64,000 nucleotides of DNA, from assembly GCF_000710775.1 (NCBI RefSeq), contig NZ_JOJP01000001.1, positions 2,767,547 through 2,831,546 on the forward strand, written 5' to 3'. Shown here piece by piece: positions 1 to 64,000 of the stretch. The notes under the pieces are model-generated. The model made no database searches, had not been told where the DNA came from, and saw only the letters and a program-made list of their open reading frames with translations. The translations under genes and the position numbers were made by a program. This stretch comes from Endozoicomonas elysicola. GTDB lineage: Bacteria > Pseudomonadota > Gammaproteobacteria > Pseudomonadales > Endozoicomonadaceae. Position 1 is the first letter of the stretch. Each line of letters begins with the position of its first letter.

Positions 1-774
1 ATAAAGGCGGTAATCCGGGTCAGGCAGACCATAATCACTGGGCTTACCAATAATCATGCGGATCAGCCAGCTGTCCACTGTTTGCTTTAACCGCTTTGGC
101 AGTTTTATTTTTCCACCCAGGCTGTCCGTCGGCTGGCCTTTGATGAATTTAGGCAGGAAGTAATAGCCGCGCCTTACCGACATATCGACGCTTTTTGCCT
201 GATGCACGGCATCAACGGCAATATCACAGCCACTGTTGCCACAGCCAATAATCAGCACCCGCTTATCTTTGAACAGTTGTGGGTCCTTGTATTGGGCGGC
301 ATGGAGGTGCTGTCCGGAAAAGTCACCCTTCAGGCTGGTTCTGTTCGGATGATGCAGGGTGCCATTGGCCAGCAGGACACCGGCAACATCATAAGATACT
401 TCCTGACCATCGGTTACTGCGGTGATCCGCCAGTGATTGCCCTGGGGGGTAATGCTGTTGACGGTGTGCCCGAAGCGAAACCCTTGATACAGGTCGAAGT
501 GTCTGGCGTATTTCTGAAAATACGCTTTCAAGTGCTGGTGGCTTGGGTAGGTCGGTACCGAATCATCCATGGGGAATTCGGCAAACTCGGTCTGCTTCTT
601 TGAGCTGATCAGGTGTGCAGACTGGTACATGGTGCTGGTGGGGTTATCAATATCCCACAGGCCACCCACGTCGCGGTGAATCTCAAAGCCGATCCAGGGA
701 ATTTGATACTGGTTTAACCGTCTTGCCGTGCATAAACCCATTGGGCCTGCACCAATGATGGCATAGGGAAGCAT
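1..774 (-). CDS. Flavin-containing monooxygenase, 3' end cut by window edge
   Basis: The minus strand is open from an ATG at 774 to the left edge (258 codons), so the C-terminus is missing. The protein starts MLPYAIIGAGPMG, an FAD-binding GxGxxG at residues 8-13. A second nucleotide-binding motif, IIGCGNSG, follows near residue 175. Between them FSGQHLHAAQY fits the FxGxxxHxxx(F/Y/W) fingerprint of flavin-dependent monooxygenases and Baeyer-Villiger enzymes. Such proteins use NADPH and O2 to oxygenate a nucleophilic N or S atom or a ketone; the substrate cannot be told here. The start is supported by AAGGAG 6 bases before the ATG. A divergent AraC-type gene begins 93 bp away and is the likely regulator. 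The family assignment is firm; the reaction is open. Confidence 0.85.
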   Translation of the reverse strand, partial: MLPYAIIGAGPMGLCTARRLNQYQIPWIGFEIHRDVGGLWDIDNPTSTMYQSAHLISSKKQTEFAEFPMDDSVPTYPSHQHLKAYFQKYARHFDLYQGFRFGHTVNSITPQGNHWRITAVTDGQEVSYDVAGVLLANGTLHHPNRTSLKGDFSGQHLHAAQYKDPQLFKDKRVLIIGCGNSGCDIAVDAVHQAKSVDMSVRRGYYFLPKFIKGQPTDSLGGKIKLPKRLKQTVDSWLIRMIIGKPSDYGLPDPDYRLY

Positions 775-867
775 TTAGCACTCCTTAGCAGTCGTCTGTT
801 ATTTTTATTGGGTTGACGCCTGACTTCTGTCTAACAAACAATGTACCCGTAAGGAAGCAAAATAACC

Positions 868-1866
868 TTGATTATTTGGGACATTGGCATGGTTAATTCG
901 GGACATCCCACAGTTACGCAGCAGTTTACCAAGGCCATTGTGCGGACATTGGAAGACTCTGGCTTGAAGGTTTCTGGCGAGTTGAGCGGCATTATTGAAG
1001 AGATCAGCCAGCACGCCCGGGTGCCCATGCCGTTGCAGGATCGTCTCTGGCGCTCTCTGGTTGACGCGTATTCTGAGCCGGACCTAGGGCTGCGTCTTGG
1101 GCGTTATGTTCAGCCAGGAAATCTGGATATTGTCGGTTTTCTTCTGCTGAGTTGCGACACGCTGGAAGATGCCCTGGACGCACTGATCACTTACCATCCC
1201 ATTGTCGGGGAGGGCGGGGAGTTTCTTTCCATGGAAGACGAACTAAGCTGCCGGCTTATTTATTCTCCCTTCCATAATGTCTGTCGAACCACCCGGGTGG
1301 AAGCGGTCATGGCCACGTTGATCCAGTTAGCCCGCTATCTTACCGATAATCGATTTGAACCTGCCTATATCTCATTCCAGCATGCGCCATTAATGGACCC
1401 TGAGCGTTATGAAGCAATGCTTGGGTGCCCGGTTCGATTCGAGCAACTGGCTGATGCCATGGTCTTTCCACGGTCACAGTATGCACTGCCATTGGTGCAG
1501 GCCAATAAATCACTGTATGCCCAGATGCGACAGCTGGCCGATCAGGCGCTGACCGATATGCAGGAGCGGGATTTTCGAACCCGGGTCGTCCGTATTCTTA
1601 AAGCACACCCGAACTGGGGAAAAGAAAAAGTGGCCGAGCAGTTCGGTATCAGTGGCCGGCATCTGAATCGTACGCTGTCCCGGGAAGGCATTACCTTCAA
1701 ACTGTTGTCTGATCAGACCCGGCTTGAAATGGCAAAAGCACTGATGACTGAAGGGGTTTCCGGAAGTGAGCTGGCAGCACGACTGGGTTTTCATGATGAG
1801 AGTGCGTTTAACAAAGCGTTCAAACGCTGGACGGGTATAACCCCTGGAGAGTATTGCTGTGTTTGA
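868..1866 (+). CDS. AraC-family transcriptional regulator
   Basis: 332 aa if translation starts at the TTG at 868, which has AAGGAAG 10 bases upstream; an in-frame ATG lies at 889. The N-terminal ~200 residues resemble the arabinose-binding-type domain found in OruR/ArgR-like AraC regulators. The C-terminal ~100 residues carry two helix-turn-helix units (KEKVAEQFGISGRHLNRTL and SGSELAARLGFHDESAFNKA) and end in the usual family motif FKRWTGITPGEY. It is transcribed away from the flavin monooxygenase gene with a 93-bp shared promoter region, so control of that gene is the simplest guess. The inducer is unknown. Confidence 0.88.
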   Translation: MIIWDIGMVNSGHPTVTQQFTKAIVRTLEDSGLKVSGELSGIIEEISQHARVPMPLQDRLWRSLVDAYSEPDLGLRLGRYVQPGNLDIVGFLLLSCDTLEDALDALITYHPIVGEGGEFLSMEDELSCRLIYSPFHNVCRTTRVEAVMATLIQLARYLTDNRFEPAYISFQHAPLMDPERYEAMLGCPVRFEQLADAMVFPRSQYALPLVQANKSLYAQMRQLADQALTDMQERDFRTRVVRILKAHPNWGKEKVAEQFGISGRHLNRTLSREGITFKLLSDQTRLEMAKALMTEGVSGSELAARLGFHDESAFNKAFKRWTGITPGEYCCV

Positions 1867-1868
1867 CG

Positions 1869-1894
1869 ATCAGGCTCTTGGATAAGAGCCTGAT
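1869..1894. terminator. Hairpin between convergent genes
   Basis: A perfect 11-bp inverted repeat (ATCAGGCTCTT / AAGAGCCTGAT) with a 4-base loop sits just after the AraC-type stop codon and before the stop of the small membrane protein on the other strand. There is no clear T-run on either side, so it may be a two-way terminator or only a 3' stabilising stem. Confidence 0.55.
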
Positions 1895-1906
1895 GTGGAC
1901 GAAGCG

Positions 1907-2035
1907 TTACAGTTTTCCTGCCTTATCCATGACAAAACAGAAAACCAATGCCGTGGCGATAAACCCACCGATAAAAATGGCGGGCATGGTGGCATAGCCA
2001 AGGAAGTGCCAGATAAAAGACTCCAGTGTGCTCAT
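1907..2035 (-). CDS. 42-aa single-span membrane protein, TIGR02808 type, at end of nap operon
   Basis: A 43-codon frame: MSTLESFIWHFLGYATMPAI, then a hydrophobic stretch (IFIGGFIATALVFCFVM) and a short basic tail ending DKAGKL. AGGAG lies about 7 bases before the ATG, so translation is plausible despite the size. Length, single membrane span and position beside periplasmic nitrate reductase genes match the short TIGR02808 family, described from Vibrio, Photobacterium and Aeromonas, mostly near nap. It follows napC by 29 bp and is probably the last gene of the operon. Its function is unknown; a role at the quinol-oxidising end of the Nap chain is speculation. Confidence 0.8.
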   Translation of the reverse strand: MSTLESFIWHFLGYATMPAIFIGGFIATALVFCFVMDKAGKL

Positions 2036-2064
2036 TGTATTCTCCTTGCTTTCACTGGGGCTGC

Positions 2065-2679
2065 TTACCAGCCCTCAATACCATGCATATTAGGCAGCTC
2101 GTGGGCAATACCCTTATGGCAGTCAATACAGGTCTCACCAGTAGGAAGCATCTTGTCCGTTCCCAGGAAGGCCTTGGTGTGACTCTCCATCGCTCGGGCA
2201 GACTGTTCGGAAAAGTCCATGTAGTCGAAGTTGTGACAGTTCCGGCACTCCTGCGAATCATTGGCCTTCATCCGGGCCCATTCACGTTCAGCCATTTCAC
2301 GACGATGTGCCACAAACTTTTCATGGGTATCAATTTTCCCCGTCATTTTACCCCAGAGTTCTTTGCTGGCCTGAATCTTTCTTACCAGCTTGGGTGTCCA
2401 CTCCTTGGGTACGTGGCAATCGGAGCAGACAGCTCTGACACCTGACCGGTTATTGTAGTGAATGGTGGCTTTGTACTCTTCAAAGACATTGTCTTCCATT
2501 TCATGGCAGCTGATACAGAATTCTTCTGTATTGGTTTTCTCCATGCCGGTATTGAAACCGCCCCAGAAAATAATGCCGGCAACAAAGCCGAAGGCGAGAA
2601 TCACACCCATGGATATCTTGCCGGCCGGTGTGGTCAGCATCTTCCAGTAGCGTTTCAGAAAAAAGTCCTTACTCATCAT
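2065..2679 (-). CDS. napC: NapC, membrane-anchored tetrahaem cytochrome c
   Basis: NapC/NirT-family quinol dehydrogenase that takes electrons from the quinol pool and passes them to NapB/NapA. One N-terminal membrane anchor ([20 protein letters not shown]) is followed by four haem-binding CxxCH motifs: CISCH, CSDCH, CRNCH and CIDCH. The size (204 aa) fits the family. The ATG at 2679 was chosen over a GTG at 2685 because AAAGGTG lies just upstream; an ATG at 2676 is also possible. It lies 24 bp after napB, in the order F-D-A-G-H-B-C known from E. coli. Confidence 0.95.
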
Positions 2680-2703
2680 GTTCACCTTTACCTACACGCG
2701 TCC

Positions 2704-3201
2704 TTACTTCAGGGAATCAACCGGCTCAAAGTTATTCTTTTGCAGCGGTGCTGTATCCGCCTGTGGCACATGGCACTGAAGACAGAAATAACGGTTAGGG
2801 GCCACGTCCGCGCGTTGTTTTCCTTCACGGTCGTAGAAGTGGGTGACGCTGATTCGGGTTGCTCCCCATTTGCTGGCATTCTTCCAGCTGTGGCATTGCA
2901 GACAGGTATTGACGTCTTTATTGACGGTGTAACCGCGAATGTCATGAGGAATCAGTGGCGGTTGCTCAATAAAATCACGGTGAAAGGTCGTGTCACTCTC
3001 CAGAACCTTTTTCATGGCTTCCGCAGGTGGCTCGACTGAGAGGTCAATCGTTCGCAGTGAATCTATGCCTCCGGTTTCAGCCACGGCAGTCATACTGACC
3101 ATGGTTGAAACCAGTAATGTCATCACGCCTTTTGATACCGCTTTTACCCAGCGGATATTATTCAATGAGAGTCTATTTCTCAGGGTCATTGGTTGGCTCA
3201 T
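2704..3201 (-). CDS. napB: NapB, dihaem cytochrome c subunit of periplasmic nitrate reductase
   Basis: Small periplasmic electron-transfer subunit that reduces NapA. A signal peptide (VMTLLVSTMVSMTAVA) precedes the mature region. Two CxxCH haem motifs are visible, CLQCHSW and CLQCHVP, as usual for NapB. The ATG at 3201 has GGCGGAG about 8 bases upstream and gives a normal signal peptide of about 40 residues. A further in-frame ATG at 3231 overlaps the napH stop as TAATG but lacks a ribosome site, so it was not chosen. It is translationally close to napH and precedes napC. Confidence 0.94.
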   Translation of the reverse strand: MSQPMTLRNRLSLNNIRWVKAVSKGVMTLLVSTMVSMTAVAETGGIDSLRTIDLSVEPPAEAMKKVLESDTTFHRDFIEQPPLIPHDIRGYTVNKDVNTCLQCHSWKNASKWGATRISVTHFYDREGKQRADVAPNRYFCLQCHVPQADTAPLQKNNFEPVDSLK

Positions 3202-3230
3202 GGCAGTGTCTCCGCCTTCCTGGTCAGTCA

Positions 3231-4121
3231 TTATTCAGAGTCCATAACCCGGTTATCTGACCGGGTTGATGCGATGATTTGATGGTTAAAGGATGCCTGG
3301 AAGGAAAAGACATTCTTTTCACAGACATCAATACAGCGACCGCAGCGGGTACAGTCACGTTTGTTCAGTACCGGGCTGTCGCCCTTTTTTTCCTTAAGGG
3401 CCGCCGGAAGAATGTGTGGTTCGGGGCAGATGGCATAGCAGTCCATGCAGTCATTGCAATGTTTGCGCTCTGTGGCACTGACCTGCAGGGGACTGATGCG
3501 TCCAACCAACCCGTAAAATGCACCCAGTGGGCAGAGGTGACCACACCAGCCTCGGGTGCTGATCAGGAAATCAAACAGAAAGACGGCAGCGATCAGATAC
3601 CAGCCCGCTCCCATGCCAAACAGAAGGCCTCGGATCATTTGGCTGACCGGGTTGAACAGCTCCCATACCATCATTCCAGTCACCAGTGGCAGCACCAGTA
3701 CCATGGCCAGAATCCAGTAGCGGCTGCTTCTGGACAGCTTATGACTGTTGCGGATTCCCAGCTTCTTCCTGAGCCAGGCGGCCAGGTCTGTGATCGGGTT
3801 GATCGGGCAAACCCAGCTGCAGAAACTCCGGCCACCAAGCAAACCATAGAGAAGAATGACAACACCGGCACCAATAAGCCCCCGGGCTACCATTGGGTGA
3901 CCAGCCAGTAGCCCTTGCAGTACGGCCAGAGGATCACTCATTGGCAGAATGCCCAGGGTCAAACTGGACGACAGGTTTCCGTTGATCAGCAGTGTGTCAC
4001 CGGTCCATTGCACCAGATATGGGGATGCCAGAAAGAGAATTGGTACCATCAGCTGGCAAAATCGACGGAGCAGAAGAAAGCGCCATTTCTTCCAGTTGCT
4101 GCGTGACGTTACGGCACTCAT
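3231..4121 (-). CDS. napH: NapH, membrane iron-sulfur quinol dehydrogenase subunit
   Basis: Polytopic inner-membrane protein (about four spans) with a C-terminal ferredoxin domain. It works with NapG as a second quinol-oxidising route to the Nap enzyme. Visible features: the conserved Cys-Pro loops SWVCPINP and GHLCPLGA after membrane segments, and two 4Fe-4S motifs in the C-terminal third, CNDCMDCYAICP and CTRCGRCIDVCE. At 296 aa it has the normal length. The ATG at 4121 overlaps the napG stop as ATGA, so the two genes are translationally coupled. Confidence 0.95.
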   Translation of the reverse strand: MSAVTSRSNWKKWRFLLLRRFCQLMVPILFLASPYLVQWTGDTLLINGNLSSSLTLGILPMSDPLAVLQGLLAGHPMVARGLIGAGVVILLYGLLGGRSFCSWVCPINPITDLAAWLRKKLGIRNSHKLSRSSRYWILAMVLVLPLVTGMMVWELFNPVSQMIRGLLFGMGAGWYLIAAVFLFDFLISTRGWCGHLCPLGAFYGLVGRISPLQVSATERKHCNDCMDCYAICPEPHILPAALKEKKGDSPVLNKRDCTRCGRCIDVCEKNVFSFQASFNHQIIASTRSDNRVMDSE

Positions 4122-4888
4122 GATCCTTCTCCTGCAGGTCGATGCGCCGGTAATTTCAGGTTGCGGGGAACCAGCTGCGTACCGGTGCGTTCCTCTTCCT
4201 TCCAGCCCAGCCGATAGTGGCTCCCCAGTTCTCCCTGTGCCAGTTTGTGAGGCACTACCTTGATGGCCGCTTCATCCAGCACACAGGCCTGTTCGCACTT
4301 TCCACAACCGGTGCAGGCATCAGAATGCACGACCGGTTCAAAAATCGCGTGAACATTGGTGCGTGTGTTGCGGCTCAGCTGCAGGGTAATGGCTTCATCA
4401 ATGCGGGGGCAGACGCGATAGCAGACATCACAGCGAAGTCCCTGCAGGTTCAGGCAGTTCTCACGATCAATAAGAACCGCCAGTCCCATCCGGGCATCGT
4501 TAATATCCGTCAGTTCCGGTGACAGCGAACCACTTGGGCAGTTGGTGATACAGGGAATGTCTTCGCACATCAGGCAGGGATTTTCCCTGGCTTCAAAGTA
4601 CGGCGTACCGGAAGCAACCGGGTCTTCCGGTTGCGCCAGTTTCAGCACATCGTATGGGCAATCTCTGACACAGATACTGCAGCGCAGACAGGACGCCAGA
4701 AACTCATCTTCCGGCAATGCGCCGGGTGGGCGCAGAGCCTGAGCTTCCGGGGAGCTGGACTTGCTGCCAACCCAGCTCAGCCCCAAACCCAACAGACTGA
4801 CAGCACAGGCGGCCTGGGCTGTGCCCGCAATAAAACGACGCCGGCTTACTGTACGACTGTCATGCTGGCTGGGCTTGTTCTTACTCAT
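4118..4888 (-). CDS. napG: NapG, Tat-exported ferredoxin-type protein
   Basis: 256 aa. A twin-arginine signal (SRRRFIAGTAQAA) near residues 15-27 is followed by a hydrophobic stretch. Four 4Fe-4S clusters are predicted from CLRCSICVRDCP, CLMCEDIPCITNCP, CDVCYRVCP and CTGCGKCEQACV. NapG carries electrons from NapH towards NapC/NapB on the periplasmic side. It follows napA by 23 bp and overlaps napH by 4 bases. Confidence 0.95.
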   Translation of the reverse strand: MSKNKPSQHDSRTVSRRRFIAGTAQAACAVSLLGLGLSWVGSKSSSPEAQALRPPGALPEDEFLASCLRCSICVRDCPYDVLKLAQPEDPVASGTPYFEARENPCLMCEDIPCITNCPSGSLSPELTDINDARMGLAVLIDRENCLNLQGLRCDVCYRVCPRIDEAITLQLSRNTRTNVHAIFEPVVHSDACTGCGKCEQACVLDEAAIKVVPHKLAQGELGSHYRLGWKEEERTGTQLVPRNLKLPAHRPAGEGS

Positions 4889-4911
4889 ACGGTTCCTGGC
4901 TCAGGGCTGCA

Positions 4912-7500
4912 TCAAACTCTGACGATCTTCGCTGCGGTTTTTTTGAAATCCGTCTCTTTCGAGAGCGGGTCGGTCGCGTCCAGAATCAACTTGTTCACCA
5001 GCTGACCGGCATCGAAGAACGGCATGAACACCAGACCTTTGGGTGGCGTATTCCGGCCCCGGGTTTCAACACGGGTACGCACTTCGCCATAGCGGGTCAC
5101 GATTTTCGCTTCCATACCACGGCGCAGACCGCGTGATTTGGCATCGTCAGGGTGCATGTAAACCACGGCATCGGGGAATGAACGATAAAGCTCAGGTACC
5201 CGGCGGGTCATTGAGCCTGAGTGCCAGTGCTCCAGAACACGGCCGGTGGACAGCCAGAGATCGTACTCATCATCCGGTGCTTCATGAGGCGGCTCGTAGG
5301 GGAGAGCGAAAAGCCACGCTTTACCGTCAGGCTTGCCGTAGAAACTCACTTCTTCACCGGCTTTCACATACGGGTCATAGCCTTCGCGGTAGCGCCACAG
5401 GGTTTCCTTGCCATCAACTACCGGCCAGCGCAGTCCGCGGGACTGGTGATAAAGGTCGAATGGTGCCAGGTCATGGGCCTTGCCACGGCCAAAGGTGGCG
5501 TACTCTTCAAACAGGCCTTTCTGAACATAGAAACCAAAATCACGACTTTCGTCGTTCAGGCGGTCGGCAGGAATCTCTTCCAGACTGTATTGATCGGCCT
5601 GCCCATTGGCATAGAGGACGTCAAACAGGGTTTTGCCCTTCAGTTCAGGCGCCTTGGCCAGCAGCTCATCGGACCAGACTTCTTCTACCTTGAAGCGCTT
5701 GGAAAACTCCATCAGCTGCCAGAGGTCTGATTTAGCGTCGCCCTGGGGTGCAACCTGCTGGTACCAGAACTGGGTCCGGCGCTCGGCATTGCCATAGGCA
5801 CCTTCTTTCTCTACCCACATGGCGGTTGGCAGAATCAGGTCAGCAGCCTGGGCTGTTACTGTCGGATAAGGGTCGGAAACAACGATAAAGTTTTCAGGGT
5901 TGCGATATCCAGGCAGGCTCTCATGATTGATATTGGGCGCTGTCTGCATATTGTTGTTGCACATCACCCAGTAGGCATTGAGCTTGCCATCTTTGAGCAT
6001 GCGGTTTTGCAGAACCGCGTGGTAACCCACCTGGGCGGGAATGGTGCCTTCAGGGAGTTTCCAGATTTTTTCAGATTTGTCACGATGCTGCTTGTTGGCC
6101 ACGACCATATCGGCTGGCAGGCGGTGGGCAAAGGTACCCACTTCACGGGCAGTACCACAGGCAGAAGGCTGACCGGTCAGGGAGAAAGGACCACAGCCAG
6201 GCTTGGAAATCTTGCCGGTGAGCAGGTGCAGATTGTAGATGATGTTGTTCATCCAGACACCGCGGGTGTGCTGGTTAACGCCCATGGTCCAGAGGGACAT
6301 TACCTTGACCTTGGGATCGGCATACAGTCTGGCCAGAGCTTCCAGCTGATCTACCGGAACGCCAGATAGCTTCGAGGTTTTTTCGGCAGTGTACTCACTG
6401 ACAAAGGCCGCGAACTGATCAAAGGTAATCTCTTCCGAGCCACCGTTGCCGGGGTTTTTGGCCTGTTTCTCCAATGGGTGATCTGGACGAAGTCCATAGC
6501 CGATATCGGTGACACCGCTGCGGAAACGGGTATGCTTTTTAACGAAGTCTTTATCGACGGCATTGTTCTGGATGATGTAATTGGCAATATAGTTACCAAT
6601 GGCCAGATCGGTATGAGGCGTAAATACCATGCCAATGTCGGCCAGTTCAAAGGAACGGTGTTTGAACGTCGACAGAACGGATACATTGACCTGGTCACTG
6701 GAGAGGCGGCGGTCGGTCAGGCGTGACCAGAGCACCGGGTGCATCTCCGCCATATTGGAGCCCCAGAGCACAAACGCGTCCGCTTTTTCAAAATCGTCAT
6801 AACAGCCCATCGGCTCATCCATACCAAAGGTACGCATAAAGCCAACGACTGCGGATGCCATGCAGTGACGGGCGTTAGGGTCGATGTGGTTACTGCGGAA
6901 ACCGGCTTTCATTAATTTGGCCGCAGCATAGCCTTCCCAGACGGTCCACTGGCCGGAACCAAACATGCCGACAGCAGGCATCTCGGGTGTGTTACGGGTT
7001 TTGGCAATGGCAGCTTTCCACTTGTCAGCCATGATGTCGAATGCCTGATCCCAGGTGATGGGCGTGAATTCACCCTCTTTATGGAACTGGCCATTTTTCA
7101 TCCGCAGCAAGGGGGTCTGTAAACGGTCAGAGCCGTACATAATCTTGGACAGGAAGTAACCCTTGATGCAGTTCAGACCACGGTTAACCGGTGCTTCCGG
7201 GTCACCCTGGGTGGCGACGACACGCCCATCCTTGCTGCCGACCAGAACAGAACAGCCGGTACCACAGAAACGGCAGGGGGCTTTGTCCCACTTGATTTCT
7301 GTTGCTTTACTGCTGGTGATCAGATTGGTGGCCGCTGCTGGTGTACTGACGCCGGCAGCCGCTGCGGTGGCAGCGATAGCACTGCTTTTTATAAAGTCCC
7401 TTCGACTTATTTGTGAAAAACATTTTTCTTGGTTATCGACGTTGCTTTCGGATGGCGAAAAATGTTTTTCTTCCGCTATGGGCATTCGTTTCATATCCAT
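4912..7500 (-). CDS. napA: NapA, periplasmic nitrate reductase catalytic subunit
   Basis: Molybdopterin-guanine-dinucleotide enzyme that reduces nitrate to nitrite in the periplasm. The Tat signal is [10 protein letters not shown] (RR at residues 33-34), then an Ala-rich stretch. The 4Fe-4S ligands are CRFCGTGC at 76-83 plus a downstream Cys in GLNCIKGY, and RHCMASAV supplies the family's molybdenum cysteine. A molydopterin-dinucleotide-binding C-terminal domain follows. The start at 7500 has AGGAG 7 bases upstream, inside the end of napD; a further in-frame ATG at 7521 lacks a ribosome site. Odd feature: about 32 residues precede the twin arginine, where NapA usually has only a few, and that stretch contains a 14-bp inverted repeat at 7415-7470. 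Confidence 0.96.
7415..7470. repeat. Inverted repeat inside the 5' coding end of napA
   Basis: GAAAAACATTTTTC at 7415-7428 and its exact reverse complement GAAAAATGTTTTTC at 7457-7470, separated by 28 bases. Both arms are coding and lie in the extra N-terminal stretch before the Tat motif. The arms are themselves nearly palindromic. The repeat could fold the start of the napA message or mark a small inserted element. Confidence 0.7.
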
Positions 7501-7504
7501 CTGT

Positions 7505-7756
7505 TTACTCCTGATGCGCATAAATCAGTGCAGCAGACAACACTCCCGCCACAGCATTAATTTCGGTCAGCCTGTCAACCATCAGCTTTTCACCGGGTAA
7601 CTCTTCAACGGTAACCACCAGCTTTCCCTGTGGATCACAGGCGTGAACCTCAACACCTGGCAAGGCTTCCAGTTGCCGGGTGACGTCGGTTAACTGCTCT
7701 GGCAGGGCCCGGACAACAACGCCGGAGATGGCGCAGATTTCAGCAGCTTGAGTCAT
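7505..7756 (-). CDS. napD: NapD, NapA signal-peptide chaperone
   Basis: 83-aa cytoplasmic protein of the NapD/TorD-like assembly group that binds the Tat leader of NapA and holds back export until the cofactor is loaded. The start [17 protein letters not shown] and the pattern [15 protein letters not shown] are typical of NapD ferredoxin-like folds. The ATG overlaps the napF stop (ATGA). The napA start lies 4 bases beyond its stop codon, so napF, napD and napA are tightly coupled. Because this NapA has an unusually long leader, the NapD-leader contact may differ from the E. coli pair. Confidence 0.93.
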
Positions 7757-8304
7757 TCACAAATCCTTCTGGCCGATGGCTTTTCTGAAGATGGTTGTTC
7801 TGAATTTGAATTCATGGAAATGGCGGTTATCGGACACAGGGAGACACACTCGCCACAGCCGGTACACTGGTCGGTATTGATGCTGGGAATGGCCACACCG
7901 CCAGTTTTAATCGTGAAACTGATGGCTCTGGCCTCGCAGGTTTCCTGACAGGTTCGGCAGTGCACCCGGTTCAGTGCCAGGCATTGTGAATTGATCGTGG
8001 CCAGAATATTCCAGGGGACGTCTTCGGTTTCTTGAATAACGTGCTGTTGAATGACATCGTGCTGGCAGGCATCACTGCAGGAGCCGCAGAAAGAGCAACC
8101 GGCTTGTGAAAAGTCTGCTTCTGGAAAGCCACCGCTGCCTTTTTTAAGAAGGCCTGTTTCACAAACGGCAATACAGTCATCACAACGACGGCACTGGTCG
8201 ATAAACTCATCTTCCGGCGGCGTCCAGGGAGGACGGAAAGTGGTGCCTTCCTGCCGGTTGCCGGTTAAGAAACGACGTCGTGAAATCAGGTTGCCTGCCC
8301 CCAT
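7753..8304 (-). CDS. napF: NapF, ferredoxin-type assembly protein, first gene of nap operon
   Basis: 183-aa cytoplasmic iron-sulfur protein thought to help mature NapA. Four cysteine clusters are visible: CRRCDDCIAVCE, CSFCGSCSDACQ, CRTCQETC and CTGCGECVSLCP. An SRRRFLTG stretch near the start resembles a twin-arginine motif, as in other NapF proteins, which are nevertheless cytoplasmic. It opens the minus-strand operon, and its promoter region is shared with the divergent sensor kinase. No convincing ribosome site precedes the ATG at 8304. Confidence 0.93.
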   Translation of the reverse strand: MGAGNLISRRRFLTGNRQEGTTFRPPWTPPEDEFIDQCRRCDDCIAVCETGLLKKGSGGFPEADFSQAGCSFCGSCSDACQHDVIQQHVIQETEDVPWNILATINSQCLALNRVHCRTCQETCEARAISFTIKTGGVAIPSINTDQCTGCGECVSLCPITAISMNSNSEQPSSEKPSARRICE

Positions 8305-8411
8305 GTTGATCGGTATCTTTTGTTCTGAATTAAACGTTAACTGTTGCTTTCAAGTGGATGATAATCCCTTGAGTAAAAGGGTAAAGACGGTGTAAACCGG
8401 GGGGGCAGGAG

Positions 8412-8443
8412 AGGGGTATTAAGGTTGTACCTCTAAAGAGGTA
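8412..8443. promoter_or_regulatory. NarL/NarP binding site (7-2-7 heptamers) between napF and the sensor kinase
   Basis: TACCTCT-AA-AGAGGTA at 8428-8443 is a perfect inverted pair of heptamers fitting the NarL/NarP consensus TACYYMT with the 2-base spacing that NarP requires. A third heptamer in minus orientation (AGGGGTA) lies at 8412-8418. The site is about 125 bp before napF and 150 bp before the kinase gene, so it could control both. Confidence 0.78.
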
Positions 8444-8592
8444 TAAGCTTGGTGGTTCTTCTCAGGTTATGATTCTCGAAATCAGAAAAATAGCGTTAAA
8501 AAACAAGGGGGTCTCTTAATTCAGGCTTCATTTGAGTGCAGGCCTTGCTGCATATGGGGCTATTATGGGACAAGTCAGAAAATAAGAGGTAT

Positions 8593-10461
8593 ATGCCTTC
8601 AACTGCAGGGGATGTTGATCTGGATCAATTAGTCTTTGGCTCTGACCAGGAGCAGAAAAAAAGTCGTATCGGCTCTCTGAGGCAGAAAGCACTTCTGGTG
8701 ATATCAGGCATCTGTCTTCTTGCTCTGGTCAGTGTGGGTAGCTCTTTATGGTTTGCCCTGGTGACGGAGAGTGATGCGGCGGCGATCAATATCTCAGGTT
8801 CATTGCGCATGCAGTCCTGGCGACTGGCTGAACATGTCCTGATTCCTGAACTGACCAGTCCGGACACGCTGAACCGGTTACTGGATATCTATGACAACAG
8901 CATCAACAGCGAACCTCTGAGAAAATTACTGGATGACCGGAGCGATCTGGGTGAGGCCTATCGGTTGGTGGCCAGCCAATGGTTCTCAGAGATGAAACCA
9001 CTGCTGGCTGACCCTCAGGGCTACGAAGCCTTTGTTCATCAGGTGCCGGAGTTTGTTGATCATATTGATCGTATGGTGAACTCACTGCAGCTGCATACCG
9101 AGCAGAAACTCCAGCAACTGTTTTTAACGGCGTTGTTTGTGCTGGCAGGTATTCTCACCATGGCATTGATGACCATCCGGTTTATTAATCGCCATCTTCT
9201 AAAGCCAATGGATGACCTGGGCAATGCCGCAGGTCTTATTCGAAATGGTCAGTTCAGTGAACTTGGTCTGAATTATCAGTCCAGTAATGAAATAGGAAAC
9301 CTGACCCGGACCTTCCGTGTAATGGCCCTGGAACTCGGAAACCTGTATGGCCGATTGGAAGAAAAAGTAGAAGAGCAGACATACGCACTCGCCCAGTCCA
9401 ATCATGCCCTTGAGCTGTTGTACAAAGCGTCCAGAAATCTGGCAACCAATCCATACGATGAGCATCTGGTGGCTTCTCTGGTCAGAGAATGGCAGGAGTT
9501 ACTCAGGCTGGAGGATTGTTATCTGTGCCTTTCTGATACTGAAGACAGTAACCGTTTGCAGAGAATTGCCAGTGATCGCGAAAGGACCTGTGCCGGAGAG
9601 CATTGTGCGGACTGTCTGAATAAAACGATGGCAGGGGCATTGGATGAACCAAAATCATGGCAGTTTGTTCTGTTGTCCAGGCAGCACCGTTTTGGTTTTT
9701 TGAAAGTAACCGCTGGTTCATCCATTGAGCTGTCTGAAGAGAGTCAGCAGTGGCTGCAGACCTTTGCCGATATTATCGCGACCTCCATTGACCAGAACCG
9801 CTCCAGAATCCATGAGCGACGGATGTTGTTGATGGAGGAAAGGGCGGTGATCGCCAGAGAGCTCCATGATTCTCTGGCCCAGGCACTGTCTTATCAGAAA
9901 ATTCAGGTACTGCGCCTCAGGCGGCAACTGGAAAAGTCGGAAGCCCTCCCATCGGTTGTACCGATCCTTGATGAATTAAGGGAAGGCACGAACAATGCCT
10001 ATGCCCAGTTAAGGGAGTTGTTAAGAACCTTCAGGCTGACCCTGTCTGAGGGAGGCCTTGAACAGGCCCTGCAAAAGACGCTGGAAGAGTTCTCTCAGCG
10101 CTCACCGGACATTCATTTCCTGCTGGATTATCAACTGCGCTTTTCCAGCATCGGTGCCCATGACCAGATTCATGCCCTGCAGATTGTGCGGGAAGCGCTG
10201 ATGAACGTGGTAAAACATGCGAAAGCCAGTGAGGCCCGGGTCAGCTGTTTTATAACCGGTGGTGGGTTACTGGGCATTACCGTCACTGACGACGGTTGTG
10301 GTATTGAGGCCAAACCCTCAGCACACGGTCATTATGGCACAACCATTATGCGTGAACGCGCGGCCAGTATGGGTGGAACACTGGATACCAGGAGGTTATC
10401 GTCCGGGGGGACGGAAGTGTATCTGGAGTTCGGGCGATCTGAAGAGAGAACTTATGAGTGA
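8593..10461 (+). CDS. NarQ/NarX-type nitrate/nitrite sensor histidine kinase
   Basis: 622 aa from the ATG at 8593 (AAGAGG just upstream); in-frame starts at 8536 (GTG) and 8554 are possible. A first membrane span at about residues 33-57 is followed at once by a P-box-like nitrate-binding motif (DAAAINISGSLRMQSWRLAE). A second span, a HAMP region and a GAF-like central part with Cys-rich residues (CAGEHCADC) follow, as in NarX/NarQ. The kinase core has ERAVIARELHDSLAQ (HisKA_3, phospho-acceptor His about residue 425) and an ATPase with NVVKHAKA and DDGCGI. Its partner regulator overlaps its end, and the NarP-type site upstream supports a nitrate response. Confidence 0.9.
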   Translation: MPSTAGDVDLDQLVFGSDQEQKKSRIGSLRQKALLVISGICLLALVSVGSSLWFALVTESDAAAINISGSLRMQSWRLAEHVLIPELTSPDTLNRLLDIYDNSINSEPLRKLLDDRSDLGEAYRLVASQWFSEMKPLLADPQGYEAFVHQVPEFVDHIDRMVNSLQLHTEQKLQQLFLTALFVLAGILTMALMTIRFINRHLLKPMDDLGNAAGLIRNGQFSELGLNYQSSNEIGNLTRTFRVMALELGNLYGRLEEKVEEQTYALAQSNHALELLYKASRNLATNPYDEHLVASLVREWQELLRLEDCYLCLSDTEDSNRLQRIASDRERTCAGEHCADCLNKTMAGALDEPKSWQFVLLSRQHRFGFLKVTAGSSIELSEESQQWLQTFADIIATSIDQNRSRIHERRMLLMEERAVIARELHDSLAQALSYQKIQVLRLRRQLEKSEALPSVVPILDELREGTNNAYAQLRELLRTFRLTLSEGGLEQALQKTLEEFSQRSPDIHFLLDYQLRFSSIGAHDQIHALQIVREALMNVVKHAKASEARVSCFITGGGLLGITVTDDGCGIEAKPSAHGHYGTTIMRERAASMGGTLDTRRLSSGGTEVYLEFGRSEERTYE

Positions 10462-11113
10462 GCAAACCATCGATATTCTTCTGATTGATGACCACCCTTT
10501 ATTACGAAAGGGCCTGGCCCAGTTGATCAATGAAGAAGAGGGATTACATGTGATTGCTGAGGCTGGCAGTGGGGAAGCCGGGCTGGAAGCTGCGATCAAA
10601 CTGGAGCCAGACTTGATCCTGCTGGATCTGAATATGAAAGGTATGGATGGTCTGGAGACACTCAAGTCGATGAGAGCCGCTGACGTGGACAGTAAAGTGA
10701 TCGTTCTGACGGTTTCCGAGCATCGAGAGGATGTTGCCGCGATGTTCCGGGCCGGAGCCGATGGCTATCTGTTGAAAGATATGGAGCCGGAGGATTTACT
10801 GCTTCGAATTGGTGACGCTGCTCGTGGCAAACTGGTAGTGGATGACAGACTGACAGAAGTATTAGCGTCGTTGCTCAGGCCGGAACAGGAGCAGGAAGAC
10901 CGGCTGGAGCTGCTTACGTCCAAGGAAAGGGAAGTTCTTCATCTGATCGCTGAAGGTCTGGCCAATAAAATGATTGGGCGGAAACTGTCGATCAGTGAGG
11001 GAACGGTCAAAGTGCATGTAAAACGGCTGTTGAAAAAGCTGGGTGTCCGCTCCCGGGTTGAAGCGGCGGTGTGGGTGTTAAAAAACAATACGGTAACGGA
11101 TGTTGATTTATAA
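10454..11113 (+). CDS. NarL/NarP-family response regulator
   Basis: 219 aa. Receiver domain: acidic pair in IDDHP (11-15), phospho-acceptor Asp58 in LILLDLN, and conserved Lys in LLKDM. A LuxR-type DNA-binding domain follows (LTSKEREVLHLIAEGLANK ... SEGTVKVHVKRLLKKL). The ATG at 10454 overlaps the kinase stop by 8 bases and has GAGAGAA just upstream. Together with the kinase and the 7-2-7 heptamer pair, it is the likely nitrate-responsive activator of nap. Its stop codon overlaps the convergent TetR gene by 6 bases. NarP and NarL cannot be told apart with certainty by eye. Confidence 0.9.
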   Translation: MSEQTIDILLIDDHPLLRKGLAQLINEEEGLHVIAEAGSGEAGLEAAIKLEPDLILLDLNMKGMDGLETLKSMRAADVDSKVIVLTVSEHREDVAAMFRAGADGYLLKDMEPEDLLLRIGDAARGKLVVDDRLTEVLASLLRPEQEQEDRLELLTSKEREVLHLIAEGLANKMIGRKLSISEGTVKVHVKRLLKKLGVRSRVEAAVWVLKNNTVTDVDL

Positions 11114-11743
11114 GCCAGAGGCTGGAGTTGTTGCTGAGTACTTTGTGTTCGACATGCCCAGTGTCAGCTGAATATCATTGATCACCAGCTCATCGATGCT
11201 CTGAAGGTTGAGACTGCTATCACCCAGGTAGGAATAACTGGACAGTGTGAAGCTGGTAGCCAGTAACTTCCATGCACACTGTCGACTATCCAGTACGGGG
11301 TGAAACAAGCCGGTTGCTTTACCCTCGTTAATCACACCTTCAACCAGGTCAGTCAGGCTGACCATGGACTCACAGTAGACGGTTTTCAACTTTTCATTGC
11401 GCCACATTTCATCAGCGGCACTGAGCCACACCCGGTTTTCAAACTCCCGGTCAGGGAAGTTTGATGGCAACAACATCTCTAGCAGGGCTTCGTAGGGGGG
11501 TAATCCCTTAATCGCCTCCAGGTCGCAGTCAACGGAAGATGATACCGCATAACGGATTACCTCCGTTTTCAACTCATCCAGAGACGAAAAATGATGGTGT
11601 ATGGTGCCCGTAGCGGCCCCCATTTCTGCGGCTACCTTGCGCGCGGTTATGCCGGCAAAGCCAAAGGAAACCACCAGGGAAAGGGTGGCTTCCAGAATGG
11701 CTTTGCGCTTTTCATCTTTTGGCAGGTAACTCATTAACCGCAT
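11108..11743 (-). CDS. TetR-family transcriptional repressor
   Basis: 211 aa from the ATG at 11743 (11734 is an alternative). The N-terminal HTH reads KAILEATLSLVVSFGFAGIT, then ARKVAAEMGAATGTIHHHF, a clear TetR recognition helix. The C-terminal domain resembles BetI-like ligand-binding regions. The gene diverges from the MATE exporter gene, and the region between holds two palindromes (11784-11816) that are likely operators, so it probably represses both itself and the exporter. The ligand is unknown. Confidence 0.87.
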   Translation of the reverse strand: MRLMSYLPKDEKRKAILEATLSLVVSFGFAGITARKVAAEMGAATGTIHHHFSSLDELKTEVIRYAVSSSVDCDLEAIKGLPPYEALLEMLLPSNFPDREFENRVWLSAADEMWRNEKLKTVYCESMVSLTDLVEGVINEGKATGLFHPVLDSRQCAWKLLATSFTLSSYSYLGDSSLNLQSIDELVINDIQLTLGMSNTKYSATTPASGL

Positions 11744-11783
11744 CTGTCCGATATAAGTACTGGTTGACTTAGCATAAAAACAA

Positions 11784-11816
11784 ATTGAACATATGTCCAA
11801 TTTGAACGTTTGTTCA
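11784..11816. promoter_or_regulatory. Two adjacent palindromes, probable TetR operators
   Basis: ATTGAACATATGTCCAAT (11784-11801) is an 18-bp palindrome with one mismatched pair. TGAAC-GTTT-GTTCA (11803-11816) follows directly. Both contain the half-site TGAAC or a near match. They lie between the divergent TetR and MATE genes, 41-83 bases before either start. Confidence 0.7.
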
Positions 11817-11886
11817 TATTAATCAATCAAAGGAATAAAATATTGCTGGCAAAGGGGGGACCTACTGCCGCAATAAGGAAACGCTT

Positions 11887-13287
11887 ATGTCAGTTCACAC
11901 TACTGATGACAAGATGACCTCCGGCAGTACCACGGTGGATTTCTTCCGCTTTGTTGTACCATCCATACTGGGTCTGGTGGCACTGTCTTCAGCGGGTATT
12001 GTCGATGGTATCTTTGTCGGTAATTACGTGGGGGCAACCGCCCTGGCTGCGGTTAACCTGGTGGTACCACTCTACTCGGTGTTCTTTGGCCTCTGTGTCA
12101 TGATGCTGGTCGGTGGTGCTGTGGTTGCCGGTAAAGCCCTGGGTGCCGGAGATACACGCAAGGCGTCCAACATTTTTACCAAATCCCTGACGGTGATTGT
12201 GATTTTCGCACTCATCGTAGCCAGCCTGGCATTCTTGTTTGCCGGTAATATTGCAGCTTTTGTCGGAGCAGAAGGTGAAGCACTGCCCTTGACCACGGAA
12301 TATATCCGTATCATCTCTCCCTTTATGTTCTTCATGGGATTGGCCTATACCTTATCGTATTTTTCCCGGGTGGATGATGCACCCAACTATGCGTTAGCTG
12401 GGCTGGTACTGACCGCGTTAACGAATATTGCACTGGATGCGTTGTTTATCAAAGTGTGGGGCTGGGGTGTCAGTGGTGCCGCATTTGCCAGTGGTATCGC
12501 TTATACGGTGGGTACGGCGTTCCTGGTTATACGCTTCTTTGGCAAACAGGCCCGAATCCGGTTGATTAAACCCTATGGTTCCTGGTTTGAACTGTTCCGG
12601 GCCGCCTACAACGGTTTTTCCGAGTTCATTAATGAGATGTCCGGTGGACTGGTCATGTTCGTTATTAACTGGATTCTGATGATCGAAGCAGGCACTACCG
12701 GCGTTGCAGCCTTTACCATTGTCAACTATATCCTGTGGCTCAGTATCATGGTGGCATACGGTACTGCAGAAGCCTTGGGGCCGCTTGTCAGTGTCAACTT
12801 TGGAGCCAGAAAGCCGGAGCGTATAGCCAGCTTTATGAAACTGGGTGTTGGTCTTGCCATTATGGTCGGTATTACCTTTGCGACGGTTCTGCTGGTGTAT
12901 CCTGAGGAGCTGGCCAGTGTCTTTATCCGGAGTGACGAAGTTGCCACACTGGCTCTGACTATGTCGATTATTGCTGTGATCTGGCCTGCATTTCTGTTTA
13001 ATGGTATCAATATTACCCTGTCAGGCTATTTTACCGGTATGCATGCGGCTACCCAGTCGGCACTGATTGCAATGAGTCGCTCTCTGGTTCTGCCACTGGT
13101 ATTGATCATTCTGTTCTGGAAAACCCTGGGGCTTGAAGGGGCGTTTCTTGCTCTGCCAGTGGCAGAAATACTGACATTTGCTCTCAGTGTTACCCTGTTT
13201 TACCGGGCAACACCGAAAATGATGGTGAGTAAGGATGTAGCGGCAGGGAATAATGAAATAGACAGTCTGGGCGGTGTTCACAATTAG
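11887..13287 (+). CDS. MATE-family multidrug/cation exporter
   Basis: 466 aa with about 12 hydrophobic segments in two similar halves, the size and layout of MATE antiporters, which expel cationic or polyaromatic compounds using Na+ or H+ gradients. Typical segments include GIVDGIFVGNYVGATALAAV in the first helices and FSEFINEMSGGLVMFVINW at the start of the second half. AAGGAAA lies about 7 bases before the ATG. The TetR repressor gene diverges upstream. The substrate is not predictable. Confidence 0.9.
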   Translation: MSVHTTDDKMTSGSTTVDFFRFVVPSILGLVALSSAGIVDGIFVGNYVGATALAAVNLVVPLYSVFFGLCVMMLVGGAVVAGKALGAGDTRKASNIFTKSLTVIVIFALIVASLAFLFAGNIAAFVGAEGEALPLTTEYIRIISPFMFFMGLAYTLSYFSRVDDAPNYALAGLVLTALTNIALDALFIKVWGWGVSGAAFASGIAYTVGTAFLVIRFFGKQARIRLIKPYGSWFELFRAAYNGFSEFINEMSGGLVMFVINWILMIEAGTTGVAAFTIVNYILWLSIMVAYGTAEALGPLVSVNFGARKPERIASFMKLGVGLAIMVGITFATVLLVYPEELASVFIRSDEVATLALTMSIIAVIWPAFLFNGINITLSGYFTGMHAATQSALIAMSRSLVLPLVLIILFWKTLGLEGAFLALPVAEILTFALSVTLFYRATPKMMVSKDVAAGNNEIDSLGGVHN

Positions 13288-13300
13288 AGTTGTGAACACC
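13273..13300 (+). terminator. Hairpin overlapping the MATE stop codon
   Basis: GGTGTTCACAA / TTGTGAACACC, 11 perfect base pairs with a 6-base loop that contains the end of the stop codon. No long T-run follows (TTATGG), so termination is likely but not certain. It lies between convergent genes. Confidence 0.6.
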
Positions 13301-13327
13301 TTATGGTGACCGTCCGACTCAAAGCCT

Positions 13328-14110
13328 TCAGGGGGCTAATTGCCCGCCATTTACATCCAGAATCTGGCCGGTGATATAACCACTGCAGGCATGAGAGGCA
13401 AAGAAGGCGTAGGAGGGGGCAACCTCTTCAATGCGTCCGAAACGACCCATGGCTATGGATCCGGCAATCTTTTCTTTCAGTTCATCACTTTTGCCATCAT
13501 GAAAGGCGGTGTTGATGGTGCCCGGTGAGACAATATTGAAGCGGATATGGTCTTTGGTGAATTCCTTGACCCAGTTACGATGAATGTCGTGTAACCACGC
13601 TTTGGAGGCAGCATAAATACCGGCACCCACACCACCGCCTTCTCTTCCTGCGATGGAGCCTGTGCTGATCACACAGGTGGTTTCCCCTGACTCAACCGCC
13701 GATTGACGCAGGTGCGGTATGGCGTATTTGGTGACCATCAGAACCGAGCGGGCATTCAGGTCCATCACCCGGTCGTAAAAGTCATCGGTAATGTCTTCCA
13801 GGTTATTGCGGCCACCAAGGCCACCGGCGTTGTTAATAAGAATGTCCAGCCCGCCGTAATGGGCGACAAATTCCCCAATCAGCTTTTCACATTCCGGCGT
13901 CTGGGTCAGATTAGCCTGAATAAAAATGGTCTCGCCACCCAGGCTATTCAGCTCTTCAACAAGGGCGTCAATCTGTTGATCTTTCCGGGAGCCGTTGATG
14001 GCGACTTTTGCACCGCACCTGGCAAAGGTTCTGGCAACCGCCAGCCCAATGCCCGCGGTTGAGCCAGTAACCAATACCCGTTTATCTTTTAAATCGTTGA
14101 ACATCATCAT
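13328..14110 (-). CDS. SDR-family NAD(P)-dependent dehydrogenase
   Basis: 260 aa, classical short-chain dehydrogenase. Cofactor motif TGSTAGIG near residues 15-22, NNAGG near residue 92, catalytic Ser in STGSIAG and the catalytic pair YAASK. It ends with the usual GQILDVNGG. Starts at 14110, 14107 and 14104 are all ATG. It lies last in the minus-strand run tctC-tctB-tctA-RraA-like-SDR, so it probably oxidises or reduces a hydroxy/keto acid taken up by the Tct importer. The exact substrate is unknown. Confidence 0.87.
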   Translation of the reverse strand: MMMFNDLKDKRVLVTGSTAGIGLAVARTFARCGAKVAINGSRKDQQIDALVEELNSLGGETIFIQANLTQTPECEKLIGEFVAHYGGLDILINNAGGLGGRNNLEDITDDFYDRVMDLNARSVLMVTKYAIPHLRQSAVESGETTCVISTGSIAGREGGGVGAGIYAASKAWLHDIHRNWVKEFTKDHIRFNIVSPGTINTAFHDGKSDELKEKIAGSIAMGRFGRIEEVAPSYAFFASHACSGYITGQILDVNGGQLAP

Positions 14111-14156
14111 TCACAGTCAGTAACGTGTTGAATAAGTGGTACAGCATGCTGGTGGG

Positions 14157-14855
14157 TTACATCACACCAAACGTTGTGTAAGCCTCAACCGTGGACATGC
14201 CTTCTTTCAGCGCATTCAGCACACGCTTTTCAGCACGGGCTTTTTCAAAGGCGCCCATAAAGACTTTTTCTTCGATCGCTTTGGGAATAATCACGGTGCC
14301 GTCAATATCGGCAAAGACGATATCGCCCGGGTTGACGCGAACGGCACCAAATAGAATGGGAACACCGTAATCCATGACTTTACCTCGGACTTTCTGATCC
14401 TGGGCGTAGCTGCCCATGGAGGCGATGGGGAAGCCCAGTGCGTTGATTTCCCTGATATCACGGCAGTAGCCGTTGACCACGGCACCGGCTGCCTGAAGGT
14501 ATTTGGCCCGGGTGCTCATCAACCCCCCCCAGAGCGCATAGGTTGGCGATGAGCCGGAGCAGATGTACACCTCATTCTTTTTGAGTGAGTCCAGCGCTTC
14601 GAACATCAAGCCAAAATCTTTGGCGGTTACCGGATTGTTGACTGATGAATCGGCTGGCACCTGCACCACATCCGTTTCCAGAACGGTCATGGCTCGGCCA
14701 ATAATGATGTGCTTCTCGTTCTGTACTTTGATTTCGGGGGGTAAAAACTGTGTCGTGTACCCCAGGTCGTCCATGATGTCGCCAACCAGTGCGGTAAACA
14801 GTTCGGTCCGCGCCATCTGGAACAGCTGGTCATCGTCTTGCCAATAAGCGTGCAT
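14157..14855 (-). CDS. RraA-family protein, probable 4-hydroxy-4-methyl-2-oxoglutarate-type aldolase
   Basis: 232 aa. Carries the family's metal and oxyanion signature AAGAVVNGYCRDI and the substrate-loop motif ADIDGTVIIP. Proteins of this fold are either divalent-metal class II aldolases/decarboxylases that split C-C bonds in 4-hydroxy-2-oxo acids, or the RNase E inhibitor RraA. The genes next to it (carboxylate importer and dehydrogenase) favour the aldolase role. It lies between tctA and the SDR gene on the same strand. Confidence 0.82.
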   Translation of the reverse strand: MHAYWQDDDQLFQMARTELFTALVGDIMDDLGYTTQFLPPEIKVQNEKHIIIGRAMTVLETDVVQVPADSSVNNPVTAKDFGLMFEALDSLKKNEVYICSGSSPTYALWGGLMSTRAKYLQAAGAVVNGYCRDIREINALGFPIASMGSYAQDQKVRGKVMDYGVPILFGAVRVNPGDIVFADIDGTVIIPKAIEEKVFMGAFEKARAEKRVLNALKEGMSTVEAYTTFGVM

Positions 14856-14892
14856 GGTGCATTGCCTGTCAGTGAATAGAAATCAATGGAGA

Positions 14893-14917
14893 AGCCTGCA
14901 CCGGTTGGGTGCAGGCT
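14893..14917 (-). terminator. Hairpin after tctA
   Basis: AGCCTGCACC / GGTGCAGGCT with a 5-base loop in the 68-bp gap after tctA. On the minus strand a moderately T-rich stretch follows. It may end most tct transcripts or only stabilise their 3' end, because the RraA-like and SDR genes continue in the same direction. Confidence 0.5.
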
Positions 14918-14923
14918 GTTGTA

Positions 14924-16426
14924 TCAGACGGCCAGCTGAGGGCTGGTGTTGGATTGAATCCTGCGCTTAATCCGCCAGGTGCTGTACAACGATAGGGCTG
15001 AAAGCAGTACGAAGATCAGGACAATGGGGCGGTCATAGAGGAAGCTCCAGGATCCTTCGTACATCATCAGGGATTTTCTCAGGTTGGTTTCTGCCATGGG
15101 CCCAAGAATGACAGCCAGTACAATGGGCGACAGAGGTATTTCAATTTTGGTCAGCAGATAACCCAGTAAGCCAAAGGTGAGGGCCACGGCCACATCGAAC
15201 ATGCTGTTGTTCATGGAGTAGGCACCAACCACGGAGAGCAGGGCGATCATCGGGATGATCAGTGCCTTTGGAATCTCCACGATCCGACAGAAAATTTTAA
15301 TCCCGGCCAGGCCGACAATCAGCATCAGGATGTTGGCAACCAGCATGGAGCTGAACAGACCGTAGACAATATCCGGGCTGTTCTGGAACAGCATGGGGCC
15401 AGGCGCGATGCCCTGGATGGTTAATGCGCCGAGCAGAATCGCGGCGACGGCATCACCGGGTACGCCAAGCGTGAGCAGGGGCACCAGTGCGCCGCCGGTA
15501 ACGCCGTTGTTGCCGGACTCGGCAGCCGCGATACCTTCCAGGGCACCTTTACCGAAGTTTTCCGGATTCTTGCTGCTGCGACGGGCTTCGTTATAGCAGA
15601 CAAAGGCCGCAATATCGGCGCCAGCACCGGGGACTGCTCCAATACAGGTACCCATCAGGCTGCTTTTCAGCGCAGAAGGGAAGAATTTTCGAAACTCTGG
15701 ATAGCTGAACAGCTTATGGCTGAAGGTCAGTGCTTTTTGACTCGCTTCTTTAACGATCTGCTCGGACTGGAGCAGACACTCTGAAATCGCGAAGAGACCA
15801 ATCAGCACCGGAATAATCGATAGGCCATTGTAGAGTTCCATGATGCCGAAGGTATAACGTGGCGTACTGGTGATAGGGTCCAGACCAATGCAGGCGATGG
15901 CCAGACCAATGAAACCACTGATCAGACCTTTGACCAGACTTTTCGATGAGATGCTGCCGATAATGGTCAGACCGAATACGGCCAGCATAAAGTATTCCGG
16001 GGCACTGAATTTCAGGGCAAATCCCGCCAGCATCGGGGAAAGCGTGATCAACATGATGGTACTGATCAAGCCTCCCATAAATGAACAGACGACCGAGATA
16101 CTTAATGCTTTGGCGGCATGCCCTTGTTGCACCAGTTGGTGCCCATCCAGAACGGTCGCAGCGGATGCCGGTGTGCCCGGCGTCCGCAGCAGGATTGCCG
16201 GAATGGAACCGCCATAAATTGCTCCGACGTAGACGCCGATCAACATGGCCAGCGAGGCATTAGGACCCATGCCGAAGGTGAAGGGCAGCATAATGGCAAC
16301 GCCCATGGTGGCCGTCAGCCCAGGGAGTGAGCCGATAATGATGCCGCCCGTGACACCGGCCAGCAACAGCAGGAAAATGCTGGGCTGTAACGTGCTCTGT
16401 AATCCCTGAAGTAAAAGTTCAAACAT
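14924..16426 (-). CDS. TctA-type large membrane subunit of a tripartite tricarboxylate transporter
   Basis: 500 aa, about 10-12 membrane spans. The N-terminal loop GSLPGLTATMGVAIMLP is the TctA signature and recurs in variant form near residue 255 (GAVPGAGADIAAFV), reflecting the family's internal duplication. Works with TctB and a periplasmic TctC binding protein to import carboxylates with cations. The three genes lie in the order C-B-A on the minus strand. The substrate is not predictable from TctA. Confidence 0.93.
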   Translation of the reverse strand: MFELLLQGLQSTLQPSIFLLLLAGVTGGIIIGSLPGLTATMGVAIMLPFTFGMGPNASLAMLIGVYVGAIYGGSIPAILLRTPGTPASAATVLDGHQLVQQGHAAKALSISVVCSFMGGLISTIMLITLSPMLAGFALKFSAPEYFMLAVFGLTIIGSISSKSLVKGLISGFIGLAIACIGLDPITSTPRYTFGIMELYNGLSIIPVLIGLFAISECLLQSEQIVKEASQKALTFSHKLFSYPEFRKFFPSALKSSLMGTCIGAVPGAGADIAAFVCYNEARRSSKNPENFGKGALEGIAAAESGNNGVTGGALVPLLTLGVPGDAVAAILLGALTIQGIAPGPMLFQNSPDIVYGLFSSMLVANILMLIVGLAGIKIFCRIVEIPKALIIPMIALLSVVGAYSMNNSMFDVAVALTFGLLGYLLTKIEIPLSPIVLAVILGPMAETNLRKSLMMYEGSWSFLYDRPIVLIFVLLSALSLYSTWRIKRRIQSNTSPQLAV

Positions 16427-16437
16427 AAATCACGTCC

Positions 16438-16905
16438 CTATTGAAACAGCAGGCCTGATGGCAGAAATACGAGAAAGATGTCAGCAAACACAACGTTCAG
16501 ACCATAGGAAAAAATCGGGGCAGCCAGATACCAGAGCCAGTTTCTGACCCCTAACATAAAGAGAATGAGCGCAAAGCAGAGGATGGTGGCTGCCAGGTAG
16601 CCAATCAGGTACATGGCAACGGCGTATCCGGCCAGAATGGAAAACATCCATACGGGGCGCCACGGAAATGATTTGCTGGCTTTCCGACTGAACAGTTTGT
16701 TCTGCTTAAGATCAAATACAACCTGAGTCGCAATTAACACAATCAGCGCAGCAGAAATCAATGACGGGTAAAAGCCAGGCCCCAGCGTATGGTTACCAAT
16801 GGAGGGTACCGGAAATGTCGTTGCCAGGTAAAAGAAAGACAATGCAAAAATAAAAAGAAAAGAGTACAGCACAATGGTCAGCTGTGGACCTTTGAACTTT
16901 TCCAT
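16438..16905 (-). CDS. TctB-type small membrane subunit
   Basis: 155 aa with four predicted membrane spans, the size and layout of TctB. A TLGPGFYP-type motif after the first span is a family hallmark (HTLGPGFYPSLIS). It follows tctC after a 107-bp gap that holds a strong stem-loop, and precedes tctA by 11 bp. Confidence 0.88.
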   Translation of the reverse strand: MEKFKGPQLTIVLYSFLFIFALSFFYLATTFPVPSIGNHTLGPGFYPSLISAALIVLIATQVVFDLKQNKLFSRKASKSFPWRPVWMFSILAGYAVAMYLIGYLAATILCFALILFMLGVRNWLWYLAAPIFSYGLNVVFADIFLVFLPSGLLFQ

Positions 16906-16943
16906 AGCGGATTCATCTTAAACAAATAAAGGGGGAGGGAACT

Positions 16944-17003
16944 GCCTGTTTAAATCGCTGGAAATAATGGATTCATTTGGCCAGCTATTTGATTTAAACA
17001 GGC
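16944..17003 (-). repeat. Stem-loop between tctC and tctB
   Basis: GCCTGTTTAAATC (16944-16956) and its exact reverse complement (16991-17003); the stem continues imperfectly inward (GCTGG / CCAGC). Such intercistronic stems often stabilise the upstream message or stop part of the transcripts. That would let the binding protein be made in excess over the membrane subunits. Confidence 0.7.
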
Positions 17004-17012
17004 GTTCAGTGT

Positions 17013-17954
17013 TTACATTTTTTCAATGATGGTATTCAGGGATTGAGTATCTTCAGCAATAAACTGAGTGAATGACTCGGAAGATTTGTCTTCAATAAAG
17101 AAGTTCCCTTTTTCCATAAAGCTGACAAAGCCTTCTTCTTTCACCGCTTTGGCAAATGCGTCTTCCAGTTTATCAACAATGGCGTCTGGTGTTCTGGAAG
17201 GAACGGCGATACCGCGCCAGGTTCCGGAAACCACATCGTAACCCAGTTCTTTCATGGTGGGGACATCAGGCATGGACGACAGACGATTCTCTGCCAGCAC
17301 TGCCAGTGGCTTCAGCTGGCCTGAGTCCAACTGAGCTTTGACTTCACCCGGTCCGGTAATGGTGAACGCAACGTGACCACCCATAACCGCGGTAGTGGCT
17401 TCGGATGCGCCATTAAATGGAATCTGGTTAAAGGTCACATTCTGATTCTGTTCAATAGCCAGAATATAGAAGTTGGGTTTTGCGGTAGAGGCAAATTGAA
17501 TGCGGCCTGGATTCTTTTTGGCCTCGTCAATGATTTCAGCCATGGTTGTGTACTGGCTGTCTGCACGAACCGTCACAATCGCAGGATCAAGGTTGACCAG
17601 CCTGACCATTTTGAAGTCTTCGCTGTCAGCCTGCATTAATCCCATTTTTGGTAAGGAGGCCAGCTCTCTGGTGACCATGGTAATGGTGTAGCCATCGGGT
17701 CTGGAATTAGCCCCAGCGGTCATGCCAACGCCGCCAGCGCCACCGGTTCTGTTCATGATGGCAATGGGTTGCCCAAGGTGTGGTTCTGCGTATTTTGCCA
17801 GTGCCCTGGCCACCGCATCAGTACCACCACCGGCACCAAAGGGAACAATTAAACGAACGTTTCTGGCTGGATAATTATCAGCAGACGCAAAAGCAAATGC
17901 AGAGCTCAGGCTGAGAAGGGCAATGCCAACAGCCGCTTTAAATTTCATTTTCAT
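17013..17954 (-). CDS. TctC-type periplasmic substrate-binding protein
   Basis: 313 aa. A signal peptide of about 24 residues (VGIALLSLSSAFAFASA) is followed by the BugT/TctC signature NYPARNVRLIVPFGAGGGTDAVAR. Later motifs (ASLPKMGL, PFNGASEATTAVMGGHV, GYDVVSGTWRGIAVP) are typical. It binds a carboxylate in the periplasm and delivers it to TctAB. It is the first gene of the run; 384 bp upstream of it are free of genes and hold several palindromes. Confidence 0.93.
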   Translation of the reverse strand: MKMKFKAAVGIALLSLSSAFAFASADNYPARNVRLIVPFGAGGGTDAVARALAKYAEPHLGQPIAIMNRTGGAGGVGMTAGANSRPDGYTITMVTRELASLPKMGLMQADSEDFKMVRLVNLDPAIVTVRADSQYTTMAEIIDEAKKNPGRIQFASTAKPNFYILAIEQNQNVTFNQIPFNGASEATTAVMGGHVAFTITGPGEVKAQLDSGQLKPLAVLAENRLSSMPDVPTMKELGYDVVSGTWRGIAVPSRTPDAIVDKLEDAFAKAVKEEGFVSFMEKGNFFIEDKSSESFTQFIAEDTQSLNTIIEKM

Positions 17955-18061
17955 GGAGAAAACCCGGTTGTTTACCGGCGTGAGTATATGAAGTGATCTG
18001 TTAGGATTTATTGATATGTGTCATCTGTAAATGTTGTACGCATTAAATTGATGTGCCATTT

Positions 18062-18243
18062 TTTATGAAAATGAAAGTCTTTTTATTTTCATAAAACGTT
18101 TTCTTTCATTTGAAGTTCTGGGTAAAAAAGGATCAGTATAAAATATGCTCAATTTATCCGGAAAAACGTTTTAACTGGCTTTTTAACGATGGGTGTCGAT
18201 TTAAAGGTTAGTTGCAGGATATTTTTTTCAATTAAAACGGTTT
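18062..18243. promoter_or_regulatory. Palindrome-rich 5' region of the tct operon
   Basis: This 384-bp gap (17955-18338) has no gene. It contains TTTATGAAAAT / ATTTTCATAAA (18062-18072 and 18085-18095), AAAACGTTTT at 18093-18102 and 18173-18182, and a related AAAACGGTTT at 18234-18243. AAACGTTT cores are typical of LacI/GalR-family operators. Two or three spaced copies would suit a looping repressor. The same core recurs in the sulfatase region. Confidence 0.5.
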
Positions 18244-18338
18244 CTATATCGTTATTCGTTGTCGTTAATTCTATTTTTGGTTTTTAACGGGCTATCAAGC
18301 TCCGATGACTCGGAGCTTTTATTTTGATTAAATGTTCA

Positions 18339-19028
18339 TCAATGAATGAAATCCAACGTTAATAGCAGGCGCTTATCGGCACCGGGTAATACCGGAGAGC
18401 GATGAACCAAACCTGCATTCTCATTCCCCTGCCAAAGCGTCCCTTTCAACAGGGCTACATCACCACAGTTAAGTTGCTTGATGGCCTGTTTATGCTGATA
18501 CAAGCCTGACTGGTCATCCGTTTGGCCATGGCTTCCCCGGCCCAGCTTTGTGTGATCCACCGTTTCATGGGGTAACCATTCCGTTGCGACACCTTGATAG
18601 GTCGTCACGAGGCGACAGGGGACTCGATCCACATGAAATTTCGGGCACATTGCCTGATCCAGTACTTGCATGCGCAGTCCAACCCGCACCAGACCAAATA
18701 AACAGCAAAACATGTCGACCAGCAGAGCGATATCGTCACTCAACTCCGCCATTTCGGCAGTCTGAAAAGCCTCATTAACGCCTGAAAGTACATTGTCCTG
18801 GGTGACCACCATTTGGGTTTCAAGGGTGGCGTTTGAAGCCAGGTAACTTTTCACCGCATCTTGCAGGGGGGGCGACAGTTTACGTTGCCAGATCGCTATA
18901 TTGGTGTCGTCTTTATAAATGTCGCTCAGAACGGCTGGCTGCTGGCCTTGTACTGAACGCCGAAAGGCTGCTGACTCTGAAGCCAGAGAGTCAGGAAAAA
19001 TGGTGTGTGTGGGGTTGGTAGACATCAT
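18339..19028 (-). CDS. DUF1826-family protein in the zinc-linked operon
   Basis: 229 aa from the ATG at 19028, preceded by GGAG; an ATG at 19043 overlaps the upstream gene. The core motif CPKFHVDRVPCRLVTTYQG and the later GDVALLKGTLW and GLVHRSP segments match DUF1826, whose members usually sit next to COG0523 GTPases. The several conserved His and Cys residues suggest metal binding. Here it follows the COG0523 gene by 2 bases behind a Zur-type site, so a role in zinc shortage is likely; its biochemical activity is unknown. Confidence 0.82.
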   Translation of the reverse strand: MMSTNPTHTIFPDSLASESAAFRRSVQGQQPAVLSDIYKDDTNIAIWQRKLSPPLQDAVKSYLASNATLETQMVVTQDNVLSGVNEAFQTAEMAELSDDIALLVDMFCCLFGLVRVGLRMQVLDQAMCPKFHVDRVPCRLVTTYQGVATEWLPHETVDHTKLGRGSHGQTDDQSGLYQHKQAIKQLNCGDVALLKGTLWQGNENAGLVHRSPVLPGADKRLLLTLDFIH

Positions 19029-19030
19029 TC

Positions 19031-20239
19031 CTACTGGCTCCATGCGGGGAAAGGGTCGTTTAACGTTGCCCAGTGGGCTCTGCCTTTCAGAACATCTTCT
19101 TCACTTAACAGGCAGTGGTTTAGTGCCTGGGTGATACCGTCTTGATCCAGGCCCTGGCCGATAAAAACGAGCTCCTGGCGCATATCACCAAAAGGCTCAA
19201 CCCAGTGTTCTTGAATGCTGGAGAGGTAGTCTTCATCATCAGGCCAGTTTTCCCTGGGAATGGCTTTCCAGAACATTCCCGCAAAACCATAACGAGCTAC
19301 GCCGCCAGCCTGACTCCATTGCCCGGCAAATTCAGGACGTGAGGCCAGCCAGAAATACCCTTTTGAGCGCAGCAGCTTGCCGAAATTTTCTGTGCGGTGG
19401 AGAAATTGATAAAACTTTTCCGGGTGAAAGGGGCGGCGTGCTTCATAAGCGAAGCTAGTGATCCCGTATTCTTCCGTTTCGGGAACATGCTCACCACGCA
19501 TTTCCTTGAGCCAGCCTGGTGCCTGCTGTGCTCGATCGAAATCAAACAACCCGGTGTTAAGGACCGCGTCCAGATCCACTTGTCCCTGGGTTATTGGGAT
19601 AATTCGGGCGTGGGTATTGAGGGTCTTGAGAATGGCGGTGAGGCGTTCGAGATCGGTGTTCTGAGCTAAATCGGTTTTACTGATTAGAATGACATCCGCA
19701 AACTCCACCTGATCAATGAGTAAATCCGCAACGCTGCGTTCGTCTTCCTCACCAAGAGATTCCCCTGTTTCCTGCAAATACTCGGCTTGCTCGTAATCCT
19801 TCAGGAAATTGACAGCGTCCACCACGGTTACCATCGTATCCAGACTGGCAAAGTCCGACAGGGAAATACCGCTTTCATCCGTAAAGGTGAAGGTTTCTGC
19901 CACAGGCAGCGGTTCCGAAATGCCGGTGGATTCAATCAGTAGATAATCATAGCGTCCTTCCCGGGCAAGCTTATTGACCTCCTCCAGCAGGTCTTCGCGC
20001 AAGGTGCAGCAAATGCAGCCATTGCTCATCTCTACCAGCTTTTCCTCACTGTGATTGAACGAGATTTCATTTTGAACAATTGCGGAATCAATGTTGATTT
20101 CACTCATGTCGTTAACAATCACAGCCACTTTCTTACCTTGCCGGTTATTCAGAATGTGGCTGAGTACTGTGGTTTTTCCTGCGCCAAGAAAACCTGAAAG
20201 CACAGTAACCGGGAGTTTATGGGCTTCGAACATCGTCAT
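19031..20239 (-). CDS. COG0523 (CobW/ZigA-like) metal-chaperone GTPase
   Basis: 402 aa. Walker [10 protein letters not shown] at 16-24, the CxCC metal motif in [17 protein letters not shown], and SKTD as the guanine-specificity motif. A C-terminal CobW_C domain follows. COG0523 GTPases deliver zinc or other metals to client enzymes. Starts at 20245 (GTG), 20239 and 20233 are possible. A Zur-like site about 50 bp upstream and the DUF1826 gene 2 bases downstream place it in the zinc-limitation subgroup. Confidence 0.9.
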
Positions 20240-20287
20240 TTCCACTCAGACCTGGGTTTTTATAGTCAGGAAGATAATGTTTAAATT

Positions 20288-20305
20288 ATGTTATAACATA
20301 ACATT
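20288..20305. promoter_or_regulatory. Zur box before the COG0523-DUF1826 operon
   Basis: ATGTTATAACATAACATT matches the gammaproteobacterial Zur consensus core ATGTTATANTATAACATT at all but one position. It lies 49 bases before the chosen start, where a repressor would block the promoter. Zn-Zur would therefore silence the operon when zinc is plentiful. Confidence 0.82.
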
Positions 20306-20408
20306 AAAGTTGTCGAAGTCAGACCATTTCAAAACGTCCGTGAGGAGTTGATTCGTTATGAAGGAGGTTGGTGTTGTTGTCTGGCGGGGAGCATCAAAGA
20401 TCTGTTAT

Positions 20409-20430
20409 TCCCCCAGCGCAGGCTGGGGGA
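20409..20430 (-). terminator. Hairpin after the DUF819 gene
   Basis: TCCCCCAGC / GCTGGGGGA, 9 bp and G+C-rich with a 4-base loop, 14 bp after the DUF819 stop codon. No clear T-run follows on the minus strand, so it is only a probable terminator. Confidence 0.55.
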
Positions 20431-20443
20431 TAGTCGCTTTTGT

Positions 20444-21634
20444 TTAGACGCCAAGCAGGTAACGAGTTCCGTATGCAACCGCTACCCCCAGATAATTCCC
20501 CAGCGCATAACCGATAATGGCGGCGGCAAATCCAGGCAGCAGAATTTCACGATTTTTCAGTGCTCCGGCAATCACCGGGATAAAGGGCACGGACATAATC
20601 GCTGCAGAAGAGGTGATCAGGAAGGTGTCCGTATCGATTTTCATCAACTTGCAGGCAATTGCCTGAACAAACAGGGAGCCCAGCAGGATAAAACCGATAT
20701 AAGCAAACAGATCCAGATTGAGATTGGTCAAAATGCTGGTGTCGGTCATGGTACCCATGGTGAAACAGAAAACCAGAATCAGATACATGCCCAGCTGAAA
20801 ACTATTCGCCAGCTTACGGATATAGGGAATAAAGGAGGCTGCCAGCCCCAGACTGGTGATGGAAATGATGGTAACCACCGACGACATGGACTTGGGAAAC
20901 AGTGATGACAAGCCCAGTGCGAGCCCAACCACCAGTCCGGAAAAGAGCAACGATTGAAGTGTCTGAGGCAGGGTTTTCAGGCTGGCCAGTGCTTTATAGC
21001 TGTTTGCGCTTTCGTCGGCCATATGAGCAAATTTATCCTGATCTACAGAATCATTGGCATTCGCGTCCGACTGAAATGGGCGGAGAAACAAGCCAAACAG
21101 TGGTTTGGCCAGGGTCATGACAAACATCAGGTATAACGCCGAGAGCAGAATGTCGTAGGTGGTCATGGTGATGAAGATGTCCTGATCGGCTTCAATGGCC
21201 GTTTTGACCGCTGCGATATTTGGGCCACCGCCGGTATAGGCTCCGACCGACATCCCGGCAATCTGCCAGATATCCTGCAGTTGATCATTAAACAGAACAG
21301 CACCGATGGCGCTGATCACCATCACGCTCAACAGGGCGACGACCATACTTTTCATGGTATCACCGGCCATGTTCAGTGAATGTTTTACGTCAATAGAGAA
21401 CAACAGCAGGGGGAGAGCGAGGGCAATGGAGATTTCGCTCAGGTTCATTTGAATGGCCGACAACTGTTCCTCACCGAACAGGGCTGGCAGGTCGAAACCG
21501 GCACTCAGGGCGATGCCCAGACCAAACGACAATACCACAACACCGATTTTATCCAGCAGCCTGAGGTTCTGGCACAGGATAATCAGTACGGCGGGCACCA
21601 GCAGATAAGCCAGGGCAGTAAATAACATGGACAC
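20444..21634 (-). CDS. DUF819-family polytopic membrane protein
   Basis: 396 aa with about 11 hydrophobic segments. YTGGGPNIAAVKTA fits the conserved GG-PN region of DUF819 (YjcL-like) proteins, which resemble transporters but lack a proven substrate. The GTG at 21634 is chosen because AAGGAG lies 6 bases upstream; an ATG 6 bases downstream is possible. It follows a PLP enzyme by 10 bp, so the pair may import and process an amino acid or amino-acid derivative. That is inference from neighbourhood. Confidence 0.78.
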   Translation of the reverse strand: MSMLFTALAYLLVPAVLIILCQNLRLLDKIGVVVLSFGLGIALSAGFDLPALFGEEQLSAIQMNLSEISIALALPLLLFSIDVKHSLNMAGDTMKSMVVALLSVMVISAIGAVLFNDQLQDIWQIAGMSVGAYTGGGPNIAAVKTAIEADQDIFITMTTYDILLSALYLMFVMTLAKPLFGLFLRPFQSDANANDSVDQDKFAHMADESANSYKALASLKTLPQTLQSLLFSGLVVGLALGLSSLFPKSMSSVVTIISITSLGLAASFIPYIRKLANSFQLGMYLILVFCFTMGTMTDTSILTNLNLDLFAYIGFILLGSLFVQAIACKLMKIDTDTFLITSSAAIMSVPFIPVIAGALKNREILLPGFAAAIIGYALGNYLGVAVAYGTRYLLGV

Positions 21635-21644
21635 AATAAACTCC

Positions 21645-22922
21645 TTATCCTTCAGCGGCTGATGCTGACAGATCCTTTGAAAACGGGGATGTGGTTTTGG
21701 CTAACGGTGAGCCGGGTTCCGGGTATTGAAATACCGGCCAGTAGGTTTCTATATTTCCGTTATTCATCAACGCAATATTCCCAAACTGCAGAAAGACGGC
21801 TTCGCTCTGGCTGGGCCGGAAAAACATAAAGTCATCCCTTTGAATAGGGTGGTCTTTGTCGATTTCGTACAGCTCCTGGTTGCTAGAGTGGCCAAGTAAT
21901 CCCGAACGTTTGCTGCCAGTGGGGTAGCAGGGGGAAGCAAGCCAGTTACCCCCGTAGATAAATGCAGCTCGCTGTGGAGAAAGGCCTACCATTCTCAGTA
22001 GCGCTGAGATTCCTGAGGCCATGGGCAGGTCTGGTTTCTGGACATCTTTTATAACCGGGGTGGCAATAAACGCAGCAGGGGAGTGATGGTCCAGAGTGAA
22101 AACGTCAAAATCAGTGGGCTTCACCAGGGCGGAAGCGGTGGCAATTTCATTGATCAGGCTACTGTCCTGGTAGAGTGGGTAGGTGGTGCTTCCTCCCGCA
22201 TTGAGACAAAGATGTTCTAATGTCTGGTCACCCAATATCTTGCGTACTTGTTCAGTAAATTCCCGGTAGCTTTCCATAGCTAGTCGAAATGCCTTCTCCG
22301 GACCGCCGATCAGGTTGGGAATCTTGGTGATGTGGGCTTCATAGCCCATCAATCCAGACAGTGACAGATGATCACTGTCTCTCAAGAGTTTGAGTGCCTG
22401 CTGGAATTCGGCAAGATCAGAAAAGCCACCCCGGTTGAGACCAATATTGATCTCCAGGTTAATTTGCAGCTGCAGGTTATTGTTCTGAGCAAAATCATGA
22501 TACTCCTGCAAACGTGCCAGAGAATCGACCAGCCACTGAAGCTGGGATTCCGGCCGGAACTCGCCGGGGTGTTGCCGCTGCCAGTCATAGAAGTACCTGA
22601 CGGCACTGACCGGCATGGGTTTGCCCAGTAAAACATCCGATTCTGGAATGTGTTCGATCAGGTGTATTAGGAAAGGAACGTGGAAACTCATCAAGCGCCG
22701 GGTTCCCGTGCGCTCCATGATATAGCGCAGCAACGGAATAGACGGCAGTGACTTGGCAACAATCCGGTACTGGAAACCCCGGTTGATTACCTCCCTTAGC
22801 TGGTCAATGTTGTGATCCAGCCGTTGCTTATCGATCACCAGCACAGGGCTGCAGAGGCCGGCCTTTTTCAGGCTCAGGCCCATGTCCTCATAGTAGCGAT
22901 CATTTGTGTCGTTATGATTCAT
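21645..22922 (-). CDS. PLP enzyme of the D-threonine aldolase / D-serine dehydratase-like group
   Basis: 425 aa. N-terminal alanine-racemase-like barrel with the PLP lysine in YRIVAKSLPS (Lys57). A C-terminal domain contains HPIQRDDFMFFRPSQSEA, resembling the metal-binding segment of D-threonine aldolase and D-serine dehydratase. These enzymes act on D-3-hydroxy amino acids with PLP and a divalent metal. The pairing with a DUF819 membrane protein suggests a small amino-acid module. No strong ribosome site precedes the ATG at 22922. Confidence 0.75.
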   Translation of the reverse strand: MNHNDTNDRYYEDMGLSLKKAGLCSPVLVIDKQRLDHNIDQLREVINRGFQYRIVAKSLPSIPLLRYIMERTGTRRLMSFHVPFLIHLIEHIPESDVLLGKPMPVSAVRYFYDWQRQHPGEFRPESQLQWLVDSLARLQEYHDFAQNNNLQLQINLEINIGLNRGGFSDLAEFQQALKLLRDSDHLSLSGLMGYEAHITKIPNLIGGPEKAFRLAMESYREFTEQVRKILGDQTLEHLCLNAGGSTTYPLYQDSSLINEIATASALVKPTDFDVFTLDHHSPAAFIATPVIKDVQKPDLPMASGISALLRMVGLSPQRAAFIYGGNWLASPCYPTGSKRSGLLGHSSNQELYEIDKDHPIQRDDFMFFRPSQSEAVFLQFGNIALMNNGNIETYWPVFQYPEPGSPLAKTTSPFSKDLSASAAEG

Positions 22923-23004
22923 GGCCAGTATTGAAGTTTCTTATTCTTATAGTTGACGTACTGGTTCCAGGGAACTCTGATATGCCGCAAAAATATAGAG
23001 ATGC

Positions 23005-23110
23005 TTTTCACCACAAAGACACCAAGGCACAAAGAAAGCACAATTCGGTTAACTGAGTCTGGCTAAGTTATACCTCAGAACACGTTGTGGCTTTGTGGCC
23101 TTTGTGGTTC
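23005..23110. repeat. Inverted repeat of CACAAAG-type sequence
   Basis: In the 263-bp gap before the PLP gene, CACCACAAAG with further CACAAAG units (23005-23034) faces its inverted counterpart GGCCTTTGTGGTTC with CTTTGTGG (23085-23110). This CCACAAAGGCAC-type pattern is a common dispersed intergenic repeat in many bacteria. No gene is visible in the gap. Confidence 0.65.
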
Positions 23111-23185
23111 CTTCTTTATAAAGCTATTTACGACAACCTCAATTTTCCATGAAGGCTGGTTACGAAGACCCTCTCAATATTGCTA

Positions 23186-24547
23186 TCAGGTAAACAGTTG
23201 CTTCAAATAGGGGTTCAGGAATTTACCCTGAGGATCCAGTTGCTGCCGGACCTGGTTGAACTCTTTCCACTTTGGATAGAGCCTTGAGAAATCCTGGACA
23301 GTCAGCTTGTTGAGTTTACCCCAGTGAGGGCGGCCATGGTATTTACGCAGGATAGGCTCGATGGCCTTGAAAAATTCCTGGTAATCCTCTTCGAAGAAAC
23401 GGTGTATGGCAATGGAGCAGGTTTCCCGCTGGTAGAACGGGCTTAACCAGATGTCATCACCTTTCACATAACGGAATTCGATGGGGAAAAAGACCTCATG
23501 GAAGTTTTCTTCCAAGACTTCACGAATTTCCTTCAGCGCTTTCAGGCCATTTTCCCTGGGCAGGTGATACTCCATCTCGTTAAAACGGACATTTCGATCG
23601 TTGGCGTAATTCTTCCAGGAGCTTTCAATGACGACCTCGTCGTCAATGGTTTTCATGTACGTACTTAAGATCACCTCACGCAGGGCAGGGGACCAGCTCA
23701 ACATATCCCTGGCCAGCTTAAGGTCGTTGGCACCATCATTAGTATCCAGTCGTTCAGTGCTGCCTAATGGTTCATTGGTAATGTTGTGAACGTCAGTCCA
23801 TCCCATGCCGGTAAAGGGGATGTAATAGAACTCGAAGTTACGGTTGTTGTCCGCCATGTCTTCTGCGACTTCGAGAATTTCATCGAATTCACGCCAGACC
23901 GTTTCCCGCTTTAACCGGTAAGGTGCTGAGTTCTGCATGGTGACCTTGGTGATAATACCCAGTGACCCCAGTGAAACCTTGGCAGCCTGGAACAGCTCTG
24001 CATTTTCCTGTTCACTGCATTGCAATACTTCGCCACTGGCGGTGACCAGCTCCAGGGCCTCTACCATGGTGGGGATACAGCCGATACCGGCTCCTGTGCC
24101 ATGGGTTGCGGTGGCGAGACAGCCAGCCAGTGACTGCTGATCGATGTCTGGCATGATGGTCAGGGCCTGACCCAGTTCTTCCAGCGGCTGCCCAATATCA
24201 CCCAGACGGGTTCCACCCTGAATGGTGGCCTGCAATTTTTCCGGATGATGATCGACGATGCCAGACATACGGCTGAGAGAGACCAGCGTGTCATCAGTAG
24301 GAACCAGGGCGCTGAATGAATGCCCGGAACCCACTGGACGAATAACACCCTTTGAGGATGTGATGATTTCCTGCAGCTCCGCAACGGTGCTCGGGGCTTT
24401 TCTGAATTCAGGAAAGCACTGCTGTGATCCAGACCAGTTGCGCCAGGGAATACGGCGTTTTTCTGCAGCAAAGCTGATGGTGGGTGAAATAGCCTGGGCT
24501 GCCGCAACAGCAACTAATGACGTCAAAAAATGTCGGCGACTTAACAT
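23186..24547 (-). CDS. Exported FAD oxidoreductase, aldonolactone/alditol oxidase family
   Basis: 453 aa. A twin-arginine-like leader (LSRRHFLTSLVAVAAAQAIS) is followed by an FAD_binding_4 domain with VGSGHSFSALVPTDD (His76 at the position that carries covalent FAD in alditol oxidase). A C-terminal ALO domain contains the HWGKLNK-type motif (PHWGKLNKLT). Family members oxidise sugar lactones such as gulono- or galactono-lactone, or sugar alcohols. AGGA lies 8 bases before the ATG. A cytochrome c lipoprotein gene lies 26 bp upstream on the same strand, so electrons probably go to cytochrome c rather than O2. Confidence 0.86.
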   Translation of the reverse strand: MLSRRHFLTSLVAVAAAQAISPTISFAAEKRRIPWRNWSGSQQCFPEFRKAPSTVAELQEIITSSKGVIRPVGSGHSFSALVPTDDTLVSLSRMSGIVDHHPEKLQATIQGGTRLGDIGQPLEELGQALTIMPDIDQQSLAGCLATATHGTGAGIGCIPTMVEALELVTASGEVLQCSEQENAELFQAAKVSLGSLGIITKVTMQNSAPYRLKRETVWREFDEILEVAEDMADNNRNFEFYYIPFTGMGWTDVHNITNEPLGSTERLDTNDGANDLKLARDMLSWSPALREVILSTYMKTIDDEVVIESSWKNYANDRNVRFNEMEYHLPRENGLKALKEIREVLEENFHEVFFPIEFRYVKGDDIWLSPFYQRETCSIAIHRFFEEDYQEFFKAIEPILRKYHGRPHWGKLNKLTVQDFSRLYPKWKEFNQVRQQLDPQGKFLNPYLKQLFT

Positions 24548-24573
24548 AACGATATCCTGGTGTTCGCTTCTTA

Positions 24574-24954
24574 TTATTCTGCTGGGGCAGCCATGAAGGT
24601 GATCAGGGCTTCAAACTGTTCGGGATCGCAGTCCATGCACATACCGAAAGGAGGCATGCCACCAAAGCCGTTGATCACATTGTCCAGAAGCTCATCCATG
24701 CCTTTGTCCATCCGACTATCCCAGCTGTAGCTGTCGCCAGTCAGTGGGGCACCGGTATTGGCAATGGTGTGGCAGGCCTTGCAACTGCGGTTGTAGATGG
24801 CGGAGAGGTGAGAATCTTCTGGCTGCAACTGACTGGCCAGTGTGGGGTCGAATGCTTCTTTTGATGACAGGATTTGTGATGAGTCACAAGCTGTGAGCAG
24901 GAAAGAAAATAATACGGTACCTGTCAGGTATTTTGCGGTTTTCAGGAACTTCAT
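24574..24954 (-). CDS. Lipoprotein cytochrome c, c5-like
   Basis: 126 aa. Signal with lipobox LLTACDSS, one haem motif CKACH (about residue 59), then NTGAPLTGDSYSW and a second Cys pair near the C-terminus (CMDCDPEQ), the pattern of cytochrome c5-like proteins. AAGAGAAG lies about 6 bases before the ATG. It is first in a two-gene operon with the FAD oxidoreductase and is the likely electron acceptor of that enzyme on the periplasmic side. Confidence 0.88.
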   Translation of the reverse strand: MKFLKTAKYLTGTVLFSFLLTACDSSQILSSKEAFDPTLASQLQPEDSHLSAIYNRSCKACHTIANTGAPLTGDSYSWDSRMDKGMDELLDNVINGFGGMPPFGMCMDCDPEQFEALITFMAAPAE

Positions 24955-25130
24955 AAAGCGCTTCTCTTATTGTTGTTTGCTTTCTACGCTTGAGTTGAAC
25001 CGGGATGATTTAATTTTCTTGTACCATAGTACAGTTTTGACTCAAAAAAAAGCCCCGTTTATGCATCGTGGTCAGTAGAGTAACGCTGAAGAACAAACAT
25101 TGAGAGGTGTGTATAAAAAGAAGAAATCTG

Positions 25131-25159
25131 AAAAAAGGGAGCAGCGCATTGCTGCACCC
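25131..25159 (-). terminator. Rho-independent terminator of putP
   Basis: On the minus strand GGGTGCAGC-AATGC-GCTGCTCCC is followed by six Ts (AAAAAA at 25131-25136 on the plus strand), 15 bp after the putP stop codon. Confidence 0.82.
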
Positions 25160-25173
25160 TTTGATAAATACCA

Positions 25174-26664
25174 TCAGGATATCGTTTGCTTTACCAACTC
25201 AAACTCTTTGGTGATTTCTTCATCGGGAGCCTTGGTTATCAGACTGATAATCACAATGGCTACAGAGGCAAACAGAATGCCGGGTACAATCTCATAGAGA
25301 TCGTAGATGCCACCACTCAGCTGCTTCCAGACGACAACCGTAACGCCACCAACAACAATGCCAGCCAGAGCGCCAAAGCGGTTCATCCGCTTCCAGAACA
25401 TACTGAATAACAGCGCAGGGCCAAAGGCAGCACCAAAGCCAGCCCAGGCATAGGAGACCAGCCCCAGGACAGAACTGTCGGGATCAAAGGCCAGGAAAAG
25501 CGCTACCAGTGCAATCGCGATGACTGCAAGACGTCCTACAAGCATGACCTGCTCTGAGGTCGCGTCTTTTTTCAGAATGTCTTTATAGAAATCCTCAGCC
25601 AGTGCAGAGGAGGACACCAGCAACTGAGAGTCAGCGGTGCTCATAATGGCAGCCAGGATAGCGGCCAGCAGAATGCCGGCAATCACAGGATGGAAGATGG
25701 CATTCACGAGAACCATAAAGATTGTCTCACCATCGGCAAGTGCAGAGCCCTGATCGTTCAGATAGGTCAGACCTGCGAGACCGACGAGGATGGCTCCTGC
25801 CATGGATAAGCCACTCCAGATGACCGCTATGCGACGAGCCGTGGGAACATCGCTCTGAGAACGAATGCCGGCGAAACGCGCGAGAATATGCGGCTGGCCA
25901 AAATAACCAAAACCCCAGGCAACCAGGGAAAGGATGGCAATCCATGTCAATGCTTCTCCATCGGCGCTGCTCCAGGGGTTCAGCAGGTGTGGATTATGGT
26001 TTTCCACCAGTGTGAGTAATGACTGGTCTGAAGAGCCAGACTGCAGGGCAATAATGGGAACAATTAACAATGCTGCCGCCATCAATAGCCCCTGAATAAG
26101 GTCAGTCCATGAAACGGCGAGAAATCCGCCAAACAGGGTGTAGGATATGATGCAGAGCGTGCCGACAATCACGGCAATGCTGTAATCAATACCAAAGACG
26201 GTTTCAAACAGTTTGCCGCCGGCCACCAGTCCGGAACTGGTGTAAAACAGGAAGAACAGCAAAATGAAAAAGGCTGAAACCACCTGCAGCATTTTTGAGT
26301 GGTCTCTGAAGCGATTGGTGAAAAATTCCGGCAGAGTTACCGAGTTTCCGGCAGCTTCACTGTATACCCGTAGTCGTTTGGCCATTAACAGCCAGTTCAG
26401 CCAGGTACCCAATAACAAGCCACCGGCCAGCCAGAATGCTTCAAACCCGGCGGCAAAGGCATAACCGGGCAGGCCAAGCAGGAGCCAGCCGCTCATGTCC
26501 GATGCTCCGGCACTGAGTGCCGCAGGCCATGGCCCTAGGGTTCGGCCCCCAAGGAAATAGTCTTCAGAATTGCTGGTGCGCTTCCAGGCCAGGAATCCGA
26601 TAAACAGCATCAGGGCCAGATAGGCAATAAAGGTGATTAGAATGGCACTACTGCTCTCATTCAT
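25174..26664 (-). CDS. putP: PutP, sodium/proline symporter
   Basis: 496 aa, sodium:solute symporter family with 13 predicted spans. The segment SNSEDYFLGGRTLGPWPAAL with SAGASDMSGWLLLGLPGYAF is the PutP signature. Later AWGFGYFGQPHILARF and AIMSTADSQLLVSSSALAED are also characteristic. It imports L-proline with Na+, often as an osmolyte or carbon source. AAAGGACGACTT precedes the ATG. No putA lies nearby. It is transcribed alone and ends at a good terminator. Confidence 0.93.
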   Translation of the reverse strand: MNESSSAILITFIAYLALMLFIGFLAWKRTSNSEDYFLGGRTLGPWPAALSAGASDMSGWLLLGLPGYAFAAGFEAFWLAGGLLLGTWLNWLLMAKRLRVYSEAAGNSVTLPEFFTNRFRDHSKMLQVVSAFFILLFFLFYTSSGLVAGGKLFETVFGIDYSIAVIVGTLCIISYTLFGGFLAVSWTDLIQGLLMAAALLIVPIIALQSGSSDQSLLTLVENHNPHLLNPWSSADGEALTWIAILSLVAWGFGYFGQPHILARFAGIRSQSDVPTARRIAVIWSGLSMAGAILVGLAGLTYLNDQGSALADGETIFMVLVNAIFHPVIAGILLAAILAAIMSTADSQLLVSSSALAEDFYKDILKKDATSEQVMLVGRLAVIAIALVALFLAFDPDSSVLGLVSYAWAGFGAAFGPALLFSMFWKRMNRFGALAGIVVGGVTVVVWKQLSGGIYDLYEIVPGILFASVAIVIISLITKAPDEEITKEFELVKQTIS

Positions 26665-26856
26665 AAGTCGTCCTTTTTAGAGTTATTGGTTTTTATTGTT
26701 ATGCCAGTGATTTTCTGATGTTGTTAGGGGGCGCAACTGTTCAGATGTTCATCTGGCTTCCTGAGTCAGGTTGAAACAGAGTAGCATTTTGTAATAATAC
26801 TGTCGTGTTATCTGATCAGCCAGGCTATTATTCCTTGGAGTGAATGATTGTCAAAT

Positions 26857-27939
26857 TTATAGCTGTTCTAATGATTTTTTGAAGTCACTTCCTGATCTGC
26901 AAGATGGATTTTTCAACATATTCAGCATTGTTTCTATCCTTTTACCGTACTGCTGCTTACTTTGCATATTTCTATCTTGAATTAATGACTTAATACCCGC
27001 TATGACTTGCTCTTCCAGCATTTTTTTCAGTTCACTGTGAGTGGAGTGTTTTTCAGTAAGCCCTCTGGATACAGCAAATGCCATTGTTTCTACTGTTGCT
27101 AATAATCGCTTTTCAGAAAATCGAGCCCATTCACACTGACGGTTGCCTGACTGACTGGCTTTCATAAGTGTGTGATGTAGAGCATTGATAAATAATTGGT
27201 CAAGTGCAGGATTATCAACTGGTTGTCTTGAGAGGGCTTGGTTATGTCGCTCAATGTTTACTATTAGTGCAATAACTTTATAGAGAGAGCCAGATTGTGA
27301 TTTATTTATAATCTCATGCTGAATCAGGCTGGCCGTAATAATTCTATTGAGTTTTTCAGGCAGTAAAATCGGTTCGGATCCTTTACTATCAATCATTAAT
27401 GATAAAATTTGGTTAATGAAAGGAAGGCGGTTTTGTACTGATAAGTTATTACATAGCCAGGCCAGTTTCGTATATCCCTCTATACAATTCACTATTGCAT
27501 GGAAGTTGTGGCACTTCTGCAGCTGTGCAATAAATATATTTTTTTCCCGCAGAGTATCAATATCCCGCTGGGCTTTGCCAGAAAAGCTTAGTTCACCTCT
27601 ATTGCTGCTTGCTGGTCTGGAGTATGGCATATGTGGCTGCGCATAATGCTGTCTTTGTATTCGCTGAGGGCCAGGGGAGGCACTATAAACGTATGGCTGA
27701 ACAATTGCACAGGGCCGAGTTGAAAGAGTTGTACTTGTTGGGTAGGTCATGAGTCCTTGAGCTTGAAGTGGTGATAAGCTTTGTGGTTGAAGATTTACAT
27801 GGAAAATAGAAGAGTGATGATAAAATGAGGCGGCAGATGCTTGTGATAAATGAGTATATGAATGTACTGGTGTGGTATTACTCTGAAACTGAATAAGCTG
27901 CTGACTTAGTAATGCTGGAGGTATATTTCCTGGCTGCAT
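26857..27939 (-). CDS. Unknown protein with Ser/Gln/Pro-rich N-terminus, A+T-rich gene
   Basis: 360 aa from the ATG at 27939; not recognised. Residues 1-125 are low in complexity, rich in Ser, Gln, Pro, His and Tyr, and probably disordered, with no signal peptide or membrane span. Residues 126-360 look mainly alpha-helical (RDIDTLREKNIFIAQLQKC; AFAVSRGLTEKHSTHSELKK). Base composition is clearly more A+T-rich than the flanking genes, and the next ~660 bp are also A+T-rich and gene-free. This layout is seen in lineage-specific secreted or host-directed proteins, but nothing here proves secretion. Confidence 0.7.
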   Translation of the reverse strand: MQPGNIPPALLSQQLIQFQSNTTPVHSYTHLSQASAASFYHHSSIFHVNLQPQSLSPLQAQGLMTYPTSTTLSTRPCAIVQPYVYSASPGPQRIQRQHYAQPHMPYSRPASSNRGELSFSGKAQRDIDTLREKNIFIAQLQKCHNFHAIVNCIEGYTKLAWLCNNLSVQNRLPFINQILSLMIDSKGSEPILLPEKLNRIITASLIQHEIINKSQSGSLYKVIALIVNIERHNQALSRQPVDNPALDQLFINALHHTLMKASQSGNRQCEWARFSEKRLLATVETMAFAVSRGLTEKHSTHSELKKMLEEQVIAGIKSLIQDRNMQSKQQYGKRIETMLNMLKNPSCRSGSDFKKSLEQL

Positions 27940-28601
27940 TTTGTCTTTATCCAAGTTGCGAAAAATGAAGACAATAACTACCAATTTATATGGAGTCGAA
28001 TTTTTCTAGTTAATTGGGTTGGCACTGGGTAACCCAGCAGAGTGTCTGAGAAATGAGTATGTCAGAAAGTATGATTTCATATTACTAGGTACTTATTACT
28101 ACGGTATATCTATTAACTTTTTTGTATTTTTAATATCCTGATTCTAGACGTTTTTTATATTTTTGGGGCCATTCCTAATGTTTTTTTAATGGCAGTGTGG
28201 TGCCATATTAATAGCATTGTTTGGTCTTAGAGAGTGATTTCGTTTCAAAATGACTTTATTGATTCGAGGTTGTTTGCTGAATATCTTTCATTGCTGGATC
28301 ACTGAGGTTCAATAAGTTATCTCAATACGTTGCCTGAGAATGAGTTTACCCATATGGGCAAGAAATGTTCTGTCGAGCCTTTGAATGAGTTTAGAGTCAG
28401 AAAGGCTGAGTTGCAGGTCCATAGTCTATCTCCGGAAAGACTGATGGATATTAGCTTATTAATGGGGACTTGATCGCAGGTTCTCTGGCTGAGGAATAGT
28501 GGTAATCAGGATGTTCTTTATGGATTAAAACAAGAGCAGTGAAAGAAAACTTTTTCCAATCAGCTCCTGAGTCACTGTTGACCTTATGTGATACCCATTA
28601 A
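27940..28601. other. A+T-rich gap at the boundary of the sulfatase locus
   Basis: 662 bp without an intact gene, between the unknown A+T-rich gene and the first sulfatase. It holds a broken reading frame at 28234-28473 and otherwise nothing recognised: no tRNA, no transposase motif and no clear promoter for the sulfatases, which point the other way. Confidence 0.6.
28234..28473 (+). pseudogene. Possible remnant reading frame with one internal stop
   Basis: From a GTG at 28234 an 80-codon frame runs with a single TGA at 28303-28305. The conceptual protein (VISFQNDFIDSRLFAEYLSL, then after the stop NEFTHMGKKCSVEPLNEFR) looks protein-like but is not recognised. It could be a decayed gene fragment or chance; the evidence is weak. 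Confidence 0.25.
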
Positions 28602-28630
28602 ATAACCAGCGCCAGGACGGCGCTGGTTAT
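28602..28630 (-). terminator. Terminator of the sulfatase run
   Basis: ATAACCAGCGCC / GGCGCTGGTTAT, 12 perfect base pairs with a 5-base loop, followed on the minus strand by TTTAA. It lies 15 bp after the stop codon of the last sulfatase in the minus-strand cluster. Confidence 0.75.
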
Positions 28631-28645
28631 GTTTGGCTAAGACGA

Positions 28646-30358
28646 TTAATATCCTAAAGCCTTTCTTTCCTCATGGGTCATATAAGGATAAGGCGCCTCA
28701 AAATAGCTTTCAGGTACCTGGTAATCCTTACGCAGCTTATTAAGCTGGGCCGTCATGGTTTTGCGCACTTCCTTATATTCCGGGTTATCGTAAACGTTAT
28801 TGATCTCAAACGGGTCGTTTTCCAGGTCATACATCTCGAATGAGCCCACTCCGGTGTAGAAGTTGATCAGTTTGAAACGATCCGTTCGAACACCATCGTG
28901 ACGTGGAACGTTATGGCCACCATGCTCATAGTAGTGGTAGTAAACCCCCGGGCGCTCAGCCTGCCACTGCTGGTCGGTCTGCTTTCCGGTAAGCAGTCCT
29001 TTAAAGGACTTGCCTTGCATTTCGGCCGGTACATCAGCGCCTACCATGGTCAGAAAGGTTGGGGCAAAATCGATATTCTGAATCATGCCCTGGGGTCTGG
29101 AATCGGGCTCGATTTCCCCTGGCCAGCGGATGAGGAAGGGCATCTTCATACCTTCTTCGTACATGTAGCGTTTTTCAGCCCAGCCATGTTCGCCGATAAA
29201 GAAACTCTGGTCGGAGCTGTAAACAACAATAGTATTTTCAGCGAGCTTATTCTCGTCAAGCCATTCCAGCAGGCGACCTACGTTTTCATCCACGGTCACC
29301 ACCGAAGCCATGTACTCTTTCATAAAGCGCTGGTACATGAACTTGGTGCGTGCCTTCAGGTTTTCCGGAGGAATGTTGTCGCCAAACTGACGCTTGTACG
29401 GCGGAGACTGGATTTTATGCCAGTAATCCATATTCATATCGTCGTAGGCATCGTGCCAGGCCTGACGCTGTTCATAAGTCATCCGGTTCATCCACTCATC
29501 GAAGTTTCGGCGGGTGAAGGTGTCCATCTGGGCAAGCCATTGTTTACGTACGACTTTCTCTTCCGGCGTGCTGCCGTCCGGTGGGAAGGCATTTACCCCC
29601 TCGTCGTTCATGCCGTACATCTGCATCCAGGCGTTTGGCGCATGGTCGCCACGGGTAGCGTAATTATCGTACAGCGTTGCGGGCTCAGGAAACTCATGAT
29701 CCTTGAATAGATTCAGGTGACGAAGCGGTGGGCGCCTTGGGGTATGGGGGGATTTGAACTGTACCATCAATGAGAAGGGCTTACTTTCATCCCGCGATGT
29801 TTCCAGCCAGTTAATGGCTTTGTCCGTAATGACATCGGTTGAATACCCCTCGACGGTGTATACCTTACCCTTGTGATCAATAAACTGCGGGTTGTAATAG
29901 GATCCCTGTCCACCGTGGCTGTTCAGAACCGTAGCGTACTGGAACTCATTGGTTGGCGTGGGGTGCATATGCCACTTGCCAATCAGTGCGGTCTGGTAAC
30001 CTTCATTGGCCAGCAGTCTGGGGAATACCGTCTGGTTACGGTTCCAGCGGGACGTATTGTCGGTTACTCCGTTAAGATGGCTGTGCTTACCGGTAAGAAT
30101 GGACGCACGACTTGGCTGACAGATGGAGTTGCCAACAAAGGTGTTTTCAAAAATGGCACCCTCTCTGGCAATCCGGTCAATATTCGGTGTCTGAACCATT
30201 GTGTCATCGTAGGCACTGATGGCACGGGTGGAATGGTCATCACTGAAGATAAACAGAATATTGGGCTGTTGTGCTGCCGAGGCTGCCTGTGCCATCAGTG
30301 TGGCAGCCGTCAGCATTGCGCCGGCACCACGGTAAAAAGCGGATCGTGTGAAGTTCAT
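28646..30358 (-). CDS. Exported sulfatase (S1 family), copy 1 of a tandem pair
   Basis: 570 aa. Signal peptide of about 28 residues (GAMLTAATLMAQAASA), then the sulfatase core: metal-binding SDDHS at 39-43 and the formylglycine motif CQPSRASILTG (Cys80), IGKWHMHPTP, and SDQSFFIGEHGWAEKRYMYEEGM near the C-terminal metal site. Type I sulfatases hydrolyse sulfate esters after the Cys is oxidised to formylglycine. Sequence style is that of heparan-type/N-acetylglucosamine-6-sulfatase-like S1 enzymes; the exact substrate is unknown. It is very similar along its whole length to the next gene upstream, which shows a recent tandem duplication. It is last in the minus-strand cluster. Confidence 0.92.
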   Translation of the reverse strand: MNFTRSAFYRGAGAMLTAATLMAQAASAAQQPNILFIFSDDHSTRAISAYDDTMVQTPNIDRIAREGAIFENTFVGNSICQPSRASILTGKHSHLNGVTDNTSRWNRNQTVFPRLLANEGYQTALIGKWHMHPTPTNEFQYATVLNSHGGQGSYYNPQFIDHKGKVYTVEGYSTDVITDKAINWLETSRDESKPFSLMVQFKSPHTPRRPPLRHLNLFKDHEFPEPATLYDNYATRGDHAPNAWMQMYGMNDEGVNAFPPDGSTPEEKVVRKQWLAQMDTFTRRNFDEWMNRMTYEQRQAWHDAYDDMNMDYWHKIQSPPYKRQFGDNIPPENLKARTKFMYQRFMKEYMASVVTVDENVGRLLEWLDENKLAENTIVVYSSDQSFFIGEHGWAEKRYMYEEGMKMPFLIRWPGEIEPDSRPQGMIQNIDFAPTFLTMVGADVPAEMQGKSFKGLLTGKQTDQQWQAERPGVYYHYYEHGGHNVPRHDGVRTDRFKLINFYTGVGSFEMYDLENDPFEINNVYDNPEYKEVRKTMTAQLNKLRKDYQVPESYFEAPYPYMTHEERKALGY

Positions 30359-30424
30359 TGTTTTTCCGGAGAGTTTTTAATTCAAATAGCAGTGGGTAAC
30401 AAATCAAAATGAACGGTTAATTCA

Positions 30425-30463
30425 CTGAACCATTTAATACCGGGACAGACTTAAGTGGTTCAG
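30425..30463 (-). repeat. Stem-loop between the two tandem sulfatase genes
   Basis: CTGAACCATTTAA (30425-30437) pairs with TTAAGTGGTTCAG (30451-30463): 13 bp with one G-T pair and a 13-base loop, in the 125-bp gap between the copies. No T-run follows on the minus strand. It may act as an mRNA stabiliser or partial terminator. Confidence 0.6.
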
Positions 30464-30483
30464 CGAAAATACTGAGGCTTACA

Positions 30484-32199
30484 TTAAAAGCCCAGAGCCT
30501 TTCTTTCCTTGCGGTTCATATAAGGGTAGGGAGCAACATAGTAACTTTCGGGCACTTCATACTCCTTACGCAGATTGGTCAGTTGAGCCATCATGCTCTT
30601 GCGCACTTCCTTATATTCCGGGTTGTCATAGACGTTACTGGTTTCGTAAGGGTCGTTGTCCAGGTCATACAGCTCGAAAGAGCCTTCGCCGGTGTAGAAA
30701 TTGATCAATTTGAAACGGTCTGACCTCACTCCATCATGGCGTGGAACGTTATGACCACCGTGCATATAGTAGTGGTAATACAGTCCGGGGCGTTCCGCCT
30801 GCCATTGCTGGTCAGTCTGTTCACCGGTTAGCAGTCCCTTGAAGGATTTGCCCTGCATCTCTTCAGGTACCTCTGCTCCCACCATGCTGAGGAAGGTTGG
30901 TGCAAAGTCGATGTTCTGAATCATGCCCTGTGGTTTCTGGTTAGGCTTGATTCCTTCAGGCCAGCGGATAACAAAGGGCATTTTCATACCTTCTTCGTAC
31001 ATATAGCGTTTTTCTGCCCAGCCGTGTTCACCAATGAAGAAGCTCTGGTCCGAGCTGTAAACGACAATGGTATTTTTTGCCAGTTCATTCTCATCCAGCC
31101 ATTCTAGCAGGCGGCCAACGTTTTCATCCACGGTCACCACTGAAGCCATGTACTCTTTCATAAAGCGCTGGTACATGTACTTGGTACGGGCCTTTCGGTT
31201 TTCCGGAGGAATGTTGTCGCCAAACTGACGCTTGTAGGGGGCAGACTGGATTTTGTGCCAGTAGTCCATGTTCATATCATCGTAGGCATCGTGCCAGGCC
31301 TGGCGCTGTTCCGCATTCATACGCTTCATCCATGAATTGAAGTTTTTGCGCGCATTGGGAGCCATTTTGGCCAGCCACTTTTCACGAACGACTTTTTCTT
31401 CCGGCGTGCTGCCATCCGGTGGGAAGGCATTGATACCTTCATCGTTCATGCCGTAAATCTGCATCCAGGCATTGGGGGCGTGTTCGCCACGGGTCGTATA
31501 ATCATCGTAAAGCGTGGCAGGCTCAGGAAACTCGTGATCCTTAAACAAATTGAGGTGACGCAGTGGTGGTCTTCTCGGGGTATGGGGTGATTTAAACTGC
31601 ACCATCAGGGAGAAGGGCTTACTCTCTTCCCGGGAACCCTCCAGCCAGTTAAGGGCCATGTCCGTGATGACATCGGTGGAGTAACCCTGAACGGTATACA
31701 CATTACTCTTGTTATCAATAAACTGCGGGTTGTAGTAAGTGCCCTGACCACCAGATCCATACAGTACCGTTGAAAACTGGAACTCATTGGTCGGCGTAGG
31801 ATGCATGTGCCACTTGCCTATCAGGGCTGTCTGGTAGCCTTCATCAGCCAGCAGTCTTGGGAAAATGGTCTGGTTGCGGTTCCAGCGGGAGGTATTGTCA
31901 ATAACACCGTTAAGGTGACTGTGTTTACCGGTCAGCACCGAAGCACGGCTTGGCTGGCAGATGGAGTTGCCAACAAAGGTGTTTTCAAAAATGGCACCTT
32001 CTCTGGCGATCCGGTCGATATTCGGTGTCTGAACCATTGTGTCATCATAAGCACTGATGGCACGGGTCGAGTGGTCATCACTGAAGATAAACAGAATATT
32101 GGGTTGTTGAGGTGCTGCCGAGGCGGCTTGGGCCATCAGTGTCGCGGCGGTCAGCATAGCACCGGCACCACGGTAAAAAGCGGATCTTTTGAAATTCAT
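30484..32199 (-). CDS. Exported sulfatase (S1 family), copy 2 of a tandem pair
   Basis: 571 aa from the ATG at 32199, which gives the same N-terminus as the neighbouring copy (MNFKRSAFYRGAGAMLTAAT); the frame is open further upstream but no start there makes sense. Formylglycine motif CQPSRASVLTG with Cys81, metal ligands SDDHS, and GEHGWAEKRYMYEEGMKMP. The two copies share nearly all motifs and long identical stretches. They differ mostly at scattered residues and in the 275-300 region (KMAPNARKNFNSWMKRM against QMDTFTRRNFDEWMNRM), so they may have drifted in specificity. An operator-like GAAACGTTTC lies 200 bp upstream. Confidence 0.92.
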   Translation of the reverse strand: MNFKRSAFYRGAGAMLTAATLMAQAASAAPQQPNILFIFSDDHSTRAISAYDDTMVQTPNIDRIAREGAIFENTFVGNSICQPSRASVLTGKHSHLNGVIDNTSRWNRNQTIFPRLLADEGYQTALIGKWHMHPTPTNEFQFSTVLYGSGGQGTYYNPQFIDNKSNVYTVQGYSTDVITDMALNWLEGSREESKPFSLMVQFKSPHTPRRPPLRHLNLFKDHEFPEPATLYDDYTTRGEHAPNAWMQIYGMNDEGINAFPPDGSTPEEKVVREKWLAKMAPNARKNFNSWMKRMNAEQRQAWHDAYDDMNMDYWHKIQSAPYKRQFGDNIPPENRKARTKYMYQRFMKEYMASVVTVDENVGRLLEWLDENELAKNTIVVYSSDQSFFIGEHGWAEKRYMYEEGMKMPFVIRWPEGIKPNQKPQGMIQNIDFAPTFLSMVGAEVPEEMQGKSFKGLLTGEQTDQQWQAERPGLYYHYYMHGGHNVPRHDGVRSDRFKLINFYTGEGSFELYDLDNDPYETSNVYDNPEYKEVRKSMMAQLTNLRKEYEVPESYYVAPYPYMNRKERKALGF

Positions 32200-32398
32200 C
32201 GTTTTTCCCAGGTGGGGTAAAGTCTTCATTTTGTTAATTGTGAAATCAGCATGACTCAATTGCCGGTAACTCCATTGGCTCTCACTGATTCATCAGGCCA
32301 TTAATAAAATCAGCGGGCAGAAATACGCTTGTTGTGTCGAGTTAATTCATGCAAAAGACAAGTACTGATTCTGTTTTATTATGATATTCATTTTTGTC

Positions 32399-32408
32399 GA
32401 AACGTTTC
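32399..32408. promoter_or_regulatory. LacI-type operator candidate before sulfatase copy 2
   Basis: GAAACGTTTC, a perfect 10-bp palindrome, in the 307-bp gap between the GH144-like gene and the tandem sulfatases. The same sequence occurs before the ABC ATPase gene, and close variants occur before six other units of this locus. The rest of the gap holds a hairpin at 32463-32491 and A+T-rich sequence. Confidence 0.65.
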
Positions 32409-32462
32409 ATAGACTTGGGTCATAAAAATTACCGGTTAAAAATTTTCAACATTCGCTAATGT

Positions 32463-32491
32463 AAACGGAAACCACTTGTGGGTTTCCGTTT
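32463..32491 (-). terminator. Hairpin after the GH144-like gene
   Basis: AAACGGAAACC / GGTTTCCGTTT, 11 bp with a 7-base loop, 16 bp after the stop codon of the GH144-like gene on the minus strand. No strong T-run; probable terminator that makes the tandem sulfatases a separate unit. Confidence 0.6.
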
Positions 32492-32506
32492 GGGTAAGGA
32501 AGCCGG

Positions 32507-33868
32507 TTATCTTGCGGCTGTTGTCGTTTCACTGATAGTGGGTAAAGGCTTTCGATAATCCGCAGGTTCCGGATTGAAATAGTCGTTGAACGTGTTGAAA
32601 AACTCCATGCCCAGATTCTCCGGCAGTGCAGCCAGACCAAACAGCATTGTTGAATAATCCACGGCCTGGATATTGTCAGCCCGCCATTCCGGGTTAGTGG
32701 TACTGTACCGCCAGAGAATAGTGCTGCCATCCTTCAGCTGGTAATGGGCACGCTTGTCAGGATCACGGTACATGGCGATCAAATCGGTTCTTGCCCTCTC
32801 AAGATGGGGTAAGAAGCCGGAAACAATATGGGGAGAAGCAATTTTTTCCAGGTTAAGGTCTTTATCACCGGGAAGGGCGATACGGTCAACACAGTAGCCA
32901 GTGCTGCAGGCTCCAGCGCCACTGCCCCATTCATAAGTTTCCCGACTTTCAATACCCTGATCCTGCCACCACTGAAAATCAGCCATCGCCGCATATCGGG
33001 TGGCCTTCTGATACATCTGGGAGTCAGAGAAGTGATGAACCAGATAGTTGTTGAACTGGAAGTTGAACATGGAGATGAATCGGCTCCGGCCTGCGGAGAG
33101 AACAGGAATCTTCCCGTAATAGCTGATGGGCGTATATTTCAGGGTGTCATACCAGGTGTCCCAGAACCGTATGGCATCGGACCCCATATTCCCAAAGTCC
33201 TCTTCCTGCTGGCGGGCCAGGTCAGCAACAATCATGTATTCATTGAATACCTTGGTTTTATGGCGCTTGAAAGAGCCGTCCTTATGAGCAGCGAGGTAGA
33301 TATGCCCGGTGCGGTAATCGGCAATAAAGGATCTCAGGTCTGTGGTTTCATAGAGCTCATCCACCAGGTCCGCGATTTCCTGGTTGTTATGGAAATACCG
33401 TTTGGCAAACAGGGCACCGCTGAGCATGATGGCGCTGTCGATCGGGCTCCAGTCATCACCGATCGCCTTGCCCGTTTCCACGTTATAAAAGTGGATGTAA
33501 GTGTTGTTATCATTGCGGGGAACCGAGAAGTCAGGGTCTTTGCCGGTCAGTACCTTAAGGCTTTTGATCACCAGTTTTTCGGCTTCAGGTTCCCAGCCAT
33601 TGATATGGCCAATGGTCAGCGCAACCAGGCCCATACCGGAATTGGCAATGGAACCCACTTTGGACTTTCCATCCAGAGGGTACAGGTCGTTGTAGGAACC
33701 ATTGTCGTTTCTCACCATCTGCCAGTAGGTATAGCTGTTACGATAAAGTGTCTGGATTATCGCCTCATCGCTTTCAACAACCTGTGCTGATGGCTGGATA
33801 TTTTCTGCAGCCCAGGAGGGCTGCGCTATGCTCAGGCCCACTGCCAGAGCCCACCCGATTTTTTTCAT
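32507..33868 (-). CDS. GH144-like exported enzyme (PF10091 glycoamylase-like), predicted endo-beta-1,2-glucanase
   Basis: 453 aa from the ATG at 33868, preceded by AAGGAA at 9 bases; it begins with a signal peptide (IGWALAVGLSIAQPSWA). The sequence follows the PF10091 pattern: SIANSGMGLVALTIGHINGW, then NTYIHFYNVETGK, DDWSPIDSAIMLSGALFAKR and FNEYMIVADLA. Characterised members of this fold include GH144 endo-beta-1,2-glucanases, which cut beta-1,2-glucan into short sophoro-oligosaccharides. No membrane anchor is seen, so it is periplasmic or secreted. Neighbours (GH3, GH94, ABC importer, LacI) support the beta-1,2-glucan assignment. Other PF10091 specificities exist, so activity is inferred. 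Confidence 0.8.
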   Translation of the reverse strand: MKKIGWALAVGLSIAQPSWAAENIQPSAQVVESDEAIIQTLYRNSYTYWQMVRNDNGSYNDLYPLDGKSKVGSIANSGMGLVALTIGHINGWEPEAEKLVIKSLKVLTGKDPDFSVPRNDNNTYIHFYNVETGKAIGDDWSPIDSAIMLSGALFAKRYFHNNQEIADLVDELYETTDLRSFIADYRTGHIYLAAHKDGSFKRHKTKVFNEYMIVADLARQQEEDFGNMGSDAIRFWDTWYDTLKYTPISYYGKIPVLSAGRSRFISMFNFQFNNYLVHHFSDSQMYQKATRYAAMADFQWWQDQGIESRETYEWGSGAGACSTGYCVDRIALPGDKDLNLEKIASPHIVSGFLPHLERARTDLIAMYRDPDKRAHYQLKDGSTILWRYSTTNPEWRADNIQAVDYSTMLFGLAALPENLGMEFFNTFNDYFNPEPADYRKPLPTISETTTAAR

Positions 33869-33917
33869 ACTGCCGAATTCCTTAAAAGCGTAGACTGATC
33901 TTTGCTCGCGCATATCA

Positions 33918-33942
33918 GGGCCGTTCCTGTGAGGAACGGCCC
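33918..33942 (-). repeat. Stem-loop between sulfatase 3 and the GH144-like gene
   Basis: GGGCCGTTCC / GGAACGGCCC, 10 G+C-rich base pairs with a 5-base loop in the 83-bp gap. No T-run follows, so it is more likely a message-stabilising or partial-termination stem than a full terminator. Confidence 0.6.
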
Positions 33943-33951
33943 GGCCATTGG

Positions 33952-35601
33952 TCATTTCTTAAAACTATGAGGAAACAGCTCTCTCAGGGTGGGTGCCGGT
34001 TTACGTTCCAGGTCGGCATCGAGCCACTCCACCATGGGAGGAACATCGTATTTCGCTTCCAGCCTTTTGATTTCTGCTTTAAGCCGTTTTATTTCATCCG
34101 CATACCGGGGATCGTTGATGGCATTGTTCATCTCGGTGGGATCCCTGGAGAGATCGTAAAATTCCCACTCATCCATCTGATAATAAAAATGCATCAGCTT
34201 GTAGCGATTGTCCCGCACACCGTAGTGACGACTTACGTCGTGCATGGCCGGGTATTCGTAGAAGTGATAGTAAAGTGATGTCCGCCAGTTATTATCGTTG
34301 CCGGAGAGCAGGTCAACCATGGACTCGCCCTGCATGGCACTAGGAATGGCAATACCGGCGTATTCCAGGAACGTAGGTGCGTAGTCAATATTCTGAACCA
34401 GCTCGTTAACCACGGTGCCGGGTTTGATTCTGGCGGGGTATTGCATGACCAGCGGGGTTCGAAACGATTCTTCATACATGAAGCGCTTATCGAACCAGCC
34501 ATGTTCACCCATATAAAAGCCCTGATCGGAGGTATAGACAACAATGGTGTTGTCGGTCAGGTCATTGGCTTCCAGGTAATCCAGTACATCACCGACGGAT
34601 TCATCAACCGAGCGGATAGTCGCGAGATAGTCCTGCATATAGCGCTGGTATTTCCAGAGTGCCATCTCCCGGTCTGACCAGCTGGCTTCGTTGGCATTCA
34701 TATGATCATTACGGGCCTGATAAGCTTCGTCCCATTCACGACGCTGTTCCGGTGTCAGGCGTGCCAGCAGATGAGGCCAGATATCTTCCCGCCACTGGGT
34801 TTTTCCCACACCGGTGGTCATTTTCAGGTCATGGCCTTCCTGGGCATCCCGGTAAATATTCATGGTCTGCATACTGGCAGCCACACGCCCTTCATAATCG
34901 TCGAAATAATTCTCAGGTACCGGGAATTCAACATGCTCAAACAGTCGGGTATGCCGGGGAGCAGGCATCCAGTTGCGGTGAGGTGCCTTGTGGTGCATCA
35001 CCAGTGCAAAGGGTTTGGATTTATCCCTCTGCTGATCAATCCAGTTCAGGCTTTTTTCGGTGATCATGTCGGTGGTGTAACCCATCTCAATCTTCACACC
35101 CTCTTTGGTGATCCAGTCCGGGTTATAGTATTCCCCCTGATCGTTCAGAATTTCCCAGTGGTCAAATTTGAAGCCTTCCGGTGTCAGGTTGATGTGCCAT
35201 TTACCGATGACCGTGGTGGTATAGCCATTATCCTGCAACAGGTTTGGCCAGTTATCCTGGGTACCATCAAATAGCTGACCATTGTAGTTAAAGCCGTTTT
35301 TGTGGCCAAACTTGCCGGTAAACATGGCCGCACGGGATGGGCCACACAGCGAATTGGTGACAAAGGAGCTGTCAAAGCGGACCCCGTTACGGGCAATACG
35401 GTCAATGTTGGGTGTTGGCGCCAGTTCAGCCAGATCACCACCATAGGCACTGACCGCACGCTGAGCATGGTCGTCAGACATAATGTAGATAATGTTCGGA
35501 CGCTGCAGCGGCTGCTCAATACGGGTCAGATCAGGGCTGGTGGCATGAGTCAGCTGGGACAATACACCTGCTACCATAAGTGACACTACCTGCTTTTTCA
35601 T
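33952..35601 (-). CDS. Exported sulfatase (S1 family)
   Basis: 549 aa. Signal peptide of about 20 residues (VSLMVAGVLSQLTHA), metal motif MSDDHA (41-46), formylglycine motif CGPSRAAMFTGKF with Cys86, IGKWHINLTP, and TSDQGFYMGEHGWFDKRFMYEESF. It resembles the tandem pair downstream in layout but is clearly more distant. It lies 60 bp after the GH3 gene, separated by a stem-loop, and 83 bp before the GH144-like gene, so sulfate removal and glucan cleavage would be made from one message. Substrate unknown. Confidence 0.92.
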   Translation of the reverse strand: MKKQVVSLMVAGVLSQLTHATSPDLTRIEQPLQRPNIIYIMSDDHAQRAVSAYGGDLAELAPTPNIDRIARNGVRFDSSFVTNSLCGPSRAAMFTGKFGHKNGFNYNGQLFDGTQDNWPNLLQDNGYTTTVIGKWHINLTPEGFKFDHWEILNDQGEYYNPDWITKEGVKIEMGYTTDMITEKSLNWIDQQRDKSKPFALVMHHKAPHRNWMPAPRHTRLFEHVEFPVPENYFDDYEGRVAASMQTMNIYRDAQEGHDLKMTTGVGKTQWREDIWPHLLARLTPEQRREWDEAYQARNDHMNANEASWSDREMALWKYQRYMQDYLATIRSVDESVGDVLDYLEANDLTDNTIVVYTSDQGFYMGEHGWFDKRFMYEESFRTPLVMQYPARIKPGTVVNELVQNIDYAPTFLEYAGIAIPSAMQGESMVDLLSGNDNNWRTSLYYHFYEYPAMHDVSRHYGVRDNRYKLMHFYYQMDEWEFYDLSRDPTEMNNAINDPRYADEIKRLKAEIKRLEAKYDVPPMVEWLDADLERKPAPTLRELFPHSFKK

Positions 35602-35630
35602 TGGCTGTTATCTTGGCTGGTTTTATAAGC

Positions 35631-35651
35631 GCACCCGGTGTGACCGGGTGC
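35631..35651 (-). repeat. Stem-loop between GH3 and sulfatase 3
   Basis: GCACCCGGT / ACCGGGTGC, 9 bp with a 3-base loop, in the 60-bp gap. No T-run on the minus strand. Probably an intercistronic processing or stabilising stem. Confidence 0.6.
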
Positions 35652-35661
35652 ATGCCATTCT

Positions 35662-37824
35662 CTAACGGGGGGAAAGCTCACAATGACCCTGGAGCGTTGC
35701 ATTGCAGTCACCTCCGACAAATACCTCCAGTTGACCATCAAAATCCTGTTGCTTGCCAAGGGCAAAGTAGGTTCTTTGCTCCGGAGTGATCTGCAGGGTA
35801 ATGGTGCGGGTCTCACCCGGTTTCAGGGTGATCCGGGCAAAGTCTTTCAGCTCTCTGGTGGGGCGTGTTGTTTCAGCCACTGGCAGGCGAACATAACATT
35901 GAGCCACTTCAGTAGCAGTAACCGCTCCCTCATTGGTCAGCTCAAAGGTAACGTTCAGGTTTTCAGTGCTGTCGAGCTGCTGGTGGGACAGATGCAGATT
36001 TTTATAGCTGAACTGGCTGTAGGTCAGACCAAAACCAAATGGATACAGTGGCTCTGCACTTTCATCCTTGTAGGGCTGGTAGTCCTGAAAGTCCCGCATT
36101 TTGCCAATGGGCTTGCGGCCATAATAAATGGGCACCTGTCCGGTAGTTCTGGGCATGGTCATGGGTAAACGGCCGGAGGGGGATACATAGCCAAGCAGTA
36201 TTCTGGCAACGGCATGACCGGTTTCAGTTCCTGCCTGCCAGGCAAACAGCAGGGCATCGGCATACTGTTCTGCGGCAGGTGATGGAATTGGGCGGCCACC
36301 GCATTGAACCACAACCAGCGGCTTGCCGGTTTTGCCAATGGCAGTGATCAGCTGTTCCTGACCGGCAGGCAGCGCCAGTTCGGCAATGTTTCTGGCTTCA
36401 CCGGTACGGCGATGGCTTTCGCCGACACAGAGAATCACCACATCAGCACGCCGGGCACACTCCACCATGTCGTCACTGAAATCTGCCGGTTCGGTAAGGA
36501 TCTCCAGCTCAGGTGCCGCCGCCACCAGACCTTCATAAATGGAGGTCACATCCTCGGTCTTACCATCCAGGCACCAGGAGCCCAGATGCTGTCGTTTAGA
36601 GTGCGCATGGGGGCCGATAACGGCAACTCTCAGGCTTTTACGGGCCAGTGGTAGTATCTGCTGCCGGTTCTTCAGCAGAACCATGGACTGTTCTGCAAGA
36701 TGTTGTGCCATGGCCACATGATCTTCACGCCGCATGACGTTCAGGTGACGCTGTTCATCCACATAAGTGGACTCAAACAGTCCAACTCTGAATTTGGCTC
36801 TCAATACACGGCAGACCGAATCATTAATGGTTTCAATATCAATGTTGCCGGCATCCAGCAGGTTGGCCAGATGATCTTCATAGGCCTCATTGGTCATGGC
36901 CATATCCACACCGGCCTTTAAGGCCATGGTGGCTGCTCCGGCAGCGTCCCGGCTGACCCCGAAGTAGGCGAGGTCTGAAATTGACCCCCAGTCACTGACG
37001 ACCAGACCATCAAAGCCCTGGGATTCCTTAAGCCATCCGCGAATCAAACGTCGACTGCCGGATACTGGCTCTCCGCCAAGGTCGTTAAAGCCGGACATCA
37101 GGCTGCCAACACCGGCTTCCAGTGCCGCTTTAAACGGCGGCAGATAAACGTTGTGAAGCGTATTGTCGGTGATCTCGGTGGTGTCGTAGTCACGGCCACC
37201 TTCTGCCGCGCCGTAACCGACAAAATGCTTGGCACAGGCCAGCAGTGATTCGGCGTCTGACAGGTTTTCTCCCTGGAAGCCGTTAACAACGGCTCTGGCA
37301 AACTGGCTGCTCAGGTAGGGATCTTCACCGCTGCTTTCAATCACCCGACCCCAGCGGGGGTCCCGGACGATATCCAGCATCGGTGCAAACGTCCAGTGAA
37401 TGCCCAGGGAGGCTGCTTCTCTGGCAATACCCCGGTAGGCTTCCTGAACCAGTTGCGGGTTCCAGGAAGCAGCTTGAGCCAGGGGGATGGGCAGAACGGT
37501 TTGCTGACCGTAGATCACATCCCGAGCCACAATCAGAGGAATGCCAAGACGGCTCTCTTCAACGGCCACCCGCTGTATTTCATTCAGTGTTGATGGATCG
37601 ACCGTGAGCCCGGGCGCATTTCCTGCCCAGGCGGTATCTGCCAGAATTCGTGACCCCCAGCGTCCCTGTCGAACACCTTCAAGGTAAGCCTCCCGGTTGG
37701 CCTCAAACTCCAGCATGGGGGTCTGGCACAGCTGACCGATTTTCTCCGCAAGGGTCATGCGGGACAGAAGGTCCTGAACACGCTCTTCAATGGGGAGCGT
37801 GGCATCCTGATATGGGGTACTCAT
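35662..37824 (-). CDS. GH3 beta-glucosidase, cytoplasmic
   Basis: 720 aa without a signal peptide, so it acts on imported oligosaccharides. GH3 N-terminal barrel with RWGRVIESSGEDPYLSS, KHFVGYGAAEGGRDYD and the nucleophile in GLVVSDWGSI (Asp278). The second domain (LRVAVIGPHAHSKRQHLGSW; ILCVGESHRRTGEARN) and a C-terminal fibronectin-III-like domain (ELTNEGAVTATEVAQCYVR) complete the usual layout. The length matches the Listeria innocua GH3 enzyme that works beside 1,2-beta-oligoglucan phosphorylase on sophorose. GGAA lies about 7 bases before the ATG. It precedes sulfatase 3 and the GH144-like gene on the same strand. Confidence 0.92.
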   Translation of the reverse strand: MSTPYQDATLPIEERVQDLLSRMTLAEKIGQLCQTPMLEFEANREAYLEGVRQGRWGSRILADTAWAGNAPGLTVDPSTLNEIQRVAVEESRLGIPLIVARDVIYGQQTVLPIPLAQAASWNPQLVQEAYRGIAREAASLGIHWTFAPMLDIVRDPRWGRVIESSGEDPYLSSQFARAVVNGFQGENLSDAESLLACAKHFVGYGAAEGGRDYDTTEITDNTLHNVYLPPFKAALEAGVGSLMSGFNDLGGEPVSGSRRLIRGWLKESQGFDGLVVSDWGSISDLAYFGVSRDAAGAATMALKAGVDMAMTNEAYEDHLANLLDAGNIDIETINDSVCRVLRAKFRVGLFESTYVDEQRHLNVMRREDHVAMAQHLAEQSMVLLKNRQQILPLARKSLRVAVIGPHAHSKRQHLGSWCLDGKTEDVTSIYEGLVAAAPELEILTEPADFSDDMVECARRADVVILCVGESHRRTGEARNIAELALPAGQEQLITAIGKTGKPLVVVQCGGRPIPSPAAEQYADALLFAWQAGTETGHAVARILLGYVSPSGRLPMTMPRTTGQVPIYYGRKPIGKMRDFQDYQPYKDESAEPLYPFGFGLTYSQFSYKNLHLSHQQLDSTENLNVTFELTNEGAVTATEVAQCYVRLPVAETTRPTRELKDFARITLKPGETRTITLQITPEQRTYFALGKQQDFDGQLEVFVGGDCNATLQGHCELSPR

Positions 37825-37874
37825 GATAGTTCCATCAACAGCGTCGTTTATTTTGAGTTCTGAGCAGCATCAAT

Positions 37875-38042
37875 CTAGGAGGCTGTCCGAGAATAGCGCC
37901 CGTAGCGAGGATGGCAGAAAATTGAGGATCAAAAATCCTTTTTGTGAGGTGAATAGTGGTTCTATTTGCCAAACAAAAAGGATTTTTTAGACCAATTTGC
38001 TGCCACCGCAGTAGGGCAGTCTATTCTCGGACAGGCTCCTAG
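37875..38042. mobile_element. MITE-like palindromic element, 168 bp
   Basis: The two ends are 22-base inverted repeats that match at 21 positions (37875-37896 and 38021-38042; shared core CTGTCCGAGAATAG). Inside lies a second inverted pair, CAAAAATCCTTTTTGT and ACAAAAAGGATTTTTT. The whole element can fold into one long hairpin and codes for nothing. The right end overlaps the last codon of the neighbouring 157-aa gene, supplying its TAG stop. Size, terminal repeats and lack of a transposase fit a miniature inverted-repeat element; no clear target duplication was seen apart from CTAG inside both ends. Confidence 0.78.
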
Positions 38043-38512
38043 TGGTGTGTAAACTCTGGAAATGCTTCGGTCAGAAATTCCGTCATCTCGGTGGCCAGTT
38101 GCTCATCACCATTTTGTCTGGCCCGCTCCTGCAGTTCGACAGCGGCCTCCGGGACATAACGCAGATCCAGCTGAACGTAGATATCGATAAATTTCAGCAG
38201 TTCAGCGTCTGACAGTTTTGGCAGAACCTCACTGGCAGCGGTGATAGCCTGCTGATAGAAACCGGGTCTCGGGCCTAACAGGCTGGATTCCCAGGTTTCG
38301 ATTACCTGCTGATAGCCCCCCAGGTAGGGGTCTTCAAGGCGCAGTTCGAGCTTGTTCATACCTTTCAGGGCGGTTACCCATTCACCCTGCTGCATTTGCT
38401 CCTGGGCATACTCGAAGTAAGCACTGGACTGGCGGTAAGCCGTAATCCAGGCCGCACAGTAAGCCAGCAATAGAAACAGGCCGATAAGAGAGAGTTTTTT
38501 CCCGAGGCTCAT
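38039..38512 (-). CDS. Unknown membrane-anchored protein of the glucan importer operon
   Basis: 157 aa, not recognised. One N-terminal membrane span (LSLIGLFLLLAYCAAWITAY) is followed by a helical, TPR-like soluble part (SAYFEYAQEQMQQGEWVTAL; SDAELLKFIDIYVQLD) that would face the periplasm. The ATG at 38512 overlaps the stop of the permease gene before it (TAATG), so it is co-translated with the importer and may assist it. Its stop codon lies within the right end of the MITE-like element, so the original C-terminus may have been different. Confidence 0.72.
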   Translation of the reverse strand: MSLGKKLSLIGLFLLLAYCAAWITAYRQSSAYFEYAQEQMQQGEWVTALKGMNKLELRLEDPYLGGYQQVIETWESSLLGPRPGFYQQAITAASEVLPKLSDAELLKFIDIYVQLDLRYVPEAAVELQERARQNGDEQLATEMTEFLTEAFPEFTHH

Positions 38513-39333
38513 TACTTCACTCCTACCCCTGTAAATGCCTTGATAAAGTTTTTCTGCAGGAAGAAGAAAACAAAGACCACCGGTACTGCAATCATGGTGG
38601 TCATGGCCCAGAGCTGTTCCAGCTTGCCACCGGGTACATCGGACTGGAATTTGAACAGGGCCATCTGCAGGGTCAGCATGGAATCATCCCGGATATAGAG
38701 CAGGGGGCCCATAAAGTCGTTCCAGGCTCCCATAAACGTCAGAATGCCAACGGTTGCCAGGGCAGGGCGCAGCATGGGCAGCACCACCTTGAAGAAAATT
38801 CTGAACTCGCTGGCGCCGTCGATTCTGGCGGCTTCCAGGTAGGCGTTATCGATCTGCTTCATGAACTGAACCAGCAGAAAAATGTTATAGGCACTGATCG
38901 ACCCGGGAATGATCAACACGCGGTAGGTATTTATCCAGTTCCAGTCGTACATCATCATGTACACGGGAATGGTGAACAGGATCGCCGGGATCATCATGGA
39001 AGAGAGGATCAGCTTGAGCCAGAACTCCCGCCCGGGCATATTGGTCTTCACAATGGCAAAGGCCACCATGGAAGAGAACAGGCAGTTTAGTACGGTGACT
39101 GAGGTGGCAATAAAAATGGTGTTCAGGAAAATCCTGCCCAGGTTAATGCTGTTAAAGACCTCGATGTATCCCCGGAACGACCAGTCCGTAGGGAGAGCGT
39201 TCGGTGTGTGCATGATCTCTGCTCCTGTTTTAAAGGAGTTGATGATCATGAAGAAAAATGGATAGAGCACCACGATACTGGCCAGGATCAGTGACCCGTA
39301 AATCAGCCAGTGTTGTTTCTTAATGCGGATCAC
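38512..39333 (-). CDS. ABC sugar importer permease, MalG type
   Basis: 273 aa, six predicted membrane spans. The EAA loop is EAARIDGASEFRIFFKVVLPMLRP, the contact for the ATPase. The layout is that of the MalG subgroup of carbohydrate importers. The GTG at 39333 overlaps the partner permease stop (GTGA) and has GGGAG 7 bases upstream. With the second permease, the binding protein and the ATPase at 46433-47551 it should form a CUT1-type oligosaccharide importer. Confidence 0.93.
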   Translation of the reverse strand: MIRIKKQHWLIYGSLILASIVVLYPFFFMIINSFKTGAEIMHTPNALPTDWSFRGYIEVFNSINLGRIFLNTIFIATSVTVLNCLFSSMVAFAIVKTNMPGREFWLKLILSSMMIPAILFTIPVYMMMYDWNWINTYRVLIIPGSISAYNIFLLVQFMKQIDNAYLEAARIDGASEFRIFFKVVLPMLRPALATVGILTFMGAWNDFMGPLLYIRDDSMLTLQMALFKFQSDVPGGKLEQLWAMTTMIAVPVVFVFFFLQKNFIKAFTGVGVK

Positions 39334-40211
39334 TGGTTGTCTCCCTTGCTGGTCAGTTTCAGCTGCATCATGGTCAGGGTATAAATAATCAGGGCCAGAA
39401 GCAGACCGATGGTAGAAGCCTGTCCCATCTTCATCTGCTCGAAGCCGGTCTGGTAGAGGTAGAGCACCGGTGTCAGAGCGGCATTGTATGGACCGCCCTG
39501 CAGGTCAAAGTTCATGAACACTTCCACAAACATCTGCAGACCGTTGATGATGTTGATGGTGAGTACAAAGACAATCTGGGGTTTGATCATGGGCAGCGTG
39601 ATGCAGGTCACCTTGCGCCACCAGGAGGCGCCGTCCAGCTCGGCAGCCTCGTAAAGTGACTTATTGATGCTGGCAATACCGCCGAGAAAGATGATCATCT
39701 GTACACCGAACCACTTCCAGGAGCTGAATACCGCAATAACCGGCATGGGCAGCCACTGTTCAAACTTCCAGAACACCGGCTGGTCGAGCAACCCGGTGCC
39801 GACCAGTGAGCTCTGGATGGGGCCGGTAGGTGCTGCCAGAAAGTCAAAAATGATCATGGCGACGGTGATGGACGTAATAACCGGCACGAACAGAATGGTT
39901 CGGAACAGGCTGGCCATGAATGTCACTTCATTCAGCATCAGGGCTGCGGTCAGAGCGATCACAAAGCTCAAAGCAACAAAGATGATCTGGTTGAACAGTA
40001 CGTTAAAGAGTGACAGCCAGAACTTGGCATCAGTCGCCACCATTAACCAGTTACCCAGACCGACAAATCGAGTGTTTTCCGGATTCAGAACGTTGATGTC
40101 GAGAAAACTGTTCTGAAATGAGAGGAAAAACGGGTAAAGCAAAAACACCAGAAAATAGAGGATCCATGGCATTAAAAAGAGGTATGCGATCCAGTTTTCT
40201 TTAAACTTCAT
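39330..40211 (-). CDS. ABC sugar importer permease, MalF type
   Basis: 293 aa, six predicted spans. Begins with the usual AYLFLMPWILYFLVFLLYPFF segment and holds the EAA loop EAAELDGASWWRKVTCITLP. It pairs with the downstream MalG-type permease (4-base overlap) and follows the binding-protein gene by 70 bp. By analogy with the Listeria beta-1,2-glucan operon it would move sophoro-oligosaccharides, but the specificity lies in the binding protein. Confidence 0.93.
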   Translation of the reverse strand: MKFKENWIAYLFLMPWILYFLVFLLYPFFLSFQNSFLDINVLNPENTRFVGLGNWLMVATDAKFWLSLFNVLFNQIIFVALSFVIALTAALMLNEVTFMASLFRTILFVPVITSITVAMIIFDFLAAPTGPIQSSLVGTGLLDQPVFWKFEQWLPMPVIAVFSSWKWFGVQMIIFLGGIASINKSLYEAAELDGASWWRKVTCITLPMIKPQIVFVLTINIINGLQMFVEVFMNFDLQGGPYNAALTPVLYLYQTGFEQMKMGQASTIGLLLALIIYTLTMMQLKLTSKGDNQ

Positions 40212-40281
40212 GTCCTGTGACCTGTAATAAATGTGCCGGAAAAAGCCATGTTGTTGATAACGGTTCCTGATAAAATGGGAG

Positions 40282-41523
40282 TTACTGTTTTAACAACGCT
40301 CTTGCTTCCAGGCCTGCCTGATGAACAGCCGCTTCCGGTTCCATTTCTCCTTTGACGACGACTTTCGAGTAATACTTCAGAATAATGTTGGCAACATCCG
40401 ATACATTAACGAACGATTCATTCATCACGGTATGCTTCAGCTGATCAACAAAGGGTTTAACGTCGGGTTGTTGAAAATAGGGATCGTTCTGCAGCGCAGC
40501 CAATGTTGGTAATTGTTCAAGGGCTTTACAGGCGGTCAGGTTAATGTCGCTTTCCATTAACAGTTGAATCAACTGCCAGCTGTGCCGTTCTTCTTCACGA
40601 GTGCCTTTGAACATCATCAGGGCACGGCCATCCAGGTTGGAATAGTGGGGCATACCGGCTTCAGGCACCGGAATTGGAGCGATACCCACATCCCTGCCAA
40701 TTTGCATGGGGCCGCCAGCGGCATCCTGAAGATTGGCTTTCCAGCCAAATCCGTATTGCAACCACATACCGATGCTTCTGGAGAAGAAGTTTTGTTCCAT
40801 GGTCAGTGGGGAGTATTTCTGGGCCTGCTGCATGGTGGCGAAAAAGTCCGCCATGCCCGCCTCTTCACGGTCAAACGCAGGGTGAGTACCGTAACGGTTG
40901 AGCAGCTGGTGCTGGCCTTCATTAAAGTTGTAATACACCTGGGCAAGCATATTCCAGTACCAGCTACCGGTGGACAGTACATCGTTCCACATGACTGTAC
41001 CGTATACCGTGTTCCCATTTTTCCGTGCTGGCAGCTGACTGATCTTTTCAGCCGTGGCTAAGAATTCACGCCAGGTGACCGGTGGTTTCTCAGGATCCAG
41101 TCCGGCTTCCACAAACAGGTCCTTGTTGTAGATCATCATCTGGGTAGTGGCATGCCAGGGGATGTAATAGTGGCGGCCAAAGTTTTCCTGCATGAACAGA
41201 GGGTCGATGCGTTGATTCAGCTCATCAAAGCCCGTGTATTGATCCAGATAGGAAAGACGACCCAGTTTGGCATAACGGGCGACCTGATAACCAAAGATAC
41301 CGGCATAGACATTGGGGCCATCACCGGCGGCCATTCGAGTTTCCAGATTACCGTCATTGGTTACAATTAATTCAACATCAGGGAAACGACGTTCATATTC
41401 CGGCTTGATTACTTCGGTGACAAAGGTCATGTAATCGCCGGAAGGCACCATGAATTCAATCTGTTCTTTCGCCAGCGCAAAGGGGGTAAATGCGATCAGA
41501 GCAATTGCTAACCATTTATACAT
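40282..41523 (-). CDS. Periplasmic sugar-binding protein of the ABC importer
   Basis: 413 aa. A signal peptide (YKWLAIALIAFTPFALA) precedes an extracellular solute-binding protein of family 1 (EYERRFPDVELIVTNDGN; IPWHATTQMMIYNKDLF; PVTWREFLATAEKI). There is no lipobox Cys, as expected for a Gram-negative periplasmic receptor. AAAGG lies 8 bases before the ATG. An AAACGTTT operator candidate lies about 30 bases before the start. The gene begins the importer run SBP-MalF-MalG-unknown. The predicted ligand is a beta-1,2-gluco-oligosaccharide, from context only. Confidence 0.9.
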   Translation of the reverse strand: MYKWLAIALIAFTPFALAKEQIEFMVPSGDYMTFVTEVIKPEYERRFPDVELIVTNDGNLETRMAAGDGPNVYAGIFGYQVARYAKLGRLSYLDQYTGFDELNQRIDPLFMQENFGRHYYIPWHATTQMMIYNKDLFVEAGLDPEKPPVTWREFLATAEKISQLPARKNGNTVYGTVMWNDVLSTGSWYWNMLAQVYYNFNEGQHQLLNRYGTHPAFDREEAGMADFFATMQQAQKYSPLTMEQNFFSRSIGMWLQYGFGWKANLQDAAGGPMQIGRDVGIAPIPVPEAGMPHYSNLDGRALMMFKGTREEERHSWQLIQLLMESDINLTACKALEQLPTLAALQNDPYFQQPDVKPFVDQLKHTVMNESFVNVSDVANIILKYYSKVVVKGEMEPEAAVHQAGLEARALLKQ

Positions 41524-41550
41524 CTTTTAAACCTTTAATAAACAGGGCAG

Positions 41551-41560
41551 AAAACGTTTG
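41551..41560. promoter_or_regulatory. LacI-type operator candidate before the binding-protein gene
   Basis: AAAACGTTTG within GCAGAAAACGTTTGCT, sharing the AAACGTTT core with GAAACGTTTC. It lies 28 bases before the start of the binding-protein gene, where binding would block transcription of the importer. The rest of the 230-bp gap to lacI is A+T-rich without other signals. Confidence 0.6.
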
Positions 41561-41753
41561 CTACGGGCACAGTCATCTCTCATCAGCAATAGTGAGGAAA
41601 CAAAAAAACTGTCTGTTATTCCTGTTTAGAAAACAGTGGAGCGTTCTGTTATCAATTGAAACTCGCCTGTTTTAGTAATGACTGAACAGGCGGATTCATT
41701 TTTCTATTGAATAAGTTAATGACGATATAAGCTTTAAATGACCACTTGTTTAA

Positions 41754-42740
41754 TTAAAGGGTCTCCCTTTTGATTAAATTGGTTGGAATGATTTTTGGTG
41801 AATCAATATTGTCATCACCATTAATGGCGCTGAACAGGGTTTCTGCCGCCAGGGTGCCCATTTCCAGCTTCTGGTGGGAAATGGTGGTCAGGGCAGGAAC
41901 GGTCATTTCCGATTCACGGATATCATCGAAGCCGACCAGCCTGAGATCGCCGGGAATGGTGACGCCATGTTCCCGTGCTGCTCGAATGATGCCAATAGCC
42001 ATTTCATCGTTACCGGAAAAAATGGCCCTGGGGGCGATGCCTTTGGCCAGCAGCGCTTTCATTTGCTGATAGCCACTTTCTTCCGTGAAATCTGCGGGAA
42101 TAATAAAGTCTTTATTGAATTCAACGTTGAAATAACCCAGGGCGGCGATGTACCCATCAAGGCGCTTCTGGTTATCGTAGGAATCCTGTGGGCCACTGAA
42201 GAAATAAACCTCTTTACAGCCAGAGGAGATCAGTGCCTTGGTTGCTGCAAAAGCGCCACCGAAATTGTCAATAAGAATGCTGTAGATGTGTGGTGCCTGA
42301 ATTTCCCGGTCAAGTACCACCAGTGGAAGATCTTCAGATGCGACCGAATGCAAAAACTGATCGTCGAAAGAGTTGGTGAGAACAATGGCGCCATCCACCA
42401 TTCGGTCACGGAGGTATTTATAGGCCGTTGAGTGCTCTTCACCATAGAGACTGCAGGCGACGAGGTCGTAACCCATTTTGTGGACCGTCCGCTCTATGCC
42501 GCGGGCAATCTCACTGTAAATAGGGCCAAACCATGAGTTGAAGAACAGACCAATAGCGCGTGTTTTTTTCTGTTTTAACATTTTGGCGTTGCCATTGGCT
42601 ACGTAATTCAGCCGTTTGGCGACCTCCAGAACACGCTTCCGGGTCTCTTCACTGATTCGCTCATTGCCATTGATGGCATAGGAAACCGTCGAAATGGAAA
42701 CTTTGGCTTCTCTGGCAACGTCTTTTATGGTCGCTTTCAC
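41754..42740 (-). CDS. LacI-family transcriptional regulator, probable controller of the glucan locus
   Basis: 328 aa. N-terminal LacI HTH (ATIKDVAREAKVSISTVSYA with hinge helix RVLEVAKRLNYVANGNAK), then a periplasmic-binding-protein-like effector domain with AIGLFFNSWFGPIYSE, FSGNDEMAIGIIRAAREHG and LVGFDDIRESEMTVPALTTI. The GTG at 42740 has AAAGGAG 7 bases upstream. It sits between the binding-protein and GH94 genes, as in characterised beta-1,2-glucan operons. The repeated GAAACGTTTC palindromes nearby have the centre and symmetry of LacI-family operators; one variant (GAAACGATTC) lies before this gene, suggesting autoregulation. Confidence 0.92.
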   Translation of the reverse strand: MKATIKDVAREAKVSISTVSYAINGNERISEETRKRVLEVAKRLNYVANGNAKMLKQKKTRAIGLFFNSWFGPIYSEIARGIERTVHKMGYDLVACSLYGEEHSTAYKYLRDRMVDGAIVLTNSFDDQFLHSVASEDLPLVVLDREIQAPHIYSILIDNFGGAFAATKALISSGCKEVYFFSGPQDSYDNQKRLDGYIAALGYFNVEFNKDFIIPADFTEESGYQQMKALLAKGIAPRAIFSGNDEMAIGIIRAAREHGVTIPGDLRLVGFDDIRESEMTVPALTTISHQKLEMGTLAAETLFSAINGDDNIDSPKIIPTNLIKRETL

Positions 42741-42795
42741 CGCAATGCTCCTTTAGTTTTCAGGAAAGAGTTCTTGCGAAAAGAGAGGTTTGCGG

Positions 42796-42848
42796 GAAAG
42801 CCCTCGAAATACTCACAGACTATTGACTGTGAGTATTTCGAGGCTTTC
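42796..42848. repeat. Long inverted repeat upstream of lacI
   Basis: Arms at 42796-42818 and 42827-42848 pair over 22 positions with one bulged base (core CTCGAAATACTCACAG) and an 8-base spacer. It lies 56 bases before the lacI start. It could be a strong mRNA leader hairpin, a terminator-like stem for read-through from the GH94 gene, or a small palindromic repeat element. Confidence 0.7.
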
Positions 42849-42878
42849 ATCTTCTCATTCAGGCTCAGTCCAGCAGTT

Positions 42879-42888
42879 GAAACGATTC
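42879..42888. promoter_or_regulatory. Variant LacI-type operator before lacI
   Basis: GAAACGATTC differs from GAAACGTTTC at one base. It lies about 140 bases before the lacI start, between two hairpins. Support comes only from its likeness to the other sites in the locus. Confidence 0.4.
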
Positions 42889-42902
42889 TATCAGTAACCT
42901 TG

Positions 42903-42934
42903 GTCCGGGGCATCAATAATTTGATGCCCCGGAC
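42903..42934 (-). terminator. G+C-rich hairpin after the GH94 gene
   Basis: GTCCGGGGCATCAA / TTGATGCCCCGGAC, 14 perfect base pairs with a 4-base loop, 74 bp after the GH94 stop codon. No T-run follows on the minus strand. It probably ends or protects the ATPase-GH94 message. Confidence 0.6.
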
Positions 42935-43008
42935 TTTGATTGAGTACGAAATAATCAGCGTTTGAGCCGTTATTGGTTCTTGTCTGAAAACTCCGTACTT
43001 TTCCATGT

Positions 43009-46000
43009 TTACAGCCAGATTTCCAGTAGATTATCCGTTGCAGAAAGCGTGCTTTCCAGAACGTCTTTTTCGACCAGAACCCCTCCGGTGCGGTATGGGT
43101 TGGCCAGCTGAGTAAACGTCAGTGGTTTATCATTCAGGCAAACCTTTTTCGGTGTGTGTTCGCCCTGTTCAGGGTGAATGATAATCTGGCATGGTTTGTC
43201 AAAAATCCGGAAGTTCAGCGTTACCTTGCCCAGTGTTCTGGCAATCACCGGATCCAGCACCAGTGACTGCTGCTGGTAACGGATGCCCAGTACGCTGCTG
43301 ATCAGCTGGTTAATATAGATACCCGGTCCACTGGAATAGATTCTCCAGCCACCTTTCACCTTGACGTCGCCGGTTCTCAGTTGCTGGAAGTTGTCATACG
43401 CTTCATAGCGGTCATTGAACTTGCCATCAGAGCTGGAGAAATAGGCATTGGACTGACGCAGTTCAGCGTTAGGCACTGCAGACTGAATCCCAACCGGAAT
43501 AATTTTGTAGAGGTTTTCAAAGACCGTTTCTGCCTTACCCATCTTGCACAGTGCTTCAATGAAGCGGATGTGCGCGTGGCAGTATTGCAGGCCAACTTCA
43601 CGACCCAGGTTGGCGGCCAGTTCGGCACGTTTGAAATAACTCTGCTTACCGGCCTTGTATTCCGCCATGCGGTCCATCAGTCGAACACCGTCCGGGCAGA
43701 GCAGATGTTCATGGATAATGGCCATATGTTTTTCGGCCAGTTCCGGATCAAACGTCTCGGAAATGATCGAACGGGAGCCAGGCAGCAGACGGTATTTAAT
43801 GCCGGTTTTCTGGTCCGCAGGGTGCAGCAGGTACTCCACCTGACTGGTATCGCCATTGGCAAAATGAATAAAGCCGGCAATCACACCATCTTTGATCAGG
43901 TAGCGGTGGTAATCGGCCTCCATTTTTTCAGCAAGAAGGTTCAGCTCATTGATAAAGGCGTCATACTGGCCATGACCGGCAAGCGCCTTACTCATGGTTT
44001 TCAGGGTTTGCAGCGTCAGTGGAATCGTCCAGCCACTGACCATGTTTTCCCGCAGCGCCTGGTTGGCTGGCTGCAAGGTGTCGTCCCAGTCGCCATCGCC
44101 GTAGCAGGACAGGCTGGTACCAGGCACCAGGCTGTCAATGATATGCTTCAGCTGTCTTTCAACATGGGCAAAGAGACTGACTGTCTGTTCGGTAAAGCCA
44201 AAACCTTCCTCAATCGCCGTATAAGGCAACTGCTTGTCCAGAATGGCCAGATCTCCGGTTGCTACCAGATAGTCTGCCAGTGCCTTCATCGGCCAGACCA
44301 CTACATCCCCATGAGCATCTTCCTGCTGGATACGGGCGTACTGGTCGAACATGAACCACTGAGGCCAGGTACCGGTTTCCAGATGCTGATGGCTGTAGAT
44401 GGTTTCCAGCAGGGCTGCCGCACGGTCATAACGCTGCAGGGACATAAAGAATTCGAACGGTCCCTGGGAAACATCACGGGTACCCCAGGCGGCGCCAGAG
44501 TATTGCTCCAGACCATGAGGCGTACTGTAATGCACCAGTGCATTGTGGGTGAACCACTGCATGGTATCGTTCAGTTTGTCCGCGTTGTGATGGTCATGTT
44601 CGAAATCAATATTGAACTGGTTGATCAGCTGGTTCTGGGCGTCCTGAAACGCAGTGGTTTCCCTGTCGAAGTCCAGTGTTTCCGGTGCCGATTGCTGCTG
44701 ATCCCACAGGGAGCCAGTGATGGTGAGCGATGCCTGACCTTCAACGGTGCCGGAGAGCACCAGGTAGCGAACCGGGCCATTGCCGTCTTCCTGTACCAGG
44801 TCAACCTGATTCAGGCAGCTGTCAGTACGCAGGGTATAGCTGAGTTCCGGCAGTGTGTCGGCAATCAGTGCATTGTCGCCAGTGATATGAATCAGGTTGC
44901 CTTCCTGATGAACCTGGACATGGCTTTCATGCTCATTATTGGCCATCAGCAGCTGATGGGTGATCATCAGTTCAAGAGGTTGATCATAGCCTTCAGCCTT
45001 GATATCCATCTGAATAGCAGGCGCGCTCTGGGCACTGAAACAGCGCACCTGGATAAAGCCATTCTGGAATTTATAGACCCAGAGAGAGTGGTTGGCGCCA
45101 GCCTCATAGGCAGAAGGCATGGTCAACAGGTGATAGGTTTCACCCTGCTTGACCCAGATACGCTGGCCACTGGATTTAAACAGGTTGAGAAAGCTGCGTT
45201 CAACCCCGAGAAGTTTGTTAAAGGATGTATTGCCCAGCACCACATGGGAGTTGAATACACCATAGATACCATGGGTTGAGCTCATGACCGCGTTGGCAAA
45301 ATCCTGGTTATTACCGGATGCAATCATGTGGCCGGTCGCTCTTTCCAGATGCTGCTCTTTTGCCTTAAGAGTGACATAGCAGCTGTTTTCCCTGAAAAAG
45401 GACAGAAGTTCGCCGCCTTCTGTTTCCGGGAACCGGCGCTGCTCACCAAAGAAACGGGTGATCTCGTTTTCGTTTAATGTTTCACCAATAATCACCGCTG
45501 GTTGGGTCAGGCAATTCTCTTTCAGTCCGGACAGGTCAACAGCAGCGCTATTACTGTGATCAACGGACGAGTAGTGCTGCCTGATATCGGCAACCGGCAG
45601 AGCCTCGCTCACATTGGATGATGGCATATTGTCCTGGAAATCCAGGTAAAAAACATGACTGGAGTGTTCGCCAGTAGTCAGCTGGATATCCTGAGTCTGA
45701 AGCGCAATATACGCCATCTCAAACTGGTAGCGTTTATCATCCAGCGCTGGCTTCAACAGGGCTTCAGGCTCATTGGTGAACTTGTAGCTTTTGCCAAAAA
45801 ACTGAATACCGTCGGTAGAAAAGTGTGCCACTGGCTGGAATGAACCGATCTGTACCCATGGGTTACCACTGCTTTGTGGCAGGTTCTGACGGCAGCAGAC
45901 GGTATAGCCAACACCTTCCAGCTGGAAGACCTGCTGATCGATGTACTGGCTGCAATAGGCTTCATTCGACTTGACCGCACCTTCATCGGCCAGGGCAATG

Positions 46001-46425
46001 TCCTGGCCGTAGATCAGGTCATAGGTCAGCGAATCTTTGCCAAGATTTTCTACATTGGCGGTAAAAAATACGGTATTGCGATCTATAGCTACGCTGACCG
46101 TGACGGTTGCGCAGAATTGTTCTGTGCGGGTTGTCCAGGTGACTTCACCGGACTCGCTCCGACAGGTTTCAATCTGCCCGTTGAAATACATCAGCGGCGT
46201 TGCTGAAATCTGGCCGTTCTCTTTTGTACGCAGATAAATGTTGGCCAGGGCCAGTTCCATCTCCGGCGTGTCGTACTGGCTGACCATAATCTTGCCAGCC
46301 CGGATAGACTGAAGGACATGATACTGGTTAAACGACAGTGAAATATTTTGACCGCTGAGCGTATGCTTGGCTGTTGAAATAGAGAAATTCATTGAAACTA
46401 CGTCGTCTCCGTCGATATTTGTCAT
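43009..46425 (-). CDS. GH94 phosphorylase, predicted 1,2-beta-oligoglucan phosphorylase
   Basis: 1138 aa from the ATG at 46425, 8 bases after the ATPase stop codon, with no signal peptide. An N-terminal beta-sandwich is followed by an (alpha/alpha)6 barrel. LVPGTSLSCYGDGDWDDTLQ places acidic residues (Asp779-Trp780-Asp781) where GH94 enzymes carry the general acid; WPQWFMFDQYARI and DVVVWPMKALADYLV are typical barrel segments. Cellobiose-type GH94 enzymes have about 800 residues. The known 1,2-beta-oligoglucan phosphorylases have about 1100, so length and motif favour phosphorolysis of sophoro-oligosaccharides to glucose-1-phosphate. The GH3, importer and LacI neighbours agree. Substrate remains inferred. 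Confidence 0.85.
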   Translation of the reverse strand: MTNIDGDDVVSMNFSISTAKHTLSGQNISLSFNQYHVLQSIRAGKIMVSQYDTPEMELALANIYLRTKENGQISATPLMYFNGQIETCRSESGEVTWTTRTEQFCATVTVSVAIDRNTVFFTANVENLGKDSLTYDLIYGQDIALADEGAVKSNEAYCSQYIDQQVFQLEGVGYTVCCRQNLPQSSGNPWVQIGSFQPVAHFSTDGIQFFGKSYKFTNEPEALLKPALDDKRYQFEMAYIALQTQDIQLTTGEHSSHVFYLDFQDNMPSSNVSEALPVADIRQHYSSVDHSNSAAVDLSGLKENCLTQPAVIIGETLNENEITRFFGEQRRFPETEGGELLSFFRENSCYVTLKAKEQHLERATGHMIASGNNQDFANAVMSSTHGIYGVFNSHVVLGNTSFNKLLGVERSFLNLFKSSGQRIWVKQGETYHLLTMPSAYEAGANHSLWVYKFQNGFIQVRCFSAQSAPAIQMDIKAEGYDQPLELMITHQLLMANNEHESHVQVHQEGNLIHITGDNALIADTLPELSYTLRTDSCLNQVDLVQEDGNGPVRYLVLSGTVEGQASLTITGSLWDQQQSAPETLDFDRETTAFQDAQNQLINQFNIDFEHDHHNADKLNDTMQWFTHNALVHYSTPHGLEQYSGAAWGTRDVSQGPFEFFMSLQRYDRAAALLETIYSHQHLETGTWPQWFMFDQYARIQQEDAHGDVVVWPMKALADYLVATGDLAILDKQLPYTAIEEGFGFTEQTVSLFAHVERQLKHIIDSLVPGTSLSCYGDGDWDDTLQPANQALRENMVSGWTIPLTLQTLKTMSKALAGHGQYDAFINELNLLAEKMEADYHRYLIKDGVIAGFIHFANGDTSQVEYLLHPADQKTGIKYRLLPGSRSIISETFDPELAEKHMAIIHEHLLCPDGVRLMDRMAEYKAGKQSYFKRAELAANLGREVGLQYCHAHIRFIEALCKMGKAETVFENLYKIIPVGIQSAVPNAELRQSNAYFSSSDGKFNDRYEAYDNFQQLRTGDVKVKGGWRIYSSGPGIYINQLISSVLGIRYQQQSLVLDPVIARTLGKVTLNFRIFDKPCQIIIHPEQGEHTPKKVCLNDKPLTFTQLANPYRTGGVLVEKDVLESTLSATDNLLEIWL

Positions 46426-46432
46426 GATTCTT

Positions 46433-47551
46433 TTATTGAGCAAGGGAGATGTTCTCACCTGTCTCACTGTCGAAAATGTGGCATTTGTCCATACGGAAGC
46501 AGAGGGATTGCTCTGAGGCGTGCTTAAGGGAGTGTTCAGGGCTGATCAGTTTGCAGATGAGCGCGTGGCCCTGCAGATCGAAATGAACAAAAGACTCGGC
46601 ACCCATCTCTTCAATACCGGTGATATGAGCACGGATTCCCTGTTTCTGACAGCTGTCGCCAATCAGAACATGCTCCGGACGCAGCCCCAGGAACACGTCT
46701 TTATCGGTGTGAGCTGATAACAGCGCCTGCTTCTCTTCAGACAGGGGGAAAAACTGGCCAACACTCTGAACACCGAGTTGTCCTTCGTGGTTTACCAGTT
46801 TGCCGGGCAGCATGTTCATGGAGGGGGAGCCAATAAACTCGGCAACAAATTTGTTTTTTGGGCGGTGATACACGTTCATGGGAGTATCAACCTGCATGAT
46901 TGCGCCTTTCTTCAGGATGCATACGCGATCCCCCATGGTCATGGCTTCCACCTGGTCATGAGTTACATAGATCATGGTTGCCGGACGACCGGAGTCTTTC
47001 AGCTGCTGGTGCAGCCGGCTGATGCGCATGCGCATGGAAACCCGCAGTTTGGCATCCAGGTTGGAAAGGGGCTCATCGAACAGGAATACTTCCGGCTTAC
47101 GAACCATGGCCCGGCCAAGAGCTACACGCTGGCACTGGCCTCCGGACATCTGGCCCGGTTTGCGATCCAGCAGCTCAGTAATCTCAAGCAGTTCAGCCGC
47201 CTCATTCACCCGTTTTTCAATTTCAGCTTTTGGTTTGCGGGCCGTTTCAAGGCCGAAGGCCAGGTTCTGGCGGGCGGTCATATGTGGATAGAGCGCATAG
47301 TTCTGGAATACCATGGCAATACCGCGGTCTTTGGGCTGAACATCATTGCATCTGGTATCACCGATGATCAGGTCTCCGCTGGTGACACTCTCCAGGCCGG
47401 CAATCATCCTGAGCAATGTGGATTTGGCGCAGCCTGAAGGGCCGACCAGAACCATGAACTCACCGTCCTCAATGTCGAGAGACACATCATGAACAGCGTG
47501 AAAGCCGTTCTCATACACTTTATTTATATCTTGTAGCTTTACCCGGGCCAT
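46433..47551 (-). CDS. ABC sugar importer ATPase, MsmK/UgpC type
   Basis: 372 aa from the ATG at 47551 (GGGAG 9 bases upstream). Walker A GPSGCAKSTLL, with Ala where the consensus has Gly before Lys; Q-loop VFQNYALYPHMTA; signature MSGGQCQRVALGRAM; Walker B EVFLFDEPLSNLDAKLR; switch YVTHDQVEAMTMGDR. The C-terminal ~130 residues form the regulatory OB/TOBE domains of sugar-importer ATPases (FLGLRPEHVLIGD). No other ATPase lies near the two permeases, so it is their likely partner. It forms an operon with the GH94 gene. GAAACGTTTC lies 57 bases before the start. Confidence 0.92.
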   Translation of the reverse strand: MARVKLQDINKVYENGFHAVHDVSLDIEDGEFMVLVGPSGCAKSTLLRMIAGLESVTSGDLIIGDTRCNDVQPKDRGIAMVFQNYALYPHMTARQNLAFGLETARKPKAEIEKRVNEAAELLEITELLDRKPGQMSGGQCQRVALGRAMVRKPEVFLFDEPLSNLDAKLRVSMRMRISRLHQQLKDSGRPATMIYVTHDQVEAMTMGDRVCILKKGAIMQVDTPMNVYHRPKNKFVAEFIGSPSMNMLPGKLVNHEGQLGVQSVGQFFPLSEEKQALLSAHTDKDVFLGLRPEHVLIGDSCQKQGIRAHITGIEEMGAESFVHFDLQGHALICKLISPEHSLKHASEQSLCFRMDKCHIFDSETGENISLAQ

Positions 47552-47607
47552 TGAGGTGGCTCCCTGATGTGACTGAGGTTTGAGTCGATGTTGATCATCG
47601 CTCTGTA

Positions 47608-47617
47608 GAAACGTTTC
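47608..47617. promoter_or_regulatory. LacI-type operator candidate before the ATPase-GH94 operon
   Basis: GAAACGTTTC, a perfect palindrome 57 bases before the ATPase start. The surrounding 429-bp gap (47552-47980) holds no gene; it also contains FNR-type palindromes and the hairpin at 47914-47936. Confidence 0.68.
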
Positions 47618-47755
47618 AGCATGATATTGAGGCAATGAAACCGTGTCAATGTTGAACGAAAGGTAAAAAATTGATCCCTGTCGTAGAAATGATAAAAAAA
47701 ACGGATGTGATTGAGCTATGGCCTGTCCCCAGTGGGGGAAGAGGGTATTTCTTTT

Positions 47756-47829
47756 ATGATCTGGATCATGTGCATGGTGGTTCCAGAGATCAAAATAAAT
47801 GAAGCTTTATCATAGTTGACTCAGGTCAA
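47756..47829. promoter_or_regulatory. CRP/FNR-type palindromes upstream of the ATPase-GH94 operon
   Basis: TTGAC-TCAG-GTCAA at 47816-47829 is a perfect palindrome of the CRP/FNR-superfamily type (TTGAY-N4-RTCAA). ATGATCTGGATCAT at 47756-47769 has the TGAT-N4-ATCA core. They lie 200-280 bases before the ATPase start, upstream of the operator candidate. An oxygen- or nitric-oxide-linked activator of the FNR/DNR group could bind here. Confidence 0.45.
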
Positions 47830-47913
47830 TGCATGGTGAGCTGGTGATTAAAAAGGACGAAACTGGTGAAATGCTTCAAATGATATAGTGAGCGGAGTGT
47901 TGAAATTTATAAC

Positions 47914-47936
47914 CTCCGGGACAGTGTCTCCCGGAG
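47914..47936 (-). terminator. Hairpin after sulfatase 4
   Basis: CTCCGGGA / TCCCGGAG, 8 bp with a 7-base loop, 45 bp after the sulfatase stop codon on the minus strand; weakly T-rich sequence follows (TTATAAATTT). Probable terminator. Confidence 0.6.
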
Positions 47937-47980
47937 TTACCATTATATTGAACGAATGAAGCTTGACTGAGGATTTATGG

Positions 47981-49453
47981 TTAGTTCACAGAGACATTGA
48001 AAGCTGCTACATCAAGCTGCTTTCCTTCAGCATAGCCAGCATTGCGATTGACCGGCTTATGGCTGTGAGGATTGACCGGCAGCGTGGCTTCCCAGTGATC
48101 AAACTTATTCTGCAGCGATTGGGCAATCTCAGGATGCTGCTCTACAAGATCATGATATTCGCCCGGGTCTTTTTCTATATCGAACAGTTGAATGGTTTTT
48201 GGACCATTGTCGTCATTCCAGGCCAGTTTCCACTGGCCATCCCTAATGGCGTAGTCATTATCCCTGCGCCAGTAGAGTGTTGAGTGAGGAGTCTGATGAT
48301 CAGCCTTTTCACCATTAAGGTAAGGTATCAGGTTAACGCCGTCATAGGGCATTCCACCTTGAGGTTTGATATCAAGGATGCCGCTGATGGTTGGCATAAT
48401 ATCCAGAGAGCTGACCATATGAGAGTAGGCTTTACCACCTTCCAGGGTTCCGGACCAGTGCATGATAAAAGGAACGCGGATACCTCCCTCATAAGTATCG
48501 CCTTTAAAGCCATTAAAAGGGCCGGGGCTGGACATGGTGGTTTGCCCACGGGTTTTTCTGCGGGGCTGTGCGAAGCCCTGACCAGAAGGAGACCCGTTAT
48601 CGCTCATAAAGAAGATCACTGTATTCTGGTCAATTTCCTGTGATTTCAGTGCTGTCAGTACATCACCGATGCCTTCATCCATCGCCAGTGTCATGGCGGC
48701 AAAATGCTTCCGTTCCTCACCGGCAGGTAGGTCCTTAACTTTGTCAATATAGTGAGCGGGTGCCTGCCATGGATGGTGAACGGCATTGTAGGCCAGGTAC
48801 AGAAAGAAAGGTTCATCCGCTGATCGTTCGATAAAGGATACGGCCTCATCGGTAAAACGGGTGGTCAGGTAGTCCCTGTTCTGCTGAATAGGGGGCTGTG
48901 GTTCATTATTTCGATAGATCGGTGCCAGTAGCGGCTTTCCACCTTCAGTGGATCTGGATTTAAAATAGTCGTGAGAACCGCCTCTGAAACCATAGAAATA
49001 GTCCGCGCCTCGTTCATTGGGAAGACCGGTGGGTTCACCCATATGCCACTTGCCAATCACTGCCGTCTGATAGCCTTCATCTTTCAGCATTTCCATCATC
49101 ATGGGCTGTTCCCTGGGAATGGTGTTGTTGGCAAAGTTCCCATAAATCCCGAAACGCTGCTGATAAACGCCGGTTAGCATGCCTGCCCGCGAAGGGCCGC
49201 ACACAGAAGCGGATGAATAAGCCTGGGTGAAATGAACACCAGTGGCGGCAAGGTAATCCAGATTGGGTGTCCGGATATCATTAAAGCCGTGATAACCGAC
49301 ATCCCCCCAGCCCTGGTCATCACTGAAAATTACAATAATATTCGGTTTTCCTGGCGTGTTGATTGCCGCTGTTGCAGCGTTGGTCGAATAAACCGCAGTA
49401 AAAGATGTGGCTGTTAATGCAATGGCAATCAGCGTTTTTTTGAGAGAGCTCAT
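47981..49453 (-). CDS. Exported sulfatase (S1 family), different subfamily from the tandem pair
   Basis: 490 aa. Signal peptide of about 27 residues (LIAIALTATSFTAVYSTNA), metal motif FSDDQGWGD, formylglycine motif CGPSRAGMLTGVYQQRFG with Cys85, IGKWHMGEP and the second metal-site segment FFMSDNGSPSGQGFAQPR. The GWGDVGYHG and MLTGVYQQRFGIYGN segments are typical of the arylsulfatase A-like/S1_19-type group, distinct from the heparan-type group of the other minus-strand sulfatases. It follows the SGNH gene by 19 bp and is probably cotranscribed with it. Substrate unknown. Confidence 0.92.
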   Translation of the reverse strand: MSSLKKTLIAIALTATSFTAVYSTNAATAAINTPGKPNIIVIFSDDQGWGDVGYHGFNDIRTPNLDYLAATGVHFTQAYSSASVCGPSRAGMLTGVYQQRFGIYGNFANNTIPREQPMMMEMLKDEGYQTAVIGKWHMGEPTGLPNERGADYFYGFRGGSHDYFKSRSTEGGKPLLAPIYRNNEPQPPIQQNRDYLTTRFTDEAVSFIERSADEPFFLYLAYNAVHHPWQAPAHYIDKVKDLPAGEERKHFAAMTLAMDEGIGDVLTALKSQEIDQNTVIFFMSDNGSPSGQGFAQPRRKTRGQTTMSSPGPFNGFKGDTYEGGIRVPFIMHWSGTLEGGKAYSHMVSSLDIMPTISGILDIKPQGGMPYDGVNLIPYLNGEKADHQTPHSTLYWRRDNDYAIRDGQWKLAWNDDNGPKTIQLFDIEKDPGEYHDLVEQHPEIAQSLQNKFDHWEATLPVNPHSHKPVNRNAGYAEGKQLDVAAFNVSVN

Positions 49454-49472
49454 AGGGAAATTGTCATTATGT

Positions 49473-50144
49473 TTATTGGCGGGAAGGTGTGTTCAGCCTG
49501 TTCTGCAGATAACTAAAAATATGATGGGCTATGGCAGTAGCGCCCTGTTCGTTGGGGTGAACTCCATCTGATACAAAGAGGAGCCTGTCCATACCGGCCA
49601 TGGTAATGACCTCGGCACTGGTGGTTTTACGGATCTCATCGATCAGTATTTTTCTGACATCAATCAAATTCGCCTCACTGACATCCCATGGGGTACGGAG
49701 TTCAGCGTGGCTGGTCACAGGGGTAGCCACATAAACGCGGGGTGATGATGGCAGGGACTGATAGTCATTAATCAGTGAAAGCAGGTCACGCCGGTAGGCT
49801 CCGGGATTCCAGAAAGCAGGTTTTGAGTCATTTGTACCGAGCATGATGATCACAACCGACGGGCTGGACGCCAGGCTTTCTGGATAAACGTCTCTTTTTA
49901 TATAGGGGGTCAGCTCCGGTGTATTCTTGATAGCGGTGGCCCCATTGGCGCCATAGTTTTTTACCCGCCATTCATTCCCTAACAGCTGCTGTAAAACGGC
50001 TGGGTAGGCATCCTTATCAGGGTGCTGAATGGAGTGGCCGAAGGTGATGCTGTCACCCACGCAGGCAACGATATTCCCATGTGCCATTGAGATCTCCCCG
50101 ATAAAGACAACAGCAAGCAGTAACAGATTCCGGATGCAGTGCAT
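49473..50144 (-). CDS. Exported SGNH/GDSL hydrolase, probable sugar esterase
   Basis: 223 aa. Signal peptide (LLLLAVVFIGEISMAHG), then block I with the nucleophile Ser in VACVGDSITFGH, block II Gly in YGANGATA, block III IMLGTNDSKP and block V DGVHPNEQG with the catalytic Asp/His. SGNH enzymes of this kind often remove acetyl or other acyl groups from polysaccharides. Its position between a small periplasmic protein and a sulfatase in a glucan locus suggests deacylation of the same polymer. The exact ester is unknown. Confidence 0.88.
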   Translation of the reverse strand: MHCIRNLLLLAVVFIGEISMAHGNIVACVGDSITFGHSIQHPDKDAYPAVLQQLLGNEWRVKNYGANGATAIKNTPELTPYIKRDVYPESLASSPSVVIIMLGTNDSKPAFWNPGAYRRDLLSLINDYQSLPSSPRVYVATPVTSHAELRTPWDVSEANLIDVRKILIDEIRKTTSAEVITMAGMDRLLFVSDGVHPNEQGATAIAHHIFSYLQNRLNTPSRQ

Positions 50145-50175
50145 GGTGGTAAATGAAAAAGTGGGTTCTGGTGAA

Positions 50176-50205
50176 AAGCCATGCCGAATGAAACAGGCAT
50201 GGCTT
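50176..50205 (-). terminator. Terminator after the small periplasmic protein gene
   Basis: AAGCCATGCC / GGCATGGCTT, 10 bp with a 10-base loop, followed on the minus strand by a short T-run (CTTTTC), 27 bp after the stop codon. Confidence 0.72.
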
Positions 50206-50231
50206 GAAATGCTATCTCAACACAGCATGAG

Positions 50232-50603
50232 TCAGGCTTTCTTTTTGGCTTTCTGTTCGCTGCGATACTTTTTGAAGGCTTTCATCTGCTTCTTGGAAAC
50301 GGCTTCGGCAAAGGCATTCTGATACTCCTTCATATTTGCCTTGCGAGCCTGCTTGAGTTCGGAAGAACCTTTTTCATGGGCCTTGCTGGCTTCTTTGTTT
50401 TTGATAAACAGAGTCGTTTTCAGTTCTTTAATGGACTCGGCCTGCTGTGGAGTCAGCTTCATTACCTCCGTCATTGCTGTTACATCGCTGGTGATTTTTT
50501 CCTCAGCTTTACGGCTTATGTCGCCTGCCAGGGCTGCCATGGAGTGACTCAGGGCCAGGCTGACGATCAGGCAGGACAGTGTTTTTTTGATAGCAGTGTT
50601 CAT
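50232..50603 (-). CDS. Small periplasmic basic/helical protein, Spy/CpxP-like
   Basis: 123 aa from the ATG at 50603 (GGAG 7 bases upstream). A signal peptide (LSCLIVSLALSHSMAALA) is followed by a highly charged, all-helical mature part: LTPQQAESIKELKTTLF and FAEAVSKKQMKAFKKYRSEQ, with a Lys-rich tail. The LTPQQ start and helical repeats recall Spy/CpxP-type LTxxQ proteins, but the match is loose. An operator-like GAAATGTTTC lies about 70 bases upstream, so it may belong to the glucan regulon. Function unknown. Confidence 0.72.
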   Translation of the reverse strand: MNTAIKKTLSCLIVSLALSHSMAALAGDISRKAEEKITSDVTAMTEVMKLTPQQAESIKELKTTLFIKNKEASKAHEKGSSELKQARKANMKEYQNAFAEAVSKKQMKAFKKYRSEQKAKKKA

Positions 50604-50673
50604 GACAACTCCAGTATGGAAACCCGTTAATGGTTCTGGCTCAAAATAGAAGTGTAAGATCAGCAACCGCTGT

Positions 50674-50683
50674 GAAATGTTTC
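50674..50683. promoter_or_regulatory. Variant LacI-type operator before the Spy-like gene
   Basis: GAAATGTTTC, one base from GAAACGTTTC, 71 bases before the start. Support is only similarity to the other sites. Confidence 0.42.
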
Positions 50684-50770
50684 TATTTGTCTGACAGCAG
50701 TGAATTCGTCGCTAAATTAAGCCAAAACCGATCAGCAGAGAACATCCGGGTTGAGAAACTTTGACGAGTT

Positions 50771-50909
50771 CTGATGTATATCAATAAAAGGGTTTTCTGC
50801 AGGCGTTGAAAGAAAAGTTATCAAGTATTGATGAATAAAGGGCTGTATGGGAGTTTGGTTGATTTTCATGCGGGCTGGCTTGATTGATTGCAAATGGTTG
50901 AAACGTTTA
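50771..50909 (+). promoter_or_regulatory. Promoter region of sulfatase 5: FNR-type box and LacI-type operator
   Basis: CTGAT-GTAT-ATCAA (50771-50784) differs from the FNR consensus TTGAT-N4-ATCAA at one base. GAAACGTTTA lies at 50900-50909, inside TGAAACGTTTATATT, which recurs exactly before sulfatase 6. The two elements are 129 bp apart here and 126 bp apart there. The 430-bp gap 50604-51033 holds no gene. Confidence 0.6.
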
Positions 50910-51033
50910 TATTGCTGTGGTTTTTCGTGGTGGCTCTGAATAAGCAAGCCGTTCTAGCCGGAAACAGGCTAGCAGAAAATGGTTATCTGTCAGGAGTTTC
51001 ACCATTCACCACTTGGGCAGGGCAATAGTGCTT

Positions 51034-53424
51034 ATGAATAAAACAACCTCCCTCCTGGCTGCAGGGTGCCTGGCGGCATCATCCATGGTGTGGGCAGTCA
51101 ATGATCCGGTCAATATCATGCTGGTCACGGCAGATGATCTGGGTTATGAGGCCTACCAGCTGTTTAATAGCCAGGTGCCTGATCTGACGCCGAACCTGGT
51201 CAGCTTTGGCGATCAGGGTTTTCAGTTTGAGCACGCCTATATTAATTCATCAATCTGTCAGCCAAGCCGTTCGGTAATGTTGACCGGAAAGTACAGTACC
51301 ACATCCGGAATGATGGGCTTTATCCATATGAAGGATAAGGTGCCAACCGTGATGACGGAACTGGCCGCCAACGGTTATCGAACCGGGATCCTTGGCAAGG
51401 TGGGGCACTCTACCCCCGACCTGGATTACACCTGGGACTACGCCTATGATGCGGAAGACTTGGGTTCCGGTCGTTCACCCCAGCTTTATCACCAGCGAAC
51501 TCTTGACTACATCGAAGAGAGTAAAGCGGCTGGAAAGCCTTTCTTCCTGATGGTTAACTCCCATGACCCGCATCGGGCCTTCTATGACCCGGCAGAAGAT
51601 AACAACCCTGACGATGGACGACAGCCTTCAAGAATCTACTCACCTGATGAGGTTATTGTTCCCTCTTACCTGCCTGATTATCCGGAAGTCCGGCTGGATC
51701 TCTCCCATTATTACAATTCGGTAAGAAGGCTGGATGATACGTTTGGGCAGGTGATGGATGCTCTTGAAAAATCCGGTGAAGCAGACAATACACTGGTTAT
51801 GTTTGTTTCCGATAATGGCTCCGCCTTTCCCTTTGCCAAGGCCAATACCTATCTGGCCAGTACCAAGACTCCGTTGCTGGTGCAGTGGCCGGAAGGTGGT
51901 TTAACGACGAATGTTGTGGACTCCCGACATGTGGTCTCGCTGGTTGATTTGATGCCGACCATGCTGGAGGCGGCGGGTATACCCATTCCGGATACTGTGG
52001 ATGGTCGTTCATTTCTACCGTTAATGAGGGGCGAGCAGCAGAATGACTGGGATTACGCCTATTCCCAGATTGATTACAAAATCAGTGGGCCGGCGACCCC
52101 CATGAGGGCTGTCCAGAGTAAGCAGTATGGTTATACGTTTAATGCCTTCGTGGGTTATGCGGAATTTCAGGTGGGCTACGATAAGGAAATTATCGAGCTG
52201 ATGGAAAACTCCGGAGACCCGGAGCAGGTTGCCCGTGCTGAATTCTTTCGAACCCGCATACCTGAAGAGTTTTACGACCTGAAGAGTGATCCCGATAATC
52301 TGGTTAACCTGATTGATCATCCCGAACATCAGGATCGAATCAACCGGTACCGTACCCGTATAAGGAACTGGATGGTTCAGACAGACGATCCGGTTCTTGA
52401 GATCTTCGATGCCTGGACTGATCCGAAAAACGACGCTGGCGACCCTTTGAGTATTTCCATTTCCGGCCTGACTGACGAACAGGTAGCCAGTGTTCAGGTG
52501 GTTAATTATGGCAATAAGGATCTTTCCAGCACAACACCGGCTGGAACCCTGCAGTTTGAAATCAGCGATATTCATGATCTGGACGAATCGGTTAACCGGG
52601 TCACCGTTGCCATGAGCAGTGAAGATGGTCAGGAAGCGAAAGTGGATATTACCGGAGCCGTCTATTCATTTGCCGGTTCCGAACGTGTTCAGACCGTGAA
52701 TATTCCCCTGAGCTGCTTTGCAGGTGTGGACTTTTCGCAACTGGATAAGCCATTTGTTCTGAAAACGGATTCGTCGGTTAACCTGGTACTGGGGAATATT
52801 AACCTGGCTCCTGAGAGAGCGGGTAACAGTCTGGATCTGGCCTGTGAGCCGGCAGGCGTTGTGCTTTCGGGGCCGGCTTCCCAGTTGCATGGACCGAATG
52901 GCAGTGATGTTCCCTGGCAGATCAAAACCAGTGGACAGAACCTTTCCAGGCAGAGTGATGCTCATCTGGTAGACAGTGAGGGAGGCTGGATTGATCAACA
53001 GGGAACCATCACCGGCAAAGTACCTGCTGATTTCACTAAGTCCAGTGCTGGAGTGAGCCTGGTTCCTGCAGACAATCAGAACCCTGAGTTGGTGGACATC
53101 AGTAAATACCTTGAAAATGGGGCGCTGGTGTTTGATCTGCAGGTGGATACCAGGGGTAGCATGGACACCAAAGTGGTTGTTCAACTGGATACCCTGAATG
53201 GAGGAAACTCGATCAAACAGGAGTTGATGGATTATTCAGCAACAGCGTTTAAAGAACAGCGGATCTCACTCAAGGACTTCTTTACGGATAAGGATGGAAA
53301 GGTTCAGGTCAATGGCGTGCAGTCCATTACCCGGCCCTTTATGTTTAAGCTGGAAAATTCTGCCAACAGCTTCAATGAAGCTGAATTTGATATCAGGAAT
53401 GTGCGGCTGATGATGACCCCATAG
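51034..53424 (+). CDS. Exported sulfatase fused to tandem ExoP-type C-terminal modules
   Basis: 796 aa from the ATG at 51034, the same N-terminus as the paralogue at 56028. Signal peptide of about 21 residues; sulfatase domain to about residue 465 with TADDLGYEAY, formylglycine motif CQPSRSVMLTGKYS (Cys75) and MFVSDNGSAFPFAK. Residues ~470-796 are extra. Two related beta-rich modules can be seen, the first with VNIPLSCFAGVDFSQLDKPF (about 557) and the second with NGALVFDLQVDTRGS (about 690). This NGALxFDxxV and PLSCF pattern is that of the ExoP C-terminal galactose-binding-like domain of marine GH3 exo-glucanases. The tail probably binds glucan and guides the sulfatase to it. A clear terminator follows. 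Confidence 0.9.
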   Translation: MNKTTSLLAAGCLAASSMVWAVNDPVNIMLVTADDLGYEAYQLFNSQVPDLTPNLVSFGDQGFQFEHAYINSSICQPSRSVMLTGKYSTTSGMMGFIHMKDKVPTVMTELAANGYRTGILGKVGHSTPDLDYTWDYAYDAEDLGSGRSPQLYHQRTLDYIEESKAAGKPFFLMVNSHDPHRAFYDPAEDNNPDDGRQPSRIYSPDEVIVPSYLPDYPEVRLDLSHYYNSVRRLDDTFGQVMDALEKSGEADNTLVMFVSDNGSAFPFAKANTYLASTKTPLLVQWPEGGLTTNVVDSRHVVSLVDLMPTMLEAAGIPIPDTVDGRSFLPLMRGEQQNDWDYAYSQIDYKISGPATPMRAVQSKQYGYTFNAFVGYAEFQVGYDKEIIELMENSGDPEQVARAEFFRTRIPEEFYDLKSDPDNLVNLIDHPEHQDRINRYRTRIRNWMVQTDDPVLEIFDAWTDPKNDAGDPLSISISGLTDEQVASVQVVNYGNKDLSSTTPAGTLQFEISDIHDLDESVNRVTVAMSSEDGQEAKVDITGAVYSFAGSERVQTVNIPLSCFAGVDFSQLDKPFVLKTDSSVNLVLGNINLAPERAGNSLDLACEPAGVVLSGPASQLHGPNGSDVPWQIKTSGQNLSRQSDAHLVDSEGGWIDQQGTITGKVPADFTKSSAGVSLVPADNQNPELVDISKYLENGALVFDLQVDTRGSMDTKVVVQLDTLNGGNSIKQELMDYSATAFKEQRISLKDFFTDKDGKVQVNGVQSITRPFMFKLENSANSFNEAEFDIRNVRLMMTP

Positions 53425-53458
53425 GGAATTACTTCCTGAGAGTTCAATAAACGAGAGG

Positions 53459-53495
53459 GCCAATGAAATAACTGACGTTTCATTGGCTTTTTGTT
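53459..53495 (+). terminator. Rho-independent terminator of sulfatase 5
   Basis: GCCAATGAAA / TTTCATTGGC, 10 perfect base pairs with a 9-base loop, followed by TTTTTGTTT. It starts 35 bp after the stop codon. The rest of the gap to 53717 is A+T-rich and shows no further signal. Confidence 0.9.
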
Positions 53496-53717
53496 TATGG
53501 ATGGAATACAGATTGCTGACATTTCTTCCAGAGGGAAAGCTAGTCAAGAATACACAGAAAATCCTTGTGGGAAAATAAGAGAATACAGTCATTTATTATG
53601 CCATTAATCAGTTCTATAGTTTTGTTACCAAACAGACTGAACCATCTACAGAGTCTGACAAATGCTATCAAGCTGATTAAATGAGGAGCCGTTCAGCATG
53701 ATTCAAGAGGTGTATTC

Positions 53718-55017
53718 ATGGATGTGCTGATACTGACGGCGCTGATTCTGCTGAACGGCGTCTTTGCCATGTCTGAGATTGCTCTGGTATCGGCCCGTAA
53801 AAGCCGTCTGCAAAAGCTGGCTGATAAAGGGGATGCCGGGGCTGCCCGCCATCAAGCTGGGTGAAGAACCGACCCGATTTCTTTCGACGGTGCAGATTGG
53901 TATCACGGTAATTGGTCTGCTGAATGGTATCTATGGTGAGGCGGCGCTGGCAGCGCCCCTGGCCGAGTATATGTCCACCTTTGATATTTCCAGAAAAACC
54001 GCATCGGCTGCATCTACGGCGATTGTCGTTATTGGTATTACCTATTTGTCCATTGTTGTGGGCGAGCTGGTGCCCAAAAGGCTGGCGCAGCTTAACCCCG
54101 AATTGTTTGCCCGTATGATGGCAAGACCACTCAGCCTTCTGGCGCTGCTTTCCAAACCCTTTGTCTCCCTGCTGGCCTGGTCAACGGATTTACTGTTGCG
54201 TTTATTGGGGAAAAATGGAGGTGAATCGGAAGAGAATATTATCGAAGAAGATATTTTTGCTCTGGTTAATGAAGGTTCTCGCAGTGGGGTTATTGAAGCC
54301 CATGAGCGTGACATGGTGAGGAATGTGTTCCATCTCGATGATCGGAAAGTCTCGTCATTGATGACACCACGCAGTGAGATGAAGGCATTTGACCTGCGTA
54401 AATCCCTGGATGAGAACCTGCAGTGCCTGCTGGCCTGTGGTCATGAGCGCTTCCCGGTAATTGATGGGGATATGGATAACCCCATCGGGGTGTTATCCGC
54501 CAAGCAGCTGTTGAACATCAAGTTCACCGGGGCAGGGGATCATGATGCGATTAAAGCCGTTACCCAGCCAGCGGTGTTTGTCCCCAAAAGTTGGAGTGGC
54601 TCGCGGCTTCTGGAGTTTTACCGCCAATGCAATGATCACCTGGTATTTGTGGTTGACGAGTATGGAGATCTGAAAGGCATTGTGACCCATGGTGATCTGC
54701 TGGAGGCTCTGGCCGGTGAGTTTAAATCCAGTCTTCCAGAGGATAACTGGTCTGAGCAACATGTTGATGGCAGCTGGACCATGGATGGACTGATACCGGT
54801 TTCCGTGTTCAGAGACCTGCTCGAACTGGATAGCGTTCCGGACGAGAGCAAGCGTGGCTACCATACCCTGAGTGGCATGATGATGTGGTGCCTTGGCGAG
54901 ATGCCGAAAGTCGGCGAATCGGTCGAGTGGGAAGGCTGGCAATTTATCCTGCTGTCGGTGGAAGGTAACCGACCAGAAAAAGTACTGGTGAGGCGAAAAC
55001 TGGGTAGCAGCTCTTGA
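53718..55017 (+). pseudogene. CNNM/CBS-domain transporter gene (hemolysin C/CorC-like) with a frameshift
   Basis: The ATG at 53718, with AGAGGTG 7 bases upstream, begins MDVLILTALILLNGVFAMSE, the usual start of CNNM-type (UPF0053) proteins. That frame stops at 53862 after 48 codons. From about 53848 the protein continues in the next frame (AIKLGEEPTRFLSTVQIGIT) through the DUF21 membrane domain, two CBS domains (LMTPRSEMKAF; FVVDEYGDLKGIVTHGDLLE) and a C-terminal CorC_HlyC domain to 55017. Removing one C from GCCCGCC near 53845-53850 would give the family sequence DAGAAAAIKLGEE. So either the gene carries a one-base insertion or the sequence has an error there. Whole family members are Mg/Co efflux-type proteins of about 430 aa. 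Confidence 0.85.
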
Positions 55018-55059
55018 ATAGCGGTCAATGAGCTGCATTTCCTGAGAGCAGGTGGTTGA

Positions 55060-55488
55060 TTAATGACCCGTCTGCTCGTCTGGCATCAGGCTTTCCTTGG
55101 TTGGGTAATGGTTGCTCATCAGGTCAATCATCTTTTCACCACGGACATCGGCAAAACCGGTGGCAATATTGTCAACCCCGACAACGGTGCCATCCCCATC
55201 GACGGCAATATCCGCGATTAATCCATTACTGTCTGTTACCTGCAGAGTAAAGCTGTTATTCGTTCCGTGACTCAGGCCATCACCATAGAGAACCACTTTG
55301 TCAGGATCTGGCTCTGGAGCGGGCTCTTCTATGCAGTCCGGTGGGCATGGATCCGGAGCAGGATCTTCAACCGCCGGTGGCGGTGTGATGGTACTGGAGT
55401 CTGATTCATCATTACAGCCGGTAAGGAGTGTGGTCGCACAGGTGATCACTAAAACAGGCTGAATCAGCGATTTGCAAAACTTGTTCAT
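55060..55488 (-). CDS. Small lipoprotein with a sulfatase-like C-terminal tail
   Basis: 142 aa. Signal with lipobox LLTGCNDE, then a Pro/Asp/Glu-rich linker (PAPDPCPPDCIEEPAPEPDP) and a short beta-rich part (NSFTLQVTDSNGLIADIAVD). The last residues, KMIDLMSNHYPTKESLM, match KMRALMKTHYPTKNSLM near the end of the sulfatase at 56028-57554 in 12 of 17 positions. No family is recognised. It may be a remnant of a lipoprotein-sulfatase gene that lost its middle, or a small partner sharing a docking tail. GAAACGTTTT lies about 78 bases upstream. Confidence 0.75.
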   Translation of the reverse strand: MNKFCKSLIQPVLVITCATTLLTGCNDESDSSTITPPPAVEDPAPDPCPPDCIEEPAPEPDPDKVVLYGDGLSHGTNNSFTLQVTDSNGLIADIAVDGDGTVVGVDNIATGFADVRGEKMIDLMSNHYPTKESLMPDEQTGH

Positions 55489-55565
55489 TGTTGTTTGTTA
55501 TCCCCGTCTCGCGTGTGATAACAGCACTGTTTTCCAGTGCATCAGGTATCTGAAATGATAAAGTA

Positions 55566-55575
55566 GAAACGTTTT
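55566..55575. promoter_or_regulatory. LacI-type operator candidate before the small lipoprotein gene
   Basis: GAAACGTTTT with the AAACGTTT core, 78 bases before the minus-strand start. It lies in a 539-bp gene-free gap (55489-56027) that also contains the promoter elements of sulfatase 6. Confidence 0.55.
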
Positions 55576-55797
55576 TTTAAGATGGGTAGATTATCAGGAG
55601 AGGTAACAGGATGCACAGGCATAAAGGGCTGGCCAGTATTTTTTATGACACCCGTCAACAGAGTGGCCGGAAATAAAGGGCTTTCAAGCGGTTCAGCCTT
55701 GCAAAAAGCACACATTTCCCTTTCAGAATGAAAAGCAGTGCTGATGCTCAGCCGGTTAATACAGGAATGAAAAAGCAGAGAAAAGTTGTGTTAGCTT

Positions 55798-55933
55798 CTG
55801 ATGTAAATCAATAAATTGATTATTTCATCATACGCCTGTTTTTGGGTTTTTTTCTTAACTTGTTGTTTATTATGGTTTATTCTTTATTTCGGTCATTTTT
55901 TGTCCCCTTGAAAGTATTCTGCTGAAACGTTTA
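55798..55933 (+). promoter_or_regulatory. Promoter region of sulfatase 6: FNR-type box and LacI-type operator
   Basis: CTGAT-GTAA-ATCAA (55798-55811), one base from the FNR consensus, and GAAACGTTTA at 55924-55933 inside TGAAACGTTTATATT. The order, spacing and flanks repeat those before sulfatase 5. The ATG lies 95 bases after the operator. Confidence 0.6.
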
Positions 55934-56027
55934 TATTTGCGCTGTTTCGAAAATATGCAGCCCATATCAGAGGCCATGGTTTCTGTCCGGGCAAATAGGG
56001 TGATTTTCAGGATCAGGGCAATACATT

Positions 56028-57554
56028 ATGAATAAAACAACCTCCCTGTTGGCAGCAGGGTGTCTGGCTGCTTCTTCAATGGTCAGTGCCGCCAGCGCGC
56101 CGGTGAATATCATGTTGATTACCGCCGATGACCTGGGGTATGAGGCATACAGCCTGTTTAATAATGAGTTGCCAGACCTGACACCGAACATGGATCAGTT
56201 TGCTGCTGAAGGTGTTCAGTTTGAGCATGCCCATGTCAATCACTCGATCTGTCAGCCCAGCCGTGCCGTTATGCTGACCGGTAAGTACAGTACCACTTCC
56301 GGAATGATGGGCTTTATCCATATGAAGGATCAGGTACCAACGGTTATGACGACGCTGGCCGAACATGGCTATCGTACCGGTATTCTGGGCAAGGTAGGTC
56401 ACTCCAGCCCGGATCTGGCTTATCAGTGGGATTACTCATTTGATGCCAACGACCTTGGCGCAGGCCGCTCTCCCCAGTTGTATCATCAGCGTACCAAAGA
56501 TTATATCGAGCAGAGTAAAAAAGCCGGCAAGCCTTTTTTTCTGATGGTGAACTCCCACGACCCTCATCGAGCTTTCTATGATCCGGCAGGTAAAAGACAG
56601 GGTGGGGATGAGAAAACGCCCTCCAGACTTTATACCCCGGATGAAGTAACCGTACCTTCTTATCTGCCGGACTACCCTGAGATTCGTCTTGATCTCTCCC
56701 ATTATTACAACTCGGTTCGCCGTCTGGATGATACCTTTGGGCAGGTTATCGATGCCCTGGAAGAGACCGGTGCAGCGGATAACACCCTGGTCATATTTGT
56801 TTCAGACAACGGTTCTCCATTCCCTTATGCCAAGGCCAATACCTATCTGGCCAGTACCAAAACCCCGCTGCTGGTTCAGTGGCCGAATGGCAAGCTGGAG
56901 AACGGTTCAGTGGATGATGAGCATGTTGTGTCCACGGTTGATCTGATGCCAACCATGCTGGAAGCGGCAGGCATTGATATTCCTGATACAGTGGATGGTC
57001 GTTCATTCCTGCCATTATTGAAAGGCGAGGAGCAGGATAACCGGGACTACACCTTCTCCCAGATCGACTACAAAATCGGTGGACCGGCAACGCCAATGCG
57101 AGCGGTTCAGAGTAAAGAATTTGGCTACACCTTTAATGCTTTTGCCGGCTTCTCCGAGTTTAAAGTGGGCTACGATCGTCAGGCGATTAATCTGATGAAG
57201 CAGTCTGATGATCCCGAAATGAAAGAGCGGGCAAAGCACTTCAGAAAGCGGGTACCAGAAGAGTTTTACGACCTGAAGAACGATCCAGACAACATCAACA
57301 ACCTGATTGATAACCCTGAATACCAGCAGGTCATCAAACAGTACCGGGCCAAACTGGAAGAGTGGATGGCGAAGAATGAGGATCCGGTCCTTGAGATCTT
57401 TAATCACCGTGATGATCCCCAGAAGATGCGAGCGTTGATGAAGACTCACTACCCAACGAAAAACAGTTTGATGTCCAAGGCACAGAAGGAACATATGGCC
57501 GCGAAGAAAGCCGAGAAGCGCGCACGGCGTAAGAACAACAAAGACAGTAGTTAA
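56028..57554 (+). CDS. Exported sulfatase, paralogue of sulfatase 5 without ExoP modules
   Basis: 508 aa. The first ~460 residues follow sulfatase 5 closely, from the identical start MNKTTSLLAAGCLAASSMV through the formylglycine motif CQPSRAVMLTGKYS (Cys75), ILGKVGHSSPDL and FVSDNGSPFPYAK. Instead of binding modules it ends with a short tail containing THYPTKNSLM and a Lys/Arg-rich end (KKAEKRARRKNN). The HDPHRAFYDP and GKVGH segments recall sulfamidase-like S1_8 enzymes. Gene and promoter were evidently duplicated together with those of sulfatase 5. Confidence 0.93.
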   Translation: MNKTTSLLAAGCLAASSMVSAASAPVNIMLITADDLGYEAYSLFNNELPDLTPNMDQFAAEGVQFEHAHVNHSICQPSRAVMLTGKYSTTSGMMGFIHMKDQVPTVMTTLAEHGYRTGILGKVGHSSPDLAYQWDYSFDANDLGAGRSPQLYHQRTKDYIEQSKKAGKPFFLMVNSHDPHRAFYDPAGKRQGGDEKTPSRLYTPDEVTVPSYLPDYPEIRLDLSHYYNSVRRLDDTFGQVIDALEETGAADNTLVIFVSDNGSPFPYAKANTYLASTKTPLLVQWPNGKLENGSVDDEHVVSTVDLMPTMLEAAGIDIPDTVDGRSFLPLLKGEEQDNRDYTFSQIDYKIGGPATPMRAVQSKEFGYTFNAFAGFSEFKVGYDRQAINLMKQSDDPEMKERAKHFRKRVPEEFYDLKNDPDNINNLIDNPEYQQVIKQYRAKLEEWMAKNEDPVLEIFNHRDDPQKMRALMKTHYPTKNSLMSKAQKEHMAAKKAEKRARRKNNKDSS

Positions 57555-57590
57555 TTTTTAAGAAGTCATCGGTTGGTCGCTGATGCCCTT

Positions 57591-57704
57591 GACCCTGTAT
57601 GGAGTTACCGGGAGCTGATTGTGTTCTCAGTCAGGTTTGCAAACCCCTCATTGTGCAAACCTGGTGACGATCCGCTGCCAGTAGGTCCATCAGGGTCTTT
57701 TTTT
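57591..57704 (+). terminator. Terminator structure after sulfatase 6
   Basis: A run of seven Ts at 57698-57704 follows TCCATCAGGGTC, which can pair with GACCCTGTATGGA at 57591-57603 (one bulge). Between them sits a second hairpin, CAGGTTTGCA / TGCAAACCTG (57632-57663). The combined structure is a likely terminator. Confidence 0.68.
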
Positions 57705-57775
57705 ATGTCGTCAAATGACCAGCCTCATATCAGTTAAGTTTGGCAACATTGTAAAGCTTGTCTGGGGGACATTTT

Positions 57776-60700
57776 GTGAAGGTCGAAAATCCAGTGGGTC
57801 ACGTACGACAAAGGTTGAGCATAGCCGTTCGAATTGCCCTGTTTTCCGGACTGGGCATGGCGTTGTCCGCCTGTGGTGGCGATGAGTCAGGAGGGGAAAC
57901 GGTAACGCCTCCACTCCCACCACCTGTCATAGATATTGCTATTGAACCATGGTCATTTGATGGCAGTAATGGGGATCTGGTCAGTGCAGCCCAGGTCTCC
58001 GGGTTGTATGCCGCAGCTGATAGCAGCGGCGACTTGATAGAAATTCGTGATATTCATGAAACCGTTCTGCATGAAATATCGGTGGGTGAGCTGTCTTCAG
58101 TGTTGCCTGATTTCAGTTTCAGTGGCGAAAACGGTATCTGTGGTATGACTCTGACGCCATCAGGCCGTTTTCTCTATATAGCAGCCTGTATGGAAGGAGA
58201 GAGTGATAATAAGGACGCTATTGTCGCTTATAACACCAATACCAGGGAGCTGACACTTCTTGACCGGGTAACACTGGTTACTGACGAGGTAAGGCCCGTT
58301 GGAATGACTTACTTCAAAGGCCAGCTTTATGTGGGCGGGGATGCGGGAATTCATCGATACGATGCCACCCGGAACCGCGTCTTTGACGTTCGTAACAACA
58401 ATCTGGATGTTACTGGTCAGCTGGTGGCTACTCAGCAGCCGGTTACTGGTCTCGCCGTGGATATGGTGGATGAAAAAATTTACTTCACCACACAGGGCTC
58501 ACTGAACCGTATGCAACCTGATGGCTTTGGCATGACCACGCTCTCTTCAGGAGTCGGATTTGACAGGGTAACCATGGGGGCGGTCTATGGTAATGACGAC
58601 TCTGATGGACTGTTCCTTCTGAAACACATTGCTGATGGCTCCCGAATTCTGAAGATACCGTCCGAAGCGCTACGAGCTGGCCAGCCGGTTAGCCCAGAGG
58701 TTTATGCCGAGCTTGACTATACAGTGGATGATATTTCAGCCACTGCCGATGGTCGGATGATGCTGGCAGCCCAGCAGATCCAGATGATGAGGGATAACAC
58801 AGATCCACGATTGAGCTACCAGGACTGGTTGCAGGATGAACTCCACCAGTATTACCTGGCCATAAAGAGTCTGGTTGAAGACGGCAGTATTGAAGGAACC
58901 AGTACCTTATTGGGCAGGCCCGGCTTTCTGTTAAGCAAGATCGTTCAGGAAGGGGGGAGTCCGGACAAATCACCGGTAGCGGATAATGTGGGCTGGGCGC
59001 TGTTTCTGTTGATGGCCATTGACCAGGTGCAGCCAAATCCCGAGATCGAACGGCTGGTGGAATTGTTGATTGAGCGTCATGCAGGCCTGTATTCCGATGG
59101 TTATGGTGGCGTGCGCACAGTGGACGGTCATTTTGTCCGAATGTACGGCAGCGATGGCCTGCCCAAAACAGGTGGACCGGAAAAGTCGCAACCGCAGGTT
59201 TATGTCAGCATGAAGTTTCTGCCTGCCGCTTATAAGGCAGCAGAGATGTACCCGCACAATGAACGTTTGCAGACTTACAAAGAGTACCTCAGGCAGTTGC
59301 TGCAGCGTTCATCCGATACCATTCGAGCCAACCAGAAAATTACCTGGACCAATGACGATTATGGTCCGTTACTTAACAATAATGCCATGTCCAATGAAAC
59401 CTGGCTGTTCGGGGATATCGGTGCAGCCCAGGACCCATTGGCGACTGAAGATTATGCACACTATGTTTATGATCGCCGTAACTTTGTCTATGACCATTGG
59501 CTTAAGGGGGAGGCAGTCATAAGGGCTGGGCATTCAGCCTTTATTGTGATGGGGGGGACGCTGATACTCAAACATCATGCAGAAGATGCGGGCTGGGCAG
59601 CTTTCAACCGTAACTACTATGCTGCGACCATGGCGGAAACCGATGATATGGGAGCTCCCTATTTTGGCGGATTCTCGGCAGGGAACCAGCCGACGTGTCC
59701 GACTGGAAATGAGGACTGGTGTGGTGGATACCATGCGGATGGTCCCTCCGATCACCCCAATGACATTATCCATTTTCCCGCCGTCCTTGGCTTTGGGCAG
59801 CATGGCCATACGCCGGCAGTCGTCGGAGCCTACATGGCTTATCGCGATGGAAAGCGTCAGCCAATGAATAATGCTGCGGGCGGTGAGCCGATCAATATGC
59901 TGACCCGCTGGTCCATGGCAGAACCTGATTACACGATGAAAGCGGTCGGTATTGCTGACTTCTGGTTTGGTGGTGTTGGCCTGGTTGAAGCCATTCAACC
60001 GGGTACCGTTGACCGTTTCCGGGCTGAATTTTACCGGCCGGATCTGGAAGTGGAACGGAGCAACGGTCAAACGACGCTCCATTATTCAAACATTACCCCC
60101 AGAAAAGTGATCGGGCATGATGGTCAGAAAGAAACTCATTACGGCTATCAAATGTCACCATTCAACTTGCCTGCCGGTATCAGTCATCAGGATTATGAAA
60201 TTATTGACCCAGAGGGTGAATGGCTGGAGCTGGAAGATTTGGTCAGTGAGCTGGATGGAAAGAGCAAACGCTTCTCCAATCCGGGTTTTGAAAATGGACT
60301 CGATAGCTGGACAACCAACGGCGATGTGACTGTGGTAGACAGTGAAACTGGCAGTGCTGCTCAAGTTTCAGGTGTTGGTGCTCTTGGTCAACCGCTTGAA
60401 CTGTCCATGGATCTTCCAGGCACACGTTATCGGATTAGCAGTACGTCAGAAATGAAGCAGGGGAGTGGCAAGGGGTATATACGGCTGCAGTGGCGGGCAT
60501 CAGAAGATATTCTGGACCCTGTTCTGGAAGAAGCGGTCAGTAATGAAATAACCTCAGTTGGCAGTGGGCAGGCGTTATCCGTCGTTACTGAAAAGCCTGC
60601 AGGTGCTGGCTACCTGCATATCAATTATGTAACGGAAGGTGCTGACAGTGTTTTTCTGTTTGATAACACCGCAGCCGTGCGGCAGGGGGCTGACTCCCCT

Positions 60701-61222
60701 CTGGAAAATGGAGATTTTGCAGGTGGTGAAAATGGCTGGGATGTGAGATCTGGCAGTAAGCTCGTAGACAACCCGAATGGTGTTGATGGAAAAGCATTAC
60801 TGATGAAACGGAGTGTTGGCCAGAGCGGTGCCACCAATGTTTTCCGGAATGAAGATGTTTCGCTTGACCCACTGGGCACACGCTATCTTTATCGTTTTGA
60901 TGTCACTACAGAGGGATCTGATGAGTTTATCTTTGAGGTTGATGTGGAAGTGCTTGATGCAGCAGGCCAGCGTATTATTCTGAGGGAAAATGCTGGTGAT
61001 GTATTACCCGGGCAGAAAGGTGAAGTCACTTTTGTGATGAGAAAACGACCAGGCGATCATACTCATCGAATTAATTTCCAGATGACAAGAGACGGAGAAA
61101 AAGATTTCAGAGATGCCAGCGTCTTTATAGATAACTTCCATCTTGATAAGCAGAAATTATTTGATGAATCTGCCTGTGTCAGTGATAGTCCAACAGGCTG
61201 TTTGCCCACAAGAGTTCAATAA
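57776..61222 (+). CDS. Large multidomain lipoprotein, putative new polysaccharide-active enzyme
   Basis: 1148 aa from the GTG at 57776 (GGGGGA 7 bases upstream). Lipobox LSAC with Cys33. Residues ~45-330 show repeated beta-propeller-like strands (GMTYFKGQLYVGGDAGIHRY; VDMVDEKIYFTTQGSLNRM). Residues ~340-780 are helical with aromatic and acidic clusters (DNVGWALFLLMAIDQV; TWTNDDYGPLLNNNAM; WLFGDIGAAQDPLA; HHAEDAGWAAFNRNYYAATM; GHSAFIVMGG), resembling an alpha/alpha-barrel lyase or hydrolase, but no family was recognised. Two C-terminal modules (FSNPGFENGLDSW; LENGDFAGGENGWDV) look like CBM_4_9/CBM-type sugar-binding domains. It lies between two sulfatases, so polymer cleavage at the outer membrane is a reasonable guess. 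Confidence 0.78.
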   Translation: MKVENPVGHVRQRLSIAVRIALFSGLGMALSACGGDESGGETVTPPLPPPVIDIAIEPWSFDGSNGDLVSAAQVSGLYAAADSSGDLIEIRDIHETVLHEISVGELSSVLPDFSFSGENGICGMTLTPSGRFLYIAACMEGESDNKDAIVAYNTNTRELTLLDRVTLVTDEVRPVGMTYFKGQLYVGGDAGIHRYDATRNRVFDVRNNNLDVTGQLVATQQPVTGLAVDMVDEKIYFTTQGSLNRMQPDGFGMTTLSSGVGFDRVTMGAVYGNDDSDGLFLLKHIADGSRILKIPSEALRAGQPVSPEVYAELDYTVDDISATADGRMMLAAQQIQMMRDNTDPRLSYQDWLQDELHQYYLAIKSLVEDGSIEGTSTLLGRPGFLLSKIVQEGGSPDKSPVADNVGWALFLLMAIDQVQPNPEIERLVELLIERHAGLYSDGYGGVRTVDGHFVRMYGSDGLPKTGGPEKSQPQVYVSMKFLPAAYKAAEMYPHNERLQTYKEYLRQLLQRSSDTIRANQKITWTNDDYGPLLNNNAMSNETWLFGDIGAAQDPLATEDYAHYVYDRRNFVYDHWLKGEAVIRAGHSAFIVMGGTLILKHHAEDAGWAAFNRNYYAATMAETDDMGAPYFGGFSAGNQPTCPTGNEDWCGGYHADGPSDHPNDIIHFPAVLGFGQHGHTPAVVGAYMAYRDGKRQPMNNAAGGEPINMLTRWSMAEPDYTMKAVGIADFWFGGVGLVEAIQPGTVDRFRAEFYRPDLEVERSNGQTTLHYSNITPRKVIGHDGQKETHYGYQMSPFNLPAGISHQDYEIIDPEGEWLELEDLVSELDGKSKRFSNPGFENGLDSWTTNGDVTVVDSETGSAAQVSGVGALGQPLELSMDLPGTRYRISSTSEMKQGSGKGYIRLQWRASEDILDPVLEEAVSNEITSVGSGQALSVVTEKPAGAGYLHINYVTEGADSVFLFDNTAAVRQGADSPLENGDFAGGENGWDVRSGSKLVDNPNGVDGKALLMKRSVGQSGATNVFRNEDVSLDPLGTRYLYRFDVTTEGSDEFIFEVDVEVLDAAGQRIILRENAGDVLPGQKGEVTFVMRKRPGDHTHRINFQMTRDGEKDFRDASVFIDNFHLDKQKLFDESACVSDSPTGCLPTRVQ

Positions 61223-61234
61223 TTAAATAATACG

Positions 61235-61268
61235 GCGCTGCTATTTTTTGGTAGCGCTTTCTCTTTTT
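61235..61268 (+). terminator. Terminator after the large lipoprotein gene
   Basis: GCGCTGCT pairs with GGTAGCGC (two G-T pairs) around a 7-base loop, followed by TTTCTCTTTTT, 12 bp after the stop codon. Confidence 0.75.
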
Positions 61269-61335
61269 ATTAATTCCTGTCTCTGTATGGCCTGTCATTT
61301 TTTAATAATTGTTGCAGTATCTAAAAGGTTATCCC

Positions 61336-62721
61336 TTGAAGTATTTTAAAAAAACCATAACTGCACTTATGGTCAGCTCAACGCTTTCTATAGCTCAGGT
61401 TGCAGCTCAGCCAAATATTGTTGTCATCGTAAGTGATGACTTGAATTACAGTGGTTTAAGTTTTACCGGGAATAGTAAGGTAAAAACACCCAATATTGAT
61501 TCCATTTTTCAAGATGGTGTTTTCTTTGAAAATGGCTATGTGACTCATGCGGTATGTGCACCTTCTCGGGCTGGCATGATGACTGGCCGTTATCAGGCAA
61601 GGTTTGGTTATGAAACCCTCACTTCCAATGATAAAGATGGGGTGAAGCATGATATTGGTGTTGATACCCGTGAGATATTTCTATCTGAGGTTTTGAAAGA
61701 GGCTGGGTATACAACGGCGGCATTTGGGAAGTGGCATCTTGGGGTAAATGAAAAGTATCAGCCCTACAACCGGGGATTTGACTATGTTTATGGTCATCCG
61801 GGCAGATGCAGCTATTACAATTGGGACAGCCTGCGCATTAATGGGGTAGAAGTAAGCTTCAGGGAAGAAGATAAAATTGCCGTCTTCGACCATAAAGGAA
61901 GGCAGCGTGGCGATGCTTATACGACGGAAGCACTTGGCCGGGCTGCAGCAGACTTTATTGATAAAAAGGGCAGTAAACCTTTTTTCCTGTATTTCGGCTC
62001 GTACAATGTCCATAAACCGTTGCAGGTTCCCTTGGAATATATTCCTGAAGGTGGTGATATTTATGATGGAATGGTTGCAGCGCTTGATGCTAATGTTGGT
62101 ACTATTCTGAACGCCATTGAAAGTAATGGGCTGGAAGACAATACCCTGATGTTCTTTGTGAATGACAATGGTGGTACCAAAGGCCATGCAAATGGTGTGT
62201 TTCAGGGTGGTAAGGCAACCAACTGGGAAGGCGGAATTCGTGTTCCTTTTGGCCTTAAGTGGCCAGAAAAATTATCAGGCGGAAAAAATTTTACAGGTAT
62301 TACCTCGACCATGGATATATTTCCAACAGCGGTCGCCGCTGCGGGTGCTGAAATGCCTGTTGACCGTTCTTATGATGGTGTTGATCTGATGCCCTGGTTA
62401 CTGGGTAAAAAAGCGGGTAACCCCCATGAAACTCTGTTCTGGCGATCAGGGTATGGGCATGCGATGAGAATGGGGAAGTATAAATTACTCTGGATGGCGG
62501 ATAAAAAGAAAAGTATGGCCAATGAAAGGCAGCATTATGGTAGGAAAAAATTTAAATGGGAGTTGCCGCTTTATAAGGATAAGCACAAGACGTATATGGC
62601 TCCGAAATTATTTGATCTTTCAAAAGATCCCGGGGAGCAGATCGATATATCGAATAAATTTCCAGAAATCACGGAAAAAATGATCCGTCAAATTGAGGGG
62701 TTTGATATAGAGATGAGGTGA
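61336..62721 (+). CDS. Exported sulfatase (S1 family)
   Basis: 461 aa starting at the TTG at 61336, which has AAAAGG 8 bases upstream and opens directly on a signal peptide (YFKKTITALMVSSTLSIAQVA). No ATG lies at a suitable place. Metal motif VSDDLNYSG, formylglycine motif CAPSRAGMMTGRYQARFG with Cys74, FGKWHLGVN, NDNGGTKGHANG, and DPGEQIDISNKFPE at the end. The RYQARFG segment is typical of N-acetylgalactosamine-6/arylsulfatase-type S1 enzymes and is close to sulfatase 4 in style. It is more A+T-rich than the other sulfatase genes. Substrate unknown. Confidence 0.91.
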   Translation: MKYFKKTITALMVSSTLSIAQVAAQPNIVVIVSDDLNYSGLSFTGNSKVKTPNIDSIFQDGVFFENGYVTHAVCAPSRAGMMTGRYQARFGYETLTSNDKDGVKHDIGVDTREIFLSEVLKEAGYTTAAFGKWHLGVNEKYQPYNRGFDYVYGHPGRCSYYNWDSLRINGVEVSFREEDKIAVFDHKGRQRGDAYTTEALGRAAADFIDKKGSKPFFLYFGSYNVHKPLQVPLEYIPEGGDIYDGMVAALDANVGTILNAIESNGLEDNTLMFFVNDNGGTKGHANGVFQGGKATNWEGGIRVPFGLKWPEKLSGGKNFTGITSTMDIFPTAVAAAGAEMPVDRSYDGVDLMPWLLGKKAGNPHETLFWRSGYGHAMRMGKYKLLWMADKKKSMANERQHYGRKKFKWELPLYKDKHKTYMAPKLFDLSKDPGEQIDISNKFPEITEKMIRQIEGFDIEMR

Positions 62722-62739
62722 TTATCATCGGATAAAGAC

Positions 62740-62769
62740 TTTCAATAAAAATTATTGAAAATCTTTTTT
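62740..62769 (+). terminator. Terminator of sulfatase 7
   Basis: TTTCAATAA / TTATTGAAA, 9 bp with a 3-base loop, followed by ATCTTTTTT; it starts 19 bp after the stop codon. Confidence 0.78.
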
Positions 62770-62800
62770 AGAAAATATTAAGCGATAGAGCAAAAAAATA

Positions 62801-62837
62801 CCTTAAGCCATGGCTGACTTAAGGTATAACAAAGGCT
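62801..62837 (-). terminator. Terminator of the right-edge gene
   Basis: ATACCTTAAG / CTTAAGGTAT, 10 bp with a 10-base loop; on the minus strand the stem is followed by a run of seven Ts. It lies 18 bp after the stop codon of the minus-strand gene. Confidence 0.85.
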
Positions 62838-62854
62838 AAATAAAATACTAATGA

Positions 62855-64000
62855 CTATTGAACAACCGGTGCTGGATTCATGACCAGTTTAAGATCAGCA
62901 ATGGTGAACTGGGCACCTCTCAGTAAATAGCCCAGTTCATCCTGATCGTTCTTTTCACCGTTATTCAGCTTGAACATGAAGGGTTTGGTGATCGCAAGCA
63001 GTGAGCTGGCAAGTGCATTACCGTTCTCATCTTTCTTAACGAATTCCTTAACCGGGATAGTCACTGTTTTTGGTGTGGCTGATATCTGGTCAGCGGTCAG
63101 CGTATAAATGGCTTCAAAGTCATCATTGTCCTGCATGGAAACGGTCACAGAAGTTGTTGCTTCTGAGCCAGCAGGTAAGGTGACACTTAAGTCAAAAGAA
63201 AGTATACCGTTTTCAATATAATTTCTGAGGTTAATCGGGGTGTCTGCCTTACTGTCAGTGATACCGACCCCGGCAACTGCTTTGCTATGGGTATCTGGAA
63301 TGGTTGCAGTCAGAGTAGCAACCTTCGTGACAGGGTCTGCATCGGTAATTGACCAGCCGCTGGCGCCTGCACCGGAGCCATCTTTTGGCAGCTGTAATCC
63401 GGTTAGCGTGGCTGTCCAGGGAGCTGCCGCGATACCGCCGGGTTTGGATGTCTCATCAGTGAGCAGCAGCAAGGATTCAGCATCGTCGAGGACGGTATTG
63501 GCAATGGCAGTACAAGGCAGGTCATAACCGGGAGACAGACTGTCCGGCGACATAATGACTTTGCCGAGAGTGAAGTTGAGGTCAGTGCTGGTGGTCAGTC
63601 TGAATGGTTCATCTACTTGGGTGAAATCAACATCAGCAAAGCAGCTCAGAGGTACCCTTATTTTCTGAGTGGATTCTGCTGCTGTAAAGGCATATATCGC
63701 ATCGGTAATATCAACAGGCGTTGCTGTTGCACCGGTTGAGACGGTGACAAGATTTGATGCAGTGGACACTGGTAAGTTATTAATGTCACTGACTTCAATA
63801 TGCAGTGTGCCATTACTGTTGGTGTTTGAAAGGTCTTGGCTTTCTGTGCTGTCCGTTAGAATAGAGGCGTCAGAAGCGCTGCCAATACTCAGATCCACAG
63901 CGACTGCCAGCGGATCCCCCAGTTCACCATCAACTGCGGCAGGCTGGGTAGAAATAGCCCCTACGGTATGAATACCACTTCCTGGAACCAGACTGGGTTC
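62855..64000 (-). CDS. C-terminal part of a protein with tandem ExoP-type binding modules, cut by window edge
   Basis: The minus frame is open from the right edge to the stop at 62855 (381 codons), so the N-terminus lies outside. The visible part matches the extra tail of sulfatase 5: AVDGELGDPLAVAVDLSIG corresponds to its GDPLSISISG start; NGTLHIEVSDINNLP, RVPLSCFADVDFTQVDEPF and NGILSFDLSVTLPAG are in the same order, and it ends ITKPFMFKLNNG followed by IADLKLVMNP. These are two ExoP-type galactose-binding-like modules. The missing upstream part could be a sulfatase or a GH3 exo-glucanase. An in-frame GTG at 63898 is not a likely true start, because the homology continues beyond it. Confidence 0.82.
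   Translation of the reverse strand, partial: EPSLVPGSGIHTVGAISTQPAAVDGELGDPLAVAVDLSIGSASDASILTDSTESQDLSNTNSNGTLHIEVSDINNLPVSTASNLVTVSTGATATPVDITDAIYAFTAAESTQKIRVPLSCFADVDFTQVDEPFRLTTSTDLNFTLGKVIMSPDSLSPGYDLPCTAIANTVLDDAESLLLLTDETSKPGGIAAAPWTATLTGLQLPKDGSGAGASGWSITDADPVTKVATLTATIPDTHSKAVAGVGITDSKADTPINLRNYIENGILSFDLSVTLPAGSEATTSVTVSMQDNDDFEAIYTLTADQISATPKTVTIPVKEFVKKDENGNALASSLLAITKPFMFKLNNGEKNDQDELGYLLRGAQFTIADLKLVMNPAPVVQ

Follow-up and report, generated by a model that had tools for sequence, protein, structure and literature searches.

A sulfatase-rich beta-1,2-glucan gene cluster in Endozoicomonas elysicola

In bacteria, beta-1,2-glucans are known for signalling, osmotic and symbiotic roles; they are not known as sulfated polysaccharides of marine origin. 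The beta-1,2-glucan cluster of Listeria innocua presumably includes, as here, an ABC importer and a LacI regulator, and we take it to contain no sulfatases. A 1,2-beta-oligoglucan phosphorylase (SOGP, Lin1839), by sequence comparison, and a GH3 enzyme (Lin1840), described as its neighbour in Listeria in the abstract of PMC4757417, are common to both loci, whereas eight sulfatases, SGL-clan enzymes, Exop_C lipoproteins and porin-like proteins are added in E. elysicola. The SGL-clan system (GH192, GH194 and Group 4) was described from Photobacterium gaetbulicola and E. elysicola (PMC12102758, covered in part). EeSGL1 is encoded beside the window analysed here (64,000 nucleotides), and a related P. 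gaetbulicola locus holds the genes for PgSGL3 and the presumed PgSGL4. Sulfatases are not mentioned in the parts of PMC12102758 covered, where the 11 words containing "sulf" are reagents or one reference. The sulfatases of the locus share their family and the formylglycine motif with the S1_11 and S1_19 carbohydrate sulfatases, and group A also shares the conserved Asp/Arg segment; known members are linked to GlcNAc, galactose or algal glycans, whereas here the sulfatases are tied to beta-1,2-glucan enzymes.

The cluster extends beyond the window end. Eight of the 18 sulfatases of the genome were found in the locus, seven within the window and one beyond, a clustering in 46 kb of 5.6 Mb that exceeds chance (binomial P ~8e-13). 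Pfam matches, scored at E<=0.01, agreed with the single cluster of the original prediction for each of its GH3, CUT1-type importer (38512-41523 with the ATPase at 46433-47635), LacI regulator and GH94 components, and likewise for the seven exported sulfatases, the SGNH esterase and the ExoP-type modules; the cytoplasmic location of the GH3 agreed with an N-terminus devoid of signal peptide. That prediction had overlooked the Group 4 protein and the shared operator; it also lacked several genes beyond the window, which encode a further (eighth) sulfatase, another GH3, porin-like proteins and an Exop_C lipoprotein. The genes considered are as follows.

28646..30358, minus strand: exported sulfatase, group B (S1_11-like); PF00884 and SGSH_C, CQPSR formylglycine motif
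30484..32259, minus strand: exported sulfatase, group B (S1_11-like); PF00884, operator 140 bp upstream
32507..33868, minus strand: predicted GH194 endo-beta-1,2-glucanase, exported; PDB 8XUK at 533 bits, 57% identity to PgSGL3
33952..35601, minus strand: exported sulfatase, group A (S1_11-like, gluco-6-O-sulfatase type); PF00884, adjoins the cytoplasmic GH3
35662..37824, minus strand: GH3 beta-glucosidase, cytoplasmic (no signal peptide); Pfam, N-terminus inspected
38039..38512, minus strand: small protein with one N-terminal hydrophobic stretch; no Pfam match, conserved with the importer
38512..39333, minus strand: ABC permease; PF00528, 81-84% identity in related loci
39330..40211, minus strand: ABC permease; PF00528
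40282..41523, minus strand: ABC solute-binding protein; PF01547
41754..42740, minus strand: LacI-family regulator; PF00356 and PF13377
43009..46425, minus strand: predicted GH94 1,2-beta-oligoglucan phosphorylase (SOGP); PF21958, PF21250, PF21270, 5h3z at 782 bits
46433..47635, minus strand: MalK-type ABC ATPase; PF00005 and OB_MalK
47981..49453, minus strand: exported sulfatase, group D (S1_19-like); PF00884, 6prm at 310 bits
49473..50144, minus strand: exported SGNH/GDSL esterase; PF13472
50232..50666, minus strand: small exported protein of a recurring family; no Pfam match
51013..53424, plus strand: exported sulfatase with C-terminal Exop_C glucan-binding-like module; PF00884 and PF18559, CQPSR
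56028..57554, plus strand: exported sulfatase; PF00884, CQPSR, adjoins the Group 4 gene
57758..61222, plus strand: Group 4 SGL-clan protein, PgSGL4 relative, exported, 1154 aa; 41% to presumed PgSGL4
61309..62721, plus strand: exported sulfatase; PF00884, CAPSR
62855..64000, minus strand: lipoprotein with Exop_C module; PF18559, full frame past the window end to 64285

The gene at 32507-33868 had been assigned to PF10091/GH144. Its open frame reaches 33955, with the signal-peptide start at 33868 as predicted earlier, and the protein from 32507-33955 matched 0 Pfam families at E<=0.01; PF10091/GH144 was rejected, the best relative being the GH194 structure 8XUK. Residues D173 and E239 were invariant in the alignments and lie 66 residues apart, the same spacing as the catalytic acids D148 and E214 of PgSGL3 (PMC12102758, parts covered), of which they are the equivalents as judged from sequence. 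Endo-activity on beta-1,2-glucan was demonstrated for PgSGL3 in the covered parts of the same study, and kinship to this active enzyme suggests that the window protein is also a beta-1,2-glucanase. Of the two signs that were to speak against the original prediction, a place outside GH144 is thus borne out for this protein, whereas inactivity on beta-1,2-glucan is not, the 57% identical enzyme being active. The sole PF10091 match in the E. elysicola genome was EeSGL1, whose gene lies about 6-6.7 kb past the window and whose product is identical to the published beta-1,2-glucanase at 424 of 425 aligned residues. According to the covered parts of PMC12102758, EeSGL1 is a GH192 enzyme active on the unsulfated polymer; unsulfated beta-1,2-glucan was the substrate of the published assays, and PgSGL4 was inactive.

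The open frame of the GH94 gene reaches 46467, and the SOGP_N, SOGP_2nd and SOGP_4th domains are present. The protein scored 782 bits against the Listeria SOGP and at most 27 bits against cellobiose phosphorylases; a cellobiose- or laminaribiose-type GH94 was thus rejected, and the earlier identification as a 1,2-beta-oligoglucan phosphorylase, which would act by phosphorolysis of sophoro-oligosaccharides, is upheld. The predicted succession of cutting outside, import and phosphorolysis is strengthened by the SOGP and by two SGL-clan enzymes with beta-1,2-glucanase relatives. Identity to the counterparts in related loci was 67-70% for the GH3 and 52-63% for the small protein at 38039..38512. 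The DNA-binding segment of the LacI protein was near-identical among the five regulators compared.

A Cys-type formylglycine motif was present in all seven window sulfatases, and the 34 sulfatases of four loci all carried C-x-P-S/T-R and matched PF00884. Groups A, B and C were each present in the four genomes compared. Group A was nearest to GlcNAc-6-sulfatases (527-531 bits), and the segment GEHGWFDKRFMYEE is common to group A and both of these; for the group B sulfatase at 30484..32259, the closest solved structure that carries an activity name was also a GlcNAc-6-sulfatase (5g2v, 414 bits). The conserved Asp/Arg segment, which we take to be the pair D361/R363 of BT4656, was kept as D-K-R in 7/7 group A sulfatases and appeared as E-K-R in the five aligned of nine group B members, which have Glu where the S1_11 segment has Asp. 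In the parts of PMC10154612 covered, the S1_11 signature is an Asp/Arg pair, 98% conserved and assigned to O4, together with a His for O3 of a gluco-configured sugar. The S1_19-like groups C and D were nearest to carrageenan 4-sulfatases. For those S1_19 relatives whose substrates are known, these are galactose sulfates.

A scan of the 5.6 Mb genome gave 8 mismatch-free copies of a LacI-type operator, TGNWGAAACGTTTM, all within the locus, the pattern having been refined on these same sites. Its copies precede sulfatase, glucanase, phosphorylase and porin-like genes; those in the window are listed below.

32399..32408, no strand: operator GAAACGTTTC, before sulfatase 30484-32259
42879..42888, no strand: one-mismatch operator GAAACGATTC, before lacI
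47608..47617, no strand: operator GAAACGTTTC, before the ATPase/SOGP operon
50900..50909, no strand: operator GAAACGTTTA, before sulfatase 51013
55924..55933, no strand: operator GAAACGTTTA, before sulfatase 56028 and the Group 4 gene

The true start of the ATPase is probably downstream of its operator. Another copy, at 64323, lies 38 bp upstream of the Exop_C lipoprotein gene. Within the 104 kb examined, the form GAAACGTTTM occurred at 11 places, which all fall between positions 2799945 and 2844585 of the genome; the 20 kb that lie upstream of the window held 0. Two out-of-sample loci of 80 kb each, obtained after the motif was fixed, held 13 places (P. gaetbulicola, G768) and 7 places (G835), compared with 0 in four control SOGP loci. 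With one mismatch allowed there was little excess (47 genome rows versus 37 for a reversed-pattern control). The LacI protein at 41754..42740 is presumed to read this operator.

Three genomes of Photobacterium and two of Vibrio carry related loci (labels including Pr, Pl, Vi, Pg for P. gaetbulicola, and G835), which brought the GH194 genomes compared to six; in the scan of genome contigs one query sequence gave nothing and two query sequences gave three loci. A sulfatase lay within 1.7 kb of GH194 in 7/7 GH194 copies found, whereas none was present in the four other SOGP loci used as controls (33-40 kb each). Relatives of the group A sulfatase at 33952..35601, 67-77% identical, occurred in Pr, Pl, Vi, Pg and G835, also beside the cytoplasmic GH3. 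The P. rosenbergii locus encodes an anSME-type maturase (radical SAM and SPASM) preceded by an operator. The predicted tie of the sulfatases to the glucan pathway is supported by common operators, conserved neighbourhoods and clean controls; the acylated substrate proposed with it is weakened because the SGNH esterase had no blastp counterpart in the related loci examined.

The Group 4 protein gave no Pfam, NCBIfam or PDB match. It aligned with P. gaetbulicola G768_14 over 1174 positions (41%, 848 bits). G768_14 is presumed to be PgSGL4 on two grounds: the GH194 protein encoded near it shows 100% identity to 8XUK, and the gene numbers 14/42/44 are spaced just as the tags 0194/0222/0224 are. 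PgSGL4 represents the orphan Group 4 of the clan, for which no substrate was found in the parts of PMC12102758 covered; by analogy, the window protein may comprise a propeller, an (alpha/alpha)6 barrel and two binding domains. E547, F595 and Y635, candidates for the Glu, Phe and Tyr characteristic of the clan, were invariant in 8/8 Group 4 sequences. E547 and Y635 aligned to E239 and Y341 of GH194, with Val at the base position, in a profile match of 86.7% probability with four rows but 17.2% with eight; profile comparison with GH192 gave no signal, and the predicted structure (mean pLDDT 33) was unusable for fold or pocket. A sulfatase gene lies 65 bp upstream of the PgSGL4 gene, and P. rosenbergii has, apart from its main locus, a second Group 4 gene paired with a sulfatase 111 bp away. 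The strict link of Group 4 to sulfate is weakened because the G783 copy stands among genes for PTS EIIC, GH1, ROK and LamB, with no sulfatase beside it, and because G835, with GH194 and sulfatases, has no Group 4 gene in 80 kb.

The gene content, common operators and conserved neighbourhoods lead us to favour, by a modest degree of belief, one LacI-controlled regulon for the use of a sulfated beta-1,2-glucan, with the sulfate presumably on the glucan itself. In this model, the exported sulfatases (gluco-6-O-type S1_11 and S1_19-like) would release sulfate from the beta-1,2-glucan outside the cytoplasm, where GH194 and GH192 (EeSGL1, outside the window) would cut the chain. Exop_C lipoproteins and porin-like proteins would bind and admit oligosaccharides, and the CUT1 importer would bring desulfated sophoro-oligosaccharides to the cytoplasm, there to be converted to glucose 1-phosphate by SOGP and to glucose by GH3. 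The Group 4 protein would probably trim short or still-modified pieces. The order of steps, the protein locations and the part given to Group 4 belong to the model. We know of no sulfated beta-1,2-glucan, and the open-licence literature searched, with limited wordings, yielded no report of one or of beta-1,2-glucan with sulfatases. This was counted against the model, as were the published assays on unsulfated glucan with their inactive PgSGL4, the extra enzymes in Photobacterium, the galactose-sulfate substrates of characterised S1_19 relatives, the sulfatase-free G783 gene, and the operator's refinement on its own sites and near-control one-mismatch count.

The sulfatases of groups C and D, with their carrageenan-type relatives, would also fit a sulfated mixed polysaccharide in which beta-1,2-glucose is one part and several sulfatases act on other residues, for example galactose, the regulon dismantling the whole. 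P. gaetbulicola has a GH43 that carries F5/F8-type modules and P. rosenbergii a GH3-PA14, which suggests a more complex glycan in Photobacterium. However, the glycosidase-type proteins identified in the E. elysicola locus were SGL-clan, GH3 and SOGP only, and V. inusitatus keeps four sulfatases although, among its genes matched by blastp to those of E. elysicola, the only enzymes of this kind are GH194, Group 4, two GH3 and SOGP, and we regard this polymer as rather unlikely. Distinctly unlikely, in our view, is a common LacI signal for two nutrients met together, unsulfated beta-1,2-glucan and a separate sulfated host or algal glycan. The activity of the glucanases on the unsulfated polymer (PMC12102758, parts covered) and the G783 copy speak for it; yet the Pfam-annotated genes of the E. 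elysicola locus included no recognisable lyase or depolymerase directed at another sulfated glycan, and in 6/6 GH194 genomes the sulfatase genes are interspersed with glucanase genes and have operators in common with them.

Bacterial beta-1,2-glucans can carry phosphoglycerol-type substituents, and enzymes of the formylglycine fold can also attack phosphate esters, so that the sulfatase-fold enzymes might be phosphodiesterases stripping phosphoglycerol from bacterial periplasmic or cyclic glucans. This is very improbable: the nearest solved relatives are carbohydrate sulfatases, and the NCBIfam arylsulfatase model outscored the PehA model in 7/7 window sulfatases.

Returning to the proposed sulfated beta-1,2-glucan regulon, its presence in Endozoicomonas, Photobacterium and Vibrio joins beta-1,2-glucanases to sulfatases and predicts a polymer that is, to our knowledge, undescribed; the gene set of this marine symbiont suggests that such a glucan may exist in the sea. 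We hold only tentatively that it occurs naturally in marine habitats and that Group 4 acts on the polymer or on still-sulfated oligosaccharides, an action that would explain the inactivity of PgSGL4 on the plain polymer. The regulon points to a class of substrates that can be tested directly on several sulfatase groups and on the orphan Group 4 enzymes; expression of EeSGL1, PgSGL3 and PgSGL4 has already been achieved elsewhere.

The locus spans from about position 28646 of the window to position 14204 of L003, the stretch that directly follows and carries its own numbering. Inside the window, Pfam recognised a GH3 enzyme, a CUT1-type importer, a LacI regulator, a GH94 enzyme of the 1,2-beta-oligoglucan phosphorylase (SOGP) type, an SGNH esterase, Exop_C modules and all seven sulfatases of the original prediction. 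Past the window lay a GH192 enzyme, an Exop_C lipoprotein, another GH3 and one more sulfatase, the eighth. The coordinates of the GH192 enzyme and of two further kinds of protein are:

57758-61222: Group 4 protein (an orphan group of the SGL clan), 1154 aa
L003:5961-7310: EeSGL1 (GH192), the same as PDB 8XUJ at 424 of 425 aligned residues
L003:880-2007, 2439-3548 and 13227-14204: three porin-like proteins, each with a signal peptide at the start and a terminal phenylalanine

The latter three look like outer-membrane barrels, "porin-like" being our own reading; two had no Pfam match and one had only a sub-threshold match to DUF7840. Small exported proteins devoid of Pfam matches (50232-50666 and L003:4540-4881) formed one family, which recurs by porin-like and Exop_C genes in the Photobacterium and Vibrio loci.

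The endo-beta-1,2-glucanase activity of EeSGL1 has already been demonstrated, according to PMC12102758, and the 8XUJ match thus places an enzyme of demonstrated activity in the locus. The protein at 32507-33955, taken before for an exported PF10091/GH144-like enzyme, showed zero Pfam matches; judged by its similarity to PDB 8XUK (533 bits, 57% identity), it is a GH194 enzyme instead. Both catalytic acids mutated in PgSGL3 in that paper were present. In genome G768, the GH194 protein matched 8XUK with 100% identity along 412 residues, and genes 14, 42 and 44 were spaced like the published tags 0194, 0222 and 0224 (PgSGL4, PgSGL3 and PgSGL1), from which we infer that G768 is Photobacterium gaetbulicola. 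The GH94 enzyme scored 782 bits against the Listeria SOGP and at most 27 bits against cellobiose phosphorylases, which bears out its assignment to the Listeria beta-1,2-glucan type and not to the cellobiose type.

The E. elysicola genome contained 18 PF00884 matches, eight of them within the 46-kb locus; the stretches around GH194 held 14 of 20 in P. rosenbergii, 8 of 17 in P. lutimaris and 4 of 15 in V. inusitatus. The C-x-P-S/T-R motif was present in all 34 locus sulfatases of four genomes and the G-K-x-H motif in 31. At a threshold of 50% identity over 350 residues, they formed groups A (7), B (9), C (10) and D (3), one pair and three singles, with A, B and C represented in all four genomes. 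Groups A and B were S1_11-like; the nearest named relatives of A were the GlcNAc-6-sulfatases 7p24 and 5g2v, behind the unnamed "putative sulfatase" 9s03. The nearest relatives of C and D were S1_19 carrageenan sulfatases. A review (PMC10154612) describes S1_11 enzymes as reading both O3 and O4 in sugars of gluco configuration, with roughly half of the enzymes, mostly aquatic ones, being without the region for the N-acetyl group; such traits would suit a 6-sulfated glucose. A radical-SAM/SPASM maturase-like gene lay within the P. rosenbergii locus, and the two PF03781 (FGE-type) genes of E. elysicola were both away from the locus. In the Vibrio genome G835, a group D sulfatase was broken into two frames (G835:C1:1349619-1351073).

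A search for palindromes with a central CG turned up GAAACGTTTC, a putative LacI-type operator, in intergenic stretches. Across the 104 kb searched in E. elysicola, GAAACGTTTM occurred at 11 places, every one within the locus, with zero in the 20 kb upstream of the window; the shuffled window gave a mean of 0.21 rows vs 6 observed. It preceded three sulfatase genes (30484, 51013 and 56028) and the ATPase/SOGP operon, and also stood before EeSGL1, the three porin-like genes, the two Exop_C lipoprotein genes and one small exported protein. The longer form TGNWGAAACGTTTM had nine mismatch-free rows (eight places) in 5.6 Mb, all within the locus, a concentration partly built in, the pattern having been refined on these very sites; with one mismatch allowed, it gave 47 rows vs 37 for the reversed pattern. 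A better test is the out-of-sample count in genomes fetched afterwards: GAAACGTTTM was present at 13 places in G768 and 7 in G835 (80 kb each), and at none in four control SOGP loci. With a related pattern searched over whole genomes, the locus held 10 of 14 places in P. rosenbergii (an eleventh lying about 10 kb outside), 7 of 10 in P. lutimaris and 2 of 3 in V. inusitatus. The CNNM/CBS/CorC-type membrane protein at 53764-55017, with no mismatch-free operator in front, is probably an unrelated resident.

GH194 was found in 1 of 390 genomes in the order of E. elysicola, 3 of 52 in the genus of P. rosenbergii and 2 of 227 in that of V. inusitatus. A sulfatase lay within 1.7 kb of all seven copies (six genomes). 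The block that leads from sulfatase A through GH3, the small protein, the importer, LacI and SOGP to the ATPase is collinear across all five other GH194 genomes, namely G835, V. inusitatus and the three Photobacterium species (P. rosenbergii, P. lutimaris and P. gaetbulicola). SOGP_N was found in 5 of 369 class genomes, E. elysicola among them, and the SOGPs of the other four showed 32-34% identity. By tblastn and by a profile of the 34 sulfatases, no sulfatase was detected in the 33-40 kb read at each of these four control loci, G700 offering only 11 kb on one side.

Genes of the MoxR/DUF58/VWA type flank the E. elysicola locus (L003:14311-19741). Of the five other genomes with GH194, four (G835 and the three Photobacterium species) have relatives of these genes beside the locus; the 80 kb covered in V. 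inusitatus showed none. The MoxR gene of P. lutimaris has an operator in front of it. It is possible that these genes take part in the system. In P. rosenbergii, a methyl-accepting chemotaxis receptor (L014:9839-11500) adjoins sulfatase A and GH3-PA14, a position where a 553-aa protein is encoded in P. lutimaris and P. gaetbulicola.

We propose a beta-1,2-glucan utilisation locus whose novelty is a sulfate-removing half: sulfatases, glucanases, uptake, SOGP and GH3 would form a single pathway for sulfated beta-1,2-glucan. The joint control, the conserved order and the fact that no other depolymerase was recognised in E. elysicola argue for sulfate located on the glucan itself. Arguing the other way, the polymer itself is missing, the relatives of groups C and D are of the galactose type, and Photobacterium has the extra enzymes GH43 and GH3-PA14.

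The Group 4 protein had no match in Pfam, NCBIfam or PDB; it was 41% identical to the presumed PgSGL4 of G768 over 1174 aligned positions. PgSGL4 is described in PMC12102758 as having no activity on beta-1,2-glucan or Sop2-5 and a small predicted pocket. E547, F595 and Y635 were kept in all eight Group 4 copies. Profile comparison with GH194 gave a suggestive 86.7% with four rows and a weak 17.2% with eight, and the predicted structure model was unusable (mean pLDDT 33). Group 4 occurred in 1 of 369 class genomes and 5 of 52 genomes of the Photobacterium genus. A sulfatase lay within 1.4 kb of six of the eight full-length copies; the G797 copy abuts a contig edge and is hence uninformative, and the G783 copy, with no sulfatase in 20 kb, is evidence that Group 4 is not strictly tied to sulfate. 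Its neighbours (LacI, LamB, PTS EIIC, GH1 and ROK genes) suggest that Group 4 frees small beta-glucosides. A second Group 4 gene of P. rosenbergii (L055:13896-19465) lies 111 bp from a sulfatase gene, with unrelated genes around.
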